Shown here: positions 1 to 57,341 of the stretch, piece after piece
Layout: every line of letters starts with the position of its first letter
Position numbering within the stretch: the first letter of the stretch is position 1
Origin: Pseudomonadota bacterium
Lineage (GTDB): Bacteria > Desulfobacterota > Syntrophorhabdia > Syntrophorhabdales > Syntrophorhabdaceae
Length of the DNA: 57,341 bases
NCBI GenBank assembly: GCA_026388255.1
Contig: JAPLKC010000010.1
Span: forward strand, 1 to 57,341
Reading direction: 5' to 3'
Made by a program: the position numbers and the translations under genes
Notes under the pieces: model-generated
What the model saw: the letters and a program-made list of their open reading frames with translations, nothing else
Databases searched by the model: none
Told to the model about the DNA's origin: nothing

Positions 1-84
1 ACACCGGATGGTATATCAGTTTATATTAAGATTACCGGTTTTACCGATGGGCGGCCACCCGTAATTCAGTTTAAGAAAAAGTGA
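1..84 (+). CDS. mqsR: MqsR-type mRNA interferase toxin, C-terminal fragment (cut by window edge)
   Basis: Frame 1 is open from the first base to a TGA at 82-84 and gives 27 residues ending in VIQFKKK. The segment VYIKITGFTDGRPPV matches the last strand of MqsR toxins, which in E. coli read VYLKITVIHDVLIVSFKEK. MqsR is a RelE-fold, ribosome-independent endoribonuclease that cuts mRNA at GCU/GCA. The catalytic tyrosine and C-terminal lysine regions are present; the rest lies outside the window. The next gene, nine bases downstream, is a clear MqsA antitoxin, which makes the identification firm despite the short fragment. Confidence 0.85.
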   Translation, partial: TPDGISVYIKITGFTDGRPPVIQFKKK

Positions 85-93
85 GGTATTAAA

Positions 94-516
94 ATGGAAT
101 GTCCAAGCTGTGGTTATGCAGAAATAGAAACAAGAACTCAGGATGAAAAACTTTCCTTCGGAAACCAGTCGTTGACCCTTCATGGGATGAAAGGTGAGTT
201 CTGTCCCCGATGCAATGAAGGTATATGGGATGAGGAAAGTTACCGGCGTTATACGGAAGCACAGGCGGCATTGGTGCGTGCAGTGAAAGGAGATGTGAGC
301 GCGGATATCAGGCGCATTCGAAAAAAACTGAAGCTTACGCAGGCCGAGCTATCTGAAGTTTTTGGTGTAGGCAAGCTTGCATTTTCACGTTATGAGAGGG
401 GGGAAACGCGCCCTTCGGTACCGTTAATAAAACTTCTCAAGCTGGTAGAACGGCATCCCGAACTAATGATTGAAATCCGTGCATCTAACCAAGCTGTATC
501 CTCAGCCACAAAATAG
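94..516 (+). CDS. mqsA: MqsA-type antitoxin (zinc finger plus Xre-family HTH)
   Basis: This 140-residue protein has the two-domain MqsA layout. The N-terminal zinc-binding domain carries CPSC at residues 3-6 and CPRC at 37-40. The C-terminal helix-turn-helix of about residues 68-125 includes LTQAELSEVFGVG and FSRYERGE, close to E. coli MqsA. The N-terminal domain should bind and neutralise MqsR, and the HTH should repress the shared promoter, which lies outside the window. The start is supported by GTGAGG a few bases upstream and by tight spacing after mqsR. Toxin first, antitoxin second is the usual order for this family. The zinc finger together with the partner toxin excludes an ordinary Xre regulator. 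Confidence 0.93.
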   Translation: MECPSCGYAEIETRTQDEKLSFGNQSLTLHGMKGEFCPRCNEGIWDEESYRRYTEAQAALVRAVKGDVSADIRRIRKKLKLTQAELSEVFGVGKLAFSRYERGETRPSVPLIKLLKLVERHPELMIEIRASNQAVSSATK

Positions 517-540
517 CACCAAAATATCTTCCAGAAAAAC

Positions 541-574
541 AAAGGCCCTCAAACCATTGCTGGTTAAGGGCCTT
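541..574 (-). terminator. Hairpin terminator between mqsA and the Hdr operon
   Basis: AAGGCCCT at 542-549 pairs with AGGGCCTT at 567-574, and AACC/GGTT extends the stem. On the - strand the hairpin is followed by a T-rich run, so it best serves the long Hdr operon that ends at 792. It may also stop mqsA transcripts. The rest of 517-791 has no convincing gene. A short - strand open stretch near 660-730 encodes about 20 residues and was not called. Confidence 0.6.
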
Positions 575-791
575 ATAGAAAAAAACTTATAGGGTCAGGT
601 CTTGTTTTTTGCAGGCACCTTGAATCTAAGCGCGCGTTCATCGCTCTCCATATAAAATCAATTGTGTTCCAATTCCTTTAAAGCTTCAAGCAAAAACTTT
701 TCGGCAGCGCCATCGAATACTGTTTAAAACATGGTATGCTACTGATGAGGGCCGAAGGTAGATAGCAGGAAGGAGTCCTTGATTGCTACTC

Positions 792-2540
792 TTATTCACA
801 GTATGGGATTATGCTTATCACGTCTGATGGACATGTTGACGCACATAATCCGCAGCCTGTGCAGATGTCTTCATTTATATGTGCCATAGGTATGTCAGAG
901 GATGTTTGCGGTCCGAATATTGATATAGTCTTTTTTTGTATATTAATTTCTATTGCATTTTGTGGACATGCAGATTTACAGGAGCCGCAGCCACTGCAAC
1001 GTTCTTCATTTACTTCAGGCAATACGCGTTCTTCTTCCACATCGAGGAGCATCTCCCCGAGGGCTCCAAGTATCTCACGTGACTCCCACCTTTCTGCGCG
1101 AGGGTGTCTGATAAAACCTACATGATATCGCTTTCTTCCCCACTTGGTAGGCGACCACCTGAGCTGAGGCTCAGATCTGTATAGGGAGAGGAATTCCCGG
1201 TTTTTAAACAGGTCTTTGTAGTCGTCAAAACGTATAATCTTGTCGGCGTCTATGGTCAGTTCTCTCTTGAGGCCAGTAATGGCGGCCCTGCCCTCTTCAA
1301 AGGAAACTGCCTCCCCTTCTTCAAGATGAATGAATATAATGCCTTCACGCCTTGCCTTTTCATAAATCAACTCACCATACGAAGGCATAACCATGTTTTT
1401 CGTCAGCACATAGACTTTTTTTCCATCTTTTCTGAGATCCCGCGCCATATCTAAAAATTTAGCGGAAACATACTCATAGAACATTGCTGAGCCTGCATCT
1501 TCCGTTCCAAGGTAAAAGAGGCATGTTGAAAACTCATTATCAATATCGGCAAAAACAGGTTCGGATTCTTTATATATCTTTTCTTGATTCCTTACGATTT
1601 CCGACGGGAAATCCTCACCCCTGAGTGTAAGTATGCCTGCGCCGAATCCCGTAAGAATAGCATCTTTAATATTCATAGGCTCAAGGGCGCCTCCGGATAC
1701 ATAGACCCCTTCCACATCCGTTGTTAATGGTGTCTCTTCCTTTACAAATCCATACTCGTTGAGGGAAAAGCCGAATAATTTACCCAAGGTCACAAGCTGT
1801 GGATTTGGACGTAGACCAATCCCGAGGACCACGTAATTAAAACGCTCCTCTTTGAGATCATCTCCGGTGAAATACCGGATCGTAACACCCTCTTCATCCT
1901 CTTCGAAGTATCTTGAATTTGCTCTTATGAATGTAACACCTGCGTCCCTGTATGCCTTTTCCATATAAAATTCCTGGCCGAAAAACCGGAGGTCATTGTA
2001 AAAGACCTTGATCTCGGGTTTTGTCCTCTGGAGGGTCCATTTAATCTCGCGTATGGTGTAAGAACAACATACCGATGAACAAAGGGGGTACTCCTTTGAA
2101 CGGGAGCCCACGCAGAGTACAAAGCCGATCTTGTTAAAATCATCGGGAAGCTCCCCGTTGCGCTGGTCTATAAGGGCGTCGTATTCAAGGCTTGTAAGCA
2201 CCCTCTTCCCTTTATATTCAACCGGATCATAGGGGATGAGACCTGCGGTTATAATTATCTTATCTGCTTTTATTACTCTATCATTATAGGTTGTTACAAC
2301 ATATATTTCATCTAATTTATCAACAGTCTTAATGTTAGTACCTGTTATTACATCAATATTATTGTTATCTCTGATCTCATCAAAAAATGTCTTAAACCCT
2401 ACCCGGCAGTTCGCGATGCGCGCCATGAGGCCACCCGGCTCAGGAGCACATTCGAGTATGGTAACATGATGACCTTCTTTTAAAATAACCTTTGCCGCTG
2501 ATATGCCGCTTATACCGCCGCCTACTATCAATACATTCAT
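792..2540 (-). CDS. HdrA-like FAD iron-sulfur oxidoreductase (third HdrA paralogue of the cluster)
   Basis: A 582-residue cytoplasmic flavoprotein of the heterodisulfide reductase A family. The FAD-binding GGGISG is at residues 7-12. The HdrA signature CVGSR is at 143-147 followed by CSSVCC at 154-159. A C-terminal 2x[4Fe-4S] ferredoxin has CSGCGSCKSAC at 515-525 and CTGCGLCASTC at 560-570. In Hdr complexes HdrA carries the FAD that splits or merges electron pairs. The start overlaps the hdrB-like stop by four bases, so the two are translationally coupled. About 100 residues before the ferredoxin (roughly 330-440) do not resemble core HdrA and may hold a separate domain. It is the last gene of the block. 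Its acceptor cannot be read from sequence. Confidence 0.88.
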   Translation of the reverse strand: MNVLIVGGGISGISAAKVILKEGHHVTILECAPEPGGLMARIANCRVGFKTFFDEIRDNNNIDVITGTNIKTVDKLDEIYVVTTYNDRVIKADKIIITAGLIPYDPVEYKGKRVLTSLEYDALIDQRNGELPDDFNKIGFVLCVGSRSKEYPLCSSVCCSYTIREIKWTLQRTKPEIKVFYNDLRFFGQEFYMEKAYRDAGVTFIRANSRYFEEDEEGVTIRYFTGDDLKEERFNYVVLGIGLRPNPQLVTLGKLFGFSLNEYGFVKEETPLTTDVEGVYVSGGALEPMNIKDAILTGFGAGILTLRGEDFPSEIVRNQEKIYKESEPVFADIDNEFSTCLFYLGTEDAGSAMFYEYVSAKFLDMARDLRKDGKKVYVLTKNMVMPSYGELIYEKARREGIIFIHLEEGEAVSFEEGRAAITGLKRELTIDADKIIRFDDYKDLFKNREFLSLYRSEPQLRWSPTKWGRKRYHVGFIRHPRAERWESREILGALGEMLLDVEEERVLPEVNEERCSGCGSCKSACPQNAIEINIQKKTISIFGPQTSSDIPMAHINEDICTGCGLCASTCPSDVISIIPYCE

Positions 2541-3220
2541 AACGCGTTATTATCTCCCGTCAAATAGAGTAGAAGGTCTGTGAGATAGATGATTTTCCTT
2601 TTTGTTGAAAAGGTTTTAAGGGCCATATGACATAGGGGGCAGAATACCACCATGACCCCTCTGGATTTTTCCAGGATCAACGTAGAAAGCTTCTCTGTGG
2701 CCCATTTGTTGGCAAAGAACTGGTTGCCTCCGCAGCACCGGTCTTTAATCTTCTCACCTTCGATCTCTCCGCCAAAAAATGTTATCAGATCTTCCATAAC
2801 GGTTTTGTTCCTTATGGCCGTCTCTTCCGGACGCAAAAGCACGCATCCGTAATAAGGCGTAAAAACCTTTCCCTTCAGGTCCCGCATGGCATTCAGCGAT
2901 ACCAGCGCTTCCTTGTCGAGAAGTTCTAAGGGGTTCAATATTTCAAAATTGGCATCTGAATTAGCTTCTTTCAAGTTTTTGTAACAGGCAGGGCACGGCG
3001 CTACGATCTCCCTGCACATGCCTTCAGCTTTTTTCAGGTTTTCCCTGGATAGCCCGATAAGCTCATTACGGTCGCCGTATTCCAGGGCGCCACAGCAATT
3101 CCAATCAGGAATCTCATTAAGACTGTGACCGAGCTTTCTAAATATAGCCCGTACTCCCTTATCGAGCTTACGGGCGGAACCGGTCAGGGAACATCCGGGA
3201 TAATATCCGTAATTCATCAC
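2537..3220 (-). CDS. hdrB: HdrB-like heterodisulfide reductase subunit B
   Basis: A 227-residue protein with two CCG domains, the hallmark of HdrB. The first has C10, C42-C43, C76 and C79; the second has C126, C162-C163, C194 and C197. In methanogen HdrB these ligate two noncubane [4Fe-4S] clusters that cleave a disulfide. In bacteria without coenzyme M the substrate is unknown and may be another disulfide or a protein partner. Both cysteine sets are complete, so the gene looks functional. It overlaps its neighbours by four bases on each side (HdrC before, HdrA-like after), consistent with one HdrCBA unit. No membrane segment is present. Confidence 0.9.
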   Translation of the reverse strand: MMNYGYYPGCSLTGSARKLDKGVRAIFRKLGHSLNEIPDWNCCGALEYGDRNELIGLSRENLKKAEGMCREIVAPCPACYKNLKEANSDANFEILNPLELLDKEALVSLNAMRDLKGKVFTPYYGCVLLRPEETAIRNKTVMEDLITFFGGEIEGEKIKDRCCGGNQFFANKWATEKLSTLILEKSRGVMVVFCPLCHMALKTFSTKRKIIYLTDLLLYLTGDNNAL

Positions 3221-3750
3221 ATCCTGCCTTTATTGCCGTTCAAATCGTTTGAGCCGTTCAACCCATGCGAATTGTTTAAGCTGTTTGATCGATTTAAGCG
3301 TTTTACCTTATGGGGCAAATGGATACTCATGTATTCTGTCCATTTTGCCATATGTTTAACATACCCCTCTTTGAGTAAAAAGGGTATTGCCATCAAAAAC
3401 ACGTAGGGCTCGTATACCCTGCCCCATATGTTGATGGACCCTTTGAATGCCTTTTCAAAGGGCGAGGCCACAGAAAGGCTTTCCCGCAAGGCCCGAACCA
3501 CATCCGGTATTTTTATCCGCCACGGACACGCACTGGTACAGCGGTAACAGTTGGTGCAATAACGTACCAGTAGATGATCCCTGTCCACCTCTTGCTCAAG
3601 GAACAAACTGACGAGGAGGTCCTGGGGGTTTATGTTCATCTCAAGGTCATTGACCGTACAGACTGAAGCGCAAATCTTGCATCCGAGACAGACCGAGAAA
3701 TCCTCTTTTTTATAGCCAGCTAACTCTATAATGTAATCAGTCTTCTGCAT
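3217..3750 (-). CDS. hdrC: HdrC-like ferredoxin subunit with a repeat-derived C-terminal tail
   Basis: A 177-residue protein with two ferredoxin motifs in the HdrC pattern: C21, C24, C27, C31 and C65, C68, C71, C75, followed by a proline as usual. HdrC wires electrons between HdrA and HdrB. The last 30 or so residues are an Asn/Leu/Gly/Ser-rich run made by a period-9 DNA repeat at 3239-3301 and have no counterpart in the family. The stop overlaps the hdrB start by four bases, so the tail stays in frame and coupling survives. The start overlaps the end of the FdhB-like gene by 14 bases. The core function is sure; the tail probably adds nothing. Confidence 0.88.
   Translation of the reverse strand: MQKTDYIIELAGYKKEDFSVCLGCKICASVCTVNDLEMNINPQDLLVSLFLEQEVDRDHLLVRYCTNCYRCTSACPWRIKIPDVVRALRESLSVASPFEKAFKGSINIWGRVYEPYVFLMAIPFLLKEGYVKHMAKWTEYMSIHLPHKVKRLNRSNSLNNSHGLNGSNDLNGNKGRM
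3239..3301. repeat. Degenerate period-9 tandem repeat inside the 3' end of hdrC
   Basis: Seven consecutive 9-mers can be lined up: TTCAAATCG, TTTGAGCCG, TTCAACCCA, TGCGAATTG, TTTAAGCTG, TTTGATCGA, TTTAAGCGT. Most begin with TT and share a TTYAA or TTTGA core. Because 9 is a multiple of three, the array stays in frame with hdrC and is open on the other strand too. The units differ from each other, so it is an old or inexact array and not a fresh slippage product. Confidence 0.75.
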
Positions 3751-4747
3751 CTTTTAACTCGTCCTCAAGAAATGTAAGGTAAGGTATCTCCTCGTCGAAA
3801 CTCTTCCCTGACATGTATGCGAACATGCCCTGTAGTCTTTCCGATATACCCTTGAAATATTTTGTTAAAGGGATGCCCTGAGGACAGGCCTCTTCACAGG
3901 CACCGCAGCCTACACAAGTCTGTGATACATGGAACATCCGTATTAAATGAAAAAGTTCCTTCCCCTGGGGCATGGCAGCAGAACCTGTCCGTAGAATCTT
4001 GTTCAGGAATGCATCGCCTTTTGGCAGATATTCGTCGCCGTTGAAGACACAATCGATGCAGTAGCAGACAGGACACATATCCCTGCAGTTTTTACACATA
4101 ATGCATTTTAAAAAGTCTTTTGAAAACTCTTCCATATCGGTTCGGAACTTCTCTGTTTTTACGGTTGCGTTTATGGACATTTCAGCAGGGGCATCTCCAG
4201 CTTCGCCCTCTATAAGCGAAAGAAAGGTCTCACCCTTCTCAGTATAGGGGGATGCCCACATAAAACCGTTTTTGTCCAGCCTGATGCCTGCGTCTCCCAC
4301 AACCCCTCTTCGTTCACTGCAAACCCTGCAAGCCCATCGCATTTTTTCAGGTTCCTTGAAATAATCCTTTATTTGTGCTACCTCTGTTGGTATATCGTCC
4401 GTCTTTTCTTTTGAAGATACAGCCCCGAAACAATCGACAGAAACGGCAATGATATCCTCACATTCAATCTGTGTCAGCTTGACCAGTTCAATATAAGCTC
4501 TGATTTCGCAAGGTCGAAGAATGAGCATGATCTTTGTACCCTTGGCGAATAAACGGCGCAGGTATAAAGCCCCGTTTATGCCGAATGATGTATTTATAAG
4601 CGAAAAATGATCGAGGTTGCCTTTAAATATCCGATGGCCGATGTCGTCCGCTCCCTTTTCAAAACCCAGGACCAGATGCTTTTCGACCTCCAGAAACCTG
4701 TTGAGGGCATTTTCGATTTTGCCGTTATTAATTTGTTTTCCCTGCAT
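3737..4747 (-). CDS. FrhB/FdhB-family iron-sulfur protein with two C-terminal ferredoxin clusters
   Basis: A 336-residue protein. The N-terminal half resembles the FrhB/FdhB flavin-binding family, with LRPCEIRA around residue 80 and VSVDCFG around 102-108. A Cys pair at 140 and 143 follows. A ferredoxin region has CIMCKNCRDMC at 215-225, extra cysteines at 228-233, and CVGCGACEEAC at 278-288. Members of this family pass electrons between F420, NAD(P)H, formate dehydrogenase or hydrogenase and Fe-S partners. Its place between MvhD and HdrC suggests it links the Hdr complex to an electron donor or acceptor encoded elsewhere; no catalytic formate dehydrogenase or hydrogenase subunit lies in this window. 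It overlaps mvhD by 20 bases. The exact substrate is open. Confidence 0.75.
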   Translation of the reverse strand: MQGKQINNGKIENALNRFLEVEKHLVLGFEKGADDIGHRIFKGNLDHFSLINTSFGINGALYLRRLFAKGTKIMLILRPCEIRAYIELVKLTQIECEDIIAVSVDCFGAVSSKEKTDDIPTEVAQIKDYFKEPEKMRWACRVCSERRGVVGDAGIRLDKNGFMWASPYTEKGETFLSLIEGEAGDAPAEMSINATVKTEKFRTDMEEFSKDFLKCIMCKNCRDMCPVCYCIDCVFNGDEYLPKGDAFLNKILRTGSAAMPQGKELFHLIRMFHVSQTCVGCGACEEACPQGIPLTKYFKGISERLQGMFAYMSGKSFDEEIPYLTFLEDELKDAED

Positions 4748-5147
4748 TTTTCTTTTCCTTTATTTCGTTATACATACCTGTAACTTTTTCCACGAAACGT
4801 CGCGCCTCGGCTGCGCTTACCCAGAACAGGCGTAGCTTGTCTTTCATCGAAAATGCGTCAAACATCTCTTTCAAGGCAGCTATTTTTCTCCGTGTAAAGT
4901 AATTGCCTTTTATAAAATGACAGTCACCCGGATGGCATCCGGCAACAAAAGCACCATCAGCACCTTCAAGGATAGATTTAATGACAAAGGCTGGATCCAC
5001 CCTGCTTGAACAGGGAACCTGAACCAGCCTCACCCCATCGGGGTATTTCATCCTTAAACTTCCGGCCATCTCGGATGCCTTGAACGTGCAGAAAGAACAG
5101 GCGAAACCTATGATTTCCTGGTTCTTATCGGTTTTGTCTTCAGACAT
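4728..5147 (-). CDS. mvhD: MvhD/HdrD-type [2Fe-2S] electron-transfer subunit
   Basis: A 139-residue match to the methyl-viologen-reducing hydrogenase delta subunit. Conserved cysteines are C17 and C20 in GFACSFC, C46 in VPCSSRVD, and C71 and C76 in GCHPGDCHF. MvhD docks on HdrA and carries electrons through one [2Fe-2S] cluster from hydrogenase or formate dehydrogenase into the complex. A strong Shine-Dalgarno (GGGAGG) precedes the ATG. The gene follows a HdrA gene, the usual arrangement, though separated from it by about 120 bp of repeat-like DNA. The family assignment is sure; the partner is inferred. Confidence 0.92.
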   Translation of the reverse strand: MSEDKTDKNQEIIGFACSFCTFKASEMAGSLRMKYPDGVRLVQVPCSSRVDPAFVIKSILEGADGAFVAGCHPGDCHFIKGNYFTRRKIAALKEMFDAFSMKDKLRLFWVSAAEARRFVEKVTGMYNEIKEKKNAGKTN

Positions 5148-5268
5148 GATACCTCCCTTTAGTGAATAGCTTTCCCTATTGGCTTTGTTGCTTACTATTC
5201 ACTGGCTTCCTGTTGTTCACGATTGCATTCCTTTTCTCTTGTTTCTCTCTATTCACTATTCACTGCTC
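5148..5268. repeat. Low-complexity spacer with repeated CTATTCACTATTCACTG words
   Basis: The 121-bp gap between the HdrA gene and mvhD holds CTATTCACTATTCACTG at 5249-5265, CTATTCACTG at 5195-5204, and the inverted GTGAATAG at 5162-5169. The same word recurs at 7007-7018, in the gap before the next HdrA gene. No ORF, promoter or terminator is evident. It may be inert filler between cotranscribed genes. Confidence 0.55.
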
Positions 5269-6942
5269 TTACACTGCTTCCACCAAAGCGCTTATCTCGT
5301 CATCTATTACGTTGTCAAGGTACCCCCTCAATCCTATGGCCGATGAAGGACATGTTGCATTACAGAGCCCACAGCCCATGCATGCAGCCTCCTCCACGTG
5401 CACAAGCCTCTTTGTTTCATCAAACTTTATTGCCTTTGCAACACATGCCTTTTCACACATCCTGCAACCGCTGCATCTTTTCATATCAACAAAAGCAATA
5501 AAGGGCTCCACAAAGGCATAGCCAAGATTCAGAAAACCGTAGAGCTTTGTTGCCGATGCCCTGCCATGGTTGATCGATTCTTCAATATCCTTGGGCCCGG
5601 AACATGCCCCTGCAATAAAAATCCCTTTTACTGCCGTATCATAGGGTCTGAGTTTCACATGGGCCTCAAGGAAAAATTTGTCCTTATCAAGCGTGATCTT
5701 AAGTAGCGACGAGATCAACCGGTTGTCTTCAGGAGGCGACATACCGATGGAGAGCACCACAAGGTCAAACTCCCTCTCAAAGAGCTCATTAAATAGCGTA
5801 TCCTCTCCCCTGACAAGTACACCCTTGGAACCTGGGATGATTTCAGCGATATTGCTTCTTGTGAACAAGACACCCTTTTCCTGCGTATCCTCAAAGAATT
5901 CTTCTCCGCCTCGCGGATGGGCCCTCACGTCCATATAAAATGACTCAACGTATGAATCCTTATATTTCTCTTTTACTGTGTCAGCGACGCGAAGCGCATT
6001 GATGCAACATACCCTTGAACAGTATGGTTTCCCTATCTGCTCATCCCTTGACCCCACACAGTGGAGTATGGCTATTCGCGGGTTCTCGGGAAGGGACAGG
6101 GCATCGATGCTTCTTTCAAAATCCATAGTGGTAATGATCCTTTTATCTATACCGTATGCCAATTCAGGCTTTATTTGGGGGTCAAAAGGTGAAAACCCTA
6201 TGGCCACGATAACTCCGCCGGCGACTATCCTTTTTTCACCTGCCCGGGTTAAGAGCACTGCCTCGTAGTTCCCGAAGGAGCCTTCAAATGAGCTGATAGT
6301 CGTTGATGTAAAGATCTCCACATTCTCTCTGCCTTGAAGTTCCTTCTCCATTTCCTCAATAATTAACGTACCGTCTTCTCCAATGGGCCATATGTTTTTA
6401 AGATTCCTGGTGTGGCCGCCAAGTTCCGCCTCTTTTTCCACCAGATAGACCTGCATACCCATCTTTGAGAGAAAAACGGCTGCGCTTAAGCCTGAGACGC
6501 CTCCGCCAATGATAAGTGCCGACTTGGTCACATCTACCCGTTTTTCTTCAAGGGGAACATAGTGTGACGATGAATAAAGCCCGGCCTTTATAAGTCTTAT
6601 TGCTTTTTCCGTATTCTTATCAACATCATCTCCAACCCAGGAACAATGCTCTCTGATGCCCACCCTCCTTAAGAGAAAAGGATTCAAATCGGACTTTTTC
6701 AAGAGGTCTTTAAAGAGTTCCTGATGGAGCGAAGGGGTGCATGAAGCAATAATAACACGGTCAAGGCCGTGTTTTTCGATGCTGTCCTTAATCATGTCCT
6801 GACCCGGCTCGGAGCATACAAAAGGGTAATCCTCTGATACAGTTACACTGGGGAACATCTTGAAATATGTACTCAGCTTTTTCACATCAACAGTATGTTT
6901 AATATTATGCCCGCAATGGCAGATAAATATACCGGTCTTCAT
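5269..6942 (-). CDS. hdrA: HdrA-family FAD iron-sulfur protein (partner of MvhD)
   Basis: A 557-residue protein with the full HdrA architecture. The N-terminal domain starts with FICHCGHNI and has a CTPSLHQELF segment near 68. FAD-binding GGGVSG is at 146-151, CVGSR followed by CSRVCC lies mid-protein, and a C-terminal 2x[4Fe-4S] ferredoxin has CSGCRMCEKAC and CMGCGLCNATC. In methanogen-type complexes this subunit performs flavin-based electron bifurcation and binds MvhD, whose gene follows. Unlike canonical HdrA, no CSTC-type cysteine pair follows the FAD motif; that feature occurs instead in the 903-aa paralogue upstream. The ribosome-binding site is weak (AGAGA), so translation may depend on the upstream gene. 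Confidence 0.9.
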   Translation of the reverse strand: MKTGIFICHCGHNIKHTVDVKKLSTYFKMFPSVTVSEDYPFVCSEPGQDMIKDSIEKHGLDRVIIASCTPSLHQELFKDLLKKSDLNPFLLRRVGIREHCSWVGDDVDKNTEKAIRLIKAGLYSSSHYVPLEEKRVDVTKSALIIGGGVSGLSAAVFLSKMGMQVYLVEKEAELGGHTRNLKNIWPIGEDGTLIIEEMEKELQGRENVEIFTSTTISSFEGSFGNYEAVLLTRAGEKRIVAGGVIVAIGFSPFDPQIKPELAYGIDKRIITTMDFERSIDALSLPENPRIAILHCVGSRDEQIGKPYCSRVCCINALRVADTVKEKYKDSYVESFYMDVRAHPRGGEEFFEDTQEKGVLFTRSNIAEIIPGSKGVLVRGEDTLFNELFEREFDLVVLSIGMSPPEDNRLISSLLKITLDKDKFFLEAHVKLRPYDTAVKGIFIAGACSGPKDIEESINHGRASATKLYGFLNLGYAFVEPFIAFVDMKRCSGCRMCEKACVAKAIKFDETKRLVHVEEAACMGCGLCNATCPSSAIGLRGYLDNVIDDEISALVEAV

Positions 6943-6960
6943 GTCAAAAGTCTCTGAATT

Positions 6961-6984
6961 TTATAAGTCATATAGGACTTATAA
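6961..6984. repeat. Perfect 9-bp inverted repeat between two HdrA genes
   Basis: TTATAAGTC at 6961-6969 is repeated in inverted form as GACTTATAA at 6976-6984 with a 6-base spacer. It lies in the 70-bp gap between the 903-aa and 557-aa HdrA genes. The stem is AT-rich and no T-run follows on the - strand, so a processing or mRNA-stability hairpin is likelier than a terminator. Its function is unknown. Confidence 0.4.
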
Positions 6985-7012
6985 AAATCTTTTTCTTTAT
7001 TTTTTTCACTAT

Positions 7013-9724
7013 TCACTGATTTATATACTCCAGGCATCGTGATGCCGCCTCTCCGCCGGAGGCAACTGTGTCGGGTACATCCTTAGGGCCTGAGGCCATA
7101 CCGCAGACAAAGATACCATCCACATTTGTCTTTGAAGGGGCTATCGAGTTACACTTGATAAATCCGTACTCATCCCTCTCTATGTCCATCATGCTGCAAA
7201 GTCCCGCCGTTTCCTTCCGGGGCCTTACTCCTGTTGCCAGTATCACAATGTCCACCTCGATCTCACGCAGCTCGCCGCTTAACATGTCTTCTACCTTCAC
7301 CAGGAGACCGTTTTTGCCCTGCGTTACTTCTCCGGGAATGCCTCTTATGTAAAAGGTACCACTCTCCTGGGTACTCTTGTAGAATTCTTCATAACTTTTA
7401 CCATAGGCCCTCACATCGATATAGGAGACGTAAATCTCCGAATCCTTTATCCTGTCCTTCACTATACTGGCATGCTTTGCCGTGTACATACAGCACACCC
7501 TTGAACAGAAACGGGCATTGCTCTGCCTGTCTCTTGATCCAACACACTGTATAAAATAAAATCTCTTCGGGGTCTTTCCCTTTAAGAGAATCTCACCTTC
7601 TGTAGGTCCTGTAACCGAACAAATCCTCTCAAATTCTATTCCTGTCATAACACCTTCAAGCGTGCCGTAACCAAATTCCTTTTTTTCAGTCGGGTCATAT
7701 AGGTCAAAGCCAGGCGCAAGGACAATGCTGTCAAACTGCATGTCCACAATTTCGTCTTTCATATCGTAGTCGATGGCCTTCACATCGCAACGCCTCTCAC
7801 ACTCCCCGCACTGGATACACCCCTCTATCTGACCGGCAAGACATCGAGAGGCCTCCGCTATTGCCTGGTCAGGATTATAGCCCAAAGCTACCTCGTTAAA
7901 ATCAGCAATTCTCTGTTCCACCGGCCTCTCAGGCATGGGGATCCGCTCAATTTTTTTGATTCTTCCGGCAAGCTCTGCCACCTCATTTCCGGATAATTTC
8001 TCCGGTTCTTTTTTCACCTTGTATGTTGTTAATTCTTCTCCTCTCAAATAACTGCTTATGGAGAGTGCAGCCTTCTGGCCTGCAGCGATAGCATCAACAA
8101 CATAAGCCGGGCCTGTGACAACATCACCACCGGCAAAAATGCCTTTTATATTGGTAGCGCCTGTTGCAGGATCTATTTCTATGGTACGGCTTTTGCTTAA
8201 AGACACCCCGGTCTCTTCTGCGAAAGAGATTTGTGTTGTTTGTCCGAGAGCCGTAATTACCATATCCACTGGCACGGGAAACTCAGACCCATTTACGGGA
8301 ATTGGACGTCGACGACCGCTCGCATCAGGTTCGCCAAGTTCCATACGAATACATTCCATTCTTGAGAGCGTTCCATTGTCGGCATAAAATCGTACAGGCG
8401 TCACAAGAAACTGTATCTCTATGCCCTCGTTCAAAAGGGCTTCTATCTCTTCATACGCTGCGGGCATTTCGTCGCGGGTCCGACGATAGATAATGCTCAC
8501 GTTTTCACAACCAAGCCGTTTTGCTGTTCTCGCACAGTCAACGGCTGTATTGCCCCCGCCTATGACGGCAACACATTTACCTATTGTGAGCAAATGGTCT
8601 ATATTTACAGCACGAAGGAATTGTATGCCATCAATAATGCCGGAAAATTCTTCTCCTTCCACGCCTGGAAGTAACCCTTCGGGAGCGCCGGTACTGATAA
8701 AAACAGCATCATAATCGTTTATCAATGAGTCGATGCCCTTGCTTTTTCCGACCTCAACACCACATTGAATTGTAACACCCAGCTTCTCGATATAGTCGAT
8801 CTCTTTTTTCAGTTCCGCCTTCGGCAATCTGAATTCCGGTATGGCATACCGCAACATTCCGCCCGGTTCCGGGAGGGCTTCAAAAACAGTTACATCATGC
8901 CCTTCAAGAGCAAGATCATGGGCGCAGGCAAGCCCTGCCGGTCCGGCCCCTATGACAGCCACTTGTTTACCTGTCTTTTGAATCTGAGGCATCACAAGGG
9001 AATTTGGATCAAAGCAATCAACAGCAAAACGTTTCAGATCACGAACGGCCAGAGAAGAATCAAACTGTCCCCTGTTACACGCCTGTTCGCAGGGCGCATA
9101 GCATACCCTGCCGCATACCGAAGGAAAGGGGTTTGTCTGCCTGATAAGCATATAGGCATCTTCAAACCTCCCCTCACTGATATGTTTGATGTATCCAAGC
9201 ACGTTTGTATGGATGGGACATGCATCCATACAGGCAGCCTTGCACGGCCGGTCTTCCCGTTTATCAACAGTAGCCTTATTTGGTATGGCTTGCGGGAAGG
9301 GGATATAAATTGCCTTCCTCTCGCCGGTCCCCATGTTGAATTCGCTCTTCATTACTACCGGACACCCCGGAAAGCATGTGCCGCAGGCGGTGCACTTTTT
9401 GATATCTACGTAACGGGATTTCTTTAAGACAATAACTTCAAATCCGTTCCCGCTTTTCTTCACAGCCACCGGCTTTGCCCACGAAAAAAGGTCTATATTC
9501 TGGTGGAGGGCCACCTCTACCATCTTTGGCGAAAGGGTGCATGTGGAACAATCCAGTGTAGGGAAGGTTTTATCGAGCTGAATCATCCGTCCCCCTATGG
9601 ATGGACCTTCCTCGAGCATGGTCACTTGAACGCCGCAGGCCGCAAGCTCAAGGGCAGCAGTTATGCCGCCAATGCCCCCGCCAACAACAAGTACCCGTTT
9701 CTCTTGAGAATATGTATCATTCAT
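7013..9724 (-). CDS. HdrA protein with internal GltD/NfnB-type NAD(P)H:flavin module (HdrL-like)
   Basis: A 903-residue fusion. Domain order: HdrA FAD site GGGIGG (15-20) and DCSTC (58-62); ferredoxin CTACGTCFPGC (111-121); a glutamate-synthase-small-subunit-like Fe-S domain with cysteines at 161-169 and 204-216; a second FAD site GAGPAG (259-264); an NAD(P)H site GGGNTA (389-394); another ferredoxin CIQCGECERRC (636-646); then the C-terminal half of HdrA with CVGSR (727) and CSRVCC (740-745). The GltD/NfnB domain is thus inserted in HdrA and could let the Hdr complex exchange electrons with NAD(P)H. Large HdrL-type proteins are known in sulfate reducers; I infer kinship. The start lacks a good Shine-Dalgarno because repeat-like sequence fills the upstream gap. 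Confidence 0.88.
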   Translation of the reverse strand: MNDTYSQEKRVLVVGGGIGGITAALELAACGVQVTMLEEGPSIGGRMIQLDKTFPTLDCSTCTLSPKMVEVALHQNIDLFSWAKPVAVKKSGNGFEVIVLKKSRYVDIKKCTACGTCFPGCPVVMKSEFNMGTGERKAIYIPFPQAIPNKATVDKREDRPCKAACMDACPIHTNVLGYIKHISEGRFEDAYMLIRQTNPFPSVCGRVCYAPCEQACNRGQFDSSLAVRDLKRFAVDCFDPNSLVMPQIQKTGKQVAVIGAGPAGLACAHDLALEGHDVTVFEALPEPGGMLRYAIPEFRLPKAELKKEIDYIEKLGVTIQCGVEVGKSKGIDSLINDYDAVFISTGAPEGLLPGVEGEEFSGIIDGIQFLRAVNIDHLLTIGKCVAVIGGGNTAVDCARTAKRLGCENVSIIYRRTRDEMPAAYEEIEALLNEGIEIQFLVTPVRFYADNGTLSRMECIRMELGEPDASGRRRPIPVNGSEFPVPVDMVITALGQTTQISFAEETGVSLSKSRTIEIDPATGATNIKGIFAGGDVVTGPAYVVDAIAAGQKAALSISSYLRGEELTTYKVKKEPEKLSGNEVAELAGRIKKIERIPMPERPVEQRIADFNEVALGYNPDQAIAEASRCLAGQIEGCIQCGECERRCDVKAIDYDMKDEIVDMQFDSIVLAPGFDLYDPTEKKEFGYGTLEGVMTGIEFERICSVTGPTEGEILLKGKTPKRFYFIQCVGSRDRQSNARFCSRVCCMYTAKHASIVKDRIKDSEIYVSYIDVRAYGKSYEEFYKSTQESGTFYIRGIPGEVTQGKNGLLVKVEDMLSGELREIEVDIVILATGVRPRKETAGLCSMMDIERDEYGFIKCNSIAPSKTNVDGIFVCGMASGPKDVPDTVASGGEAASRCLEYINQ

Positions 9725-9759
9725 TCCGCAATCCGAAGTCAGAAATCTGCAAATTCAAA

Positions 9760-10695
9760 TTATCCTTTCACTATATCTTTCAACTTATCCCGGAGCTTGT
9801 TTGCATCGCCGATTACGCCATAATGGGCATACTGGAATATGGGCGCTTCCGGATCTTTATTAACTGCTATAATACAGTCAGAATCTTTCATACCGGCTAT
9901 ATGCTGGAATGCCCCGCTTATGCCCATGGCGAGATATACTTTGGGTTTAACTGTTTTGCCGGAAGTACCGACCTGTTGTGCCTTGGGAAGCCACATTTTA
10001 TCAATAACAGGTCGCGAGCCGGACAAAGTTGCCCTCAGCAGTCCGGCAAGCTCCTGATAATCGTCTATCTCGTCCTTATTCCCAATCCCTCTTCCCACGG
10101 AAAGGAGGAACTCGGCTTTGGTGATATCTATCTCTCCCTTTTCTTCCTCAACATACTCGATGAAGGATCTCCCTTCTGCAAGGGTAATGTCCTCAAGCGC
10201 GACGGTTTCAGCAGGACCTTTTTCAACAGCATGTTCTTTAAAGCTGCCGCTTCGCACGGTGACAACACAGGGGCCGCTTCCTGCCTGCCGGAATTCACCG
10301 AATATTTTATCCGAATAGTAGCTTTTGTAGAAAACGTTCGTTTCTTTATCAAAGCCGCTTACATCCGTAATAAGAGGCATATCGAAATGCCCCGCCACAT
10401 AGGACGCAAGCTCAGCGCCTGACGATGAGTGTGTGAAGACGATCACATCCGGTTTCCCACGAGAAGTCATCACTTTTTCTAAAATTGTAATGAAATTCAG
10501 TGGGTTGAGAAATATCTCCTCTTGCACGGTTGCCTTGATAGCAATATTTACAAGATTTCCCTTCATTTCATAGGCGCCATCGGGCATGAGAAGAACGATG
10601 CTCTTTTGCAGGAGGGCTGCAATACCTATGGAATCCAGGTTTCTTTCTTCAAAGACCCCACGTCTTACTTCAGCTACAACCAGTGTATAGCTCAT
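9760..10695 (-). CDS. etfA: Electron transfer flavoprotein alpha subunit
   Basis: A 311-residue EtfA of usual length. The C-terminal FAD-binding region is well kept: GSRPVIDKMW, then QVGTSGKTVKPKVYLAMGIS, GAFQHIAGM and INKDPEAPIFQYAHYG-like residues. EtfAB takes electrons from acyl-CoA dehydrogenases, and the partner dehydrogenase is probably the one at 17230-18372. The start overlaps the etfB stop by four bases. The HdrD-like protein encoded just before etfB and the NAD(P)H-linked HdrA just after are the likely onward carriers. Whether this ETF bifurcates cannot be decided by eye; it needs comparison with bifurcating EtfA flavin sites. Confidence 0.94.
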   Translation of the reverse strand: MSYTLVVAEVRRGVFEERNLDSIGIAALLQKSIVLLMPDGAYEMKGNLVNIAIKATVQEEIFLNPLNFITILEKVMTSRGKPDVIVFTHSSSGAELASYVAGHFDMPLITDVSGFDKETNVFYKSYYSDKIFGEFRQAGSGPCVVTVRSGSFKEHAVEKGPAETVALEDITLAEGRSFIEYVEEEKGEIDITKAEFLLSVGRGIGNKDEIDDYQELAGLLRATLSGSRPVIDKMWLPKAQQVGTSGKTVKPKVYLAMGISGAFQHIAGMKDSDCIIAVNKDPEAPIFQYAHYGVIGDANKLRDKLKDIVKG

Positions 10696-11471
10696 TGGTA
10701 TACCCCCTTTTCCTTAAGAATTCCGATAAGGTCTTTACATATACCATCCATCTCGCCAGTAAGCATAGTTGCCCCACCCTTCCTGGCCGGGTAAACCCAT
10801 TTTACAACCTCTATGCCGGGGTTCAGGTTATCTTCATACTCCTTTCCTTTAAAGAACTTGCGTTCTACCTTGGATGCCTTCCTTACACCCATAATGGAAA
10901 CATATCGGGGCTCGTTAATCCCTGTCTGAATTGATATAACACAAGGGAGCATAACCTTCACTCTCTCCTGGAGACCACCTTCGAGTTCTCTTCTTGCTAT
11001 AACGTGGTCACTTTCAAAGGCGTCGATACCGATAACCATAGATACGAAGGGAAGCCCCAGTTTGGCCGCGAGAATACCACCCATTGCACCGAACTGATCG
11101 TCCTCGGACTGTACACCCGTAAAGATCGCATCAAAAGGAACATTTTCTTTCTTCAGGAAATTCTGTATCACGGTTGCTCTTGCGCCGGGGTCGTGAAGTA
11201 TCTGATCAATCTCAATGAGAAAACCGTCTTTTGCCCCCATAGCAATGGCCCTTCGCAAGACCTCGTCGGATTCTGCATCGCCGATGGAGATTGCTGTCAC
11301 AGTTCCACTGGTTTTCTCAACAATCCTTACCGCCTCTTCAACTGCGTAATTATCCCAATCATTCACCTTGAAAGGAACCTTTGAAAGGTCGACTGCCCTA
11401 CCCTCGTCAACAATCCGCAGTTCTTCTTCCTGTGTTGCCGGTACTCTCTTTGTAAAAACCAATAGATTCAT
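10692..11471 (-). CDS. etfB: Electron transfer flavoprotein beta subunit
   Basis: A 259-residue EtfB. It opens with NLLVFTKRVPATQEEELRI and contains KVNDWDNYAVEEAVRI, the conserved GAKDGFLI segment, the adenine-nucleotide-binding FTGVQSEDDQFGAMGG region, and a C-terminal VSIMGVRKASK, all typical. It forms a heterodimer with the following EtfA. Translation starts one base after the HdrD-like stop, and GGAGG lies inside the end of that gene, so the three are tightly coupled. The tight association argues that this ETF delivers to the soluble HdrD-like protein and not to a membrane ETF:quinone oxidoreductase. None of the latter is encoded in the window. Confidence 0.94.
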   Translation of the reverse strand: MNLLVFTKRVPATQEEELRIVDEGRAVDLSKVPFKVNDWDNYAVEEAVRIVEKTSGTVTAISIGDAESDEVLRRAIAMGAKDGFLIEIDQILHDPGARATVIQNFLKKENVPFDAIFTGVQSEDDQFGAMGGILAAKLGLPFVSMVIGIDAFESDHVIARRELEGGLQERVKVMLPCVISIQTGINEPRYVSIMGVRKASKVERKFFKGKEYEDNLNPGIEVVKWVYPARKGGATMLTGEMDGICKDLIGILKEKGVYQ

Positions 11472-11472
11472 T

Positions 11473-12567
11473 TTATAAAACCTCCATCAATATCTCGGAT
11501 ATCTCTTTCACTGCCAACCCTTTTTCAGTTGCCGGGTCTTCAAGTGTCATTACACAGAAGGGACAGCTTGTTGCCATTACTTCTGCCCCTTTTTCTATTG
11601 CTTCCAAAACTCTTATTTCGCTATTCCGTTGACAGGTTGTCTCTGCCTCGTAAAACATCCTTCCGCCCCCGCCTTCACAACAGAGGGATGTTTCCCTGGA
11701 CCTTGAAAACTCAAGTAGTTCCAGACCTTCTATACTTTTGAGTATATCCCTTGGTTCATCGAAGATGCCATTTTGTTTTCCGAGAAAACAAGGGTCATGG
11801 TAAATCACTTTCTTGTTATAAGGTATTTTGGGGGCAAGTCGCCCCTCTTTTACCATACTTGCCAGTACCTCCGTGTAATGGGATACCTTGATGCCCAGAT
11901 TGCCGTATTCCTTCTTCAGCGTGTTCATACAATGATGGGAAAGGGTTATAATCTCCTTAACCCCGTATTCTTTAAAAGCGGCAATATTCTCTTCCTGAAG
12001 CTCCTCGAAAAGACCTGACTCGCCTATTCGCCGTATCTCGTTGCCGCAGCATGCTTCCTCTTCCCCAAGAACACCGAATTCCAGACCTCCTTTATTGAGC
12101 ATCTTTGCTACATTTACCGGTATAACCATGCACCTGGGATCATATGCCTGAATACAACATGTGAAAAGAAGCCTCTTTGACACGGTTTCACTTACATGAG
12201 GGACCTCGATATCAAGTTTTTCGAACCAGGATCCCCTTTTAGCCCGGGAACGACCCCACGGGTTCCTCTGAACAAAGGTATTCTCAAGGGCTTTTTGAAT
12301 GGTTGCCGGTATGTCCCCTTCTTCAACCATGACAGACCTTACATCAATAATCATTTCTGATGGTTTTACATCTCTGGGACACCTGATGGTACATGCGCCG
12401 CATGATGTACAGTACCAGGGGATCGACTCTTCTATATGATGCTGGAACTGCTTTTTTCTCACAAGCATACGTATGTTGAAGGGGGTTCTTCCTGCCTCAG
12501 GGCAGCTCCCCGTACATTTTCCGCATTGGATGCATGTTAAAACCCTTGTTTGAGTCTGGCTGATCAT
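11473..12567 (-). CDS. Soluble HdrD-like iron-sulfur protein (HdrC-HdrB fusion) linked to ETF
   Basis: 364 residues with the HdrD plan. The N-terminal ferredoxin pair is CIQCGKCTGSC (12-22) and CTSCGACTIRC (53-63). Two CCG domains follow: CCIQAY, EEEACCGNE and HHC in the first; DPCFLGK, SLCCEGGGG and SCPFC in the second. Such proteins accept or donate electrons at noncubane clusters and are common beside ETF in syntrophs. Many of those have N-terminal membrane helices; this one has none, so it should be cytoplasmic. Placement directly before etfBA suggests ETF-to-Hdr electron flow. Glycolate-oxidase GlcF has a similar fold, but no FAD-type GlcD neighbour is present. Confidence 0.85.
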   Translation of the reverse strand: MISQTQTRVLTCIQCGKCTGSCPEAGRTPFNIRMLVRKKQFQHHIEESIPWYCTSCGACTIRCPRDVKPSEMIIDVRSVMVEEGDIPATIQKALENTFVQRNPWGRSRAKRGSWFEKLDIEVPHVSETVSKRLLFTCCIQAYDPRCMVIPVNVAKMLNKGGLEFGVLGEEEACCGNEIRRIGESGLFEELQEENIAAFKEYGVKEIITLSHHCMNTLKKEYGNLGIKVSHYTEVLASMVKEGRLAPKIPYNKKVIYHDPCFLGKQNGIFDEPRDILKSIEGLELLEFSRSRETSLCCEGGGGRMFYEAETTCQRNSEIRVLEAIEKGAEVMATSCPFCVMTLEDPATEKGLAVKEISEILMEVL

Positions 12568-12591
12568 ATTTTCATACCTCTGCGTTTCAAA

Positions 12592-14139
12592 TCAAATCTT
12601 CTTTAAAGACTCCCTTATAGCTTTTTTCAAAATTTTCCCCTGCGGGCTCTTGGGCAACTCTTTCCAGAATTCAACAGATTTCGGTTTTTTGTATCCGGCC
12701 AGATGCTCTCCGCAAAATTTGATAATATCCTCTTTTGTTGCAACGACCTCCTGTCTCAGGACAACAACAGCCTTCGGCACTTCACCCCAGTGTTCATCGG
12801 GGACGCCGATCACCGATACCTCAAGCACAGCCGGGTGTTTATAGAGTATTTCCTCGATCTCTCTCGGATATATATTGACCCCGCCGCTTATTATCATGTC
12901 ATTTTTTCTTTCCACTAAATAGACGTATCCATCCTCATCAAGTTTGCCGAGATCGCCTGTATGAAGCCAGCCGTTTTTCAGCTTTTTTTCCGTCTCCTCC
13001 GGCATCTGCCAGTATCCCTTCATAACTGCCTCGCTTCTGCCGATTATCTCCCCTACCTCGCCGACAGCCACGTCTTTATCATCCTCGTCTACGATTCTGA
13101 TCTCGTAATTAAGCGCAGGCTTGCCGGAAGAAGCAAGCCTCTTGATCTTTTTCTCATTGCCGTCAAGGATATGATCTTCAGGCTTTAATACTGTTGTAAA
13201 GGGTCCGCTTTCAGTCTGCCCGTACAACTGGGCAAAACCGCATGGAAAAACCTCAAGAGCTTTCTTGAGAAGCTCTACATGCATAGGCGCACCGGCGTAT
13301 AGGATGAGCCGTAAATTGCTCAAATCATATTTTTTTACATCCGGTACCTGGAGAAGGCTATGAATCATGGTAGGCACCATCTGGCACCTCGTAATCCGTT
13401 CTTTTGAAATATATTCCAGAACCTGTTCAGGATTGAATCCCCCTTCCCGCCGGATGTAGAATGTGTTTGGCATATAAGAATGCCTGACAATATTGTCTTC
13501 GCAGGCCACGTGATACATGGGAAAGGTGATCAACACACGCTCGTCATACTCAACCCGTAGCTCTATTACGCTTGCTACAGCATCAGACATGAGGTGTCTA
13601 TGCGTTCTCATCGCACCCTTTGCCTTACCTGTTGTGCCTGCAGTAAAGATGATGCTGAGCACATCTTCTTCAGATATTTTAATGTTGGGCTCAGAACTAT
13701 ACCCAATGGTAAGAATGTTTTTGTAATCCTCCATATAAGGGAACGTCGGGGTTTGGAGGCATATATAATGATCCATAGGATTTACATCCGGCCTGAGCGT
13801 ATCTATCATCTCACCGTAGTCCTCATCCAAAAAAAGGAATTTAGGAGCCGAATAATTCAATATATCAAAAAGCTCGCCTTTTGTGAGATGGTTGTTGTAA
13901 GGGCAAAAGATACCTCCTGTTTTTGCTGCTGCAAAATATATTTCCATAAATTGATGGCAGTTATGAACAAGTACCCCTATGCGGTCACCTTTATTTAGCC
14001 CCTTATCTAATAGAGCGTTTGCCAGGCAATTGACTCTTTCGTTCAAAGTTTTAAAGTCCGTTGTTGCCTCTTCCGAGACAATGGCAGTTTTTGCAGGAAA
14101 TTTATTTGCATTTCTTACAAGCATATCACCGATGACCAT
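12592..14139 (-). CDS. AMP-forming acyl-CoA ligase
   Basis: A 515-residue member of the ANL superfamily. Motifs: FTAGTTGKAKGA near 165-176 (P-loop), LYGQTESGP (A5), GWLHTGDLGKLDEDGYVYLV with ERKNDMIISGGVNIYPREIE (A7-A8 hinge), and a C-terminal SPQGKILKK carrying the catalytic lysine. It forms an acyl-adenylate and then a CoA thioester, activating a carboxylic acid. The substrate is not readable. The TRAP transporter encoded just before it and the acyl-CoA dehydrogenase of the same block suggest a carboxylate imported from outside, aromatic or alicyclic given the nearby hydroxybenzoyl-CoA reductase. A strong AGAGGAGG site precedes the ATG. Confidence 0.9.
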   Translation of the reverse strand: MVIGDMLVRNANKFPAKTAIVSEEATTDFKTLNERVNCLANALLDKGLNKGDRIGVLVHNCHQFMEIYFAAAKTGGIFCPYNNHLTKGELFDILNYSAPKFLFLDEDYGEMIDTLRPDVNPMDHYICLQTPTFPYMEDYKNILTIGYSSEPNIKISEEDVLSIIFTAGTTGKAKGAMRTHRHLMSDAVASVIELRVEYDERVLITFPMYHVACEDNIVRHSYMPNTFYIRREGGFNPEQVLEYISKERITRCQMVPTMIHSLLQVPDVKKYDLSNLRLILYAGAPMHVELLKKALEVFPCGFAQLYGQTESGPFTTVLKPEDHILDGNEKKIKRLASSGKPALNYEIRIVDEDDKDVAVGEVGEIIGRSEAVMKGYWQMPEETEKKLKNGWLHTGDLGKLDEDGYVYLVERKNDMIISGGVNIYPREIEEILYKHPAVLEVSVIGVPDEHWGEVPKAVVVLRQEVVATKEDIIKFCGEHLAGYKKPKSVEFWKELPKSPQGKILKKAIRESLKKI

Positions 14140-14186
14140 TATGATTTACCTCCTCTTGTTGTATGTATAAATGTGGCATGTCTATC

Positions 14187-15488
14187 TTATTTCATAAGTA
14201 AATTAGGCAGCCAGGTCACCAGTTCCGGAAAAACGAACAGCAATGCCACACAAAGGACCATAGAAATGAGAAAAGGATAAACACCTTTGTAAATAATGCC
14301 CATTGGTACTTTGGTTATATTCTTAACAATAAAAACACAGATGGCCACAGGCGGAATCACTGAACCAATACATACTGTAAGAGCAATCATAATGCCGGCC
14401 CATAAAGGGTCATAACCAAGTTTTAATACAATAGGAAAAAAGATCGGTGTTGCAAGGATCATAAATGCAAGGTCATCTATAAAGGAACCGCCTATAAGAT
14501 ATACTAAGAAAATGATAATCATTATCCAGACACGGTGTATCGGCAGTGCGGTAATCGTGTCGGCTGCTACCTGGGGAATTTGGGTAATGGCGATAAAATG
14601 GCCCAGTATCGCTGATGAAGCAATAAGCATAAGAACCATACATGCGGTGCGCAAAGATTCCTCAATAGATTTGATAAAGCCTTTGAAATTAATATCCCTT
14701 TTTAGAACACACAGAACAAGCACAGCGAATGCTCCGATGCTGCCTGCTTCCGTGGGCGTGAAAATCCCGTACATAAGGCCGCCTATCAATATGAGAAATA
14801 TGACAATAGGCCATATTACATTGGGAACGGTCTTCCATCTTGCCGGCCAGTCATATTTTTCGCTTTTTGGTCCAATAGACGGATTGATTCCGCACCATCC
14901 GCAAATTACTACCATAAAAAGGAAAGATAAAATAAGCCCCGGTATTACGCCGGCCATGAAAAGCTTGCCTATAGACTGTTGTGTTACGATACCGAAGACT
15001 ATCAGGGTCACGCTTGGAGGGAGCAGGATGCCGAGCGTCCCCACTGAAGCAACTATTCCGGTCGAAAGTTTTTTGCTGTAACCATATCTGTCCATCTCCG
15101 GAACGGCAACGCTTGCAAATGTTGCGGCTGTGGCAGCCACGGAACCGCATATTGCCTTGAACACGGTTGCGCCTGCCACTGTTGCTACGGCAAGCCCCCC
15201 CGGGATATGTCCTATAAATTTATGTGTAGTATCGAATAAACGTCTTGCAATGCCTGCATTAAAGGCAATCTGGCCCATAAGCACAAAAAGGGGTATGGCA
15301 GTGAGGCTGTAAGACGCGAGAGCATCAAAATAATCATTTGCCAGGAGGCTTATGGCAGTTTCAAAGTCGTTAAGCATGGCAAACCCTATGAAACCAACAA
15401 TAGCCATACCAAAAGCAAGTTCAATGCCTGTTAGAAATACACATAAAAGTAAAAATAGCGCTATCATGCCGAACGTAATCTCATTCAT
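14187..15488 (-). CDS. dctM: TRAP transporter large permease (DctM family)
   Basis: A highly hydrophobic protein of 433 residues with about twelve membrane segments and DctM features: GLAVATVAGATVFKAICGS near the start, SVGTLGILLPPS mid-protein and a late GSVIPPVAICVF. I chose the ATG at 15488 over an upstream in-frame ATG because GGAGGTGA sits eight bases before it and because the first eleven codons of the longer form lie in dctQ. The start overlaps the dctQ stop by eight bases. DctM forms the ion-coupled transport channel for the acid delivered by DctP. The acyl-CoA ligase gene follows within 50 bp. Confidence 0.92.
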   Translation of the reverse strand: MNEITFGMIALFLLLCVFLTGIELAFGMAIVGFIGFAMLNDFETAISLLANDYFDALASYSLTAIPLFVLMGQIAFNAGIARRLFDTTHKFIGHIPGGLAVATVAGATVFKAICGSVAATAATFASVAVPEMDRYGYSKKLSTGIVASVGTLGILLPPSVTLIVFGIVTQQSIGKLFMAGVIPGLILSFLFMVVICGWCGINPSIGPKSEKYDWPARWKTVPNVIWPIVIFLILIGGLMYGIFTPTEAGSIGAFAVLVLCVLKRDINFKGFIKSIEESLRTACMVLMLIASSAILGHFIAITQIPQVAADTITALPIHRVWIMIIIFLVYLIGGSFIDDLAFMILATPIFFPIVLKLGYDPLWAGIMIALTVCIGSVIPPVAICVFIVKNITKVPMGIIYKGVYPFLISMVLCVALLFVFPELVTWLPNLLMK

Positions 15489-15969
15489 GTTTATCACCTC
15501 CAAAAATCGCCTTAAGGACATCGGACAGGAGTACCAGGGACTCTATAAGGCCGCAAAGTGATAACAAGTATGCTACAGGATAATAGGGGACGTGTAAGGT
15601 AAGCGAAACCTCATGCGTTTTATACAAATCGTTCCCCTTTAAAAAAAACGACCATGTAAGGAGTATAAAGAACACGAAGCCTAATAGTTTTGTAAAAATT
15701 ATGAATATCCTTTTCCAGAAATCGGAGAGATACTCCGTAAGTATATCAACATTTACGTGCGCACCCTCCAATGATGACTGAGGAAGAGACATACCTATAA
15801 TCAGGGCTCCGGCAAAGGCTACCAACTCAAATGTTCCCGTAATAGGTTTCCCAAGGTAACGCATAATAACATCAACTACCGTAAAAAACATCATCAGGGC
15901 AAGTATTATCCCTCCGACGGAATTTGTGACTTTGCTGATCTTTAAGGTGGCGCTGAGAAATTTTTGCAT
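15481..15969 (-). CDS. dctQ: TRAP transporter small permease (DctQ family)
   Basis: A 162-residue protein with four predicted membrane helices and the DctQ signature VDVIMRYLGKPITGTFELV in helix 1-2, followed by MSLPQSSLEGAHVNVDIL. It partners the DctM channel. AAGGAAGG lies upstream of the ATG. It is preceded by a GC-rich hairpin at 16009-16037 that separates it from dctP, and is coupled to dctM by overlap. The length and helix count are normal for the family. Confidence 0.92.
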   Translation of the reverse strand: MQKFLSATLKISKVTNSVGGIILALMMFFTVVDVIMRYLGKPITGTFELVAFAGALIIGMSLPQSSLEGAHVNVDILTEYLSDFWKRIFIIFTKLLGFVFFILLTWSFFLKGNDLYKTHEVSLTLHVPYYPVAYLLSLCGLIESLVLLSDVLKAIFGGDKHE

Positions 15970-16008
15970 TCTTTTACCTTCCTTTTTATGGTATTCGGGC
16001 TTATATAC

Positions 16009-16037
16009 CCGGGGAGTGTTGTACCTGAACTCCCCGG
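16009..16037 (-). terminator. Hairpin between dctP and dctQ (partial terminator or mRNA-stability loop)
   Basis: CCGGGGAGT at 16009-16017 pairs with ACTCCCCGG at 16029-16037 around an 11-base loop. No T-run follows on the - strand. The likely role is to raise the amount of binding protein relative to the permeases by stopping part of the transcription or by protecting the dctP mRNA end. Confidence 0.55.
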
Positions 16038-16054
16038 GGTGAATTTTTAGAGTA

Positions 16055-17083
16055 TTAGTGGTACTTCTTGATAGAATCTAAAAGAAATTTCACCGCCTCA
16101 TCACCAGGCAAGCCCTTTTCCTTCGCATCCTTTATATATGCATCAACAAGGGGTTTGGAGCCTTTTTCATACCAACGGGCTTGTTCTTCTTTGCTTAGAG
16201 AAATAATTTTGACGCCTCTCTTTACCAGCCAGTCCTTGCCGTCTTTTGTAATGTCTGCCCACAACTTGCCGTACTTGTCTATGTATTCAACACTCATTTT
16301 ATCCACTATTGCCTGGACATCAGGAGGAAGTGAGGCAAATTTTTTCTTGTTCATCATTACAATAAATACTGCTGAATATGCGCTGGTTACGTTCTCTGTA
16401 GAGTATTTTACATGTTCCCCTGTCCTGAAATTATGCAGTGCCTCATAACTTGACATCAACCCGTCAACAACGCCTTTTGCAAGGGCATCATACACATCAG
16501 GCATAGGCATTGCTACAGGAGCTGCGCCTATCAAGCCGACAAACTTTGCATTTGACCCGAAGCACCGTAGCTTCAACCCCTTTGCATCTTCAAGCTTTTC
16601 AACAGGTCTTGTTTTTGTATGGAGAAAACCGCCTGGCTGTCCATGGAATAGCAATACCTTCACATCATCGAACTCTTTTGGATTAAATTTCTTATAAAAG
16701 TCGTTTGCAATCTTGGTTGCTTCAGGTCCCTGCGGCCACCCGATAGGAAGATCGAGTACCTGTGAAAATGGAAATCTGCCCATTGTGTATCCGAGAACAT
16801 GGTTGCCCACATCGGCAATTCCCTTCACAACGGCATCGTATGACTGTGCAGCAGGAACAAGCGTGCCTGCAGCATAGTAATTGACTTTGACTTTGCCGCC
16901 CGCCCGTTTTTCAAGATCTTTACCCCATTCCTGCAAAATGAGATCGTGCTTGCTTCCCACAGGGAACCAGTTAGCAATTTTTATTGTTATTACCTTTTCC
17001 TGTGCAAAGCTGACCGTTGCAGCCATACATGTAACTACGAAAAAAACAAATACCAACAAATGAATAATGCGAATCCGTTTCAT
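16055..17083 (-). CDS. dctP: TRAP transporter substrate-binding protein (DctP family)
   Basis: A 342-residue periplasmic binding protein. The signal peptide is MKRIRIIHLLVFVFFVV followed by a small-residue region and a likely cut after SFA. The mature part begins with ITIKIANWFPVGSKHD, typical of the family, and includes KLRCFGSNAKFVGLIGAAPV around the carboxylate-binding arginine. I prefer the ATG at 17083 over one 39 bases upstream: GAAGGGGG is well spaced before it and the signal peptide then starts properly. A sigma-54 promoter (17122-17137) and a 41-bp dyad lie upstream, so expression is likely induced through the NtrC-type regulator nearby. The ligand is probably an organic acid. Confidence 0.92.
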   Translation of the reverse strand: MKRIRIIHLLVFVFFVVTCMAATVSFAQEKVITIKIANWFPVGSKHDLILQEWGKDLEKRAGGKVKVNYYAAGTLVPAAQSYDAVVKGIADVGNHVLGYTMGRFPFSQVLDLPIGWPQGPEATKIANDFYKKFNPKEFDDVKVLLFHGQPGGFLHTKTRPVEKLEDAKGLKLRCFGSNAKFVGLIGAAPVAMPMPDVYDALAKGVVDGLMSSYEALHNFRTGEHVKYSTENVTSAYSAVFIVMMNKKKFASLPPDVQAIVDKMSVEYIDKYGKLWADITKDGKDWLVKRGVKIISLSKEEQARWYEKGSKPLVDAYIKDAKEKGLPGDEAVKFLLDSIKKYH

Positions 17084-17121
17084 AATACCCCCTTCTAAGA
17101 TTTTATTTACTATCTGAACCA

Positions 17122-17137
17122 AGCAATTTTAATGCCA
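17122..17137 (-). promoter_or_regulatory. Sigma-54 promoter of the dctP operon
   Basis: On the - strand the sequence is TGGCATTAAAATTGCT, which fits TGGCAC-N5-TTGCW with the required GG-N10-GC spacing (GG at 17136-17135, GC at 17124-17123). Start of transcription would fall near 17111, giving a leader of about 28 bases before the dctP ATG. An NtrC-family activator with GAFTGA is encoded about 1.4 kb away. Confidence 0.75.
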
Positions 17138-17186
17138 CATTGAAAAACAAGTTAATTCACAACACATAGACTGAACCTTTTTCTAT

Positions 17187-17227
17187 ATTGTACCAATAAG
17201 ATACAGCCTGTATCATATTGGTACAAT
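17187..17227. promoter_or_regulatory. 41-bp near-perfect dyad, probable enhancer site for the NtrC-type activator
   Basis: Left arm 17187-17206 and right arm 17208-17227 match at 19 of 20 positions around a single central base. The outer half-site is ATTGTACCAAT. The centre lies about 70 bp upstream of the -24 element of the dctP sigma-54 promoter, near -95 from the predicted start, the normal place for an activator dimer site. It also begins three bases after the acyl-CoA dehydrogenase stop codon, so it may double as a terminator, though no T-run follows. Confidence 0.6.
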
Positions 17228-17229
17228 GC

Positions 17230-18372
17230 TTACCGTCCTAACAGTCTCCTGCCGATAATCAATTTCTCAACTTCTTTTGTTCCTTCAAAAATCTCAAGGA
17301 CTTTTGCGTCGCGCCAGTAATGACCGACATCATATTCTTCCAGTATACCATATCCTCCGTGGAGTTGTATCGCTTCATCGGAAACTTTTACTGCTATCTC
17401 TGCGGCGTACCATTTCGTCATGGCAATAAGCGCATGGTCTAATTCACCTTTATCCAATTTTGCGCTGGTACAATAAAGGAAGCTTCTTCCGGCTTCGACT
17501 AAAGTGGCCATCTCGGCTATTTTTGACTGTACTATCGGTGAGTCGGCAAGGGGGGCCCCAAACTGTTTTCTTTTACGCACATGACTTATCGCTTTCTCTA
17601 ATGCTCCCTGAGCTGTTCCTATCCCGAATCCTGCTGCTTCCAAGCGGGAACGATTGAGAAATTCCATAATATTATAGAATCCCCTACCCTCCTTACCAAG
17701 TAGATTTTCCTTAGGAACTGTTACATCTTTGAAAGTAACCTCTCCTGTATCAGAGCAGCGTAGTGAAAGTTTATTTTTCAGTTTACTTGACTCGTAACCC
17801 GGCCTGTTAGTTTCTACAATAATAGTGCTGAAACGATCGTATTTTTTTTTCGCTTCAGGAGTAGTAATACAAAGAACGATAAGAAAATCTCCTCGATTAG
17901 CATTTGTTATGAATGTTTTGTTACCGGATATCACATATCCGCTGTCAGTTTTTCTTGCCATGGTTTTAACAGAAGACACGTCGCTTCCCGCATCTGGTTC
18001 CGTTATGGCAACACCCATCTTGGCTTCGCCTTTGCATACTAAAGGGAGATATTTTAGCTTTTGTTCTTCGCTTCCAATGAGGCTTATGAGTTGTGAACCG
18101 AAAAATGACGATGTTATCGAATGTGCAATGCCGCAGTCAATACGGGAAAACTCTTCACATATGAGGCTGTGATCTAAATACCCAAGGCCTGCTCCGCCGT
18201 ATTTTTCATCTATAAAGACCCCAAGAAACCCTAAATCTGCAGCCTTTTTCCAGAGTTTTTCGTCGAACTCCTCCTTTTCATCCAGCTCCCGCGCCACTTC
18301 CATCAGTTCTCCTTCGGCGAACTCTCTTGCAGCTTTTCTTACGTCTTTCTGCTCTGGTGTCAGTTCGAACAT
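17230..18372 (-). CDS. Acyl-CoA dehydrogenase
   Basis: A 380-residue flavoprotein of normal length with all three ACAD domains. Seen are MGVAITEPDAGSDVSSVKT (FAD/substrate contacts), GFGIGTAQGALEKAISHVRKR with KQFG, QLHGGYGILEEYDV and the C-terminal IFEGTKEV, whose Glu363 is the expected catalytic base. It should oxidise an acyl-CoA to the enoyl-CoA and pass electrons to EtfAB encoded in the same block. Chain or ring specificity cannot be read; butyryl-, glutaryl- or alicyclic-CoA substrates are possible. A sigma-54 promoter lies 45-60 bases upstream. A 41-bp dyad begins directly after the stop. Confidence 0.93.
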   Translation of the reverse strand: MFELTPEQKDVRKAAREFAEGELMEVARELDEKEEFDEKLWKKAADLGFLGVFIDEKYGGAGLGYLDHSLICEEFSRIDCGIAHSITSSFFGSQLISLIGSEEQKLKYLPLVCKGEAKMGVAITEPDAGSDVSSVKTMARKTDSGYVISGNKTFITNANRGDFLIVLCITTPEAKKKYDRFSTIIVETNRPGYESSKLKNKLSLRCSDTGEVTFKDVTVPKENLLGKEGRGFYNIMEFLNRSRLEAAGFGIGTAQGALEKAISHVRKRKQFGAPLADSPIVQSKIAEMATLVEAGRSFLYCTSAKLDKGELDHALIAMTKWYAAEIAVKVSDEAIQLHGGYGILEEYDVGHYWRDAKVLEIFEGTKEVEKLIIGRRLLGR

Positions 18373-18416
18373 CTGTCAGCCTCCCTTTTCTAAATGGTTT
18401 ATAGAAAAAGTCAAAA

Positions 18417-18432
18417 TGCAATAATCAGGCCA
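18417..18432 (-). promoter_or_regulatory. Sigma-54 promoter of the acyl-CoA dehydrogenase gene
   Basis: The - strand reads TGGCCTGATTATTGCA, matching the TGGC...TTGCA consensus with GG-N10-GC spacing (GG at 18431-18430, GC at 18419-18418). Transcription would begin near 18406, about 34 bases before the ATG. Two such promoters in adjacent transcription units point to joint control by the neighbouring activator. Confidence 0.75.
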
Positions 18433-18440
18433 TAAAACGA

Positions 18441-18468
18441 AATACCCCGCAATAATCTGCGGGGTATT
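18441..18468 (-). terminator. Rho-independent terminator of the two-component operon
   Basis: AATACCCCGCA at 18441-18451 pairs perfectly with TGCGGGGTATT at 18458-18468 around a 6-base loop, followed on the - strand by a T-rich stretch. It ends transcription of the response-regulator gene before the acyl-CoA dehydrogenase promoter. Being a dyad 24 bp from the -24 element, it could also bind protein, but it does not resemble the dyad upstream of dctP. Confidence 0.75.
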
Positions 18469-18503
18469 GAACCTGATAAGGGATAGCTGTTATGATATAT
18501 TAC

Positions 18504-19844
18504 TCAATCAATCATGCTATAAAGTTTCCGGCGGCTTATACCAAGGAGTCTGGCAGCTTTGCTCTTATTACCATTGGTATGCTTAAGCACGTTTTCTATA
18601 TGTTCTCTTTCTATATTATCCAGCCGCAGTATACCTCTACTCAATGCTTGTCTTTCCTTTCCGGCAGTAGCGGACAGAGTGTTCACAATACTTTGTGGAA
18701 AGTCATCACTGACAATCTCGCTTCTGCCCCCTGAAATCAATATTGCCCGCTCCAGCACGTTTGCAAGCTCTCTAACATTGCCTGGCCAGTGATAATCTAT
18801 CAGAAGGTCCATGGCCTGGTTCGAGATCATCTTTTTTTTACCTCCTCTGGCATGTTTTTCCAAAAAATATTTAGTCAAAACAAGCAGATCGCTTTTTCGT
18901 TTACGAAGGGGCGGCACTTCAATAATAAAAGTATTAAGCCGGTAAAAAAGGTCTTTACGAAATCTGTTTGTTTCAATTTCTTCCTCAAGACTCTTATTTG
19001 TGGCAAAAATAAAGCGTACGTCTACTTTAGTCTCTTTTGTATCGCCAAGTTTCCTGAATGCTGAAGTCTCAAGGACCCTGAGAAGCTTTGCCTGGATTGC
19101 CGGGTTCATATCCGCCACTTCATCAACAAAAAATGTACCTTTATCAGCTATCTGAAGCAGGCCCACTTTGTCTGTTTGTGCTCCTGTAAATGCACCTTTT
19201 TTATACCCGAAGAGCTCACTTTCAAGAATGTTTTCCTGAAGGCAGCTTGAATTAATTGCTACAAAAGGATTTGAAGAACGTATAGAGAGGGTATGGATAG
19301 CCCTTGCTACAAGCTCTTTTCCTGTGCCTGTTTCTCCAAGCACCAAAACGGGCGCCGTAGAGGTGCTTACTAAGGAGATAAATTTTTTAACCTCCTTAAT
19401 TTCTTTACTATCACCTATAAACCTGTCATGTAGTTCAACCCTTTGTAAATGCTCCTCGAGGACAATATTTTTTTCTTTCAGTTGTTTCTTTTCATATGCT
19501 TTAAGTATCACGGTATGCAACTCTGAAAGCTTACAAGGCTTTGTGAGGTAATCGTATGCACCGAGCTTCATTGATCGTATAGCTGTATCAACCGATGCAT
19601 TGCCCGTAAGCATGATTACTTCTGTGGTAGGTTGCATCTCCCTTAACCTGCCCAGAAGTTCAACACCATCCATGTCAGGAAGCATTATATCAAAAAGTCC
19701 AATGTCTAAAATTTCCTGCTTCATTATAGGAAGAGCCTCGTGGCCGTTTAATGCGGTGAAGACCTCCATTCCTTCCTTGGAAAGCTTTTTTTTGAATGCT
19801 TCTACAAGCTGATGTTCATCATCAACAATAAGAATGCGTATCAT
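18504..19844 (-). CDS. NtrC-family sigma-54-dependent response regulator
   Basis: A 446-residue protein from the ATG at 19844, chosen because the receiver domain starts at once with MIRILIVDDE and the longer ORF overlaps the kinase gene. The receiver domain occupies 1-115 with phospho-acceptor Asp52. The central AAA+ domain has Walker A GETGTGKE, the sigma-54-contacting GAFTGA and FVDEVADM (Walker B). A C-terminal Fis-type HTH has NKSKAARLLGISRRKLYSMI. GAFTGA shows that it should open sigma-54 promoters, and two lie within 1.5 kb downstream. It follows its kinase by four bases. The signal is unknown; the regulon by position is the acyl-CoA dehydrogenase and TRAP/ETF/Hdr genes. Confidence 0.93.
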   Translation of the reverse strand: MIRILIVDDEHQLVEAFKKKLSKEGMEVFTALNGHEALPIMKQEILDIGLFDIMLPDMDGVELLGRLREMQPTTEVIMLTGNASVDTAIRSMKLGAYDYLTKPCKLSELHTVILKAYEKKQLKEKNIVLEEHLQRVELHDRFIGDSKEIKEVKKFISLVSTSTAPVLVLGETGTGKELVARAIHTLSIRSSNPFVAINSSCLQENILESELFGYKKGAFTGAQTDKVGLLQIADKGTFFVDEVADMNPAIQAKLLRVLETSAFRKLGDTKETKVDVRFIFATNKSLEEEIETNRFRKDLFYRLNTFIIEVPPLRKRKSDLLVLTKYFLEKHARGGKKKMISNQAMDLLIDYHWPGNVRELANVLERAILISGGRSEIVSDDFPQSIVNTLSATAGKERQALSRGILRLDNIEREHIENVLKHTNGNKSKAARLLGISRRKLYSMID

Positions 19845-19848
19845 CAGG

Positions 19849-21354
19849 CTATTTTTCTCCTCTATGTATAAAATATCCAGGCAATGTGACTTTGAAGAAG
19901 CTCCCCCTTCCAAGTTTGCTCTCTACCTCAATATTTCCACCCATCCTGTTTAAAAATTCATAACACAACGTGAGGCCCAGCCCAACACCTTTGCCCGCGT
20001 CTTTAGTCGAGAAAAAAGGCTCAAAAATCTTGTCTATGAGGTCATCATGAATACCAACACCGTTATCTTCAATTTCTACCTTTACTGTGTTGTCAATCGG
20101 ATAAGCTTTTACCCGTATCACTCCACCATCTCTTCTTCCAACAGCATCCACTGCATTTTGAAAAATATTCATAAAAGACTGCTTCACGGCATTTAAATCT
20201 CCTTTGACATGAAGTATGCATGGGGCAATATCTTTGTACAGGCGAATGTTTAATTTTTTAAAGTTTATTTGCTTCAGGAGATCGTTCAAACATACATTCA
20301 AATCTATTTCCTGAACTTCAAAATCTTTTTTCTTCGTCAGATCGATCATATCTTTTATGATATTTTTGCACCGGAATGCCTGTTCCTGTATGACATCCAA
20401 ATATTCACGAAGTTCAGTCATTTCGTCTTCTTTTGCATTACCGCCCTTGAAGCCCTGGAACAATTCGCAGGCAAGCTCAGAATTGGCAGCAATTGTAGCA
20501 AGAGGATTGTTAAGCTCATGGGCAACGCCTGTCATAAGTCTTCCTATGACCGATGTCTTTACATCCTGAATTGACTGGATTTTTGCCTTCACTTTCTCGG
20601 TGTTATCCTCTATTATACACAAAAGTCCCTCTACTTTCCCATTTTTGCTTTTCAGAGGCACTCCACGGAAGTGAATATATTGACCCTGATCACCCCGATA
20701 GGTCGTAAAGGGAAAATCCTGCAGCTCAAAAGGTTCACCATTGAGCCCCTTCTTTATGTGCTCAGCAAGACCGCATCTAACCGTGTAAGTGTTTTGAAGC
20801 CAGTTAAAACGTAAGAGTTTCTCTTCAGCCTCAGCGCCTAAACCGGAAAGGGCAGCTAATGCAGGATTTACACTCATAAATTTTCCATCCCTGTCTATCG
20901 TAAAAATGGCTACAGGTGCATTATCAATAATGGCTTTATTAAAATCGTTCAGACTCCGCAATGCTTCTTCTGTCTTTTTTTGATCGGTAATATCCTGAAC
21001 AGTCTCAATGATAAGAGTCTCGTCCTCCACTCTACCCTTCCTGAGAGGTGCAGTGGTAATAAGGTAATGCCTTGATTTTCCTTTATGCTTACTCTTTATT
21101 TCCGTATGTTCCAAGCGGCCGCTCTTAAGTGTTCTCAAAGCCGGACAGTTGCTGCATGGTACTCTCCTTTTGAATATCTCTCTGTAGCAGGATGTCTTTC
21201 CGGATTGAAAAATACCCTCTTCTTGAGACCAAATCGCTATTCTTTCGTTTTTCCACTGAATTTTCCGTCCTCGGTCAAGAACGTAAACTTCCATTGGCAA
21301 GGAATCAAGAATGGACTGTACGATATTGAAATCTATGTTAGGATCAAATTTCAT
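19849..21354 (-). CDS. Cytoplasmic PAS-domain sensor histidine kinase
   Basis: 501 residues with no membrane segment. Two PAS domains are visible, at about 10-120 and 135-255. The first contains a Cys cluster (C56, C67, C70 in CSNCPALRTLKSGR) common in PAS sensors. The H-box HELNNP places the phospho-accepting histidine at 279. The ATPase domain follows with N, G1 (DNGVG) and G2 (GKGVGLGL) boxes. It should phosphorylate the response regulator encoded next. With no periplasmic sensor the signal is internal, perhaps a CoA thioester, an aromatic or a redox cue read by the Cys cluster; that is inference. Confidence 0.9.
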   Translation of the reverse strand: MKFDPNIDFNIVQSILDSLPMEVYVLDRGRKIQWKNERIAIWSQEEGIFQSGKTSCYREIFKRRVPCSNCPALRTLKSGRLEHTEIKSKHKGKSRHYLITTAPLRKGRVEDETLIIETVQDITDQKKTEEALRSLNDFNKAIIDNAPVAIFTIDRDGKFMSVNPALAALSGLGAEAEEKLLRFNWLQNTYTVRCGLAEHIKKGLNGEPFELQDFPFTTYRGDQGQYIHFRGVPLKSKNGKVEGLLCIIEDNTEKVKAKIQSIQDVKTSVIGRLMTGVAHELNNPLATIAANSELACELFQGFKGGNAKEDEMTELREYLDVIQEQAFRCKNIIKDMIDLTKKKDFEVQEIDLNVCLNDLLKQINFKKLNIRLYKDIAPCILHVKGDLNAVKQSFMNIFQNAVDAVGRRDGGVIRVKAYPIDNTVKVEIEDNGVGIHDDLIDKIFEPFFSTKDAGKGVGLGLTLCYEFLNRMGGNIEVESKLGRGSFFKVTLPGYFIHRGEK

Positions 21355-21361
21355 GCTTGAT

Positions 21362-22624
21362 TCACATTAATGTATGGTATTTTTCATTTACATAAGCCAT
21401 GGCTTCGCCTATTGCTTGCGCCGTTTTGTCCAGATCTTCTTCAGTGTGTCTGTAGCTGATATACGCATGATGGTGCGGGGTGAAAAAGAAACCCCTGCGG
21501 ATAAGTTGGGTGTAAAAATCATCGCGTCTGGCTTTCTGAGTATTTGCCTCATCTTTCTTGAAGGTTATTAAAAACATCGGAGCAACACCGGACAACTCTG
21601 CCCCGACATCATACTTGTCAATAATGTCCTGGATTTTTTTCAGAAGACGGCCGCCTTTTTCCCATATGTTTTCAAGGACTTTGTCACGTTCCAGAATTTC
21701 GATGGTTTTTAGCGCGGCGATATAACCGTCACTGTTCGGAAAGAAGGTGGAAGAAATAAAAAGCTTGGATTCTGCTGCCATCATCACGTTTTTCTTTCCG
21801 GTAACAACGCTAATTGCATATCCGTTGGCCATACCCTTTCCAAGTACCGTTAAATCAGGCGTTACTCCATAAAGTTCCTGCGCTCCACCCATTCTAAGCC
21901 TGAAACAGGTACGCACTTCATCGAAAACCAGAACAGAGCCATACTTGTCGGAAAGTTCTCTTACACCTTCGAGAAATCCGGGTGCCGGTACCTGCATCTT
22001 CTGATGGAGAGGATGTCCAAAAGGGGTCATAATTATGGCGGCTGTCTCATCGCCATGTTTTTTCATGAGGTCTTTAAGCTGGTCAAGATCATTATAATGG
22101 AATTCATATACATCCTCATAGAATTTTTCAGGGATGCCCCCTTTCATCTCTACGCACCAGTCATGCCAGCCGTGGTAGCCACATCGCATGACTTTGGTCC
22201 GGTTTGTGTGCGCCCTTGCGATACGGATACTTGCCGAAGTAGCATCGGAGCCGGTCTTTAAAAAGATGCTCATCTCAGAGCTGGGGATCAGTACGTTCAA
22301 CTTTTTAGCAAGTTCATTCTGATAAGATTGTGTGAGCGAAAAGCAGAAACCTTTATCTTTTATCTGTTTTATCACTGCATCATCAACCTCTTCTTCCCTG
22401 TAACCCAGGATAATAGGTCCGTAGCCACATAGAAAGTCAATAAACTCATTTCCATCAACATCGGTTAATCTACATCCCTTGCCGTACTCGAGGAAAATAG
22501 GATACTCTCCTATAATAAAATCCCCAGGTTTTCTTGCACCCAGAACCCCACCAGGAATCAACGTTTTTGCCTCTTCAAAAAATTCCTGACTTTTTGTTAT
22601 ATTGAGTTTTTGAATATCTTTCAT
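21362..22624 (-). CDS. Class III PLP aminotransferase, glutamate-1-semialdehyde aminomutase-like
   Basis: A 420-residue fold-type I PLP enzyme. Seen are LIPGGVLGARKP at the start, LKTGSDATSASIRIAR (phosphate-binding), YHGWHDW, VFDEVRTCFRLRMGGAQE with the PLP-contacting aspartate, and LGKGMANGYAIS with the expected Schiff-base lysine. Sequence style is closest to HemL and its many amino-acid-converting relatives. The neighbours (saccharopine-dehydrogenase family protein, two-component system) do not suggest heme synthesis, so a catabolic aminotransferase or 2,3-aminomutase-like role is as likely. It ends eight bases before the kinase gene. The ribosome site AGGAGG is strong. Confidence 0.8.
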   Translation of the reverse strand: MKDIQKLNITKSQEFFEEAKTLIPGGVLGARKPGDFIIGEYPIFLEYGKGCRLTDVDGNEFIDFLCGYGPIILGYREEEVDDAVIKQIKDKGFCFSLTQSYQNELAKKLNVLIPSSEMSIFLKTGSDATSASIRIARAHTNRTKVMRCGYHGWHDWCVEMKGGIPEKFYEDVYEFHYNDLDQLKDLMKKHGDETAAIIMTPFGHPLHQKMQVPAPGFLEGVRELSDKYGSVLVFDEVRTCFRLRMGGAQELYGVTPDLTVLGKGMANGYAISVVTGKKNVMMAAESKLFISSTFFPNSDGYIAALKTIEILERDKVLENIWEKGGRLLKKIQDIIDKYDVGAELSGVAPMFLITFKKDEANTQKARRDDFYTQLIRRGFFFTPHHHAYISYRHTEEDLDKTAQAIGEAMAYVNEKYHTLM

Positions 22625-22679
22625 ATATCCTCCTGTTGTAACCGTAACAGTCAGTTATTATTGATACTTTCAATAAACA

Positions 22680-22712
22680 TTTAAAGTGTTAAAAATGTTT
22701 TAACACTTTAAA
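22680..22712. promoter_or_regulatory. Perfect 15-bp inverted repeat before the aminotransferase gene, possible operator
   Basis: TTTAAAGTGTTAAAA at 22680-22694 is repeated in inverted form at 22698-22712 around ATG. A third, direct copy of the half-site (AAAGTGTCAAAA) lies at 22731-22742, inside the end of the upstream gene. Repeated half-sites favour a regulator-binding site. The arm is also able to form an AT-rich hairpin that could terminate the saccharopine-dehydrogenase-family gene. Confidence 0.5.
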
Positions 22713-22727
22713 TAGCTTAAATATTTT

Positions 22728-23873
22728 CTAAAGTGTCAAAATGGATGTTATCGTTTCTGTTTGATGTATCCTGGCACCTCTTTGTAGCAATGCTGAGAGG
22801 AATTTTTCCGGATCTATGCAACCCTCAGGGGCTACTACTCCTTTTACCTTCACATCACCGGCAAACATCATCAACGCAGCGATCGAAGCGGGAAGTCCTG
22901 TTCCTGGCGCCATCCTGCCCACTATATCGGCTGTATATGTTACCTGTTTTCCTTTTCTCTCACCCTTTACAATCACTTTCAAGCCGGAAGCAAGGGGTCC
23001 CTTATCTCTGTTATTAGGAATTGTTTCCCAAAGCTTCAAAGTCAGATCATAAGGTACTACCCTTGTTCCCCTAACCTCTACCGGTTCCGTACCGAGAAAA
23101 CCTGTCTCTTTCTGCTCTTTAATCAGCTCATCTACCCATGCCGGTATCAACGCACCTTTAATAACTACCTTCTTCAAGCCTTCAATGTAACGGGGTATTG
23201 TTATTGGCTGTGGATGACCCACATAGCGAACCTTGCATGTACCAAGAGGTTCAAGGAACGTAGCTATCTCTTCGCCGGTACCACCATCTACATATTCCAG
23301 CTTCCCATCCAGAAATTGAGGAATTTTACCTGTAACCATATGGAGACTATGATCCCAGGCTGCGCCTGCAAGTTCGGCGATACTTACGACCCAGAATAAG
23401 TGAATCTCGTCAACACGATCCAGTTGGTTTGCGTACCATTTAACTATTACATTGTTTGTTCCTGGATCCGATCCCATTCCAGTCAGGACGGTTATCCCCG
23501 CTTCCTTGGCGGCATTGTCTATGTCAGAAGAGGAAAAAAGAATAGGGACAGCCTCATAGTCATCACAAATATCAATATAGTTGACCTTTGCTTCGACGGC
23601 TGCCCTGGCAACCGCAACCGCCGTTTTATAAAATGGTCCTGCGCAGTTGATAACTACATCGGTATCCTTAATTGCTGCAACCATGCCTTTATGATCATTT
23701 ACATCAATCCTGATTAGTGATACTTTTTTACTGGCGCGCAACTTATCATTTACTCTATGCGGGTCTATATTTATGTCACCAAGAATTACTTCGTTGATCT
23801 GCTCCTGTTTAATAAGATCCCGGGCAACTCCCTGTCCCATGCCACCTGTTCCACCTATTACTAATGCTCGCAT
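22728..23873 (-). CDS. Saccharopine dehydrogenase family protein
   Basis: 381 residues from the ATG at 23873. The in-frame GTG at 23885 lies in the Shine-Dalgarno (AAAGGTGGG), so it was not used. The Rossmann motif VIGGTGGMGQG opens the protein, followed by DVVINCAGPFYKTAVAVARAAVEA and YIDICDDYEA, the usual family core, and GMGSDPGTNNVIVKW. Family members oxidise saccharopine, reduce acyl groups or act as related NAD(P)-linked dehydrogenases. The substrate here is not known. It is followed by the aminotransferase, so an amino-acid-related two-step conversion is plausible. Confidence 0.8.
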   Translation of the reverse strand: MRALVIGGTGGMGQGVARDLIKQEQINEVILGDINIDPHRVNDKLRASKKVSLIRIDVNDHKGMVAAIKDTDVVINCAGPFYKTAVAVARAAVEAKVNYIDICDDYEAVPILFSSSDIDNAAKEAGITVLTGMGSDPGTNNVIVKWYANQLDRVDEIHLFWVVSIAELAGAAWDHSLHMVTGKIPQFLDGKLEYVDGGTGEEIATFLEPLGTCKVRYVGHPQPITIPRYIEGLKKVVIKGALIPAWVDELIKEQKETGFLGTEPVEVRGTRVVPYDLTLKLWETIPNNRDKGPLASGLKVIVKGERKGKQVTYTADIVGRMAPGTGLPASIAALMMFAGDVKVKGVVAPEGCIDPEKFLSALLQRGARIHQTETITSILTL

Positions 23874-23919
23874 TCTCATTCCCACCTTTAAATTATAATT
23901 TTATATATCCAAATATATA

Positions 23920-24342
23920 CTATCGCTTATTTATATCGAAATCCCCTTCGAGAAGTTCGGTAAGCACACCGTGGAGCTTGCTTGGATGATGTACGAAGGC
24001 ATATCTATTTCCAAAAAGCTCTCTTGGTTCATCATCAATAAGCTCTTTGCCTTTTTTTCTCAGTTCCTCTAATGCATTATCAAGATTATCTACTTTATAC
24101 GATATAAGAAATGCACCCTCCCCTTTGCTATCTATGAACTTTGCAACGTCTCCATCAGGTGAAGTAGATTCCATAAACTCTATAGCCACCTCACCTATAT
24201 AATACCGTGCTACTTTTATCTTTTCTGATTCTGCAATATATTCAAATGCCGGTATTAACCCAAAATCTTCTTTATATACCGTTTTTGTTTCTTCAAGGTC
24301 TTTTACTGCAAAACATATATGGTCAATCTTTTCTATCTTCAT
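23920..24342 (-). CDS. VOC-superfamily protein resembling methylmalonyl-CoA epimerase
   Basis: A 140-residue protein with two glyoxalase-like repeats. It begins IDHICFAVKDLEET and ends HGVLTELLE, as methylmalonyl-CoA epimerase does. Of the four metal-binding residues expected there, His8, Glu55 (or Glu58) and Glu129 line up, but the second His, normally in GxGxHHI, is replaced: the segment reads GEGAFLISYKV around 74-84. The metal site may therefore be altered and epimerase activity is doubtful. It lies between the hydroxybenzoyl-CoA reductase genes and the saccharopine-dehydrogenase-family gene, so it may act on an aromatic or CoA intermediate. Confidence 0.75.
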   Translation of the reverse strand: MKIEKIDHICFAVKDLEETKTVYKEDFGLIPAFEYIAESEKIKVARYYIGEVAIEFMESTSPDGDVAKFIDSKGEGAFLISYKVDNLDNALEELRKKGKELIDDEPRELFGNRYAFVHHPSKLHGVLTELLEGDFDINKR

Positions 24343-24423
24343 TCCTTCATCTTTTTCCTTTTAAGCCTGTATCTCGTTAATTGTATCTTGTATTTCTACG
24401 TTTCACGCTTCACGAATGACGCT

Positions 24424-26712
24424 TCATGGATTTTGTTCACCTTTTTTCTTTTCCTCAATAGCCTTTAATATTTTGTCGGGCGTAAGCGGAAAATCTTTTA
24501 TATTCACACCAATGGCATTACAGATAGCGCCACAGTAGGCCTGGGCCGCACTCATAGCAACTGACATACCTGCTTCTTTTGCTCCATAAGGTCCATTTGG
24601 ATCAATTGTTTCAACTATTATATCATTTATTTTTGGCATATCGGTTGCCAGAGGCACCATATAATCAAGCTGGTTCGGGTTTAATACCCTGCCGTTATAC
24701 CAGAGTATGTATTCGCTAAGCATACCTCCCTGACCACCCATCGCTACCCCGCCTTCAAACTGACCTTCAATGACTTTCGGGTTAAGGGCATACCCTACAT
24801 CCTGTGCTGCCGTTACTTCGAGTACATCAACCTTGCCTGTCTCCGGGTCTACCTTTACTTCCGCAATAACTGAACCAAAAGAAAATGTTTCCGAAAGCTG
24901 ACCGGATGGATTTTCCACCCATTCACGTCTGCTATCTACCTTCGGCCAGTAAGTGCCTTCTCCGCTTATAGACTCACCTCTACCCAGAGCCATCCTGACT
25001 ACTTTAGACATTGAGATTGATTGCTCCGGATTATTAATTACAAAGATCTTTTTATCTCGCAAGTCAAGTTGATCTGCACTAACTTTCAGTACCTCTGAGG
25101 CAATCTTCAGAAGCTTCTTCTTTGCATCCTGAGCAGCAAGCCTTACAGCGTTTCCACCGATAAATGTCTCACACATTGAATAAGATCCAGGGTCGCTTGG
25201 TGTAACCTCTGTGTCAGCACTTATTAGCTGAACATTATCCAAGGCAAGTCCCAGCTCTTCGGCAGCAATTTGCACTATCATACTGTCGTTTCCCTGACCG
25301 TTGTCAACTATGCCGGTTATTACACTGATACCCCCTTCTTCATTAAATTTAATAAATGCCTGAGAACCTCCCCTTATCCCCATAGGAAATCCTGTTTGAA
25401 CAGAATTACAACCTATGCCTATCCCATGATAGGGGAGTAGCTTTCCCCACTTTTCTTTCCATTTTGCCTTTTCTGATGTTTTAAGTATTGCCTCTGTCAT
25501 ACCACAACTTGCTATATATGACTTTGTTGAGGTATATTCGCCTGTCTTCCTTACGTTGTTAAGGCGCATTTGAACCGGATCAAGCCCAAGTTCCTGACCT
25601 ATCATATCAAGCTGTAAGTCAATTCCGCAAGCAAAGGCCCTGCCGTGGGTGCGGAACATCCCCCTGATAGGTTTGTTTGTAAAAATTCTGTATCCATTAT
25701 AGCGCACATTATCCATACGATATGCCTGTTCCATACATAAAAAGGGAACGCTGACAGCAATTGGGCCTGTGCTGCTGTATGCCCCGCCATCCATATGACA
25801 GATAATATCCCTCGATAATACCCTACCTTCTTTGTCGACACCGGTTTTAATTGTAGCAACCATGGAGTGAGCCTGCCGGGTCGCTATCGAGTTTTCTTCG
25901 CGGGTATAAACAATTTTTACAGGTCGTTGAGCCTTTTTTGCAAGAAGTGCACATATTACATCGGCAGGAGAAATCTCCGAACGGCCCCCAAAGGCACCGC
26001 CAATCCTTATTTTACGAACTCTTACTTTATTAAGAGGAATTTTCAGCACATTTGACAGTGGTTTGGCTTTTAGATGAGGTCCTGCATTGGGCATCCATAT
26101 CTCAAGATTGCCTGACTGGTCAAAATGTGCTGCTACAGCGTATGGTTCACCCTGAAAGTACGAATCTTCAGGGGCCATAAATGTATCTTCGCGAAGATAA
26201 TAAGATTCTTTGAATCCTTTTTCTATATCACCAATATCAATATTTACATGTATATTTATATTACCGGGATTGTTTTCATGGATCAGAGGAGCGCCCGGCT
26301 TTAGAGCAGATTCAATATCAAACACAGCCGGAAGCTCTTCATATTCTACCTTGATAAGTTTTAAAGCCTCAATAGCAGTGTCTTCATCAATGGCAGCAAC
26401 TGCAGCTACTTCTTCGCCGACATACCTGACTTTATCTGTCGGCAGGAACTGCTGATCTTGCGTGTAACGAAAAACACCCCATTTGTCACCGGATGTGTCC
26501 CCTGAAGTAACAACGGCTTTTACACCAGAGAGATTTTCAGCGTTGGATGTATCAATGCGGATGATCCTGGCATGCGGGTATGGTGATCTCAATATCTTTC
26601 CGACAAGCATCCGGGAAAGTTTTATATCTGCCGAAAAAATTGCCTCTCCAGTTGCTTTTGAGGTTACATCAACCCTTTTTATACTTTTTCCAATGAGAGA
26701 ATACTTTTCCAT
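24424..26712 (-). CDS. hcrA: 4-hydroxybenzoyl-CoA reductase, molybdopterin (alpha) subunit
   Basis: A 762-residue member of the xanthine dehydrogenase large-subunit family. It has IGKSIKRVDVTSKATGEA and MLVGKILRSPYPHARI at the N-terminus, the Mo-cofactor segments IGGAFGGR and GMFRTHGRA, and a C-terminal GAKEAG region whose Glu is the expected active-site base. The specific assignment rests on the following FAD subunit, which carries the extra Fe-S loop. The enzyme removes the phenolic hydroxyl from 4-hydroxybenzoyl-CoA to give benzoyl-CoA, a step in anaerobic phenol, p-cresol and 4-hydroxybenzoate breakdown. The three genes are read in the order FAD, 2Fe-2S, Mo subunit. The 3' end runs into TTCACGCTTCACG-type repeats. 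Confidence 0.82.
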   Translation of the reverse strand: MEKYSLIGKSIKRVDVTSKATGEAIFSADIKLSRMLVGKILRSPYPHARIIRIDTSNAENLSGVKAVVTSGDTSGDKWGVFRYTQDQQFLPTDKVRYVGEEVAAVAAIDEDTAIEALKLIKVEYEELPAVFDIESALKPGAPLIHENNPGNINIHVNIDIGDIEKGFKESYYLREDTFMAPEDSYFQGEPYAVAAHFDQSGNLEIWMPNAGPHLKAKPLSNVLKIPLNKVRVRKIRIGGAFGGRSEISPADVICALLAKKAQRPVKIVYTREENSIATRQAHSMVATIKTGVDKEGRVLSRDIICHMDGGAYSSTGPIAVSVPFLCMEQAYRMDNVRYNGYRIFTNKPIRGMFRTHGRAFACGIDLQLDMIGQELGLDPVQMRLNNVRKTGEYTSTKSYIASCGMTEAILKTSEKAKWKEKWGKLLPYHGIGIGCNSVQTGFPMGIRGGSQAFIKFNEEGGISVITGIVDNGQGNDSMIVQIAAEELGLALDNVQLISADTEVTPSDPGSYSMCETFIGGNAVRLAAQDAKKKLLKIASEVLKVSADQLDLRDKKIFVINNPEQSISMSKVVRMALGRGESISGEGTYWPKVDSRREWVENPSGQLSETFSFGSVIAEVKVDPETGKVDVLEVTAAQDVGYALNPKVIEGQFEGGVAMGGQGGMLSEYILWYNGRVLNPNQLDYMVPLATDMPKINDIIVETIDPNGPYGAKEAGMSVAMSAAQAYCGAICNAIGVNIKDFPLTPDKILKAIEEKKKGEQNP

Positions 26713-26716
26713 ATCT

Positions 26717-27187
26717 TTAGCTCCCTTCTGTAGACATAGCTTTTACAGCTTCAACAATCTTTGCATATCCTGTGCAGCGACAGATATTGCCGGATATAGC
26801 ATGTCGTATTTCTTCTTCATCAGGGTTAGGGTTATTCTTCAAAAGTGAGTATGCAGTCAATATCATTCCCGGGCTGCAAAAACCACATTGTATAGCGTGA
26901 TGTTCAATAAAAGATTCCTGAATAGGGTCAAGCTTTTCACTACCTGATAAACCTTCAATTGTTGTGATTTCTTTGCCTTCAGTCTCTGTCACAAGGAGTA
27001 TGCATGACCGTACAGGGAGTCCATCCAACAGAACCGTGCAAGCGCCGCATACACCCTCTCCACAGCTTTCCTTTGTTCCAGTAAGACACAGATCATCTCT
27101 TAGAATTTCAAGCAACGTGCGGTTCGGGTAAGTTGTTATGCTATGTTCTTCATTATTTATTTTCAATAGAATGGTCTTTTTGTCCAT
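26717..27187 (-). CDS. hcrC: 4-hydroxybenzoyl-CoA reductase, [2Fe-2S] (gamma) subunit
   Basis: A 156-residue protein with the two [2Fe-2S] domains of the family: CGEGVCGAC with the later C of PVRSC in the plant-type domain, and CGFCSPGM plus CRCTGY in the helical domain. It carries electrons from the FAD/4Fe-4S subunit to molybdenum. It lies two bases after the FAD subunit gene and four bases before the large subunit gene, so the three form one unit. All cluster cysteines are present. Confidence 0.87.
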   Translation of the reverse strand: MDKKTILLKINNEEHSITTYPNRTLLEILRDDLCLTGTKESCGEGVCGACTVLLDGLPVRSCILLVTETEGKEITTIEGLSGSEKLDPIQESFIEHHAIQCGFCSPGMILTAYSLLKNNPNPDEEEIRHAISGNICRCTGYAKIVEAVKAMSTEGS

Positions 27188-27189
27188 AA

Positions 27190-28188
27190 CTAATACCCCC
27201 TTTTTAAATCTTGAAAGGCATTCTTAAGGGATCTCTTTGTTACAACCTTTACCATTTTTCGTCGATATGTTGCCGGAACAGATAAGTTATTTATCATTTC
27301 TGACAAATTGTCAGCAAGATTTGCAACCTCATCCATATCTTCAGCAGAAGGATTTCTACTTTTCAGGCATGATGATGCATTTTCAATTATTTTTGGAGCA
27401 GAAGCAGCAGCACCGATAACAATTCTCGCATTGTCTAAATTGCCATCTTTATCTTCTGAAAGAAATACAGCCGTTGAAACCAGAGGATATTCCAAACCCT
27501 TTCTGATTCTCAATTTTTCATATGAAGAGCCGTATTTTGCATCAGGCAGAGGTATGATAAATTCAGTCAGCAGTTCGTTATCTTCAATTAAAAAGGGGTT
27601 CTCACCTTTACCTGTAAAGAAATCTGATAGTAAAATAGTACGAGAAGAGTTATTTTTCTCCAATTTCACCTTTGAACCTAAGGAAATTAATGAAGGCGCC
27701 ATATCGCCCTGATATACGCTGAAACAACGCTTTCCGCCCCTGGCTGCATGACAAATGTTGCCTCCGGCCTTGAAACATGGCTTAAGGCCATTTCTGAAAA
27801 GCTCTGACTGATTGTAATATAAGCAACGTGTATTTTGAAGTATGTTTCCCCCAATAGTAGCTCTGTTCTGTATTGGAGGGGCTGCCAATAATTGAGCTGC
27901 CTGTGTAATGCCTTTAAACTTTTCATTCATTAAAGGAGATTGCAGAATCTCTTTTATGGTAGTTGAACTTTTAATAATCACTTCATTTTTTCTTTTTTCA
28001 ATACCCTTTAATCCTTTGATTTTATTCAAACTCATCAAATATGAAGGTGCTGAAAGACCAAGCTTCATCATAACAACAACTTCAGTCCCCCCTGCAACAA
28101 CTTTTAATTTATTTCTATATTTATCAAGTGTCAATAATGCCTTTTTCTTAGAACCTGGCTCTAAAATATTAAAAGTTGGCATTCTCAT
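27190..28188 (-). CDS. hcrB: 4-hydroxybenzoyl-CoA reductase, FAD/[4Fe-4S] (beta) subunit
   Basis: 332 residues with the family FAD motifs VAGGTEVVVMMK and ATIGGNILQN. Directly after the second motif comes an insertion with four cysteines at 122, 138, 146 and 155 (NTRCLYYNQSE, KPCFK, NICHA, KRCFS). This loop is the diagnostic feature of 4-hydroxybenzoyl-CoA reductase, where it binds an extra [4Fe-4S] cluster; the residue numbers agree with those I recall for the Thauera enzyme. Ordinary xanthine- or CO-dehydrogenase medium subunits lack it. In the Thauera enzyme the cluster works in a reductive direction with ferredoxin. It is first of the operon, with AGGAGG before the ATG, and diverges from a Fis-type ORF. 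Confidence 0.9.
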   Translation of the reverse strand: MRMPTFNILEPGSKKKALLTLDKYRNKLKVVAGGTEVVVMMKLGLSAPSYLMSLNKIKGLKGIEKRKNEVIIKSSTTIKEILQSPLMNEKFKGITQAAQLLAAPPIQNRATIGGNILQNTRCLYYNQSELFRNGLKPCFKAGGNICHAARGGKRCFSVYQGDMAPSLISLGSKVKLEKNNSSRTILLSDFFTGKGENPFLIEDNELLTEFIIPLPDAKYGSSYEKLRIRKGLEYPLVSTAVFLSEDKDGNLDNARIVIGAAASAPKIIENASSCLKSRNPSAEDMDEVANLADNLSEMINNLSVPATYRRKMVKVVTKRSLKNAFQDLKRGY

Positions 28189-28234
28189 AAGGGACCTCCT
28201 GTTTTGACTACTTTACAATCATTTTTATAACTTC

Positions 28235-28264
28235 TTGACAGTAGCCACTGATATCTAATATACT
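28235..28264 (+). promoter_or_regulatory. Sigma-70-like promoter toward the Fis-type ORF
   Basis: TTGACA at 28235-28240 and TATACT at 28259-28264 with an 18-base spacer on the + strand. A second, weaker pair (TTGACT at 28204-28209, TATAAC at 28226-28231) lies upstream. Transcription would start near 28271, 90 bases ahead of the ORF. The region 28189-28359 is the divergent control region of the hcr operon and also holds the imperfect dyad GTATATCGTATAC. Confidence 0.5.
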
Positions 28265-28359
28265 TAAATCAAAAAAATTAACGTATATCGTATACAATAT
28301 GTCTAAAACTATATTTTATTATTTTTTTTGTCAACTAAATATTTTTAATCAAATTATTT

Positions 28360-28632
28360 ATGATAAATAATGCTATTAATAATGATATTGAGAAGTTGTA
28401 CAATCTATTTGAGGTAAAACTTGAATTTATAGCAGATAACCTCTTACTATCAAAAACAAATAATAATGACAACATATTGTTAAACGTACAGGCAGTTATA
28501 GAAAAAGTATTTATAATTTCCGCCATGAAAATTTCGAATGGCAACATCTCAAAGGCTTCTAAACTCCTTGGAATAAACAGAAATACACTAAGCAAAAAAC
28601 TCAAAGAACTTAAAGCTGCAACCAATATATAA
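28360..28632 (+). CDS. Small Fis-type HTH protein divergent from the hcr operon
   Basis: A 90-residue ORF whose C-terminal 40 residues are a Fis/NtrC-type helix-turn-helix: IEKVFIISAMKISNGNISKAS followed by KLLGINRNTLSKKLKEL. The N-terminal half is Asn-rich, with no receiver or AAA+ domain, so it cannot activate sigma-54 as a normal NtrC protein would. It may be a stand-alone regulator of the adjacent hcr operon or a relic of a larger activator. No clear Shine-Dalgarno precedes the ATG, though a fair promoter lies upstream. The HTH is certain; start and function are not. Confidence 0.65.
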   Translation: MINNAINNDIEKLYNLFEVKLEFIADNLLLSKTNNNDNILLNVQAVIEKVFIISAMKISNGNISKASKLLGINRNTLSKKLKELKAATNI

Positions 28633-28740
28633 CCAGCCCATCACCAACTATAGCCAGTGGTTTCCAACGTGTTAAACATAGGTTGTTTAATAAATTTGAC
28701 CGCAGCAGTCCACAAAAACTGGAGAAATCTTTGCCTTTTT

Positions 28741-29805
28741 CTATTCTTTTGTATATTTTGAGATAAGATCTCCTAATTCTTTTGTTCCCATACCCATTTT
28801 ACCAGCATCAAGAGATTTTATATTATTTTTTAAAGCCCTTTGGACCGATATATCTATTAATTTTGCACCTTCCTCTTCCCCAATAAATTCAAGCATCATG
28901 CCACCAGAAAGTATGGCAGCAAAAGGATTAATTATATTCTTACCTGTATATTTTGGAGCGGAACCGCCCATAGGCTCAAACATTGATACACCTTCAGGAT
29001 TTATATTTCCGCCGCAGGCTATGCCTAATCCACCCTGAATAATTGCACCAAGATCTGTTATTATATCTCCAAACATATTATCGGTAACAATAACATCGAA
29101 CCATTCGGGATTTTTAACCATCCACATACATGTAGCATCTACATGGGCATAGTCTGTTTTTATGTAGGGATATTCCTCTGCTACTTCATTAAATGCCCTT
29201 TCCCACAGATTGAATGCATATGTAAGCACGTTTGTTTTACCACATAAAGTCAATTTATTATTTTTATTACGTTTTTTTGTATATGCAAAGGCAAATCTGA
29301 TGCATCTTTCTACCCCTTTTCTTGTGTTTATAGATTCCTGTATTGCAACCTCATCTTTTGTACCTTTTTTCAAAACACCGCCTGCCCCGGTATACAGCCC
29401 CTCTGTATTCTCTCTGACGACAACAAAATCAATTTCTTTTGGTCCTTTGTTTTTTAACGGTGTATCAACACCTTCATATAATTTTACAGGTCGAAGGTTA
29501 ATGTACTGATCAAGTTCAAATCTTATTTTTAAAAGGATATCTTTTTCTAATATTCCCGGTTTTACATCCGGGTGTCCCACAGCTCCAAGATACAGGGCAT
29601 CATGCTGCTTCATTTCACTGAGGATGCTATCAGGCAGGGTTTCACCTGTTTTTAGATACCTTTCTCCACCGATATCATAATAACTGTATTTCAATGAAAA
29701 TCCCAGCTTGTCTGACACGGCATTTAAAACTTTGACACCTTCTGCCACTACCTCAGGGCCTGTTCCATCGCCCGGTATTACACCAATATTATATGTTTTA
29801 GACAT
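28741..29805 (-). CDS. leuB: 3-isopropylmalate dehydrogenase family protein (LeuB-like)
   Basis: 354 residues of the isocitrate/isopropylmalate dehydrogenase family. Seen are [13 protein letters not shown] at the start, [11 protein letters not shown] with the substrate-binding residues, [10 protein letters not shown] with the catalytic lysine, VDATCMWMV and [13 protein letters not shown] with metal-binding aspartates, and the nucleotide-binding [14 protein letters not shown]. The usual reaction is NAD-dependent oxidative decarboxylation of 3-isopropylmalate in leucine synthesis. Tartrate- and homoisocitrate-dehydrogenases share the fold, and no other leu gene is in the window, so the substrate is not certain. 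It follows purD with about 65 bases between. Confidence 0.82.
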
Positions 29806-29870
29806 CTTTCCCTCCTGATTTATTGATTATGAATTAAAATGAAAAGATATGAATAAGTATTTTTTACTTT

Positions 29871-31151
29871 TCATTTATTTATCAAAGCTTTCCTGCCAAT
29901 ATCTCTTCGATATTGCATACCTTCAAAATTTATGCATGATACAGCTTCATATACTTTTTTTATTGCATCTTCATATGTATTGCCAATAACAGTAACTCCT
30001 AAAACTCTGCCCCCTGATGTAAAAAACTCGCTTCCTACCTTTTTTGTCCCTGCGTGAAAAACCATAATATCTTCTTTGTTTTTCAGGTCTTCAAGTCCAT
30101 TTATAATCTTCCCTTTCTCTGGATTTTCGGGATACCCCTCAGACGCCAATACTACACATATTGATACGCCATCTCTCCACTCAATATTTTTTATGGTATC
30201 CAATTTGCCTTCTGTACATGCAAGAAGGATCGGAACAATGTCACTCTTCATTTTAAAAAGTATGGGCTGTGTTTCCGGGTCTCCCATCCTTACATTGAAT
30301 TCAAGGACATTTGGGTTGCTGTTCTCTGACAACATGAGACCGCCATACAACACACCCTTATAGATTATGCCTTCGTTCCTCAACGCATTAACTGTTTTAC
30401 TCATGACTTCTTTATCTATTTTTTCTTCAAGGCTCCGGTTTATAAAGGGAATAGGTGTATAAGCGCCCATACCGCCTGTGTTAGGCCCTTTATCATCATC
30501 AAATAAGGATTTATGGTCTTGAGAAGGCAGCATTGAAAGAATAGAATTGCCGTCAGTAAAGGAAATGTATGAAGCTTCAACACCAGGCAAAAACTCCTCA
30601 ATAACAACTTTAGACCCTGCATCCCCATGGATACGTTCGACCATTAAATCTTTTAATACCTTCTGTGCTTCCTCTTTATTTGTTATGACATAAGCCCCCT
30701 TCCCTGCACATAATCCGTCTGCTTTTATCACAAAAGGTGGCGTCAAGCTATCAAGGTATGTCCGTGCATCGGTATAGTTTAAAAATACTCTGAAGGAAGC
30801 GGTTGATACTTTGTATTTATCCATCAAGCCTTTTGCAAAAACCTTGCTTGTTTCAAGCAGCGCCCCTTTTTGGCAAGGGCCGAATATGGGGATACCGCTT
30901 TTTTCGAAGGCATCCACAATGCCCATGGCTAAGGCATTTTCAGGCCCAACAACAACAAGCCCGATTTCTTCTTTTTTTGCAAAAGCTATGACATTCTCTG
31001 CATTGGTTATGTCCATCTCAATACAATCGGCAATTTCAGAAATCCCACCATTTCCGGGAATGCAAAAAATAGCGTCTACATATTGTGACTGTGATAACTT
31101 CCAAACAAGGGCATGCTCCCTACCGCCGCTGCCTATTACAAGAACTTTCAT
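29871..31151 (-). CDS. purD: Phosphoribosylamine-glycine ligase
   Basis: A 426-residue ATP-grasp enzyme of normal length. Typical segments are KVLVIGSGGREHALVWKL, VVGPENALAMGIVD, PFVIKADGLCAGKGAYV, SQDHKSLFDDDKGPNTGGMG and EFNVRMGDPETQ. It makes GAR from phosphoribosylamine, glycine and ATP, the second step of de novo purine synthesis. It lies 32 bases after the truncated purH gene, so the two are probably cotranscribed. A good AAGGA site precedes the ATG. Confidence 0.96.
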   Translation of the reverse strand: MKVLVIGSGGREHALVWKLSQSQYVDAIFCIPGNGGISEIADCIEMDITNAENVIAFAKKEEIGLVVVGPENALAMGIVDAFEKSGIPIFGPCQKGALLETSKVFAKGLMDKYKVSTASFRVFLNYTDARTYLDSLTPPFVIKADGLCAGKGAYVITNKEEAQKVLKDLMVERIHGDAGSKVVIEEFLPGVEASYISFTDGNSILSMLPSQDHKSLFDDDKGPNTGGMGAYTPIPFINRSLEEKIDKEVMSKTVNALRNEGIIYKGVLYGGLMLSENSNPNVLEFNVRMGDPETQPILFKMKSDIVPILLACTEGKLDTIKNIEWRDGVSICVVLASEGYPENPEKGKIINGLEDLKNKEDIMVFHAGTKKVGSEFFTSGGRVLGVTVIGNTYEDAIKKVYEAVSCINFEGMQYRRDIGRKALINK

Positions 31152-31183
31152 AAATATTTTTCCTTCACGTTATAGAGTGTGAT

Positions 31184-31771
31184 CTATTTTATTCCAGACA
31201 AATATGTATAGATAGCGCTGTCATAATCAGATGTAAAGAAAAAAACTTTCTTTGCCAGATAAAACCTTAAATCTTCTGTTGTCTCACCGTTATTTTGATT
31301 CATATTTTCTATTATTTTTGGATAATCTTCAGGATCAACAACAACAGTAACGTATTTGTAATTCTTTGCCGCTGCTCTTATCATAGAAGGACCGCCTATA
31401 TCAATATTCTCTATGGCTTCTTCGAAAGTACAACCCTTACTTACAACCTCCTTAAAAGGGTACAGATTTACGACTATCATATCTATATGTTTTATGCCAA
31501 GAGACTCCATCGCATTTTGATGTTCATCGTTATCCCTGATATTTAGAATTCCTCCATGGACTTTCGGATGCAGTGTTTTTACCCTACCGTCCATAATTTC
31601 AGGGAATCCGGTATATGCACTGATTTCTATGGGATTAATGCCGATTCCATCGAGATATTTTTTTGTGCCACCAGTTGAAAGTATCTCTATACCGTAGCTT
31701 TTTAAAAAAGGTGTTAACTCCGACAGACCGGATTTGTTGGATACACTAATAACCGCTCTTTTTATTTTCAT
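31184..31771 (-). CDS. purH: IMP cyclohydrolase, stand-alone N-terminal half of PurH
   Basis: 195 residues that match only the first domain of bifunctional Pur[53 protein letters not shown] and [15 protein letters not shown]. Normal PurH is about 510 residues and continues with AICAR transformylase; here a stop follows YTYLSGIK, just at the domain boundary. No transformylase sequence is found in the remaining 32 bases before purD. The cyclohydrolase active site lies in this first domain, so the protein should work. The formyl-transfer step must be encoded elsewhere. The clean boundary argues for a split gene and not a chance truncation. Confidence 0.88.
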
Positions 31772-31845
31772 AAATCCCTCCCTTATACTTTCTTGGTTAG
31801 CCGTGCTTTCGTCTATATTTCCAAAATAGTTGTAAATATTTATTA

Positions 31846-32772
31846 TTAATCATTTATCATGTAAAATATGTTGTCTTCAAAGTGAAACTGTTTTATTTTT
31901 CCTTCGACTTCCATAAGACTGAGACTGCTTTTTACCCTGTGCTCCGGTATGCCTGTAATTTTCACTATATCATTCAGTGTTAACGGTCTTCTTTTTAGTA
32001 TATCCAAAACCATTTCCGACCAGTTGTCCTCCACGTTCTTTTTAACTTCTTTTTCGAAATTGCATATGACTTCACATCCATAGCCAAAATATTTACTGAT
32101 TCTATCAAGTTCTGCATGATTGATCCCATCTATCGTGTTGTCAGTCGGGGGTCTGATAACGGTATTTAGTTGCACTTTTTCAACACCAAGGTATTCAACA
32201 ATCTTTTTTAGTCTTCCCAGCTCTTCAATACTGTCGTTTACATTTTTAATCAGCATAATTTCAAGCCAGATATTGCCTGTATAAGTATCCCTGAATTTTT
32301 TCATACCTTCAATGATTGTACTAAGTTCAATCAAGGTATGAGGTCTGTTGATATATCGGAATATGTCTTCGCTTGCTGCATCAAGTGATGGCAAAACAAC
32401 GTCTGCCATACTAAGGTTATCCCTTATCTCTTTATCATTCAAAAGTGATCCGTTTGTTATAACTGCTACAGGAACATCTAAGTTTTTCTTAATCTCCCTA
32501 ATCATCCACCCGATATCTGAGTTTAGAGTAGGCTCTCCAGACCCGGAAAACGTTATATGATCAATATGGCTTAGCTGTTTTGCCTTATTGATTATTTCCT
32601 CAACTATTTCATAGGCATCAAAGAAGCTTCCTCTCTTAATTTCCTGATTTGTTGTTTTTCCAATCTGGCAATATATGCAGTCAAATGTGCAAATTTTTCT
32701 TGGAATTATATCTACACCCAACGAAAATCCAAGCCTCCTGGAAGGAACTGGTCCAAAAGTAAATTTACCCAT
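31846..32772 (-). CDS. Radical SAM protein with C-terminal winged-helix-like domain
   Basis: 308 residues. The radical SAM motif CTFDCIYCQ (C28, C32, C35) follows the opening [19 protein letters not shown], typical of the COG0731-type Fe-S oxidoreductases. [10 protein letters not shown] provides the SAM-binding GE motif. The last 60 or so residues ([26 protein letters not shown]) look like a winged helix. The reaction is not established for this group; related proteins act in tRNA or protein modification. It stands alone, with short gaps on both sides. Confidence 0.8.
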
Positions 32773-32879
32773 GCAATGATAATAAACGATTGGTAGAAAA
32801 ATTTAAATATAATTTATACATTCCATGATGAAAAACGTTTCAAATTAATAGAGACCTGTGCTAAAAAATATAGGCAAGA

Positions 32880-32909
32880 TTGACTTTATTTTTGCAAATA
32901 TAGTATCAT
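32880..32909 (+). promoter_or_regulatory. Promoter of the tRNA-Val gene
   Basis: TTGACT at 32880-32885 and TATCAT at 32904-32909 with an 18-base spacer, ending nine bases before the mature tRNA. It probably also drives yebC-ruvCAB, since yebC starts 20 bases after the tRNA and no terminator lies between. Confidence 0.5.
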
Positions 32910-32917
32910 TAAAAAAT

Positions 32918-32994
32918 GGGCGGTTAGCTCAGGTGGTTAGAGCGCTGGTCTCACATACCAGAGGTCGTAGGTTCGAATCCTATACTGCCCACCA
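32918..32994 (+). tRNA. tRNA-Val, anticodon CAC
   Basis: 77 bases fold as a full cloverleaf: acceptor GGGCGGT/ACTGCCC (one G-T pair), D-stem GCTC/GAGC, anticodon stem CTGGT/ACCAG with loop CTCACAT, T-stem GTAGG/CCTAT with loop TTCGAAT. The discriminator A and the CCA end are encoded. Anticodon CAC at 32952-32954 reads the valine codon GTG. Confidence 0.97.
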
Positions 32995-33014
32995 TTTAAC
33001 AACCAGGGGGCACA

Positions 33015-33773
33015 ATGTCCGGACATAGCAAATGGAGTTCAATTAAGCATAAAAAAGGCGCAGCCGACGCAAAACGTGGAAAAATATTCACAAAACTTAT
33101 CAAAGAAATTACTACAGCAGCAAGGATTGGTGGTGGTGACCCTGAATCAAATGCGAGACTTCGAACTGCCGTTTCTCAGGCAAAAATTGAAAATATGCCA
33201 AGAGATAACATTGAAAGGGCAATAAAGAAAGGAGCTGGCGCCCTTGAAGGTGGTGAGAGTTATGAAGAGTATACATATGAAGGGTATGGCCCCAGTGGTG
33301 TAGCCATCCTTGTCGAAGTGTTAACTGATAACAAAAAGAGGACAACTGCAGATGTTCGTCATGTTCTCACGAAGTATAATGGAAACCTTGGTGAATCAGG
33401 TTGTGTGTCTTGGCTGTTCGATAAAAAGGGATATATATCCTTTGATAAAAATAATGTGGATGAAGATAGAATTATTGAACTTGCCCTTGAGACGGGTGCA
33501 GAAGATGTTGCCTCAAATGATAACGAAATAGAAGTAATAACAGATGTTACAAATTTTGAAACCATAAGAAAGATGTTTGAATCAAACAATATAAAATATA
33601 CTGTTGCAGAAATCAGCATGGTACCTCAAACGTCCGTAAAGCTTGAAGGAAAAAATGCCGATTCAATGTTAAAATTGTTGGAAATGCTTGAAGATTCTGA
33701 TGATGTACAAAAGGTATATGCTAACTTCGATATCTCTTTTGAAGAAATGGAAAGATTAGCTGGCGGCAAGTAG
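33015..33773 (+). CDS. yebC: YebC/TACO1-family regulator
   Basis: A 252-residue protein with the family opening [20 protein letters not shown] and [39 protein letters not shown] and the acidic C-terminal [16 protein letters not shown]. YebC proteins act as DNA-binding regulators or as ribosome-associated factors that ease translation of difficult stretches such as polyproline. Linkage to ruvCAB, seen here, is very common. It starts 20 bases downstream of a tRNA and is probably on the same transcript. Confidence 0.96.
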
Positions 33774-33778
33774 CTTAA

Positions 33779-34264
33779 GTGATCATCCTTGGCATAGACC
33801 CAGGTTTAGCAAGTACAGGTTTTGGCGCGATAAATTGCAGTAGTCAATCCACTTCCCTTTTGAAATGTGGATCTATAAAAACATCTCAGAATATACACAT
33901 TTCAAACAGGCTGTTTCAGATATACAACGACATGAGCTATCTCATCGATACTATAAGTCCTGATATTATTGCCATCGAGAATGCCTTTTCTCTTATAAGA
34001 TATCCCCGGGCCGGTATTTTGTTGGGAAGTGTACTGGGTATTATATATTTGCTGGTTTCACAAAAAAAGCTAAAGATAGTTGAGATTACACCAAAAGAGG
34101 TAAAAAACGCCTTAGTTGGATATGGTAGTGCAAACAAAAAACAGGTCAGCGAAACAATTCAAAAAATACTACATATAGGCGAAATTAAGTCTTTCCATGC
34201 TTCAGATGCCTTGGCAATTGCATTAACTGCATTTTACAGAGAAAGTCCCTTGAGGCTTCGATGA
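33779..34264 (+). CDS. ruvC: Holliday junction resolvase RuvC
   Basis: 161 residues, slightly short of E. coli RuvC but complete. The acidic catalytic residues are Asp7 (LGIDPG), Glu67 (IAIENAF) and Asp143 with His140 (FHASDALAIA). The GTG start is dictated by the motif and by the short gap after yebC. It cuts Holliday junctions after RuvAB branch migration. The stop overlaps the ruvA start by four bases. Confidence 0.96.
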   Translation: MIILGIDPGLASTGFGAINCSSQSTSLLKCGSIKTSQNIHISNRLFQIYNDMSYLIDTISPDIIAIENAFSLIRYPRAGILLGSVLGIIYLLVSQKKLKIVEITPKEVKNALVGYGSANKKQVSETIQKILHIGEIKSFHASDALAIALTAFYRESPLRLR

Positions 34265-34875
34265 TATCATATCTTGAAGGAAAACTGAAAAGGGTATACG
34301 ATGATCGCCTTATTCTCCTTGTTGACGGTATCGGATATGACATCATGGTTCCCATTTATGTACTGAATGAAATAAAAAAAACCACTAAAACAGATGATGA
34401 GCTAAACCTTTATATTTCTTATAATCAAACAGAGAGGCAGCCAAAACCAATCCTTGTAGGCTTTAAAAACGAACTGGATAAAGAATTTTTTGAGTTATTT
34501 ATCTCTGTGGAAGATATAGGCCCTGCTGCTGCCATAAAGGCAATTGCAAGACCTGTAAGGGAAATTGCTCGTGCTATTGAGGATAAGGATGTAAAAACCT
34601 TAAAACAATTAAAAGGCATAGGCGAAAGGAAAGCTGATAAAATTGTAGCCACCCTTAAAGGAAAAACTGCCAAGTACGCACTAATACCGGAAACAAGATT
34701 GCCTGCCGATATCAAAGAAGATTTCAGAAAAGAGGTCGAAAGCGTACTTGTTTCTCAATTAGGACATAAATTAACAGAGGCACGTAAAATGATTGACGAG
34801 GCTATGAAAATAAATCCATCCATAGGTTCTTCCGAAGAATTATTTGAAGAAGTGTATAGGGGCCAAAGACGTTGA
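34261..34875 (+). CDS. ruvA: Holliday junction branch-migration protein RuvA
   Basis: 204 residues with the three RuvA domains: an OB-fold ([27 protein letters not shown]), helix-hairpin-helix repeats ([15 protein letters not shown] and [16 protein letters not shown]), and a C-terminal domain ([15 protein letters not shown]) that contacts RuvB. It recognises four-way junctions and positions the RuvB motors. It overlaps ruvC at its start and ruvB at its end. Confidence 0.96.
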
Positions 34876-35909
34876 TTAACGAGGAAATTAATAACTATTC
34901 AGAGGTAATGCGCGAAGACAATGCGCTGGATAATGAACAAAATATTAACTTAAGGCCCAGGCTGCTTTCAGAATATGTAGGCCAGGAAATAATTGTTGAA
35001 ACACTCAAAATTGCTATAGAGGCAGCATTAAAAAGAAATGAACCTTTAGAGCATATCCTCTTTAACGGTCCACCGGGATTGGGAAAAACTACACTTTCAC
35101 ATATAGTTGCAAATGAAATGGGTGCGAGAATCATAACATCTTCGGGGCCGGCACTTGAAAAAGGTGGGGATTTGATGGGGCTTCTTACCCATTTAGAGAA
35201 TGGCGATGTCTTTTTTATTGACGAAATTCATAGAATACCCAAGGTTGTGGAAGAATTTCTCTATCCGGCTATGGAGGATTTTGCAGTAGATTTTATATTT
35301 GACAAAGGTGTGCATGCAAGGACTCACCGATACAAACTTGAATATTTTACCTTAATTGGAGCGACGACAAGGGCAGGACTCTTGTCTTCTCCGTTAAGGG
35401 AACGTTTTGGCATTACAAGAGATCTTGATTTCTATAATGAAAGAGATCTTGTACATATTGTTAAGCGTTCTGCTTCAATATTAAAAATTTCCATAGATGA
35501 TGATGGAGCTTTTGAAACGGCAAAAAGATCGAGAGGAACACCAAGGGTTGCCAATAGACTTCTGAAAAGGATTCGTGATTATGCACAAGTCAGGGCAGAC
35601 GGAAATATAACAAAAAATGTTGCAGTAAATGCATTAGCCTTAGAAGGTATAGATGAATGCGGACTTGGAAAATTGGATAGAAAACTATTGCGGACAATTA
35701 TTTTAAACTATAAAGGTGGTCCTGCAGGGATTGAAGCGCTTGCTGCAACGCTTCAAATTGAAACAGATGTTCTGATAGAAGTAATTGAACCATACTTGTT
35801 AAAAACCGGTTTTATAATAAGAACTTCACAGGGGAGAAAAGCTACAGAAAAAGCATACCTTCATCTTAACGTTCCATATAAAGGCAAGTCAGAAGTTTCT
35901 TTATTTTAG
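34872..35909 (+). CDS. ruvB: Holliday junction DNA helicase RuvB
   Basis: 345 residues of the AAA+ branch-migration motor. Walker [10 protein letters not shown] is at 66-74, Walker B FFIDEIHR follows, the sensor region has [18 protein letters not shown], and the C-terminal winged helix holds [11 protein letters not shown] and GPAGIEALA. The start is TTG overlapping the ruvA stop (TTGA). The first 25 residues before [12 protein letters not shown] are a variable N-terminal extension normal for the family. Confidence 0.96.
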
Positions 35910-35946
35910 CTATGAAATGGAGCATGAACCATGAATGTGTACAAAA

Positions 35947-36840
35947 TTAAGGTAGGATTACCCTCTTTACCTGACCGTTTTCACCTGTAAAACCAATGTC
36001 TTTTCCATTAAGTATAAGCTTTACACCACCAGCATTTCCTATAAGTAGATCAAATTTTTCTTTTGCATTAAACATTACTACTTCTTGAGGCTTCAGCATA
36101 AACTCTTTTTTTTCTGTATCATCAATTATTACGTTTATCCATGTTCTTTCATTACAAGTAATCATAAGTTTTTTTGTGTCAATAAAATCAGGAATATTTC
36201 TTTTACTATTGCCATCATTTATGTTGTTAGAAACCTGCACTGCAGTTTCAAGTTTTGATATTTCCGATCTATCCTTTTGCGTTTTATCAAAAATAAAAAA
36301 TCCTAAAATCAAAATAATAATGGCTGAATATATATATATGGTCTTTGATGTTCTTTTATGTGTAGAAAAATGTTTTATATCTTTTTCAATTTTATCGTTT
36401 TTCTTATTATTTAACTTCTCATTATCCTTTTCTAATTGATTTTCATTGATATATGGCAGTATTTGATCATAATTTCCCAATAGTTCAGCATATTTCCTTA
36501 CGTAACCTTTTACATATACTATATGAGGCAGATCCCCCCAATTTCCGTGTTCTATAGATTCGATAATGGATCTTTGCAGGCAAAGGTTTCTTGATATATA
36601 TTCAACAGACAATAGCTTTTCTTCCCTTTTATCTTTAAGCAATTGTCCAACTACGCTTAATTCTAAAGAATGTACCTGATTTGTCAAGTTTTGTTTGACT
36701 ACTTTGTTTTCTTTGGTTTTATGGCTAATGGGTTCAATTATTGCATCATCTATTATTTTTTTTATGTCTGTATTTATTGATAATTGTGTTTGTGCAATAA
36801 TTTCAGATAATGATTTACCTAAAGGGTTTTTCTTCTTCAT
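35947..36840 (-). CDS. rodZ: RodZ-like HTH membrane protein
   Basis: 297 residues with an Xre-type HTH at about 62-120 (VGQLLKDKREEKLLSVEYIS through IVYVKGYVRKYAEL), one membrane helix at about 168-185, and a C-terminal periplasmic domain of the RodZ beta-sandwich type (TWINVIIDDTEKKEFMLKPQE, FDLLIGNAGGVKLILNGKDIG). RodZ links the MreB cytoskeleton to the cell-wall machinery. An N-terminal extension of about 60 residues precedes the HTH, longer than usual. It converges with ruvB and stands apart from the pilus operon; a role near the pilus cannot be excluded. Confidence 0.82.
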   Translation of the reverse strand: MKKKNPLGKSLSEIIAQTQLSINTDIKKIIDDAIIEPISHKTKENKVVKQNLTNQVHSLELSVVGQLLKDKREEKLLSVEYISRNLCLQRSIIESIEHGNWGDLPHIVYVKGYVRKYAELLGNYDQILPYINENQLEKDNEKLNNKKNDKIEKDIKHFSTHKRTSKTIYIYSAIIILILGFFIFDKTQKDRSEISKLETAVQVSNNINDGNSKRNIPDFIDTKKLMITCNERTWINVIIDDTEKKEFMLKPQEVVMFNAKEKFDLLIGNAGGVKLILNGKDIGFTGENGQVKRVILP

Positions 36841-37034
36841 TGTTTATCAAATCCGTTTTTTGTCAGTTATGCCAACTATTTATATATTATTATAGTTATT
36901 TATAAACATTTTCAATAGAAAATTATAATTATTGTGGTACATATTATCAATATTATTAAAGAAAGCCAGCATCATGCCGATATGTTTGCAGTATAAATGC
37001 TTTATTATCAAATAGTTACAGTAAAAACTCAAAA

Positions 37035-37760
37035 TCAATCAAGAGGTATTTTAAAAGACATAATTTCTTTTTCCTTTAAAAATCTGTATGACCCTGCGCT
37101 TAGACTACCCAGCTTAATATGCCCGACTCTTACTCTTTTGATTTTTAAAATTCGGTGGCCGATAGCTTCGCCCATTTTTCTTAAAATCCTGTTTCTGCCT
37201 TCGTGAAGTGTAATACTGTACCAGTGATTATTAAATGCCGTGCTGACATGAGTAATGCTTATTGCGCGAGCAGGGGCATCTTCTATCATAATTCCTTTTT
37301 TTATGGACCAAATATCATCATCACTCAACATGCCTTTCAATTTAACAAGGTATTCTTTTTCAACACCATATCTGGGGTGCATAATTTTATTCGCAAGCTC
37401 ACCATCGTTTGTAAATATGATTAATCCTTCAGAGTTATAATCAAGCCTGCCTATGGGAAAAAGTTTACCATCCAGATCAATGAGATCCCTGGCAAGCTTT
37501 CTGCCCCTCACATCCTTTAAATCAGATATATAACCAACAGGTTTATATAGAGCTATATAAGTTTTGGAGTTATTATTCGTAATTGCCTTATTATCTAATT
37601 TTATAGTGTCTGTATTTGGATCTACCCGATATTGAGGTTCTAATACATTGATGTTATTTACGAATACTCTTCCAGCCCTGATTATTTCCTCAGATTTTCG
37701 CCTTGAATCTATACCTGAATTTGAAAGAAACTTCGATAGCCTTTGTAAAACTGCAGACAT
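37035..37760 (-). CDS. rluB: RsuA/RluB-family pseudouridine synthase
   Basis: 241 residues. An N-terminal S4 RNA-binding domain (RLSKFLSNSGIDSRRKSEEII) precedes the catalytic domain with Asp107 in IGRLDYNSEGLI and the ALYKPVGYIS and LHEGRNRILRKM motifs. Domain order fits RluB, which makes pseudouridine in 23S rRNA; RluE or RsuA cannot be excluded. It starts two bases after the stop of an unknown secreted protein, so it is the last gene of the pilM-Q operon. The 194 bases between it and the rodZ start are AT-rich with no clear feature. Confidence 0.88.
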   Translation of the reverse strand: MSAVLQRLSKFLSNSGIDSRRKSEEIIRAGRVFVNNINVLEPQYRVDPNTDTIKLDNKAITNNNSKTYIALYKPVGYISDLKDVRGRKLARDLIDLDGKLFPIGRLDYNSEGLIIFTNDGELANKIMHPRYGVEKEYLVKLKGMLSDDDIWSIKKGIMIEDAPARAISITHVSTAFNNHWYSITLHEGRNRILRKMGEAIGHRILKIKRVRVGHIKLGSLSAGSYRFLKEKEIMSFKIPLD

Positions 37761-37762
37761 CC

Positions 37763-38194
37763 TTATCTTTTGTAAACATCCATACTTGATTTGGCAGGCG
37801 GTCTTAATTGGTCTGCTGCCCTGAATGCCCTAACTGATTCTCTGTCTGTTTGTGCAGAATAACCTTTATTAATATATGACATTCTTGTGTCATAAGTTTC
37901 TTTATATCTTCCTTCCCATGCCCTTTGATTTGCAATGCTTGCTTCCCTTTCCTCAAATGCTATACTTTCACTTAGTTTTCTGTATTTTGTGTCTCTATCT
38001 TCTTTATAATCTGCAAATTCCCTTTTTCTGTCAGATGTTCTCATTTCACTTAAAAAAGATTTATATTTATCAGCCTCAACCTCACTTAAAAATTTCTCGT
38101 CAACTTGATGTTGAACGATAGCTACTTTTTTTTGACATAAGGCATTTGCAGGAAAGATTATTAAAAAAAACAAAATGAAAATAAAGTATCTCAT
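37763..38194 (-). CDS. Small secreted charged protein of unknown function
   Basis: 143 residues. A signal peptide (about MRYFIFILFFLIIFPANALC, with the Cys as a possible lipoprotein or cleavage site) is followed by a highly charged, helical region rich in Glu, Lys, Arg and Tyr (about 30-110), likely a coiled coil, and a Pro-containing tail. I do not recognise it. It sits between the 443-aa unknown protein and rluB at the end of the pilM-N-O-P-Q operon, so a periplasmic accessory role in the pilus machine is possible. Confidence 0.6.
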   Translation of the reverse strand: MRYFIFILFFLIIFPANALCQKKVAIVQHQVDEKFLSEVEADKYKSFLSEMRTSDRKREFADYKEDRDTKYRKLSESIAFEEREASIANQRAWEGRYKETYDTRMSYINKGYSAQTDRESVRAFRAADQLRPPAKSSMDVYKR

Positions 38195-38206
38195 TATACA
38201 CCCCCT

Positions 38207-39538
38207 TTAATCCTGATAAAGCTCAATAGCCGGTTTTCTATCTGTTTCTGAAGTAACCGATTTTAATATGATAGGCTCTTTTACTTTTTTTCTTACAATC
38301 TTTATATCTATTTTTTCTTTTTCATACGTAGCATCAAGCTTCATTTCAATACTTATGTTATCTTCATCCTTTAGATCCAATATAATTTCTTTTTTTATTT
38401 CTTTCTTTAATTGTATGATTTCATCTTCATTGTAACTTAAAGTTGGAACAAACGATACAAATATTCTTTTTTTCCCTTTTTCAAAATATTTTTCTAACTC
38501 AACTCCTTTTTGTATGCCACCTATATCTTCTCTGTTTACTTTAAGAGTTAAATCACCTGGATTTATCCTGTTAAATTTTGACTTACCATCCTCAAATTTA
38601 TATTTAAATTTCAATTCTTTTTCCGATTCATATTTAATTATTGCTCTTTGTTCGTCTTTATCCGGAAGACAGTCTTTCTCGTAAAGCATGATGCTGTATT
38701 TAACAAGTTCCTTTTCTTTAAAAGGTTCATATGGAATAATTGTTTCTGCTAAAGCATTTAAATAACCTTGTGCATTCAAAATTGAGTATGTTGTTCTATC
38801 TTGCCACTTTCTGTCTACTATATAAAATTTTAGATATATTTTATCGTTTTTTTTGGTATAAACCCCTGTTATTAAAACATCAATATCAAATCTTTTCATG
38901 CTATTCTTTAATATATCAATACTTTCTTTTTTAGGTTTATCTGTATCTGAATTGAAATAGTGATCCTGGTAATTTATATAATTTATCAAACTTGCTGTAT
39001 CAACTGTCATCCTTTTTTTTTGTTTAAAAACGGATGCAATCTCTTCTTTTATCTTTTCTGAGAATTTTGTAATATTATTCTTTTCATCATATATGTTATG
39101 GATGTAAACTCTGATATTTTTCTGAGGTTCGTAAGGAGCAATGATCTCATTTAATAGCCTAAAAGATACCGGATAAATCTGATGGTCTTCATATTCTAAT
39201 TTATTTATATAAACATAATCGCCCTTACCCGCCTCAGCGCTTAATTTTATAACCTCACACACACTTGTTGAATCTTCAGTTTTTATTACAGCGCACTTTC
39301 CAATGTTACCTATCAATATGTCATCGTCGCTCTCGACTATTTTTAATATATCGCCTATAATTAAGCCATCTTTCTTTCCAAGGTTTGTAATTATTTTTTC
39401 TCCCGTCCCTACGCTGAGCACATCCTGAGGTGTTGCTATGATGGCTCCCTTAACAAGTTCTTCGCTAAATGTCCGGTTGGTAAAAATCAAGATTATTAAA
39501 AAAAATAATAAAAATAGATAAATATGTTTAATCTTCAT
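38207..39538 (-). CDS. Secreted protein of unknown function behind pilQ
   Basis: 443 residues beginning with a hydrophobic signal segment (about 1-25). The next 90 residues look like a small beta-barrel: GAIIATPQDVLSVGTGEKII, KDGLIIGDILKIV, CEVIKLSAEAGKGDYVYI. This pattern recalls domains in proteins such as FlgT that read the properties of a surface structure, but the similarity is weak. The middle (about 125-265) is alpha/beta and the C-terminal third is beta-rich and strongly charged. It starts one base before the pilQ stop region ends, so it is tightly linked to the secretin. A periplasmic partner of the secretin is my inference. Confidence 0.6.
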   Translation of the reverse strand: MKIKHIYLFLLFFLIILIFTNRTFSEELVKGAIIATPQDVLSVGTGEKIITNLGKKDGLIIGDILKIVESDDDILIGNIGKCAVIKTEDSTSVCEVIKLSAEAGKGDYVYINKLEYEDHQIYPVSFRLLNEIIAPYEPQKNIRVYIHNIYDEKNNITKFSEKIKEEIASVFKQKKRMTVDTASLINYINYQDHYFNSDTDKPKKESIDILKNSMKRFDIDVLITGVYTKKNDKIYLKFYIVDRKWQDRTTYSILNAQGYLNALAETIIPYEPFKEKELVKYSIMLYEKDCLPDKDEQRAIIKYESEKELKFKYKFEDGKSKFNRINPGDLTLKVNREDIGGIQKGVELEKYFEKGKKRIFVSFVPTLSYNEDEIIQLKKEIKKEIILDLKDEDNISIEMKLDATYEKEKIDIKIVRKKVKEPIILKSVTSETDRKPAIELYQD

Positions 39539-40894
39539 TTATCCCTCATCTTTATAAATAGTTTTTAGAATCGTGGGTGTTACGAATATGAGAAGTTCGT
39601 TTTTTGTGTCCTTTTTGTGCTGATTTTTAAAGAGCCAGCCAAGAATAGGTATTTTCATAAGCAGCGGTATACCTGTTTCAGTATCATCGTTGGTTGTCTC
39701 ATAAATACCCCCTATAACAACTGTTTCCCCGTCCTTGATTATAACGTCTGTGGATGCCTCTTTTGTTGACATTGCTATGGTGGTTGGATTCCAGTTATAT
39801 GGATCATTTTTAGTTGCCTTGATTTTCATTTTTATTCTGCCGTCTTTTGTTGCATGTGGAGTGACCTCAAGGCTTAATTCTGCTTTTTTATATTCAATAG
39901 TTGGTGAAGCGCCTGCCATTGCAACAGTCTGATATGGTATTTCATTACCTTTTGATATTTTTGCAGTGATATTATCAGATGTTATAACTTTAGGATTAGC
40001 TATTGTTTTCACAATACCGTCTGTTTCTGCTGCAGCAATGGTTGCATCAAGAAAAAAACTTGCTGCGGCATCGCCTACAAGAAGTTGCAGCGCTCCGGCT
40101 TGAGCAGCAGGCATGGAGTTAATGCCTGGCTTGACAGACATGTCCCTGTTTAATAAATTACTTGTCCCTTGCATGGCAACGTTCCATTTAATACCCAGAT
40201 CTCGTTGAAAATTAGTGTCTGCTATTACAATTCTTGCGTGGATCTGAATCTGTACAGGAGGGAAATCATGTTTACTAACAATCTCCTTAATCACTGCAAC
40301 CTTTTCTTTTGTGTCTTTAACAATTATCGCATTTGTCCATTCCACCTCTGTGACTGTGCCGTATTCAGATAAAAGACCTTTCGCTCCGGCAGTTGCTGCA
40401 CCAGTTGTTGATGTAGTGGCCTCGCCTTTTATTACTCTTGCAACTTTATTTGCGGTTGTGTAATTCACGAAGATTGTCTCTGTAACAAACTCCTCCCCTT
40501 GCTTGAGTTTTTCAAGTTTTTCCCTTTGTAAAGCTGCCTTATCAGCACTTTCACGATTCTTTTCATCAAGAAACTTTTTTAATGTAATCACTCTGATGAT
40601 ATTCCCTTCTTCAAATTTTGACAGGTCCTTACTTTTGATTATAATATCCAGTGCTTCTTCCATAGAGACGTTATCGAGCTTCATAGTTACTGTCTTATCT
40701 TTCAGTTCTTTTAAATCATCTCCTATTATTATGCTTCTCTCCATTACATCGGCCAGCCCTCGAAGGACGTTTCGAACATCTGCGTCTACAAAATCAAAGG
40801 ACATCTTTTGGGGCTTTTTCACAGGTGCTTGACTGAAACAAAGAAACGGGATTGTAAATATTAAAAATAATATAATCAGTATTTTTTTAATCAT
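39539..40894 (-). CDS. pilQ: Type IV pilus secretin PilQ (compact form)
   Basis: 451 residues from the ATG at 40894, favoured over the GTG at 40900 because AGGAAGGG is then well spaced. It has a signal peptide, an STN/N0-like domain (MSFDFVDADVRNVLRGLADV), an N1-like domain with VNYTTANKVARVIKGE, and the secretin core (QIQIHARIVIADTNFQRDLGI, then VIGGIYETTNDDTETGIPLL and MKIPILGWLFKNQ). PilQ forms the outer-membrane pore. It is much shorter than proteobacterial PilQ of about 700 residues and lacks AMIN domains; the region before N0 is almost absent. It overlaps pilP. Confidence 0.92.
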   Translation of the reverse strand: MIKKILIILFLIFTIPFLCFSQAPVKKPQKMSFDFVDADVRNVLRGLADVMERSIIIGDDLKELKDKTVTMKLDNVSMEEALDIIIKSKDLSKFEEGNIIRVITLKKFLDEKNRESADKAALQREKLEKLKQGEEFVTETIFVNYTTANKVARVIKGEATTSTTGAATAGAKGLLSEYGTVTEVEWTNAIIVKDTKEKVAVIKEIVSKHDFPPVQIQIHARIVIADTNFQRDLGIKWNVAMQGTSNLLNRDMSVKPGINSMPAAQAGALQLLVGDAAASFFLDATIAAAETDGIVKTIANPKVITSDNITAKISKGNEIPYQTVAMAGASPTIEYKKAELSLEVTPHATKDGRIKMKIKATKNDPYNWNPTTIAMSTKEASTDVIIKDGETVVIGGIYETTNDDTETGIPLLMKIPILGWLFKNQHKKDTKNELLIFVTPTILKTIYKDEG

Positions 40895-40896
40895 AA

Positions 40897-41535
40897 TCAC
40901 ATCCCTTCCTTTTTTCTTGGGATTTCTATTGAAAATGTTTTGGTCTCCCCTTTTATTTTATAGCCGAATTCAACTTTATCTGCAAAAATATCAGTAATCC
41001 AAAGGTTTTTGTTCAAATAATCATTCTTCTTAAAAAGTATACCCTTACTCTGCATATCTTCCATCATAGCAAGGTTCCTACTACCGGCCTTCATAATTCC
41101 AACAAGTTTTAGCTCTTCAAGCTCATAACCCTTTTTTAAAACGGAAGCCTTTCCTGCTTGTTGTTTAATATCTTTCAGGAATGATGTTTCAAAAGGATCT
41201 CTCCTGTTGGCAGATGTATAGGTAAACTCACCTACGTTAAATTTTGGCGGTGCAGGCTCAGCTTTCTTGGCTTCCGCCTTTACTGCCCCAACCTTTGGCT
41301 GGGCTAAAGCTATATCCTGCACTGCAATAATCAATAGAAATATTACTAAAATACTTACAATATAAGCTTTAAACTCGCGAGCATTAATTCTGATAGAATC
41401 GGGACAACTCAAAACAGACAAACCAAAGTCCTGGTCAAGACCTACCGAATGGTGAGGAAGGTCTATGGCTCCCTTCCAACTCACTACTTCCAATTCATAA
41501 ATTCTTTTACTTCTTCGGTGTTTCACCTTTGCCAT
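40897..41535 (-). CDS. pilP: Type IV pilus assembly protein PilP with odd N-terminal extension
   Basis: 212 residues. The C-terminal half is PilP: RRDPFETSFL, LEELKLVGIMKAGSRNLAMM, KNDYLNKNLWITDIFADKVEF. A hydrophobic segment (about 57-77, AYIVSILVIFLLIIAVQDIA) acts as signal or anchor, without the lipobox cysteine of many PilP proteins. The first 55 residues, including VVSWKGAIDLPHHSVGLD, do not look like coding sequence; the DNA there resembles repeat-like filler. No in-frame ATG lies closer to the hydrophobic segment, so the true start is uncertain and may be a TTG. It overlaps pilO by 29 bases. Confidence 0.82.
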   Translation of the reverse strand: MAKVKHRRSKRIYELEVVSWKGAIDLPHHSVGLDQDFGLSVLSCPDSIRINAREFKAYIVSILVIFLLIIAVQDIALAQPKVGAVKAEAKKAEPAPPKFNVGEFTYTSANRRDPFETSFLKDIKQQAGKASVLKKGYELEELKLVGIMKAGSRNLAMMEDMQSKGILFKKNDYLNKNLWITDIFADKVEFGYKIKGETKTFSIEIPRKKEGM

Positions 41536-42172
41536 CCTTTTTCTCGTCCTTCTTTTCTACTTTCTTTTCATCTTTAGGCTGCTGCTTTAAATATACATAT
41601 GTTTTTGCTGTACATTCACCTGTAAGGTTTAATTTTCCTGGTTCTTTTTTACTATCCGGGGAAATAGAAAAACTTGTTACATTTATGATTCTTTCTAATT
41701 TTCTGATACCATCGAAAAAATATCCTATATGGTGAAAAGGACCAATATATCGGATACTAAATGGTAATTCTGAATAGTATTCTTTATTTTGTACAGGCCT
41801 TGGTTCAAAATAAGTTATTTTTAATCGGGTTTCCGTGCCAACAGTTGATATATTTCTCAGTAAATTAGGGATGTCTTTTGTCTCAGGCAACTGCTTAAGC
41901 ATTTGCTGCAGAAGTTCCTGTAATTGCGCATATTCCTTACGGAATTTGGGCATGTTGTTTTTGATGGCTACCATGTTATCAAGCTCTCTTTTAATATTGC
42001 TATATTCTTGGGCAAATTGTCTTTTGGTTTCAAGCTGTGGACTTAATACAAGGTAATAAAGCAAAGCAAAAAGTAATACATTAAGCCCAATACTAAAAAG
42101 CAGTTTATATATTCTTTTTATCTTTGCAATCTTTTTGCTTATTCCTTTAAAATCCATCTCTAATTTTTTCAT
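41507..42172 (-). CDS. pilO: Type IV pilus assembly protein PilO
   Basis: 221 residues: a short cytoplasmic start, one membrane helix (about 25-45), a coiled-coil (TKRQFAQEYSNIKRELDNM through LQQMLKQLPETKDI) and a periplasmic ferredoxin-like domain with GTETRLKITYFEPRP. The last 20 residues are Lys/Asp/Glu-rich. PilO pairs with PilN to form the inner-membrane alignment complex between PilM and PilP/PilQ. It overlaps pilN by four bases and pilP by 29. Confidence 0.92.
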   Translation of the reverse strand: MKKLEMDFKGISKKIAKIKRIYKLLFSIGLNVLLFALLYYLVLSPQLETKRQFAQEYSNIKRELDNMVAIKNNMPKFRKEYAQLQELLQQMLKQLPETKDIPNLLRNISTVGTETRLKITYFEPRPVQNKEYYSELPFSIRYIGPFHHIGYFFDGIRKLERIINVTSFSISPDSKKEPGKLNLTGECTAKTYVYLKQQPKDEKKVEKKDEKKDGKGETPKK

Positions 42173-42702
42173 AAAACCAGATCACCGGAAATGCTAAATT
42201 GTTTTACTGTAATTCCTTCCTCAATGATATCCTGTACATTTTTTAATTCTATATTTTTTATATATGGAATTTTTGATAAACTCTCAACAAGAGCTGAAAT
42301 AGATTCGTTTTCTAATGAACGTCCATCCAGTTCAAATTTATCATCTGTTTTTCTAAAACTTTTCAGCCATACGTTGTCCTTAATAACTGAGGTAAGATCG
42401 TACAAAATCCTTGGAGAGAGCGCCCTACCCTCTTTTATGCCGTCAATTGCTTTAATTCTTCTCTGTATCTCTTTCTTCTCCTGCTCCATTGCAAGATATT
42501 CTTTATAAACGCTTTGAAGGTTTGCGATCTCTTTTTTAGCATTCTCGATTTGTGCTTTATAGTTTGATATATCCTTTGCGTTAATGTAATAAATTCCGCC
42601 AAAAATCATAAAATTTATTATCATTACAGAAAAAAACAGGTATATGTCAATCTTTAGTAAATCTTTTTTTGCTTTACCGGGTAAAAGGTTTATTTTAATC
42701 AT
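42169..42702 (-). CDS. pilN: Type IV pilus assembly protein PilN
   Basis: 177 residues. It starts with the PilM-binding motif MIKINLLPGKAK, followed by a membrane helix (about 20-42), a coiled coil (YKAQIENAKKEIANLQSVYKEYL in two short parts) and a ferredoxin-like periplasmic domain ending in FSISGDLVL. The conserved INLLP motif inserts into a groove of PilM. Overlaps of four bases with both pilM and pilO show tight coupling. Confidence 0.94.
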   Translation of the reverse strand: MIKINLLPGKAKKDLLKIDIYLFFSVMIINFMIFGGIYYINAKDISNYKAQIENAKKEIANLQSVYKEYLAMEQEKKEIQRRIKAIDGIKEGRALSPRILYDLTSVIKDNVWLKSFRKTDDKFELDGRSLENESISALVESLSKIPYIKNIELKNVQDIIEEGITVKQFSISGDLVL

Positions 42703-44285
42703 TGTCCTAAATCCGTAACCCTTGAAGATAAATAAAGCGCTATACTCATGAAAGTACTGTATTCTTCATAAGCACGATGTTTAGCTTGATCCAGATTTAA
42801 AAGTAATAATGGGTCTATATATTCTATTTCTATCCGGGAATCTTCCTCTATTTTTTCCCTTAGCCCTTTCAGTAAAGATGAGCCGCCTGTCAGGTATATT
42901 TTCCCAATGGTGTCATTAGGTTTTGTGGCAGTGTAAAAATTGATTGTTTTTGTAATTTCAGACGAGATGTTGAATATATAATCTTCAAATAAATATGCAA
43001 CCTCGCTATCAGCTATTATTTTCTTTTCTTCAGCCTCAATATGGCTAAGTTTGGTAGATTTTTCTATTTGGTTGGTTAAGTATTTCCCCCCCAGTAATAT
43101 TTCCCTTGTAAATTCAACACTGTTGTTTTTGATTATTGCAATATTTGTTATAGATGCACCTATATCTACAGCAACTACTGAAAAATCTTTCGGGTTGTAT
43201 ATCTGCTCAATAATATTTGTAACAGCAAAAATATCCACATCCAGAATTTGCAAATTTAAGCCTGCTAAATTGAATGCAGTTGTATATCCATCAACAATTT
43301 CTTTTTTTGCTGCAACAATCTGAATGTTCATCATATCTTCTTTTTCTTCATCCACTCCAAGCACATGGTAACTATAGTATATGTCCTTTAAAGGAAAAGG
43401 AATAACCGCCTCCACTTCGAGTCTTATACTATTTTCAAGCTCTTCTTCCTCAAGAAAAGGAACCATAACCTTTTTCGTGATTATTGTATAGCTTGACAAT
43501 GCACAGGCCACATCCTTGCATTTGATATTATTCTCCGCTATTAATTTTTTCAGCTCCTGCGCAACAAACACCTGGTCTATTATGTTTCCGTCACTCAGGA
43601 TATCCTCTTCGTATGACTTTTTGGCTATGTTCTGTATTTGGAAACCGTCATTGGTTTTCTTTAAAGTACATATTTTTATCGAAACGCTTCCAATATCTAA
43701 ACCTATTAATTCATTTATTGTTCTTAGTCCTATTTTACTAAGAATGTCTAAGCCTGGTAAAAAACCTGCCTTAGTTGATTTAGCATTCTTTTCTTTTCTT
43801 TTTTCAGCTTTTTTATTTATCTTATTTTCTTCATAATCTTTATTTTTAGTTATTGTATCCGTATATATACTGCTATCATGCCCATCCTGTTCCTGCTCAT
43901 TCAAATCTTTGTTTTCGCTTATTGTATCGGGAAGTATATATCCGGATGGGCTGGAATTATCGAAAGCCATAATAAATACAGTTATATAAAAAAACAATGA
44001 TCCTATGCCGTACAACCAATAACTCTTTCCAAGTCGCTGCGCGATACTTCCCCATATATGAATAGCAAAATAAATATTTACAATGGGTACCATAAGTCCC
44101 AGTACATTCCATGGTGAAATATTACCGCACCTGCACATCAGAACCATATTATATAACGGTATACAATATTCCAGAAAAGAGCCTGTTACAAACTTCCTGC
44201 CGATCCGGTACATGACATAGGAGAAGAAGAAATATACCCCAGCAGCAACAATAATTGAAATCAACATTGGTATTATTTGTCTCAT
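42699..44285 (-). CDS. pilM: PilM with an N-terminal DUF5684-like membrane domain
   Basis: 528 residues, about 180 longer than normal PilM. The first 110 residues hold several membrane helices with IPLYNMVLM, VPIVNIYFAIHIWG and AQRLGKSYWLYGIGSLFF, which fits DUF5684, a small membrane domain usually found alone or beside signal peptidases. A charged linker (about 112-180) leads to an actin-like PilM core: IGLDIGSVSIKI, VPFLEEEELENSIRLEVEAVIPF, VAVDIGASITNIAI and LTGGSSLLKGL. PilM is normally a soluble ring subunit that binds PilN; here it would be tethered to the membrane by itself. The fusion is in one continuous frame with no sign of a frameshift. Confidence 0.88.
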   Translation of the reverse strand: MRQIIPMLISIIVAAGVYFFFSYVMYRIGRKFVTGSFLEYCIPLYNMVLMCRCGNISPWNVLGLMVPIVNIYFAIHIWGSIAQRLGKSYWLYGIGSLFFYITVFIMAFDNSSPSGYILPDTISENKDLNEQEQDGHDSSIYTDTITKNKDYEENKINKKAEKRKEKNAKSTKAGFLPGLDILSKIGLRTINELIGLDIGSVSIKICTLKKTNDGFQIQNIAKKSYEEDILSDGNIIDQVFVAQELKKLIAENNIKCKDVACALSSYTIITKKVMVPFLEEEELENSIRLEVEAVIPFPLKDIYYSYHVLGVDEEKEDMMNIQIVAAKKEIVDGYTTAFNLAGLNLQILDVDIFAVTNIIEQIYNPKDFSVVAVDIGASITNIAIIKNNSVEFTREILLGGKYLTNQIEKSTKLSHIEAEEKKIIADSEVAYLFEDYIFNISSEITKTINFYTATKPNDTIGKIYLTGGSSLLKGLREKIEEDSRIEIEYIDPLLLLNLDQAKHRAYEEYSTFMSIALYLSSRVTDLGQ

Positions 44286-44390
44286 AACCCCATAAACCTT
44301 TTACTATATTAGTATTTGTTACATATTATTTAATAAAAAGACAAGTCTTTTCTTCATAAAATCCAATGAAATATATAAAAACAGACTTTT

Positions 44391-46421
44391 TTATTGCTTT
44401 TGAAGCTTTGATTCATAAAAATCAACCCTATCTTTTAAGTATTTGACAAAAGAATCTTTTTCAATGTACTCTCTTGCAAGTATATTTCCAGCTACATTTT
44501 TATCCTTCTCTGCATCTTCCAGGTTTCTTTTTGCCAGTTTAAAGGCGTTTTGAATATTCCCGTCCAGATACTCAATATTTGATTCCAGGTCTCTCATCTT
44601 ATATACATAAAGTCCATGCATTTCAGAGCCTGTGTGTCTATCAGCATAAGTTTTCATGCGTTGAATTAACATTTTAGCCTTCTCCAGGTTACCGTTTATT
44701 AAATAAAAGTTAGCTGTTTCATACATATAAAACCCTGAAGAGGGGTGATATTGTAATGCTTTTTTAAAATAATCTTCTGCTTTTTCAATATTTCCCAGTA
44801 GCGAATTAATGCTGCCTGCAACAAAGAATAATTCTGAGTATTTATCCGGGTTATGTTCTATCTGTGGTAAGAATTGAACGATTATGTTCTTAATCTTTAT
44901 TTTTTCATATGCATTCTGTTCAACCTTATAATATCTTAGCAGAACATTCATCATCCCGATATATCCATAATTATTTATCGGCATAGTGTTTATAGATTCC
45001 CCATAGGAGACAAAGGCCTCTTGTAATAACCCGTTTTCCGTAAATATTGCCCCCTCTTCATTCATTTTTACAGAAATATTTGCCCTTTCAGTGAAGAAAA
45101 AGGAGCCCATCAGCGTAATGGCTACAAGTAAAAATATCATTACAGCCAATGCTCCATGCCTTTGCCTCACTCTATCTACGTTTTCTGTCCCCCGTTCCCC
45201 TGCGAAAAAAACAGATGATAGGATAAAAAATGTAATAGCATAAGCAGGCATTTCGAAAGTAACATTGGAAACAGCGAAAAGGAATCCGGATATGGCCGAT
45301 ATTGCAATAAAAAAATATTTTGTATCGTTATTTCCCGTATCCCGAATCATCCTTATTACACCAATTATAAAACCAAAAAGGTAAATTAAAAAAGATATAA
45401 GCCCGAGCAAGCCAAGCTCAACCATGATTTTTATAAAAACATTGTGAGCATATTTTGTATATAGAGTAGCGTTATAATATTTTCTATATGCATGTTCAAA
45501 TGTCCCGGCGCCATAACCTAATAGGGGTTTATCCAAAAATGCATTGATGCCTATTTTCCATGTCACTGTTCGATAAGTAAGGGTTGTAATATGTGTGGTC
45601 GTTTTATTTAATCTATCAATTGCTCTGTCCTGAAAAGCATCACTTTTTCCTTTTCCGCCAATATAGACGACAGATATGAGTATAGTTAAGGCAAGTAAAA
45701 CGATCAATATGAGGAATACCGCCTTTTTAAACCTCTTTTTCATGATTAGCAATACAAAGCCAGCTATTATCGAAAGAGCACCTATAAACATGCCCATTCT
45801 CGAAAGAGAAAATAGAAGGCCAAATATAATAATAGAAGACATTACCATATACAGGATTTTCTTTTGAATGAGGCCAAAATAGATGCTTAAGGGGATCAAA
45901 AACAGAAAATATCCGCCAAGTGTGGCTTCGTTTAAAAACGATGAAAACGGCACAACCTTCCCTTTAATAACAGAGCTATACATCCCGTCTTTATAGAACT
46001 CTAACAATTTTGGTAATAAAACTTTATATTGTATAATCATACATAGCACGGATAGCACGGTTCCAAAAATAAGTGCTTTTAAAAGCGCATCCTTGTTTTC
46101 CGATATCATATAAAGGTAAACGCACCCTACTATCCATACAATTATATTCAACTCGCATAAGGTGTTAAACCTGTTCCATGTGTAAAGAATGGACGCGACA
46201 TTTATTAAAACAAATGGCATGAAATATAGCATGAATCTCAAAAAACCTGAAGGGATACTCCTTATTTTATAAAAATTAAAAGAAACGGCAACTAACAATG
46301 CAAGCACAAAATTAGTTTCGATCCAGAATTTGTCAATAGTGAAATAAAAGAAGGAAAGGTGGTTGCCGCCAAGAAATGGTATGATGAAGAAGGGTATGCA
46401 TTGCAAGAGTTTAAGATACAA
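44391..46421 (-). CDS. O-antigen-ligase-like membrane protein with C-terminal TPR domain
   Basis: 676 residues. About ten to twelve membrane helices cover 1-445. A Wzy/WaaL-type periplasmic loop has YRTVTWKIGINAFLDKPLLGYGAGTFEH and YAHNVFIKIMVELGLLG, the signature of the O-antigen ligase family. The rest is a soluble TPR region (YGESINTMPINNYGYIG, NIEKAEDYFKKALQYHPSSG, NLEKAKMLIQRMK). Such fusions include lipopolysaccharide ligases, polymerases and pilin O-oligosaccharyltransferases (PglL/TfpO). Its place between the pilM-Q operon and a prepilin peptidase makes pilin glycosylation attractive, but this is inference. Confidence 0.78.
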   Translation of the reverse strand: MYLKLLQCIPFFIIPFLGGNHLSFFYFTIDKFWIETNFVLALLVAVSFNFYKIRSIPSGFLRFMLYFMPFVLINVASILYTWNRFNTLCELNIIVWIVGCVYLYMISENKDALLKALIFGTVLSVLCMIIQYKVLLPKLLEFYKDGMYSSVIKGKVVPFSSFLNEATLGGYFLFLIPLSIYFGLIQKKILYMVMSSIIIFGLLFSLSRMGMFIGALSIIAGFVLLIMKKRFKKAVFLILIVLLALTILISVVYIGGKGKSDAFQDRAIDRLNKTTTHITTLTYRTVTWKIGINAFLDKPLLGYGAGTFEHAYRKYYNATLYTKYAHNVFIKIMVELGLLGLISFLIYLFGFIIGVIRMIRDTGNNDTKYFFIAISAISGFLFAVSNVTFEMPAYAITFFILSSVFFAGERGTENVDRVRQRHGALAVMIFLLVAITLMGSFFFTERANISVKMNEEGAIFTENGLLQEAFVSYGESINTMPINNYGYIGMMNVLLRYYKVEQNAYEKIKIKNIIVQFLPQIEHNPDKYSELFFVAGSINSLLGNIEKAEDYFKKALQYHPSSGFYMYETANFYLINGNLEKAKMLIQRMKTYADRHTGSEMHGLYVYKMRDLESNIEYLDGNIQNAFKLAKRNLEDAEKDKNVAGNILAREYIEKDSFVKYLKDRVDFYESKLQKQ

Positions 46422-46422
46422 G

Positions 46423-46695
46423 CTATATCCAGATTGTATTTATAAGATGCCCGATTTTCTTAAATTCTGGGTCACTTGTGGCTATGGTTGTCTTATGCTC
46501 AACAGAAGATGCAAGAATAAAATAATCCTCATTGGAATTACTGTATTGTGGTTTGTATTCTGCCCCTTTAAAAATAATCTCTCCGACATTAATTGCATAA
46601 ACATATTTAGAAGCACAGGAACTTTCGATATCTTTTAAAAGTTGCAAAATCTGCGGATGCCCCTCTTTCTGCAGATTATTATTAAGTATGTGCAT
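46423..46695 (-). pseudogene. Truncated PIN-domain (VapC-like) remnant
   Basis: A 90-residue ORF whose end (NEDYFILASSVEHKTTIATS followed by DPEFKKIGHL) matches the last helix-strand unit of PIN RNases, including the acidic residues of the fourth motif. The part before it (ILQLLKDIESSC, YVYAINVGEI) resembles the region after the first catalytic Asp. The first Asp strand and the central helices are missing: intact PIN proteins have about 130 residues. An in-frame stop lies eight codons upstream of the ATG, so the lost start is not just a mis-called start. No antitoxin partner is nearby. I treat it as a decaying toxin gene. Confidence 0.65.
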
Positions 46696-46729
46696 GAGGC
46701 AAAGAAAAGAGATATATTAGTATTGCCAT

Positions 46730-47497
46730 TCAGCGTTCCGCAACAATGTTAAGAAACTCATATATGATTTTATCCCCGAGGAACATAAATATTAATGCAC
46801 CAAGAGATAGAAAAGGTCCAAAAGGGATTGCATATTTAGCATCCTCACCTTTTATAAGCATCATAGGTATGCCAACCAAAGTCCCCAACAATGAACCAGC
46901 CATAAGGCTGAATATTACCCCTTTTATCCCGCAAAAAGCTCCTATCATTGCAAGGAGCTTTATATCACCGCCACCCATGCCCTCTCTTTTTCTTAATAGC
47001 TGATAGCCGTAGGCAATGACGAAGAGGATTCCACCGCCAAGAAATATTCCATAAAGTGCATCAAGATAAAAGAAAAAGGGTTTTCTGAAAAAAGCCAGAA
47101 TAAAACCGGCAATCAGACCCCCTATGCTTAAAACATCGGGGATGATTTTAAAATCAAGATCTATAAAGGATATGGCAATAAGCAGTGAAATAAAGAGCAT
47201 ACTAACAAACAACTCAAAGGAAAGGCCGCATTTTTTAAAAAGCATAAAGAAAAGAAAGGCGGTTATAAACTCCACTATGGGATATCTTATCGATATATGA
47301 GCGCTGCATTGCCTGCATTTGCCCCTTAACAACAGATAACTTATTATAGGGATATTGTCGTAGAGCTTTATAGGTTTTTCACAGGTAGGGCAGAATGATG
47401 AAGGAACTACGATTGACTTGATTCTCGGCAATCTATAAATACAAACATTAAGAAAACTTCCGACTATTGCCCCAAAAATAAACAATATATAATTCAT
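46730..47497 (-). CDS. pilD: Prepilin peptidase/N-methyltransferase (copy 1)
   Basis: 255 residues with eight or so membrane helices. The cytoplasmic methyltransferase-type loop has Cys pairs C36-C39 and C61-C64. Peptidase aspartates lie in SFIDLDFKIIPD (Asp113, Asp115) and in GMGGGDIKL, where the GxGD motif appears as GGGD. It cuts the leader of type IV prepilins and methylates the new N-terminal residue. A 333-bp stretch (47066-47398) is nearly identical to a second copy at 55568-56344. The ATG follows a hairpin (47546-47570) and the strong terminator of pilA, so it needs its own promoter. Confidence 0.94.
   Translation of the reverse strand: MNYILFIFGAIVGSFLNVCIYRLPRIKSIVVPSSFCPTCEKPIKLYDNIPIISYLLLRGKCRQCSAHISIRYPIVEFITAFLFFMLFKKCGLSFELFVSMLFISLLIAISFIDLDFKIIPDVLSIGGLIAGFILAFFRKPFFFYLDALYGIFLGGGILFVIAYGYQLLRKREGMGGGDIKLLAMIGAFCGIKGVIFSLMAGSLLGTLVGIPMMLIKGEDAKYAIPFGPFLSLGALIFMFLGDKIIYEFLNIVAER
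47066..47398. repeat. 333-bp repeat shared with the second prepilin peptidase gene (copy 1)
   Basis: Aligned by eye, base by base and without gaps, to 55904-56236, this block differs at about 18 positions (about 95% identity). Outside it the two genes are clearly less alike. Both copies have the same orientation, about 8.5 kb apart. Confidence 0.85.
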
Positions 47498-47545
47498 AAC
47501 TTCTTATAAACCAATATTTAAAATAATTCTATGATAATTATCACA

Positions 47546-47570
47546 CAGCAAGCAGTGGGGTAGCTTGCTG
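47546..47570 (-). other. Hairpin in the leader of the first prepilin peptidase gene
   Basis: CAGCAAGC at 47546-47553 pairs with GCTTGCTG at 47563-47570 around a 9-base loop. A 12-base perfect palindrome TGATAATTATCA lies beside it at 47532-47543. Together they lie between the pilA terminator and the ATG at 47497. They could be a second terminator or a control site for pilD. Confidence 0.4.
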
Positions 47571-47580
47571 AAGGTAATAA

Positions 47581-47612
47581 AAAAAGGGGGGCAGGTAATG
47601 CCCCCTTTTTTT
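47581..47612 (-). terminator. Strong terminator of the major pilin gene
   Basis: An A-run and G-run (47581-47591) pair with CCCCC plus a run of T (47601-47612) around a short GCAGGTAAT loop. It has long A and T runs on both sides and so works on either strand. It lies 10 bases beyond the pilA stop and isolates pilA as a single-gene transcript. Confidence 0.85.
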
Positions 47613-47621
47613 ATGCTGAAA

Positions 47622-48044
47622 TTAACTTCCTTTCGGTATGTATGAGTTAGCTACTGTCCCGGACCATGTCCATAAACCTGTTGTCCAGTCTGGTGTCAGC
47701 ACTAAGGTCCCTGTCAAACCACCGATAGTTGAGGTAGCAGTTATTGCACCGGCGGTAGATGTGGCAAATGTTGCATACTGTGTAGGAGGTTGTACACCAT
47801 AAGCTGATCCAATACCTGCGGCGTTGGTCTGGGCTATGAAAGTGGTACTACCAGTTTCAGTATAGTATGCCATAATGGCATTTTTAACAGCGCCCATAGC
47901 ACTAACAACACCGGCTAATTTTGATTTTTTGGTGTATCCTGAATATGCTGGAATTGCAATTGCAGCGAGGATACCGATGATCGCGATAACAATCAAAAGC
48001 TCAATCAACGTAAAACCTTTACTATTTCTGTTAACTTTAATCAT
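47622..48044 (-). CDS. pilA: Type IV major pilin (PilA-like)
   Basis: 140 residues. The prepilin leader is nine residues with Gly10 before the cleaved bond, and the mature protein starts [20 protein letters not shown] with the conserved Glu5. A Lys-rich segment [21 protein letters not shown] follows, then a small globular domain of about 90 residues rich in Thr, Ala and Gly, without the C-terminal cysteine pair of classical pilins. The strong GAGGAGG site, a good own promoter and a strong terminator point to high expression. The single-gene unit makes it the best candidate for the major pilin. Confidence 0.93.
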
Positions 48045-48085
48045 AAAAACCTCCTCAAATAAATTTATTTATTAATACAACATTT

Positions 48086-48113
48086 ATTCTATCATAATTT
48101 TATTTTTTGTAAA
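48086..48113 (-). promoter_or_regulatory. Sigma-70-type promoter of pilA
   Basis: On the - strand TTTACA (48113-48108) and TAGAAT (48091-48086) are separated by 16 bases. Transcription would start near 48080, giving a leader of about 35 bases. I saw no sigma-54 site here, unlike many pilin genes. Bases 48114-48197, toward the upstream gene, show no further clear feature. Confidence 0.6.
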
Positions 48114-48197
48114 TGATTTTTATCACTTTTTTTAAACAGATAGACTAATTATTGCAGTCTTTAATTACATACCTTGTGAAGTATGACTGGAGGCCCC

Positions 48198-48965
48198 TCA
48201 CTCAGCAACTTTAGCAAGATAAATACTTAACGGATAAATAACTTCGCTCCCGTTAGCACTCGCTATCCTGACTTTTATGTCCTGCTTGCCGTAGTTTTCG
48301 TTTTTAACCTGCCAACGAATCATTCCCGTCTTGTTGTCGATTGTCATGCCCTTTGGAGGATCAATCAAAAAGTATTTAAGTGCATTTCCGTCCGGATCAA
48401 TAGCTCTTACCTGATAGGACAATTCATTTCCATCAAAACTTATTTCTTTATTCTCAACTATTTTTGGTGTAACGCGCGATATCTCGATACTCAATAGTCT
48501 TGGCCGCCCATATCTTTTATCATCAAATGGTGTAACTTTAAGATCGATTTTATCATTCTTTTTAAACCCGGTAATGTTATCGGTATTATTGCCAAAGGGC
48601 TCACCATTTTTAAACCATTCATAATTATATCTTATGCTTTTTTTATTACTATCCGTTTCTTCTATGATAATTCTCAATTTGTCAATATTATCTGCTGATT
48701 CAAGCTGAAACTTTGCTTTTTTAATTACAGGAAGGAGACTCTCGTCTTCCTCAATTTCCGGTTTTGTCTGTATACCAGCGATTGAATGAGAATCCGATTT
48801 ATCAGTTTTAATTGAATACTTATTTCCTTTATAAAATAAATATCCGATTATTAATAAAATTATCAATACAGGGAAAAGCAGATATATCTTTTTTTTTATT
48901 GAAACATTCTTTTTTGCAACAAAAATGGGTTTTTTCTTCCTTTTAATAGGCATAGAGGACTTCAT
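48198..48965 (-). CDS. Membrane-anchored protein with Ig/cadherin-like domain, pilus-linked
   Basis: 255 residues: a Lys-rich cytoplasmic start, one membrane helix (about 26-45), a variable stretch, then a periplasmic beta region. RAIDPDGNALKYFLIDPPKG followed by MTIDNKTGMIRWQV is a typical putative-Ig or dystroglycan-cadherin-like repeat. The earlier part (about 85-165, IRYNYEWFKNGEPF) may be a second similar domain. I know no named family. It overlaps the PilX-like gene by 23 bases and ends the minor-pilin operon, so it may anchor or scaffold PilY1 or minor pilins. The start could also be the Met at residue 5. Confidence 0.7.
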   Translation of the reverse strand: MKSSMPIKRKKKPIFVAKKNVSIKKKIYLLFPVLIILLIIGYLFYKGNKYSIKTDKSDSHSIAGIQTKPEIEEDESLLPVIKKAKFQLESADNIDKLRIIIEETDSNKKSIRYNYEWFKNGEPFGNNTDNITGFKKNDKIDLKVTPFDDKRYGRPRLLSIEISRVTPKIVENKEISFDGNELSYQVRAIDPDGNALKYFLIDPPKGMTIDNKTGMIRWQVKNENYGKQDIKVRIASANGSEVIYPLSIYLAKVAE

Positions 48966-49575
48966 AACTTGCTCTTTCAGATGGAGTTTGCTGCCTTTCG
49001 CCTTGAACTTCCATCCGATACATGTAAGGAAAATGTTGAGTAGCTACCATGCCTCCTGACGATTCTGCAGCCCCCGCCCCTTCCAGTGTTACACCGCTCG
49101 TATTTGTATTACCGCTAATCGTGTCAACAATCTTTGTATAAACGTCGAAAGGTACGGCAGAAGTACCCGAGAGAGTAAATCTAATATCCGGCAAGGTCTT
49201 CGGATCTGATGTGCTGCTGCAACCTGTTGCCCAACTTGCTGTTGATTTTAGCAATTTATCGCTGAAGCAGGCGTTTGTTGCAACGGCTGTCACTGTGGCG
49301 CTTGTTATGGTATTGAAATTTGCGAGGGCAGTTGTTAAAGAGGCGGTTGGCGCGGTGCTTGCTGTAACAATAGCCAATGGAATAATCTCCTTGGTAAATA
49401 CATCTATTGCTCCAAGCGAGGCTTCTTTTGCAGTTTCATATTTTTTTTCAAGCGCTGAAATTTCTGTTCCCTTTTGAATAAAATATAAAACTACTGCAAC
49501 CATGGCAGTGGTTATGGCGACTATCATCAATACCATTACAAGGGCCACGCCTTTTTTACCAGATAGGCATTTCAT
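48943..49575 (-). CDS. pilX: PilX-like minor pilus assembly protein
   Basis: 210 residues. GVALVMVLMIVAITTAMVAV near the start resembles the N-terminal helix of PilX-type minor pilins, which lack the conserved Glu5 and have a weak peptidase site. A coiled-coil follows (FIQKGTEISALEKKYETAKEA), then a Thr/Ala-rich domain with two cysteines (about 103 and 119, ACFSDKL and GCSSTSD). It lies after PilV- and PilW-like genes, the usual order. Assignment is by operon position and N-terminus; the C-terminal part is not recognisable. Confidence 0.75.
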   Translation of the reverse strand: MKCLSGKKGVALVMVLMIVAITTAMVAVVLYFIQKGTEISALEKKYETAKEASLGAIDVFTKEIIPLAIVTASTAPTASLTTALANFNTITSATVTAVATNACFSDKLLKSTASWATGCSSTSDPKTLPDIRFTLSGTSAVPFDVYTKIVDTISGNTNTSGVTLEGAGAAESSGGMVATQHFPYMYRMEVQGERQQTPSERASYEVLYAY

Positions 49576-49588
49576 TAAAATCCTCTTA

Positions 49589-50722
49589 TTATTGATATAA
49601 TTCCTTTGGCTTTATTGCAAGCGTATGAACTTTCCACCTGTAATTCTGCCAGCCTGTACCGATAATTGTTGCCAGATTAAAATCTCTTCCCAGTCCAAAT
49701 TCCCCTATAGTGATTATTGAGGGTGAATGCGTGTAAGACGTATCTCTTTGTCCTTCCTGAACCAGTAAATACACCCTTACCTCTTTTACCCGTTCCCTTA
49801 TTTGTTTGGCACTAAGCGTTGAAATATTATTACTTTGAGAATCAACAACACCGTCGTTGTTTGTGTCTAATTGGAAAACCACCTGCATGTCGGCAACACA
49901 ATCGATAAGAGGCATCTCAGTGAGCAGGCCGTCTGCGTGATTAACGGTGGCTTTATATAAAATGCCTGTATTTGCAGCACAGGAGGCCGGCATATTAGTG
50001 GTAGGTCGTGCAATAAAATAATCAGCCCTGTTGAATGGCATCCTTAAGTCTGTATCAAGATCAACACCATATATAAGGAATCTCTCTGAAGTTTTCGTGG
50101 GAGAAAATGCTGCGGCGAAAGTGGCGCTGTTATATTGCGTAAAAAAGGTTGTACCGTTCATGACTAATTCGTTATCAGAGTTATCGTCTACCTTCGGTTT
50201 AATAACTATAACCCTGGCTCCGTTTGTAAGATCAAGTTTGGTGGAGTTCCATACTTTGGGGGTACTGCCTTTAATAATATAAGTCCATCTCTGGGCAGTA
50301 TCGCTTGTACCGGCCAATGTAGATTTAATTACAAGGTAGTCGGAACTGTTATAGCCCGTATCGTTCCCCGTTAAGACAGCGCGCGGCAGATTGGGCGGCA
50401 AATCGTTATATGTGCTGGCGGTTATTGCGGTGGCAGCTTCGTAATTGGTAGTTGAAGGGGTGGTTTGAAACTTCCAGGGCAATCCGTAACCGGCATGCTC
50501 GATGTCGGAGCGTAATACGTTAATGCCGATAATGCTGTCTATCTGCGAGCCTACAACCTTGACCTGCTGTCCTGATTGTTTCAAAATAATTGTAAATGTA
50601 TCTGAGCTTATAATGATAACAATTGAAATAATTGCAGTAACTATGAGTAGCTCGATAAGGCTGAAACCGCTCTGTCTTTTATATATAATCTGTCTTTTAT
50701 ACATAATTATGCATACCTTCAA
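49589..50722 (-). CDS. pilW: PilW-like prepilin
   Basis: 377 residues. A prepilin motif SGFSLIELLIVTAIISIVII follows a leader that contains the doubled segment MYKRQIIYKRQ, made by an imperfect duplication of about 18 bp. Gly before FSLIE is the cut site and the Glu5 is present. The large C-terminal domain fits minor pilin PilW. The start overlaps the PilV-like stop by four bases; the Met at residue 7 is an alternative start. It should be cut by one of the two prepilin peptidases. Confidence 0.85.
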   Translation of the reverse strand: MKVCIIMYKRQIIYKRQSGFSLIELLIVTAIISIVIIISSDTFTIILKQSGQQVKVVGSQIDSIIGINVLRSDIEHAGYGLPWKFQTTPSTTNYEAATAITASTYNDLPPNLPRAVLTGNDTGYNSSDYLVIKSTLAGTSDTAQRWTYIIKGSTPKVWNSTKLDLTNGARVIVIKPKVDDNSDNELVMNGTTFFTQYNSATFAAAFSPTKTSERFLIYGVDLDTDLRMPFNRADYFIARPTTNMPASCAANTGILYKATVNHADGLLTEMPLIDCVADMQVVFQLDTNNDGVVDSQSNNISTLSAKQIRERVKEVRVYLLVQEGQRDTSYTHSPSIITIGEFGLGRDFNLATIIGTGWQNYRWKVHTLAIKPKELYQ

Positions 50723-51108
50723 ACGCCTCTGCTTACTATTGATGTTATGCTGTGAGAATATGTTTTACTTATTATCGTCCAACTAACCACTACCTGAATG
50801 GCAACGCTGTTTGTCGTCAGAGCAGTCACAGTCCAGGATACGCTGAAATTCTTTGTAAAATTTTTAAAACTTCTTGTTACAATAGAATTACCGTTTGCAA
50901 GGGAAGTAAAACCTGAATTTCTTAACTCATTCATTCTTTGTTCTGCAATCCTGACGGATTCATCCCTTGAGAAGTTGTTGAGATTTTGCTGCATTGAAAA
51001 CGTAATGGTTTGAAGTACGCCCAGCATGCTGATTGTTAATATAATACTGGCAACCAGAACTTCAATCAGTGTAAAACCTTTATTATTTGGACACACAGTT
51101 GGCGGCAC
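50719..51108 (-). CDS. pilV: PilV-like prepilin
   Basis: 129 residues. Cut site and helix are NKGFTLIEVLVASIILTISM with Glu5 retained, followed by GVLQTITFSMQQN and a short beta domain. The family signature is EVLVA(S/A) with IL following, as in PilV/GspI-type minor pilins. It overlaps the FimT-like gene by 26 bases and pilW by four. The protein is short, with little sequence beyond the helix that can be interpreted. Confidence 0.85.
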   Translation of the reverse strand: MPPTVCPNNKGFTLIEVLVASIILTISMLGVLQTITFSMQQNLNNFSRDESVRIAEQRMNELRNSGFTSLANGNSIVTRSFKNFTKNFSVSWTVTALTTNSVAIQVVVSWTIISKTYSHSITSIVSRGV

Positions 51109-51619
51109 TGCAAACTCCTTGAGTTGTCAATTTTCCCAGACGTATCCTTGAAACTGAAATTTCTATGCAATCATAAAGCGGTTGAACAGTTGAATATACA
51201 CAAACTGTATTCAGTGTTGTAGCAAGTCCCCTTGAGTTAAATACAACCTGAGGGGTACCCCCGCTCCAGGCAATTGAATAAAATTCCTGAGATCTCACTG
51301 TGCTCAGATTTAATGCCTGATTGCTCCTCAGTACAACTGCATCCGATCCTACTGTGAGCGCCCCATCGCCGTCCGGTGCAGGACTGTTATCGTCATATAC
51401 CGTGTAACCGGTCGCAGTAAGTGCGACAAAATGCGTTCTGTTTTTGTTCATTGCCATAATCCTTGCACTTGCTAAATCCGAATACATCCTCCTTACTTCA
51501 TTATCCACATTATATTTTCTTGACAATCCTGCGAAATTTGCAACCCCCAGTCCTGCCAGAATACCGATTATGGCTATAACAACAAGCAGTTCGATTAATG
51601 AAAACCCGTTATGTTTCAT
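51083..51619 (-). CDS. fimT: FimT/GspH-like pseudopilin
   Basis: 178 residues. The leader is only four residues, then [20 protein letters not shown], Gly before the bond and Glu5 kept. The following DNEVRRMYSDLASARIMAMNKNR is the FimT/GspH helix, and the C-terminal part has the beta domain with VVFNSRGLAT, the usual FimT tail motif. It starts at the PilY1 stop (overlap four bases). Some FimT proteins bind DNA during uptake; whether this one does is unknown. Confidence 0.88.
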   Translation of the reverse strand: MKHNGFSLIELLVVIAIIGILAGLGVANFAGLSRKYNVDNEVRRMYSDLASARIMAMNKNRTHFVALTATGYTVYDDNSPAPDGDGALTVGSDAVVLRSNQALNLSTVRSQEFYSIAWSGGTPQVVFNSRGLATTLNTVCVYSTVQPLYDCIEISVSRIRLGKLTTQGVCSAANCVSK

Positions 51620-54600
51620 TTTTCCCTTATGTGCAAAATTCTTTTTAAAGGGCGCGGGCCAACCAGCACTGATAAACCCTGCCCTTTTGGGGGCATACCC
51701 AGAATTGACGCAGTTCTTCTGTTTTCTTTTCCTGTAAATATTGATGACAAAGACAATTGTTGAATCGATCCGGTGGACACCTGGGTGATTGCCTGGCCTG
51801 TCAGACCTCCGGCCTGGTTGCCCGCGTCATATTTTACAGCCCAGACATACGTGTTACCGCCCAATGTACACATATCGCTTGAGGGGACATATGTGGTAAA
51901 GAAAACTACCCCTGAAAATACAGCGAGAGGGTCTGTAACCAACCTTTCTGCTCCATTAACGGTTTCTGCATCGGTTGTGGCTGCTGTTGTCCCGTCACTT
52001 TGGGTTGCTGCATCGAGAGTTATATACCAGCCCGTTGCTCCCGTAGCCAGAGTTGCGCTTGGGGATGTAGTCTGATTATCAAGTCCTGAACTTATTGAAC
52101 TTGTACAAGTTTTATCAATAGTATTTGATGTTGTGTAGCAGGGTTCCTTTAGCCCGTAAAGGGCCCTTTGACCTCTTGGATCATCCATTGTAGTACCGTA
52201 CCGGTAATAAAATCTGCCTGATCCGAAATAGAGCCATAAATTCGTGTTTTTTCTGTCCTGAAGTTTTGTGACAGCACTTGTAACAGGACCGATATTGTTA
52301 ATCACGGTGCTTACAACCCAGTTTGCAGGATTCATGCTTTCCTTTGTTGTGACCCTCAACACCCCTCCCTTTGTCCAGGTTGATGTGGATGTATCCTTCT
52401 GTGTATAACCAAGGTATAATGCATCGTCGCTGTACCTGCCGGCAGAAGCAATATCACCCTTTTCAGCATCAAATGCTGCATTGTAGAGAGAACCGCCAAA
52501 GGCGTTGGTAATGCCTGTGTCAATCACAGTCGCAGAACCTGAATACAAGTCAAGGACAAAAAGCTTCAGGTTTTGATCCGAAGTGGCCAAAAACTGGTGG
52601 TTTGTGGCATCAATCGGGCCCGTAGGGCCTGATGCAAAAACGGCAAACCATTTTCCATTGCTGAAGGGTCCTGTCTCTTCCCAGTAGGCAGTATCAATAC
52701 CCGGTTCCTTGGCGGGCGGATAGTCATATGCCTGTGTGCAGCGATAAAATTTATCGTTGTATTTTACATATTGATCTGCTGTATAGCTTACGGTACTGCT
52801 CCACACATTTTCAGCGCCGATGCGTATAATAGTAGGGCCGGATGTGGAAAAACCGAGTGCAGTATTTGAGTATTCCCATAACAATGAAGGACTGTTCGGG
52901 TCGGTAATGTTAAGGGCAAAGTAAGAAGAATATCCCAAACCCTTTGTTGAATCCGACGGGTCTGTAATCGGGGTTTTAACACAGGTGCCGGATGAGCCGG
53001 TGGTACAGGAATCGCTTGTAATTCTGCTTGCTCCTCCTAATCCCATACCGCCAATCAGGATTGTCTTCCAACTGCTTTTTGTTTTTGTAGCGGACTCGCT
53101 TCCTGTTCCTGCAACAACGCTTGCATCAACCACTAAGGGAGGCAAGTCTATGAAATACAGGTGGCAGTAATTTGTATCAGCCATGTATTTAAGATATGGC
53201 AGGGAATTCTTTGGTATAAACGACCAGACTTCTGACCCGAGAGCGGTAGTAGTATCAAGGTTTGTGAGTTTGGCTTTATCGTTAGTCCCCTGTCCGCTCC
53301 ATGTCTGTTCGAGCTTGCCGAGTTTGAAGGCATGGATCATGCCGTCGTTCGCTCCGGCGTATACCATTCCTCTGCTCAGGTAACTACTGTCCTGAATGTA
53401 TTCAAGGTACGTGGAATCCGAATAGCCGTCAGGCGATTTTAAATGGTAGCTGTTCGACGGTATTGAAGATTGAAGGCGCGGGGTTGAAGCTACTATGTCC
53501 CCCAGCTTCCATACCCCTGATGTTCCCGATATTGTCACAGTTCTGTTTCGATATCCTGTCTGATCAGTGCCATGCACAAAATTTATAATCTTCTCGGCTT
53601 CAGTAGCATCGGCAGCCTGCAAGTATGAACTCAAGGTGGTTTTATTTGTAGTTGAAAAGTTATTTGCCAAAAAGGAGCTTCCACTTGTAGTTGTATATAT
53701 TGTTCTGGGAGAGGTTGAGAGATTTCTTTGAAAGAGCAATGTGCCTGCCTCCCAGAGGTTTTTTATATCCTCAAGAGCCACAGTATCAACATATGTTTCA
53801 CTTGAGCCGTCGGCAGCGCTTGAATATCTCTTTGCTTTTGTCTTGTTATCGGCGGTGTCAAAATAAAATTTTATCACATAGTCATCAGTGAGATTGAGTA
53901 TGCTGGCGCCGCTCGTGCCGGCAAGATTTGTATCCTCCCGTATGGATGTACTCTGAAGGTAGGGGTCGATATAGTACCAGAGATTCTGTATTTCCCCTGT
54001 CCAGTCAATTTCAGTATCTGTGAACAACCTTTTTGGATAAAAAACAGACTGTAAAATATTTGCGCCGCTGCCTTCGCTCGAAGCAAGGACTGATGCCGCT
54101 GTTCCCGATGACGCCCTGCGCAGCATGTCGTTTAAGGCATTCAGTATCGCCGTTTCCAATGCATCGCCGTCATCGGCTTCAAAAAAATTATAGGGCAAAC
54201 CGGTTCTGTTTTTATCCCATTCTTTACAACTCGCATTCCATGTGTTGGCCGGATCACATTGGGTTCTCGGGTAGGTTACGGTTTTACTGCTGGAAGGATA
54301 GCCTGTGAAGGGGTAAGGCCATCCGTTAGAATCGGTGTCGTCGAAACCCCCGAATATGGCAGTTGTTATCATTGCCCGTTGTCCCTGGAGTTTCGTCGTC
54401 GGATCCTTGTCTCCGAAGGCATAGACTACATACGTTGTAACGTTTTGTGTTCCCGTGAGGGTCCTCAGATCAGTCGTGCGCATCGTCTTCGCAGGTTCCA
54501 CAGGGTCAACGCTATCGTTCCAGACGCCGTCGGATATGAGTAAAACAAAACATTTCCTGCATGGAACAGCCGTGTTGCTGGAGCCGGTTCCATCGTAATA

Positions 54601-55545
54601 AGGGTCTTTGACTCCGCTACCGGCACTAATATCGCTTGTGTTTGCATAATAACTATGATCGCTGCTCTGCTTAAAAAAATCGTAGGCTTCCCAGAGTCCT
54701 TCACCTGTAGGGGTTCCGTCATATGGTTGCTCATTGGTTAATGCGGCAATCAGTGAGCTTTGCGTTGCATCTTTAGCAGAGAGCAATTTCCCCTTATATG
54801 CTGTATTGAAAATCATGAATTCAAAGGTAGCTTTGTCGTAAAAATCCTGAATCAGCCCTTTATCGGTGCTCGGGCTTAGCGGTTCTACATCAATATCGCT
54901 GGCGCTTAAGGTACCTAATGGGCATGTATAGCCGCTTCGATTAGCGATTGCAAGCGTCCTCGCCTTGGTGCTCCCGGCGCCTGAAGTGCTTGTGGTAGTA
55001 ATAGTAAATGTGCAGTTCAGACTGCCGCTGTTATCCGTATAAACCACCCTCGCACCTTCACTCTGATAAATGTCCGAACTGCCGGTGCTTGTTCTGCCGC
55101 CTGTTAATATCTTTCTCGAAACATCTACCCTTGTCATGGTAATCCAGTTCAAAACATTACCGGATATACAGGTGTTACTGCTTCCGATCTTGTTGGTATC
55201 AGTGCAGGTGGTATTAACCTGAAACTTGCTCGATGCATATTTATAGTATTTGGATGTATCAAAATACCCGTAGTAGGTCTTTGTTGTACTGTAGTTATCC
55301 GTGGCGGACGAACTGGGCGTCCTGCACTGAACAACCTGGCCGTCATAGGGATCGCTTGTGTCATAATTGCATGTTATGTAAGCCGGAAACTGCATACTTC
55401 CGGAATAGTCCATGAGGATCAATATATTCGGTTTTGTAGAAGTTGAGCTTGTAGCAGGGGTAACACAATAGTCATTCATCGCTGCCCCTGCAACACCTAT
55501 TAGGCCGGTAAAAATTAAGAGAAAAAGCAAAACTGTTTTTTTCAT
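51616..55545 (-). CDS. pilY1: PilY1-type pilus tip adhesin with VWA domain
   Basis: 1309 residues from the ATG at 55545, chosen since a signal peptide (MKKTVLLFLLIFTGLIG, cut near AGA) starts there and GGTGG is suitably placed. The N-terminal von Willebrand A domain has a MIDAS in LMDYSGSM (Asp46, Ser48, Ser50); the VWA region also has an acidic loop DDTDSNG that may bind Ca. The second half is the PilC-type beta-propeller, with MVYAGANDGMIHAFKLG, EVWSFIPKNSLPYLKYM and ILIGGMGLGG. PilY1 sits on the pilus tip, aids assembly and adhesion and can act in surface sensing. It follows the second prepilin peptidase by 22 bases. Confidence 0.94.
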   Translation of the reverse strand: MKKTVLLFLLIFTGLIGVAGAAMNDYCVTPATSSTSTKPNILILMDYSGSMQFPAYITCNYDTSDPYDGQVVQCRTPSSSATDNYSTTKTYYGYFDTSKYYKYASSKFQVNTTCTDTNKIGSSNTCISGNVLNWITMTRVDVSRKILTGGRTSTGSSDIYQSEGARVVYTDNSGSLNCTFTITTTSTSGAGSTKARTLAIANRSGYTCPLGTLSASDIDVEPLSPSTDKGLIQDFYDKATFEFMIFNTAYKGKLLSAKDATQSSLIAALTNEQPYDGTPTGEGLWEAYDFFKQSSDHSYYANTSDISAGSGVKDPYYDGTGSSNTAVPCRKCFVLLISDGVWNDSVDPVEPAKTMRTTDLRTLTGTQNVTTYVVYAFGDKDPTTKLQGQRAMITTAIFGGFDDTDSNGWPYPFTGYPSSSKTVTYPRTQCDPANTWNASCKEWDKNRTGLPYNFFEADDGDALETAILNALNDMLRRASSGTAASVLASSEGSGANILQSVFYPKRLFTDTEIDWTGEIQNLWYYIDPYLQSTSIREDTNLAGTSGASILNLTDDYVIKFYFDTADNKTKAKRYSSAADGSSETYVDTVALEDIKNLWEAGTLLFQRNLSTSPRTIYTTTSGSSFLANNFSTTNKTTLSSYLQAADATEAEKIINFVHGTDQTGYRNRTVTISGTSGVWKLGDIVASTPRLQSSIPSNSYHLKSPDGYSDSTYLEYIQDSSYLSRGMVYAGANDGMIHAFKLGKLEQTWSGQGTNDKAKLTNLDTTTALGSEVWSFIPKNSLPYLKYMADTNYCHLYFIDLPPLVVDASVVAGTGSESATKTKSSWKTILIGGMGLGGASRITSDSCTTGSSGTCVKTPITDPSDSTKGLGYSSYFALNITDPNSPSLLWEYSNTALGFSTSGPTIIRIGAENVWSSTVSYTADQYVKYNDKFYRCTQAYDYPPAKEPGIDTAYWEETGPFSNGKWFAVFASGPTGPIDATNHQFLATSDQNLKLFVLDLYSGSATVIDTGITNAFGGSLYNAAFDAEKGDIASAGRYSDDALYLGYTQKDTSTSTWTKGGVLRVTTKESMNPANWVVSTVINNIGPVTSAVTKLQDRKNTNLWLYFGSGRFYYRYGTTMDDPRGQRALYGLKEPCYTTSNTIDKTCTSSISSGLDNQTTSPSATLATGATGWYITLDAATQSDGTTAATTDAETVNGAERLVTDPLAVFSGVVFFTTYVPSSDMCTLGGNTYVWAVKYDAGNQAGGLTGQAITQVSTGSIQQLSLSSIFTGKENRRTASILGMPPKGQGLSVLVGPRPLKRILHIREK

Positions 55546-55567
55546 GGTACGATAACCACCCTTTTTA

Positions 55568-56344
55568 TTATCTTCTTGATATAAAGTGAAGAAAGCCATA
55601 TATAAACCTATCTCCCATAAACAAATAAAATAAAGCCCCCAGGGACAAAAAAGGACCGAATGGAATGGCGTACTTTGTATCTTTCCCTTTTATCAGCATT
55701 AACGGTATACCGATTAGAGTACCTATAAAAGAACCGGACAAAAAACTGAATACAGCCCCCTTAAGTCCATAAAAAGCGCCTATCATTCCAAGGAGCTTTA
55801 TATCACCGCCGCCCATGCCCTCTTTTTTTGTAAAAAACTTATAAACATAGGCAATAATAAAAAGAATACCTCCGCCTATTAAGATACCATAAACAGCATC
55901 CTTATAAAAGAAAAAGGGTTTTCTGAAAAAAGCCAGAATAAAACCGGCAATCAGACCCCCCATGCTTAAAACATCGGGAATGACTTTAAAATCAAGGTCT
56001 ATAAAGGATATGGCAATAAGCAGGGAAACAAATAGCATACTGATAAACAATTCAAGGGAAAGGCCATATTTTTTAAAAAGCATAAAGAAAAGAAAGGCGG
56101 TTATAAACTCCACTATGGGATATCTTATCGATATATGAGCGTTGCATTGCCTGCATTTGCCTCTCAACAACAGATAACTTATTATAGGAATATTGTCGTA
56201 AAGCTTTATAGGTTTTTCACAGGTAGGGCAGAATGAATTAGGCATGACTATTGACCTGTTTCGAGGGAGCCTGTAGATACATACATTAAGAAAACTACCG
56301 ACAATTGAACCAAATATGGGAACAAGAACGTTGATCATATTCAT
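55568..56344 (-). CDS. pilD: Prepilin peptidase/N-methyltransferase (copy 2)
   Basis: 258 residues, a close paralogue of the copy at 46730-47497, with the same Cys pairs (SFCPTCEKP, GKCRQCNAH), aspartates in SFIDLDFKVIPD and GMGGGDIKL. It leads the operon pilD2-pilY1-fimT-pilV-pilW-pilX. A strong promoter (56371-56399) and an AAGAGG site precede the ATG. It probably serves prepilins of this operon, but either peptidase could act on all. Part of the gene (55904-56236) is near-identical to copy 1. Confidence 0.94.
   Translation of the reverse strand: MNMINVLVPIFGSIVGSFLNVCIYRLPRNRSIVMPNSFCPTCEKPIKLYDNIPIISYLLLRGKCRQCNAHISIRYPIVEFITAFLFFMLFKKYGLSLELFISMLFVSLLIAISFIDLDFKVIPDVLSMGGLIAGFILAFFRKPFFFYKDAVYGILIGGGILFIIAYVYKFFTKKEGMGGGDIKLLGMIGAFYGLKGAVFSFLSGSFIGTLIGIPLMLIKGKDTKYAIPFGPFLSLGALFYLFMGDRFIYGFLHFISRR
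55904..56236. repeat. 333-bp repeat shared with the first prepilin peptidase gene (copy 2)
   Basis: Partner of the block at 47066-47398, with about 18 differences and no gaps by eye. It encodes the residues from the Cys pairs to the first peptidase aspartates and somewhat beyond. The much higher similarity here than at the gene ends suggests sequence exchange between the copies. Confidence 0.85.
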
Positions 56345-56370
56345 TATTGGCCTCTTTCATTGCATTATAT

Positions 56371-56399
56371 TTTATAGTCTCAGTTTATTTTCTTGTCAA
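56371..56399 (-). promoter_or_regulatory. Sigma-70 promoter of the pilD2-pilY1 operon
   Basis: TTGACA (56399-56394) and TATAAA (56376-56371) with a 17-base spacer on the - strand, the best sigma-70 promoter in the window. The transcript would begin near 56364, about 20 bases before the ATG at 56344. The region 56345-56640 is shared with the divergent pilB gene. Confidence 0.75.
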
Positions 56400-56640
56400 T
56401 GATATTTGTCACGCTTATCACATCCTTTCATTGTTTAGATGAATCCCCTTGAAGATATTTAAATTTACTTATAAGTGAGGATTCCTGTTTTATAGGGAGC
56501 AACACCCTTAAAAATATATTGCACACAACCTTACATTTAAAATTATTTTATGTTATCTTTGACAAATACAAAAACTGCCGCTCAGGTGCAAGCCGTGGTT
56601 CAGGCAGGCTAGAAACCCTGGATATAAAGGTGCTTATGCC

Positions 56641-57341
56641 ATGCTGAAAAATATAGATAGAAAAGACTTATACGCTATTTTAACCAAAAATAATCTTATC
56701 TCTGAAAAGCAAATCATTGAAGTTGAGCAAACCAGAGCCTCTTCTAAAAAGGAGATAGAAGATATAATACCGGATATGCATATTGTACAGGAAGAGGTAT
56801 TCCTAAAGGTTTTAGCAGAATATATGGGGATTGAATTTGTCAAAATTGATCCTTTGGAACTTGATTCGCGGGCAATCATAGAAATGATACCCGGTAAATT
56901 TGCCAAAGCCTATGGGCTAATCCCTATAAAAAAACAGAACGATACCCTGACCCTTGCCATTTCTAACCCGTTTTTGCATTATCCTTTTGATGATATTGCA
57001 AAAATGACAGGATTAAAGGTTGAAATAGTGCTTTGTACAAAAAAGAACATAAACAGTGTCTTTAATATGACTTATGGCCTGATGGACTCATTATCCGCTG
57101 CAGAACAGGAAATGATTCTTCATGGAAAAATCAGCACTGTAGACCTGGGCAATTTAGAGCGCTTGCATAAGGGCCTGCAAATTTCAGGTTCTCAGGATCA
57201 TGCCTCGAGGCCGATTGTTCAATCGGTAAATAATCTTTTTTACTATGCATTTGAACAAAGGGCAAGCGACATTCACCTTGAGCCGAAAAGGGATATCAGT
57301 ATTGTTCGTTTCAGAATAGACGGAATTTTACATAATGTATA
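56641..57341 (+). CDS. pilB: PilB-type pilus extension ATPase, N-terminal part (cut by window edge)
   Basis: At least 233 residues, open to the end of the window. The N-terminal half is the T2SS-E N-domain (LKVLAEYMGIEFVKIDPLEL, GLIPIKKQNDTLTLAISNP), and the second part starts the ATPase core with SVNNLFYYAFEQRASDIHLE and the PKRDISIVRFRIDGIL strand. Walker A lies beyond the window. The ATG at 56641 is supported by AAAGGTG seven bases upstream; an ATG six bases earlier is out of frame. It diverges from the pilD2-pilY1 operon. PilB powers pilus extension from the inner membrane. Confidence 0.93.
   Translation, partial: MLKNIDRKDLYAILTKNNLISEKQIIEVEQTRASSKKEIEDIIPDMHIVQEEVFLKVLAEYMGIEFVKIDPLELDSRAIIEMIPGKFAKAYGLIPIKKQNDTLTLAISNPFLHYPFDDIAKMTGLKVEIVLCTKKNINSVFNMTYGLMDSLSAAEQEMILHGKISTVDLGNLERLHKGLQISGSQDHASRPIVQSVNNLFYYAFEQRASDIHLEPKRDISIVRFRIDGILHNV

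What the first reader, a model, noticed from the sequence alone, without database searches (positions are those of the whole stretch)
792..18372. One-direction gene block combining TRAP uptake, acyl-CoA ligase, ACAD, ETF, HdrD-like, HdrL-like fusion, HdrA, MvhD, FdhB-like and HdrCBA
All genes lie on one strand, many overlap, and the order runs from substrate uptake to electron disposal. The set predicts that electrons of one acyl-CoA oxidation go through ETF and a soluble HdrD-like protein into a cytoplasmic Hdr complex with three different HdrA-type flavoproteins and links to NAD(P)H and FdhB-type partners. No membrane ETF dehydrogenase is present. ETF, Hdr and MvhD families are known; the joint presence of three HdrA proteins in one catabolic cluster looks unusual. 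Substrate and direction of flow are inference.
Basis: partly seen in the sequence, partly recalled or inferred. Interest (0 to 1): 0.75.

Follow-up and report, generated by a model that had tools for sequence, protein, structure and literature searches.

The report
Soluble ETF-linked Hdr electron-transfer operon
A group of fermenting bacteria carries a fixed ten-gene set that probably passes the electrons of acyl-CoA (fatty- or aromatic-acid) oxidation into a water-soluble electron-balancing machine instead of the membrane, which would help explain how these bacteria manage an energetically very difficult step.

Summary
In detail: fifteen same-strand genes run acd-dctPQM-acs-hdrD-etfB-etfA-hdrL-hdrA-mvhD-fdhB-hdrC-hdrB-hdrA at 18372-792, bracketed by two hairpin terminators, with a sigma54-like promoter behind an NtrC/kinase pair. 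The unit that matters is smaller. The ten genes from hdrD to the last hdrA keep the same order wherever the contig allows in all 39 genomes examined from three families of the order (Syntrophorhabdaceae and sisters); the upstream uptake/activation/ACAD genes are swapped. 'Three HdrA' reduces to an HdrL+HdrA pair, fused as one ~1,475-aa protein elsewhere in the phylum, plus an HdrCBA set; D. autotrophicum locus VIII is a published precedent for that half. What appears new is its linkage to a non-bifurcating-type ETF and a soluble HdrD resembling the cytoplasmic core of EtfD, His-Cys cluster motif included. The NAD(P)H (GltD-like) module of HdrL is inserted between two ferredoxin-domain cysteine motifs and is absent in 8 of 37 loci (at least four changes on the tree). 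Best explanation: a soluble ETF-driven Hdr confurcation complex. Function and direction are inferred. The genome also encodes a membrane ETF dehydrogenase elsewhere.

The parts
17230..18372 (-). acyl-CoA dehydrogenase (acd), substrate unknown; variable part
   Evidence: Pfam Acyl-CoA_dh domains; PDB relatives are short/medium-chain ACADs
16055..17122 (-). TRAP binding protein DctP (real start probably about 17083); variable part
   Evidence: Pfam DctP
15481..15969 (-). TRAP small permease DctQ; variable part
   Evidence: Pfam DctQ
14187..15521 (-). TRAP large permease DctM; variable part
   Evidence: Pfam DctM
12592..14139 (-). AMP-dependent acyl-CoA ligase; variable part
   Evidence: Pfam AMP-binding; NCBIfam fatty acyl-CoA ligase subfamily
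11473..12567 (-). HdrD-like soluble iron-sulfur protein, core gene 1; two 4Fe-4S plus two CCG domains, EtfD-like His212-Cys213, LGKQ/CCEGGGG signature
10692..11471 (-). EtfB, core gene 2; no bifurcating GDTAQVG motif
   Evidence: Pfam ETF; alignment to 1o94/5ol2/6fah
9760..10695 (-). EtfA, core gene 3
   Evidence: Pfam ETF_alpha
7013..9724 (-). HdrL: HdrA with GltD/NfnB-like NAD(P)H module inserted inside its ferredoxin domain, core gene 4
5269..6942 (-). HdrA with N-terminal domain and two C-terminal 4Fe-4S motifs, core gene 5
   Evidence: PDB 5odc_A E 3e-126
4728..5147 (-). MvhD/FlpD, core gene 6
   Evidence: Pfam FlpD E 9e-40
3737..4747 (-). FdhB-like (F420-type formate dehydrogenase beta) without an FdhA, core gene 7
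   Evidence: PDB 9t1s_M, 7bkb_E, 8rvu_E; fold match
3217..3750 (-). HdrC-like, two 4Fe-4S, core gene 8
2537..3220 (-). HdrB-like, 227 aa, both CCG cysteine sets complete and invariant, core gene 9
   Evidence: Pfam CCG
792..2540 (-). third HdrA-like flavoprotein, lacks the N-terminal domain, core gene 10
18417..18432 (-). sigma54-like promoter TGGCCTGATTATTGCA before acd
17122..17137 (-). sigma54-like promoter TGGCATTAAAATTGCT before dctP
18441..18468 (-). hairpin terminator between ntrC and acd
   Evidence: 12-bp stem, z -3.9
540..575 (-). hairpin terminator after the last gene
   Evidence: fold z -4.0 followed by T run
18504..21354 (-). sigma54-dependent response regulator and histidine kinase, often next to the core in relatives
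   Evidence: Pfam; synteny

Best explanation
The ten genes hdrD to hdrA3 encode a soluble, Hdr-based electron-transfer complex for which ETF is the electron port. Proposed path: acyl-CoA dehydrogenase -> non-bifurcating ETF -> soluble HdrD (like the cytoplasmic core of an EtfD/EMO protein without its membrane part) -> HdrA-type FAD with MvhD. There the high-potential ETF electrons are confurcated with low-potential electrons from reduced ferredoxin, to make a carrier of intermediate potential: NAD(P)H through the GltD-like module of HdrL, or formate through the FdhB-like subunit. HdrCB is a further thiol/disulfide or electron-transfer port. Where the GltD module is missing, HdrL is a plain HdrA with an intact ferredoxin-type insert, so this arm can be exchanged. 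Shown here: gene content, fixed order across the order, cluster-ligand motifs, module insertion and absence, homologies. Inferred: complex formation, flow direction, coupling, substrate.
For: Fixed 10-gene order in 32 of 40 loci with 7 more consistent up to the contig or region end, across three families with protein identities down to about 45-65%. HdrD's best solved relative is EtfD (9ojn_A, E 3e-56), which links ETF to menaquinone (PMC13083937); the EtfD cluster-D2 histidine aligns with His212, and the position is His in all soluble HdrD-like proteins compared. A sequence signature (LGKQ + CCEGGGG) of this HdrD goes with ETF neighbours outside the order: 8 of 12 loci against 3 of 40, Fisher p 8e-5, though several loci share a family. 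EtfB lacks the GDTAQVG motif seen in the bifurcating 5ol2 and 6fah and matches Methylophilus ETF 1o94 best. HdrL and HdrA2 are colinear halves of one ~1,475-aa protein elsewhere. FdhB-like matches FdhB of Hdr complexes 7bkb, 8rvu, 9t1s. The GltD module sits between the two cysteine motifs of HdrA's inserted ferredoxin domain and is absent in 8 of 37 loci, at least 4 changes on the tree. Energetics (general knowledge): acyl-CoA near -10 mV and ferredoxin near -500 mV average about -255 mV, near NAD(P)H, formate or H2 under syntrophic conditions.
Against: No biochemistry, expression or structure of the complex. Confurcation and direction rest on analogy with HdrABC complexes. The genome has a membrane route next to another ETF, so this one need not carry the main flux. 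L042-L044 hold a 70-72% identical HdrD with no ETF found nearby. HdrB keeps both catalytic-type CCG motifs, so a disulfide substrate could be the true acceptor.
Confidence: 0.5

Rival explanations
1. ETF electrons go through HdrD and HdrA to HdrCB and reduce a thiol/disulfide carrier such as DsrC, with energy recovered as ferredoxin or NAD(P)H: a variant of the Flx-Hdr/DsrC scheme with ETF as a further partner.
For: HdrB keeps all ten CCG cysteines in 17 homologues; a DsrC gene exists in the genome; DsrC with Flx-Hdr is reported for S. aromaticivorans UI (PMC6687939).
Against: DsrC is not in the block; a canonical Flx-Hdr set already exists on contig C59; HdrD has the non-catalytic His-Cys motif.
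Confidence: 0.2
2. The machine runs the other way: NAD(P)H or formate is bifurcated by the Hdr complex to reduce ferredoxin and, through HdrD and ETF, an enoyl-CoA (reductive use, as in caffeyl- or acryloyl-CoA reduction).
For: The ACAD's best NCBIfam model is acryloyl-CoA reductase (below its cut-off); Hdr and ETF reactions are in principle reversible.
Against: Relatives are known or inferred syntrophic oxidisers (PMC5946492, PMC7382037); TRAP uptake plus CoA ligase suggests oxidation of imported acids; ETF is not of the bifurcating reductase type.
Confidence: 0.15
3. The core is several independent Hdr enzymes that merely share an operon (ETF-HdrD with one partner; HdrL-HdrA-MvhD-FdhB and HdrCBA as a separate NAD(P)H/formate enzyme).
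For: hdrL-mvhD-fdhB-hdrA occurs without ETF in other families (L103-L105) and ETF-HdrD with a single hdrA in others (L110, L111, L113, L133).
Against: Order never broken in 39 genomes of the order; HdrL+HdrA fusion elsewhere.
Confidence: 0.15

Closest known systems
HdrL/HdrA locus VIII of Desulfobacterium autotrophicum HRM2 (PMC2702500)
   Same: Tandem hdrL-hdrA with fdhB and an hdrA4-hdrB-hdrC set; HdrL is an HdrA/glutamate-synthase fusion, with mvhD next to it
   Different: No ETF in locus VIII as described; there the ETF pair sits with the membrane-type hdrF3
FlxABCD-HdrABC (Flox-Hdr) of sulfate reducers and syntrophs
   Same: HdrABC + MvhD + FlxB/C-like iron-sulfur protein, soluble, NAD(P)H-linked; a canonical copy is on contig C59
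   Different: No FlxA in the block; the NAD(P)H module is inside HdrL; ETF and HdrD added
EtfD/EMO (DUF224) membrane ETF:menaquinone oxidoreductase
   Same: HdrD is homologous to its cytoplasmic Fe-S/CCG core and shares the His-Cys motif
   Different: No membrane domain; S210 replaces EtfD Cys581 and C174 replaces Thr539; followed by HdrA/MvhD genes
Class II benzoyl-CoA reductase (Bam) electron-transfer genes
   Same: Soluble HdrD-like + HdrA + MvhD (AFOR-family enzyme, HdrD and HdrA together on contig C32; with MvhD in relatives)
   Different: Partner enzyme is ETF/ACAD, not the AFOR-family tungsten enzyme; distinct HdrD signature
HdrABC-MvhD-FdhAB of methanogens (7bkb, 8rvu, 9t1s)
   Same: FdhB-like plus MvhD plus HdrABC homologues
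   Different: No FdhA in the block, two further HdrA proteins, ETF input

Membership tests
Flx-Hdr (FlxABCD-HdrABC) | HdrA, HdrB, HdrC and MvhD/FlxD together | tested here: met
Flx-Hdr (FlxABCD-HdrABC) | FlxA NADH-binding subunit (NAD_binding_1/DHODB type) | tested here: not met
   no such domain in the block; present on contig C59
HdrL (HdrA/GltD fusion) | GltD-like module within an HdrA | tested here: met
EtfD/EMO | Fe-S plus CCG core homologous to EtfD | tested here: met
   9ojn_A E 3e-56
EtfD/EMO | transmembrane domain | tested here: not met
   364 aa covering only Fe-S and CCG domains; orthologues show no TM segments
Electron-bifurcating ETF | GDTAQVG-type motif in EtfB | tested here: not met
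   GVQSEDDQFGAMGG against GRQAIDGDTAQVG in 5ol2 and 6fah
Class II benzoyl-CoA reductase (Bam) | AFOR-family catalytic subunit beside the HdrD/HdrA genes | tested here: not met
   none in the block; present next to the HdrD paralogue on contig C32
HdrABC-Fdh complex | FdhB homologue with HdrABC and MvhD | tested here: met
HdrABC-Fdh complex | FdhA catalytic subunit in the same cluster | tested here: not met
   no molybdopterin domain among the block genes; candidates elsewhere in the genome
Flavin-based electron bifurcation/confurcation | coupled exergonic and endergonic reactions at a flavin | not testable with these tools
   needs the purified complex

The most novel reading that the evidence does not exclude
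A soluble ETF:Hdr confurcating complex that replaces the membrane route for acyl-CoA electrons across a whole order of syntrophs, with an exchangeable arm (ferredoxin or NAD(P)H) made by inserting or losing a GltD module inside HdrA's ferredoxin domain.
Probability: 0.4. Interest if true: 0.82.

Novelty: new variant of a known kind. Interest (0 to 1): 0.6.

Why it matters
How syntrophs push acyl-CoA electrons (near -10 mV) down to H2 or formate has been a long-standing problem. The known answer is a membrane ETF:menaquinone oxidoreductase plus reverse electron transport. A conserved soluble ETF-HdrD-HdrL/HdrA-MvhD-FdhB-HdrCBA operon predicts a second answer that uses ferredoxin rather than membrane potential. 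It names the proteins to purify, and the natural GltD-plus and GltD-minus versions give a built-in test of the NAD(P)H arm.

Tried and rejected
AlphaFold of the third HdrA with three sequences gave pLDDT 43 and was not used. The FdhB-like model (pLDDT 61) was used only for a fold match that agreed with the sequence match. No substrate could be assigned: ACAD and CoA-ligase models are unspecific. Nobu et al. on S. aromaticivorans UI is not held, so whether it already describes this locus could not be checked; searches for ETF-Hdr complexes found no description of this cluster. The plasmid search gave only GltD-like partial matches. A bifurcating ETF was considered and rejected on the motif. In the alignment the row L115 is a wrong ORF (its 418-aa third HdrA overwrote the 427-aa HdrA that also matched); its module state rests on the etfA-hdrA gap. 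G022's short gap comes from a contig end, and it was counted as GltD-bearing because its HdrL is full length.
Full report
Observation. ORF calls and Pfam/NCBIfam scans confirm fifteen minus-strand genes at 18372-792: acd, dctP, dctQ, dctM, acs, hdrD, etfB, etfA, hdrL (903 aa), hdrA (557 aa), mvhD, fdhB-like, hdrC, hdrB, hdrA (582 aa). Neighbouring genes overlap or lie 1-121 nt apart. A 12-bp-stem terminator lies between the upstream ntrC gene and acd (18468-18441), a second hairpin followed by a T run lies after the last gene (about 575-540), and sigma54-like promoters precede acd and dctP. In relatives, similar sites lie within 350 nt upstream of hdrD in 10 of 38 loci, against about 0.9 expected from the same-strand background.

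Host and spread. The window is contig C10 of a 3.8-Mb draft genome. Named loci with 71-86% identical HdrD are Syntrophorhabdus/Syntrophorhabdaceae and deltaproteobacterial MAGs. With 40 loci compared with the window's genes, all ten core genes hdrD-etfB-etfA-hdrL-hdrA-mvhD-fdhB-hdrC-hdrB-hdrA are in the same order in 32; seven agree until the contig or fetched region ends; only G092, of another family, differs. An orthologous HdrD (clearly above the paralogue level) was not found in a few family members (G031, G033, G036-G038). Upstream genes (acd, acs, TRAP, and ntrC/kinase in either direction) vary. So the conserved unit is an electron-transfer operon to which different catabolic genes are attached.

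The HdrA proteins. Searching 395 genomes of the phylum with HdrL gave matches at E <= 1e-200 in 146; many sit in open frames of about 1,475-1,500 aa. In those inspected, HdrL residues 11-887 are followed by a region colinear with the window's 557-aa HdrA. The window's hdrL and hdrA2 are thus the split form of one protein. In D. autotrophicum HRM2, locus VIII has tandem hdrL/hdrA, fdhB and hdrA4 with hdrB and hdrC (PMC2702500). This half is therefore not new.

The movable module. The GltD-like part of HdrL (Fer4_20 plus pyridine-nucleotide domains, about 160-620) is inserted between the cysteine motifs at 111-121 and 636-646 that belong to HdrA's inserted ferredoxin domain. In L114, L118 and L119 the same gene is a 428-432-aa HdrA without the module. 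By the etfA-hdrA distance, 8 of 37 loci lack it, and a tree of concatenated HdrD, EtfB, EtfA and HdrA needs four changes. The module is present in most loci and in the outgroup, so losses are likelier, but direction is not proven.

The ETF and HdrD. EtfB has GVQSEDDQFGAMGG where the bifurcating 5ol2 and 6fah have GRQAIDGDTAQVG; its best PDB match is the Methylophilus ETF 1o94. HdrD's best PDB match is mycobacterial EtfD, 9ojn_A (E 3e-56). In EtfD, cluster D2 is completed by His583, which makes it non-catalytic (PMC13083937). The aligned residue is His212 in the window, and His is present in all soluble HdrD-like proteins compared (glycolate/lactate-oxidase-type homologues apart), whereas the HdrB proteins keep CxxC. 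In the window HdrB all ten CCG cysteines are intact and invariant. The block's HdrD carries HDPC[FY]LGKQ and CCEGGGG; paralogues beside AFOR-family enzymes or other Hdr genes carry LGRH and CCG[GM]GG. Outside the order, 8 of 12 signature loci have an ETF within the fetched region against 3 of 40 of the others (several loci share a family, so the p-value is optimistic).

Other ports. The FdhB-like protein's strong matches are only FdhB chains of Hdr-formate dehydrogenase complexes, with the same fold. The genome also has a canonical Flx-Hdr set (C59), an AFOR-HdrD-HdrA set (C32), a membrane EMO-type protein beside another ETF (C39), a DsrC and molybdopterin oxidoreductases.

Mechanism. I propose ACAD -> ETF -> soluble HdrD -> HdrA/MvhD, where ETF electrons and ferredoxin electrons are confurcated to NAD(P)H (HdrL) or formate (FdhB), with HdrCB as a thiol or transfer port. 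Gene content, order, motifs and module absence are shown; complex formation, coupling, direction and substrate are inferred.

Novelty. Hdr complexes with different partners (hydrogenase, formate dehydrogenase, Flx, MetFV, Bam) are known; an ETF-linked soluble version with HdrL was not found in the searched papers. The S. aromaticivorans UI genome paper could not be read. I rate it a new variant of a known kind.

Noticed in passing
window 24424-28188 (-): Xanthine-dehydrogenase-type molybdenum hydroxylase set (MoCo 762 aa, 2Fe-2S 156 aa, FAD 332 aa) near aminotransferase III, saccharopine-dehydrogenase-like and glyoxalase genes.
   Followed up: partly
window 28001-50000: GC falls from about 0.45 to 0.30-0.38 over a stretch with housekeeping (yebC, ruvAB), type IV pilus (secretin, PilM) and O-antigen ligase genes.
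   Followed up: no
window 51616-55599 (-): 1327-aa ORF without a Pfam match between PilW-like and prepilin peptidase genes; possibly a large pilus-tip protein.
   Followed up: no
L083:1-7450 (contig C39): HdrA, an MvhD whose frame holds an in-frame TGA (possible selenocysteine), a membrane EMO-type protein and etfBA in a row: a possible membrane counterpart of the block.
   Followed up: partly
L043:5654-11095: A 72%-identical HdrD with the same signature stands alone beside a molybdenum hydroxylase, with no ETF nearby; its partner is unclear.
   Followed up: partly
L103, L104, L105: hdrL (about 1,131-1,171 aa)-mvhD-fdhB-hdrA (about 940-1,040 aa) sets with hdrD and hdrB/C-type genes and without ETF in other families.
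   Followed up: no

Follow-up and report, generated by a model that had tools for sequence, protein, structure and literature searches.

A type IV pilus PilM with its own N-terminal DUF5684 membrane domain in Syntrophorhabdaceae

Analysis of a 57,341-nucleotide stretch of DNA from a member of the Syntrophorhabdaceae (contig JAPLKC010000010.1 of assembly GCA_026388255.1; hereafter the window) showed that its pilM gene encodes, in one open frame, a multi-helix membrane domain, a charged linker and a complete PilM actin-like core. The product is probably the functional PilM of a type IVa pilus machine, synthesised as a single polypeptide and anchored in the inner membrane by a DUF5684 domain at its own N-terminus. 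The host group consists mostly of uncultured anaerobic bacteria.

One open frame joins a membrane domain to a PilM core

The fusion gene occupies exactly 42699-44285 on the minus strand, with no stop codon inside its 528 codons. It is the first gene of an intact pilMNOPQ operon, in which Pfam recognises pilN, pilO, pilP and pilQ. The features of the gene and operon are as follows.

42699..44285, minus strand: pilM fusion gene, 528 aa, ATG start, stop codon at 42699-42701
43953..44285, minus strand: N-terminal membrane domain, residues 1-111 (Pfam, AlphaFold model and 12-sequence alignment)
43743..43952, minus strand: charged linker, residues 112-181; distal part net -6, proximal 33 residues net +4
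42702..43742, minus strand: PilM actin-like core including its N-terminal helix, residues 182-528
43674-43676, minus strand: codon of K204, aligned to the ATP-binding K26 of Thermus PilM (2ych)
42169..42702, minus strand: pilN, a separate gene with a 4-base overlap with the end of pilM; product begins MIKINLLP
41507..42172, minus strand: pilO (PF04350, 3e-39)
40897..41535, minus strand: pilP (PF04351, 4e-7)
39539..40900, minus strand: pilQ secretin (PF00263, 1e-47)

The membrane domain, of about 111 aa and helical, is followed by a charged linker of about 70 aa that is predicted to be disordered, and then by the complete core. Residues 195-503 matched Pfam PilM_2 (PF11104) with 209.2 bits (cut-off 27), and the protein scored 220.1 bits against NCBIfam TIGR01175 pilM (cut-off 133). 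Residues 41-110 matched Pfam DUF5684 (PF18936) with 36.0 bits (cut-off 27.4). The N-terminal hydrophobic helices are at odds with one trait of PilM, the lack of a membrane segment of its own, which is typical of the family and not demanded by the profile. K204 was invariant across the 12 fused sequences; the ATP-binding role of K26 in Thermus PilM is described in the passages cited from PMC6325625. The single open frame and the profile scores confirm what a sequence-only reading of the window had proposed, an in-frame fusion of PilM to a DUF5684-like multi-helix membrane domain through a charged linker. As an observation, the fusion is real.

Upstream of the fusion gene, 44391-46421 encodes an O-antigen-ligase-like membrane protein with TPRs. 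Farther upstream are genes with pilin-like N-termini (judged by eye) and two prepilin-peptidase-like genes, which mark the region as a type IV pilus cluster. The two prepilin-peptidase-like genes, at 46730-47497 and 55568-56344 (-), are 79% identical to each other; between them lie the block of pilin-like genes and a gene of 1327 aa that matched no Pfam family.

The assembly that holds the window (3.83 Mb, 147 contigs, ~98% complete) contains two PilM-like genes, the fusion and a GspL-type gene.

L100:4802-6469, minus strand: GspL-type gene of the window's genome, 555 aa; adjoins PilO-like, T2SSC-like and secretin genes

These neighbours identify the 555-aa gene as GspL. The possibility that the fusion is a paralogue beside an ordinary PilM was rejected, the second copy in the genome being, at this completeness, only of the GspL type. 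Two modes of anchoring an actin-like pilus protein can thus be compared within a single genome.

Structure and predicted topology of the membrane domain

Modelled alone with AlphaFold, the membrane domain was all-helical (mean pLDDT 86.9, pTM 0.73), with helices at residues 4-30, 37-41/43-53, 58-64/67-84 and 89-98/101-108. The full-length model was modest (mean pLDDT 65.5, pTM 0.45). The predicted elements are listed below.

44196..44276, minus strand: predicted TM1, residues 4-30, ending in the basic R-I-G-R-K, on the presumed cytoplasmic side (model helix, hydropathy)
44127..44177, minus strand: broken pair of short helices, residues 37-53, probably re-entrant or interfacial (model)
44034..44114, minus strand: predicted TM2, residues 58-84, with a break near 65-66 (hydropathy, model)
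43962..44021, minus strand: predicted TM3, residues 89-108, with a break near 99-100 (hydropathy, model)

The domain would make three crossings with a re-entrant pair, so that the N-terminus would be on the outer side and the core in the cytoplasm. The basic stretch that follows TM1 supports this arrangement, as does the PilM core, which has to be cytoplasmic. A weakness is the basic QRLGK loop (83-87), which would face outwards, against the positive-inside rule. Two further proteins, from elsewhere in the phylum, bear on the orientation.

L093:817-1830, plus strand: DUF5684 protein with a putative signal peptide, a Pro/Ala-rich stretch and DUF5684 at the C-terminus (by eye)
L096:1489-2412, minus strand: DUF5684 protein with a putative signal peptide, a Pro/Ala-rich stretch and DUF5684 at the C-terminus (by eye)

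Since an apparently exported region precedes the domain in both, the N-terminus of DUF5684 would lie outside. The two proteins are themselves useful as topology markers for DUF5684.

In the 12-sequence alignment, which spans four genera, 29 of the 115 columns of the membrane domain were invariant, including C51, W59-N60, W78-G79-S80 and G86-K87. No solved fold matched the domain (best E 5.1). Given this and the modest full-length model, DUF5684 may do more than anchor. The name DUF5684 occurred in none of the open-licence PubMed Central papers searched.

In the full-length model residues 116-188 had pLDDT <50, as expected of a disordered linker. Among the fused sequences the linker was 67-104 residues long and poorly conserved. 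In most sequences its charge was acidic in the distal part and basic near the core; the net charge of the proximal part ranged from 0 to +4 in the 12 fused sequences, with a value of zero in two. A similar basic stretch lies before the core in the seven linker-only relatives and in a YciC-like fusion, all described below. A search for a promoter or terminator between the domains gave nothing above shuffles. Given the disorder and varying length of the linker, a concentration tether is preferred over rigid coupling, and an anchor attached through such a linker need not dictate ring geometry.

Distribution, selection and origin of the fusion

The sequence-only reading had suggested that the same fusion be sought in other genomes, and it was found there. 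A DUF5684 profile search of the Syntrophorhabdaceae matched 13 of 39 genomes, in four genera, each match lying in a frame of 533-567 aa and always on PilM; the domain never occurred apart from PilM in the genomes searched. G021, with a DUF5684 score of 26.2, just under the 27.4 cut-off, is counted among the 13, and in G060, the thirteenth, the PilM core was confirmed in the same frame. A sample of 60 related genomes yielded 30 PilM loci, the GspL copy being left aside. Twelve of these carry the DUF5684 fusion in one open frame, one carries another membrane domain and 17 carry neither; within the Syntrophorhabdaceae the counts are 12, 1 and 11, respectively. Among the nearest named records, which are Syntrophorhabdus and Syntrophorhabdaceae bins, 9 of 14 loci matched both domains and 5 matched the core only. 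Identity to the window was 49-76% for the membrane domains and 57-89% for the cores.

The scan was extended to 395 genomes of the phylum, 286 of which gave a match. Among the approximately 150 matches listed, four covered the membrane domain, all of them from Syntrophorhabdaceae. No hydrophobic domain preceded the core in ten longer-frame PilM loci taken from the listed matches, nor in those of 26 further loci where the core was recognised (every one except L070 and L076), save for the YciC-like domain of G012. A first scan of contigs with the fusion protein as single query found no relative.

L101:6017-8074, minus strand: 685-aa PilM of G012 (same gene as L027), with a UPF0259/DUF975/YciC-like membrane domain in the same place

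The YciC-like domain is in frame and unrelated to DUF5684; its score is below the Pfam cut-offs, and a charged linker of ~120 residues joins it to PilM. Its occurrence in 1 of 46 genomes of the order suggests that it may be a one-off. The PilM of seven relatives (five g8 genomes, G011 and G014) has the linker without a membrane domain. PilM in the relatives may accordingly be bare, linker-only or fitted with a different membrane domain.

Rates of substitution were compared between species pairs. The dN/dS ratio was 0.065-0.134 for the membrane domain (8 pairs, dS being saturated in one). In the 7 pairs that could be measured for each of the other two parts, it was 0.035-0.082 for the core and 0.17-0.43 for the linker. 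The low ratio in frame indicates that the membrane domain is translated in this frame and constrained. Judged from these codons, purifying selection acts on both membrane domain and core.

A single clade of the 12 fused cores was rejected in the maximum-likelihood tree of PilM cores (p-AU 2.5e-53), and at least three changes are needed to explain the fused and unfused forms. An ancestral fusion with several losses would fit the tree, as would two acquisitions and one loss. No decayed remnant of the membrane domain was detected at 18 loci that lack it (best profile E 0.017, below inclusion), and no close DUF5684 donor among the 395 phylum genomes, where the best score outside the family was 32.4 bits against 172-198 inside. 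The domain is absent from many relatives with the same operon and is thus not essential to the machine. In evolution, the membrane domain is a dispensable add-on.

PilN docking and proposed mechanism

Known PilM proteins are soluble and cytoplasmic and are brought to the membrane by PilN, according to the passages cited from PMC6325625 and PMC5285504; in the former, Thermus PilM is soluble without PilN and membrane-bound with it. The PilN start MI(K/R)(I/V)NL(L/I)P was found at 28 of the 29 loci that reach pilN (one of the 30 PilM loci ends before it), with fused and unfused PilM alike. The remaining pilN, from the window's sister species (G001, locus L003), has the motif and is then frameshifted. 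This frameshift lies inside the TM segment, beside a run of T, and may be a sequencing error or a real loss. Because PilN keeps its PilM-docking motif, the anchor most likely supplements PilN docking rather than substituting for it. With both this motif and the ATP-site lysine kept, the core is expected to retain the functions of PilM. The sequence-only reading had expected self-anchoring to change how PilN binding regulates PilM; it may do so, but the docking motif is the same beside fused and unfused genes.

Under the proposed mechanism, the N-terminal DUF5684 domain would supply the membrane association of PilM, and the disordered linker would serve as a leash that concentrates PilM at the membrane. 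The leashed core could reach the N-terminal peptide of PilN as well as the motor ATPase. PilN would then set the position and state of PilM instead of recruiting it from the cytosol. A more far-reaching and decidedly tentative version would have a PilM ring built of integral membrane subunits, with PilN freed from recruiting and acting only as regulator. The membrane domain might in that case sense the membrane or touch PilC, and the need for it might have been strong enough for an independent YciC-like fusion to arise in a sister genus.

PilN has two tasks in the systems studied so far, to recruit PilM to the membrane and to change its state, and these are not easily told apart. A PilM that would by nature reside in the membrane already, together with bare, linker-only and other-anchor relatives, provides ready constructs with which recruitment can be separated from regulation. 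The fusion also supplies a topology marker for DUF5684.

Alternative explanations

The frame could have arisen by accident, through an assembly chimera or the loss of a stop codon between neighbouring genes. The named relatives are metagenome bins and the YciC-like fusion is present in a single genome of 46, as an accident would allow; the DUF5684 fusion, however, recurs in 13 assemblies with normal divergence and with purifying selection in frame, and an accidental origin is scarcely credible. The same assemblies and the codon constraint refute an assembly or frameshift artefact for the DUF5684 fusion, a verdict that does not extend to the lone YciC-like case. Alternatively, a restart in the linker or a protease cut might release ordinary soluble PilM, the membrane domain then being a by-product or a separate small protein. 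Long, disordered linkers would suit this, and well-pairing start codons occur at the border of linker and core in several relatives. In G003 (L008) two ATGs at residues 201/203 have very strong ribosome-site pairing (-11.1 kcal/mol), and in the g4 genomes G021, G032, G035 and G036 an ATG at 198-200 pairs at -5.4 to -6.1 kcal/mol; in all five the pairing is as good as or stronger than that of the gene's own start. Other linker codons also pair well, by chance or not, such as GTG at 158 in G035 (-10.6 kcal/mol). Soluble PilM could thus be made beside the fusion in G003 and the four g4 genomes, as far as start-site pairing can tell. The border start is not conserved, however, and no good ATG is present in G015, G004, G026 and G034 (-1.3 to +0.9 kcal/mol) or in G001 (+2.2). 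Past residue 100, the fusion gene of the window has two start-type codons, ATG106 and TTG128, and none from 128 to the core at 194; pairing is -3.4 kcal/mol at the gene's own start, +0.9 at ATG106 and -2.4 at TTG128. An internal start giving soluble PilM only, which the sequence-only reading had named as the observation that would count against it, was not seen there, the weakly pairing TTG128 being the sole candidate after residue 106. Between residue 106 and the core, the gene in the window has neither ATG nor GTG, which makes a soluble-only product unlikely there. Together with a membrane domain that is in frame, constrained and never apart from PilM in the family, this makes the two-product explanation improbable.

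It is also conceivable, though we would not favour it, that the membrane domain acts chiefly in sensing, or in contacting PilC/PilNO, to regulate pilus assembly, with anchoring secondary. The 29 invariant columns seem too many for a plain anchor, and a disordered leash would be poor at fixing ring geometry. Against this, DUF5684 has no known ligand site or partner in the open-licence PubMed Central papers searched, the domain resembles no solved fold, and an unrelated membrane domain takes the equivalent position in L027, in favour of a generic role. A PilM anchored by its own N-terminal domain is the reading that we prefer.

Comparison with known systems

Compared with type IVa PilM (PF11104/TIGR01175; 2ych, 5eou, 3jc8), the fusion shares the core profile, the ATP-site lysine, the pilMNOPQ order and the PilN motif; the fusion alone has a multi-pass domain and linker before the core. 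The sequence-only reading had also held that no described case was known. With regard to self-anchored PilM-like proteins in general this did not stand, since the passages cited describe several. GspL/PulL, a PilM-PilN fusion (PMC10191384), has a PilM-like actin domain tied to the membrane within its own chain (PMC10191384, PMC3815138), as the present protein does. In GspL a single TM helix follows the actin domain and leads to a PilN-like periplasmic domain, whereas the fusion has an N-terminal multi-pass anchor and a separate pilN. Its chain ends with the core at residue 528 and PilN is the next gene, so that it does not have the GspL architecture.

In most type IV pilus clusters of Campylobacterota pilM and pilN are fused, according to the passages cited from PMC11870540, which likewise ties PilM to the membrane in its own chain. 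The partner there is PilN itself, and the gene order suggests that the membrane helix follows the actin-like domain; in the window the partner is an unrelated N-terminal domain, and pilM and pilN lie in separate frames that overlap by 4 bases. In BfpC and PilO2 (PF06864) of type IVb pili, a TM helix joins the actin-like domain to a second domain in the passages cited from PMC3984277. These proteins share with the fusion an actin-like domain joined to a membrane helix, but theirs is a single helix placed after that domain, and they belong to another pilus type. Other DUF5684-like matches in the phylum are mostly stand-alone proteins of 109-123 aa or lie C-terminal to an apparently exported region; unlike them, the DUF5684 of the window precedes a cytoplasmic actin-fold domain.

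For an N-terminal multi-pass PilM anchor with a separate PilN, the claim of no described case held in the literature search, in which no such anchor was found among open-licence PubMed Central papers. Anchored PilM-like proteins are already known, and the novelty is an N-terminal multi-pass anchor on a PilM whose PilN remains a separate protein.
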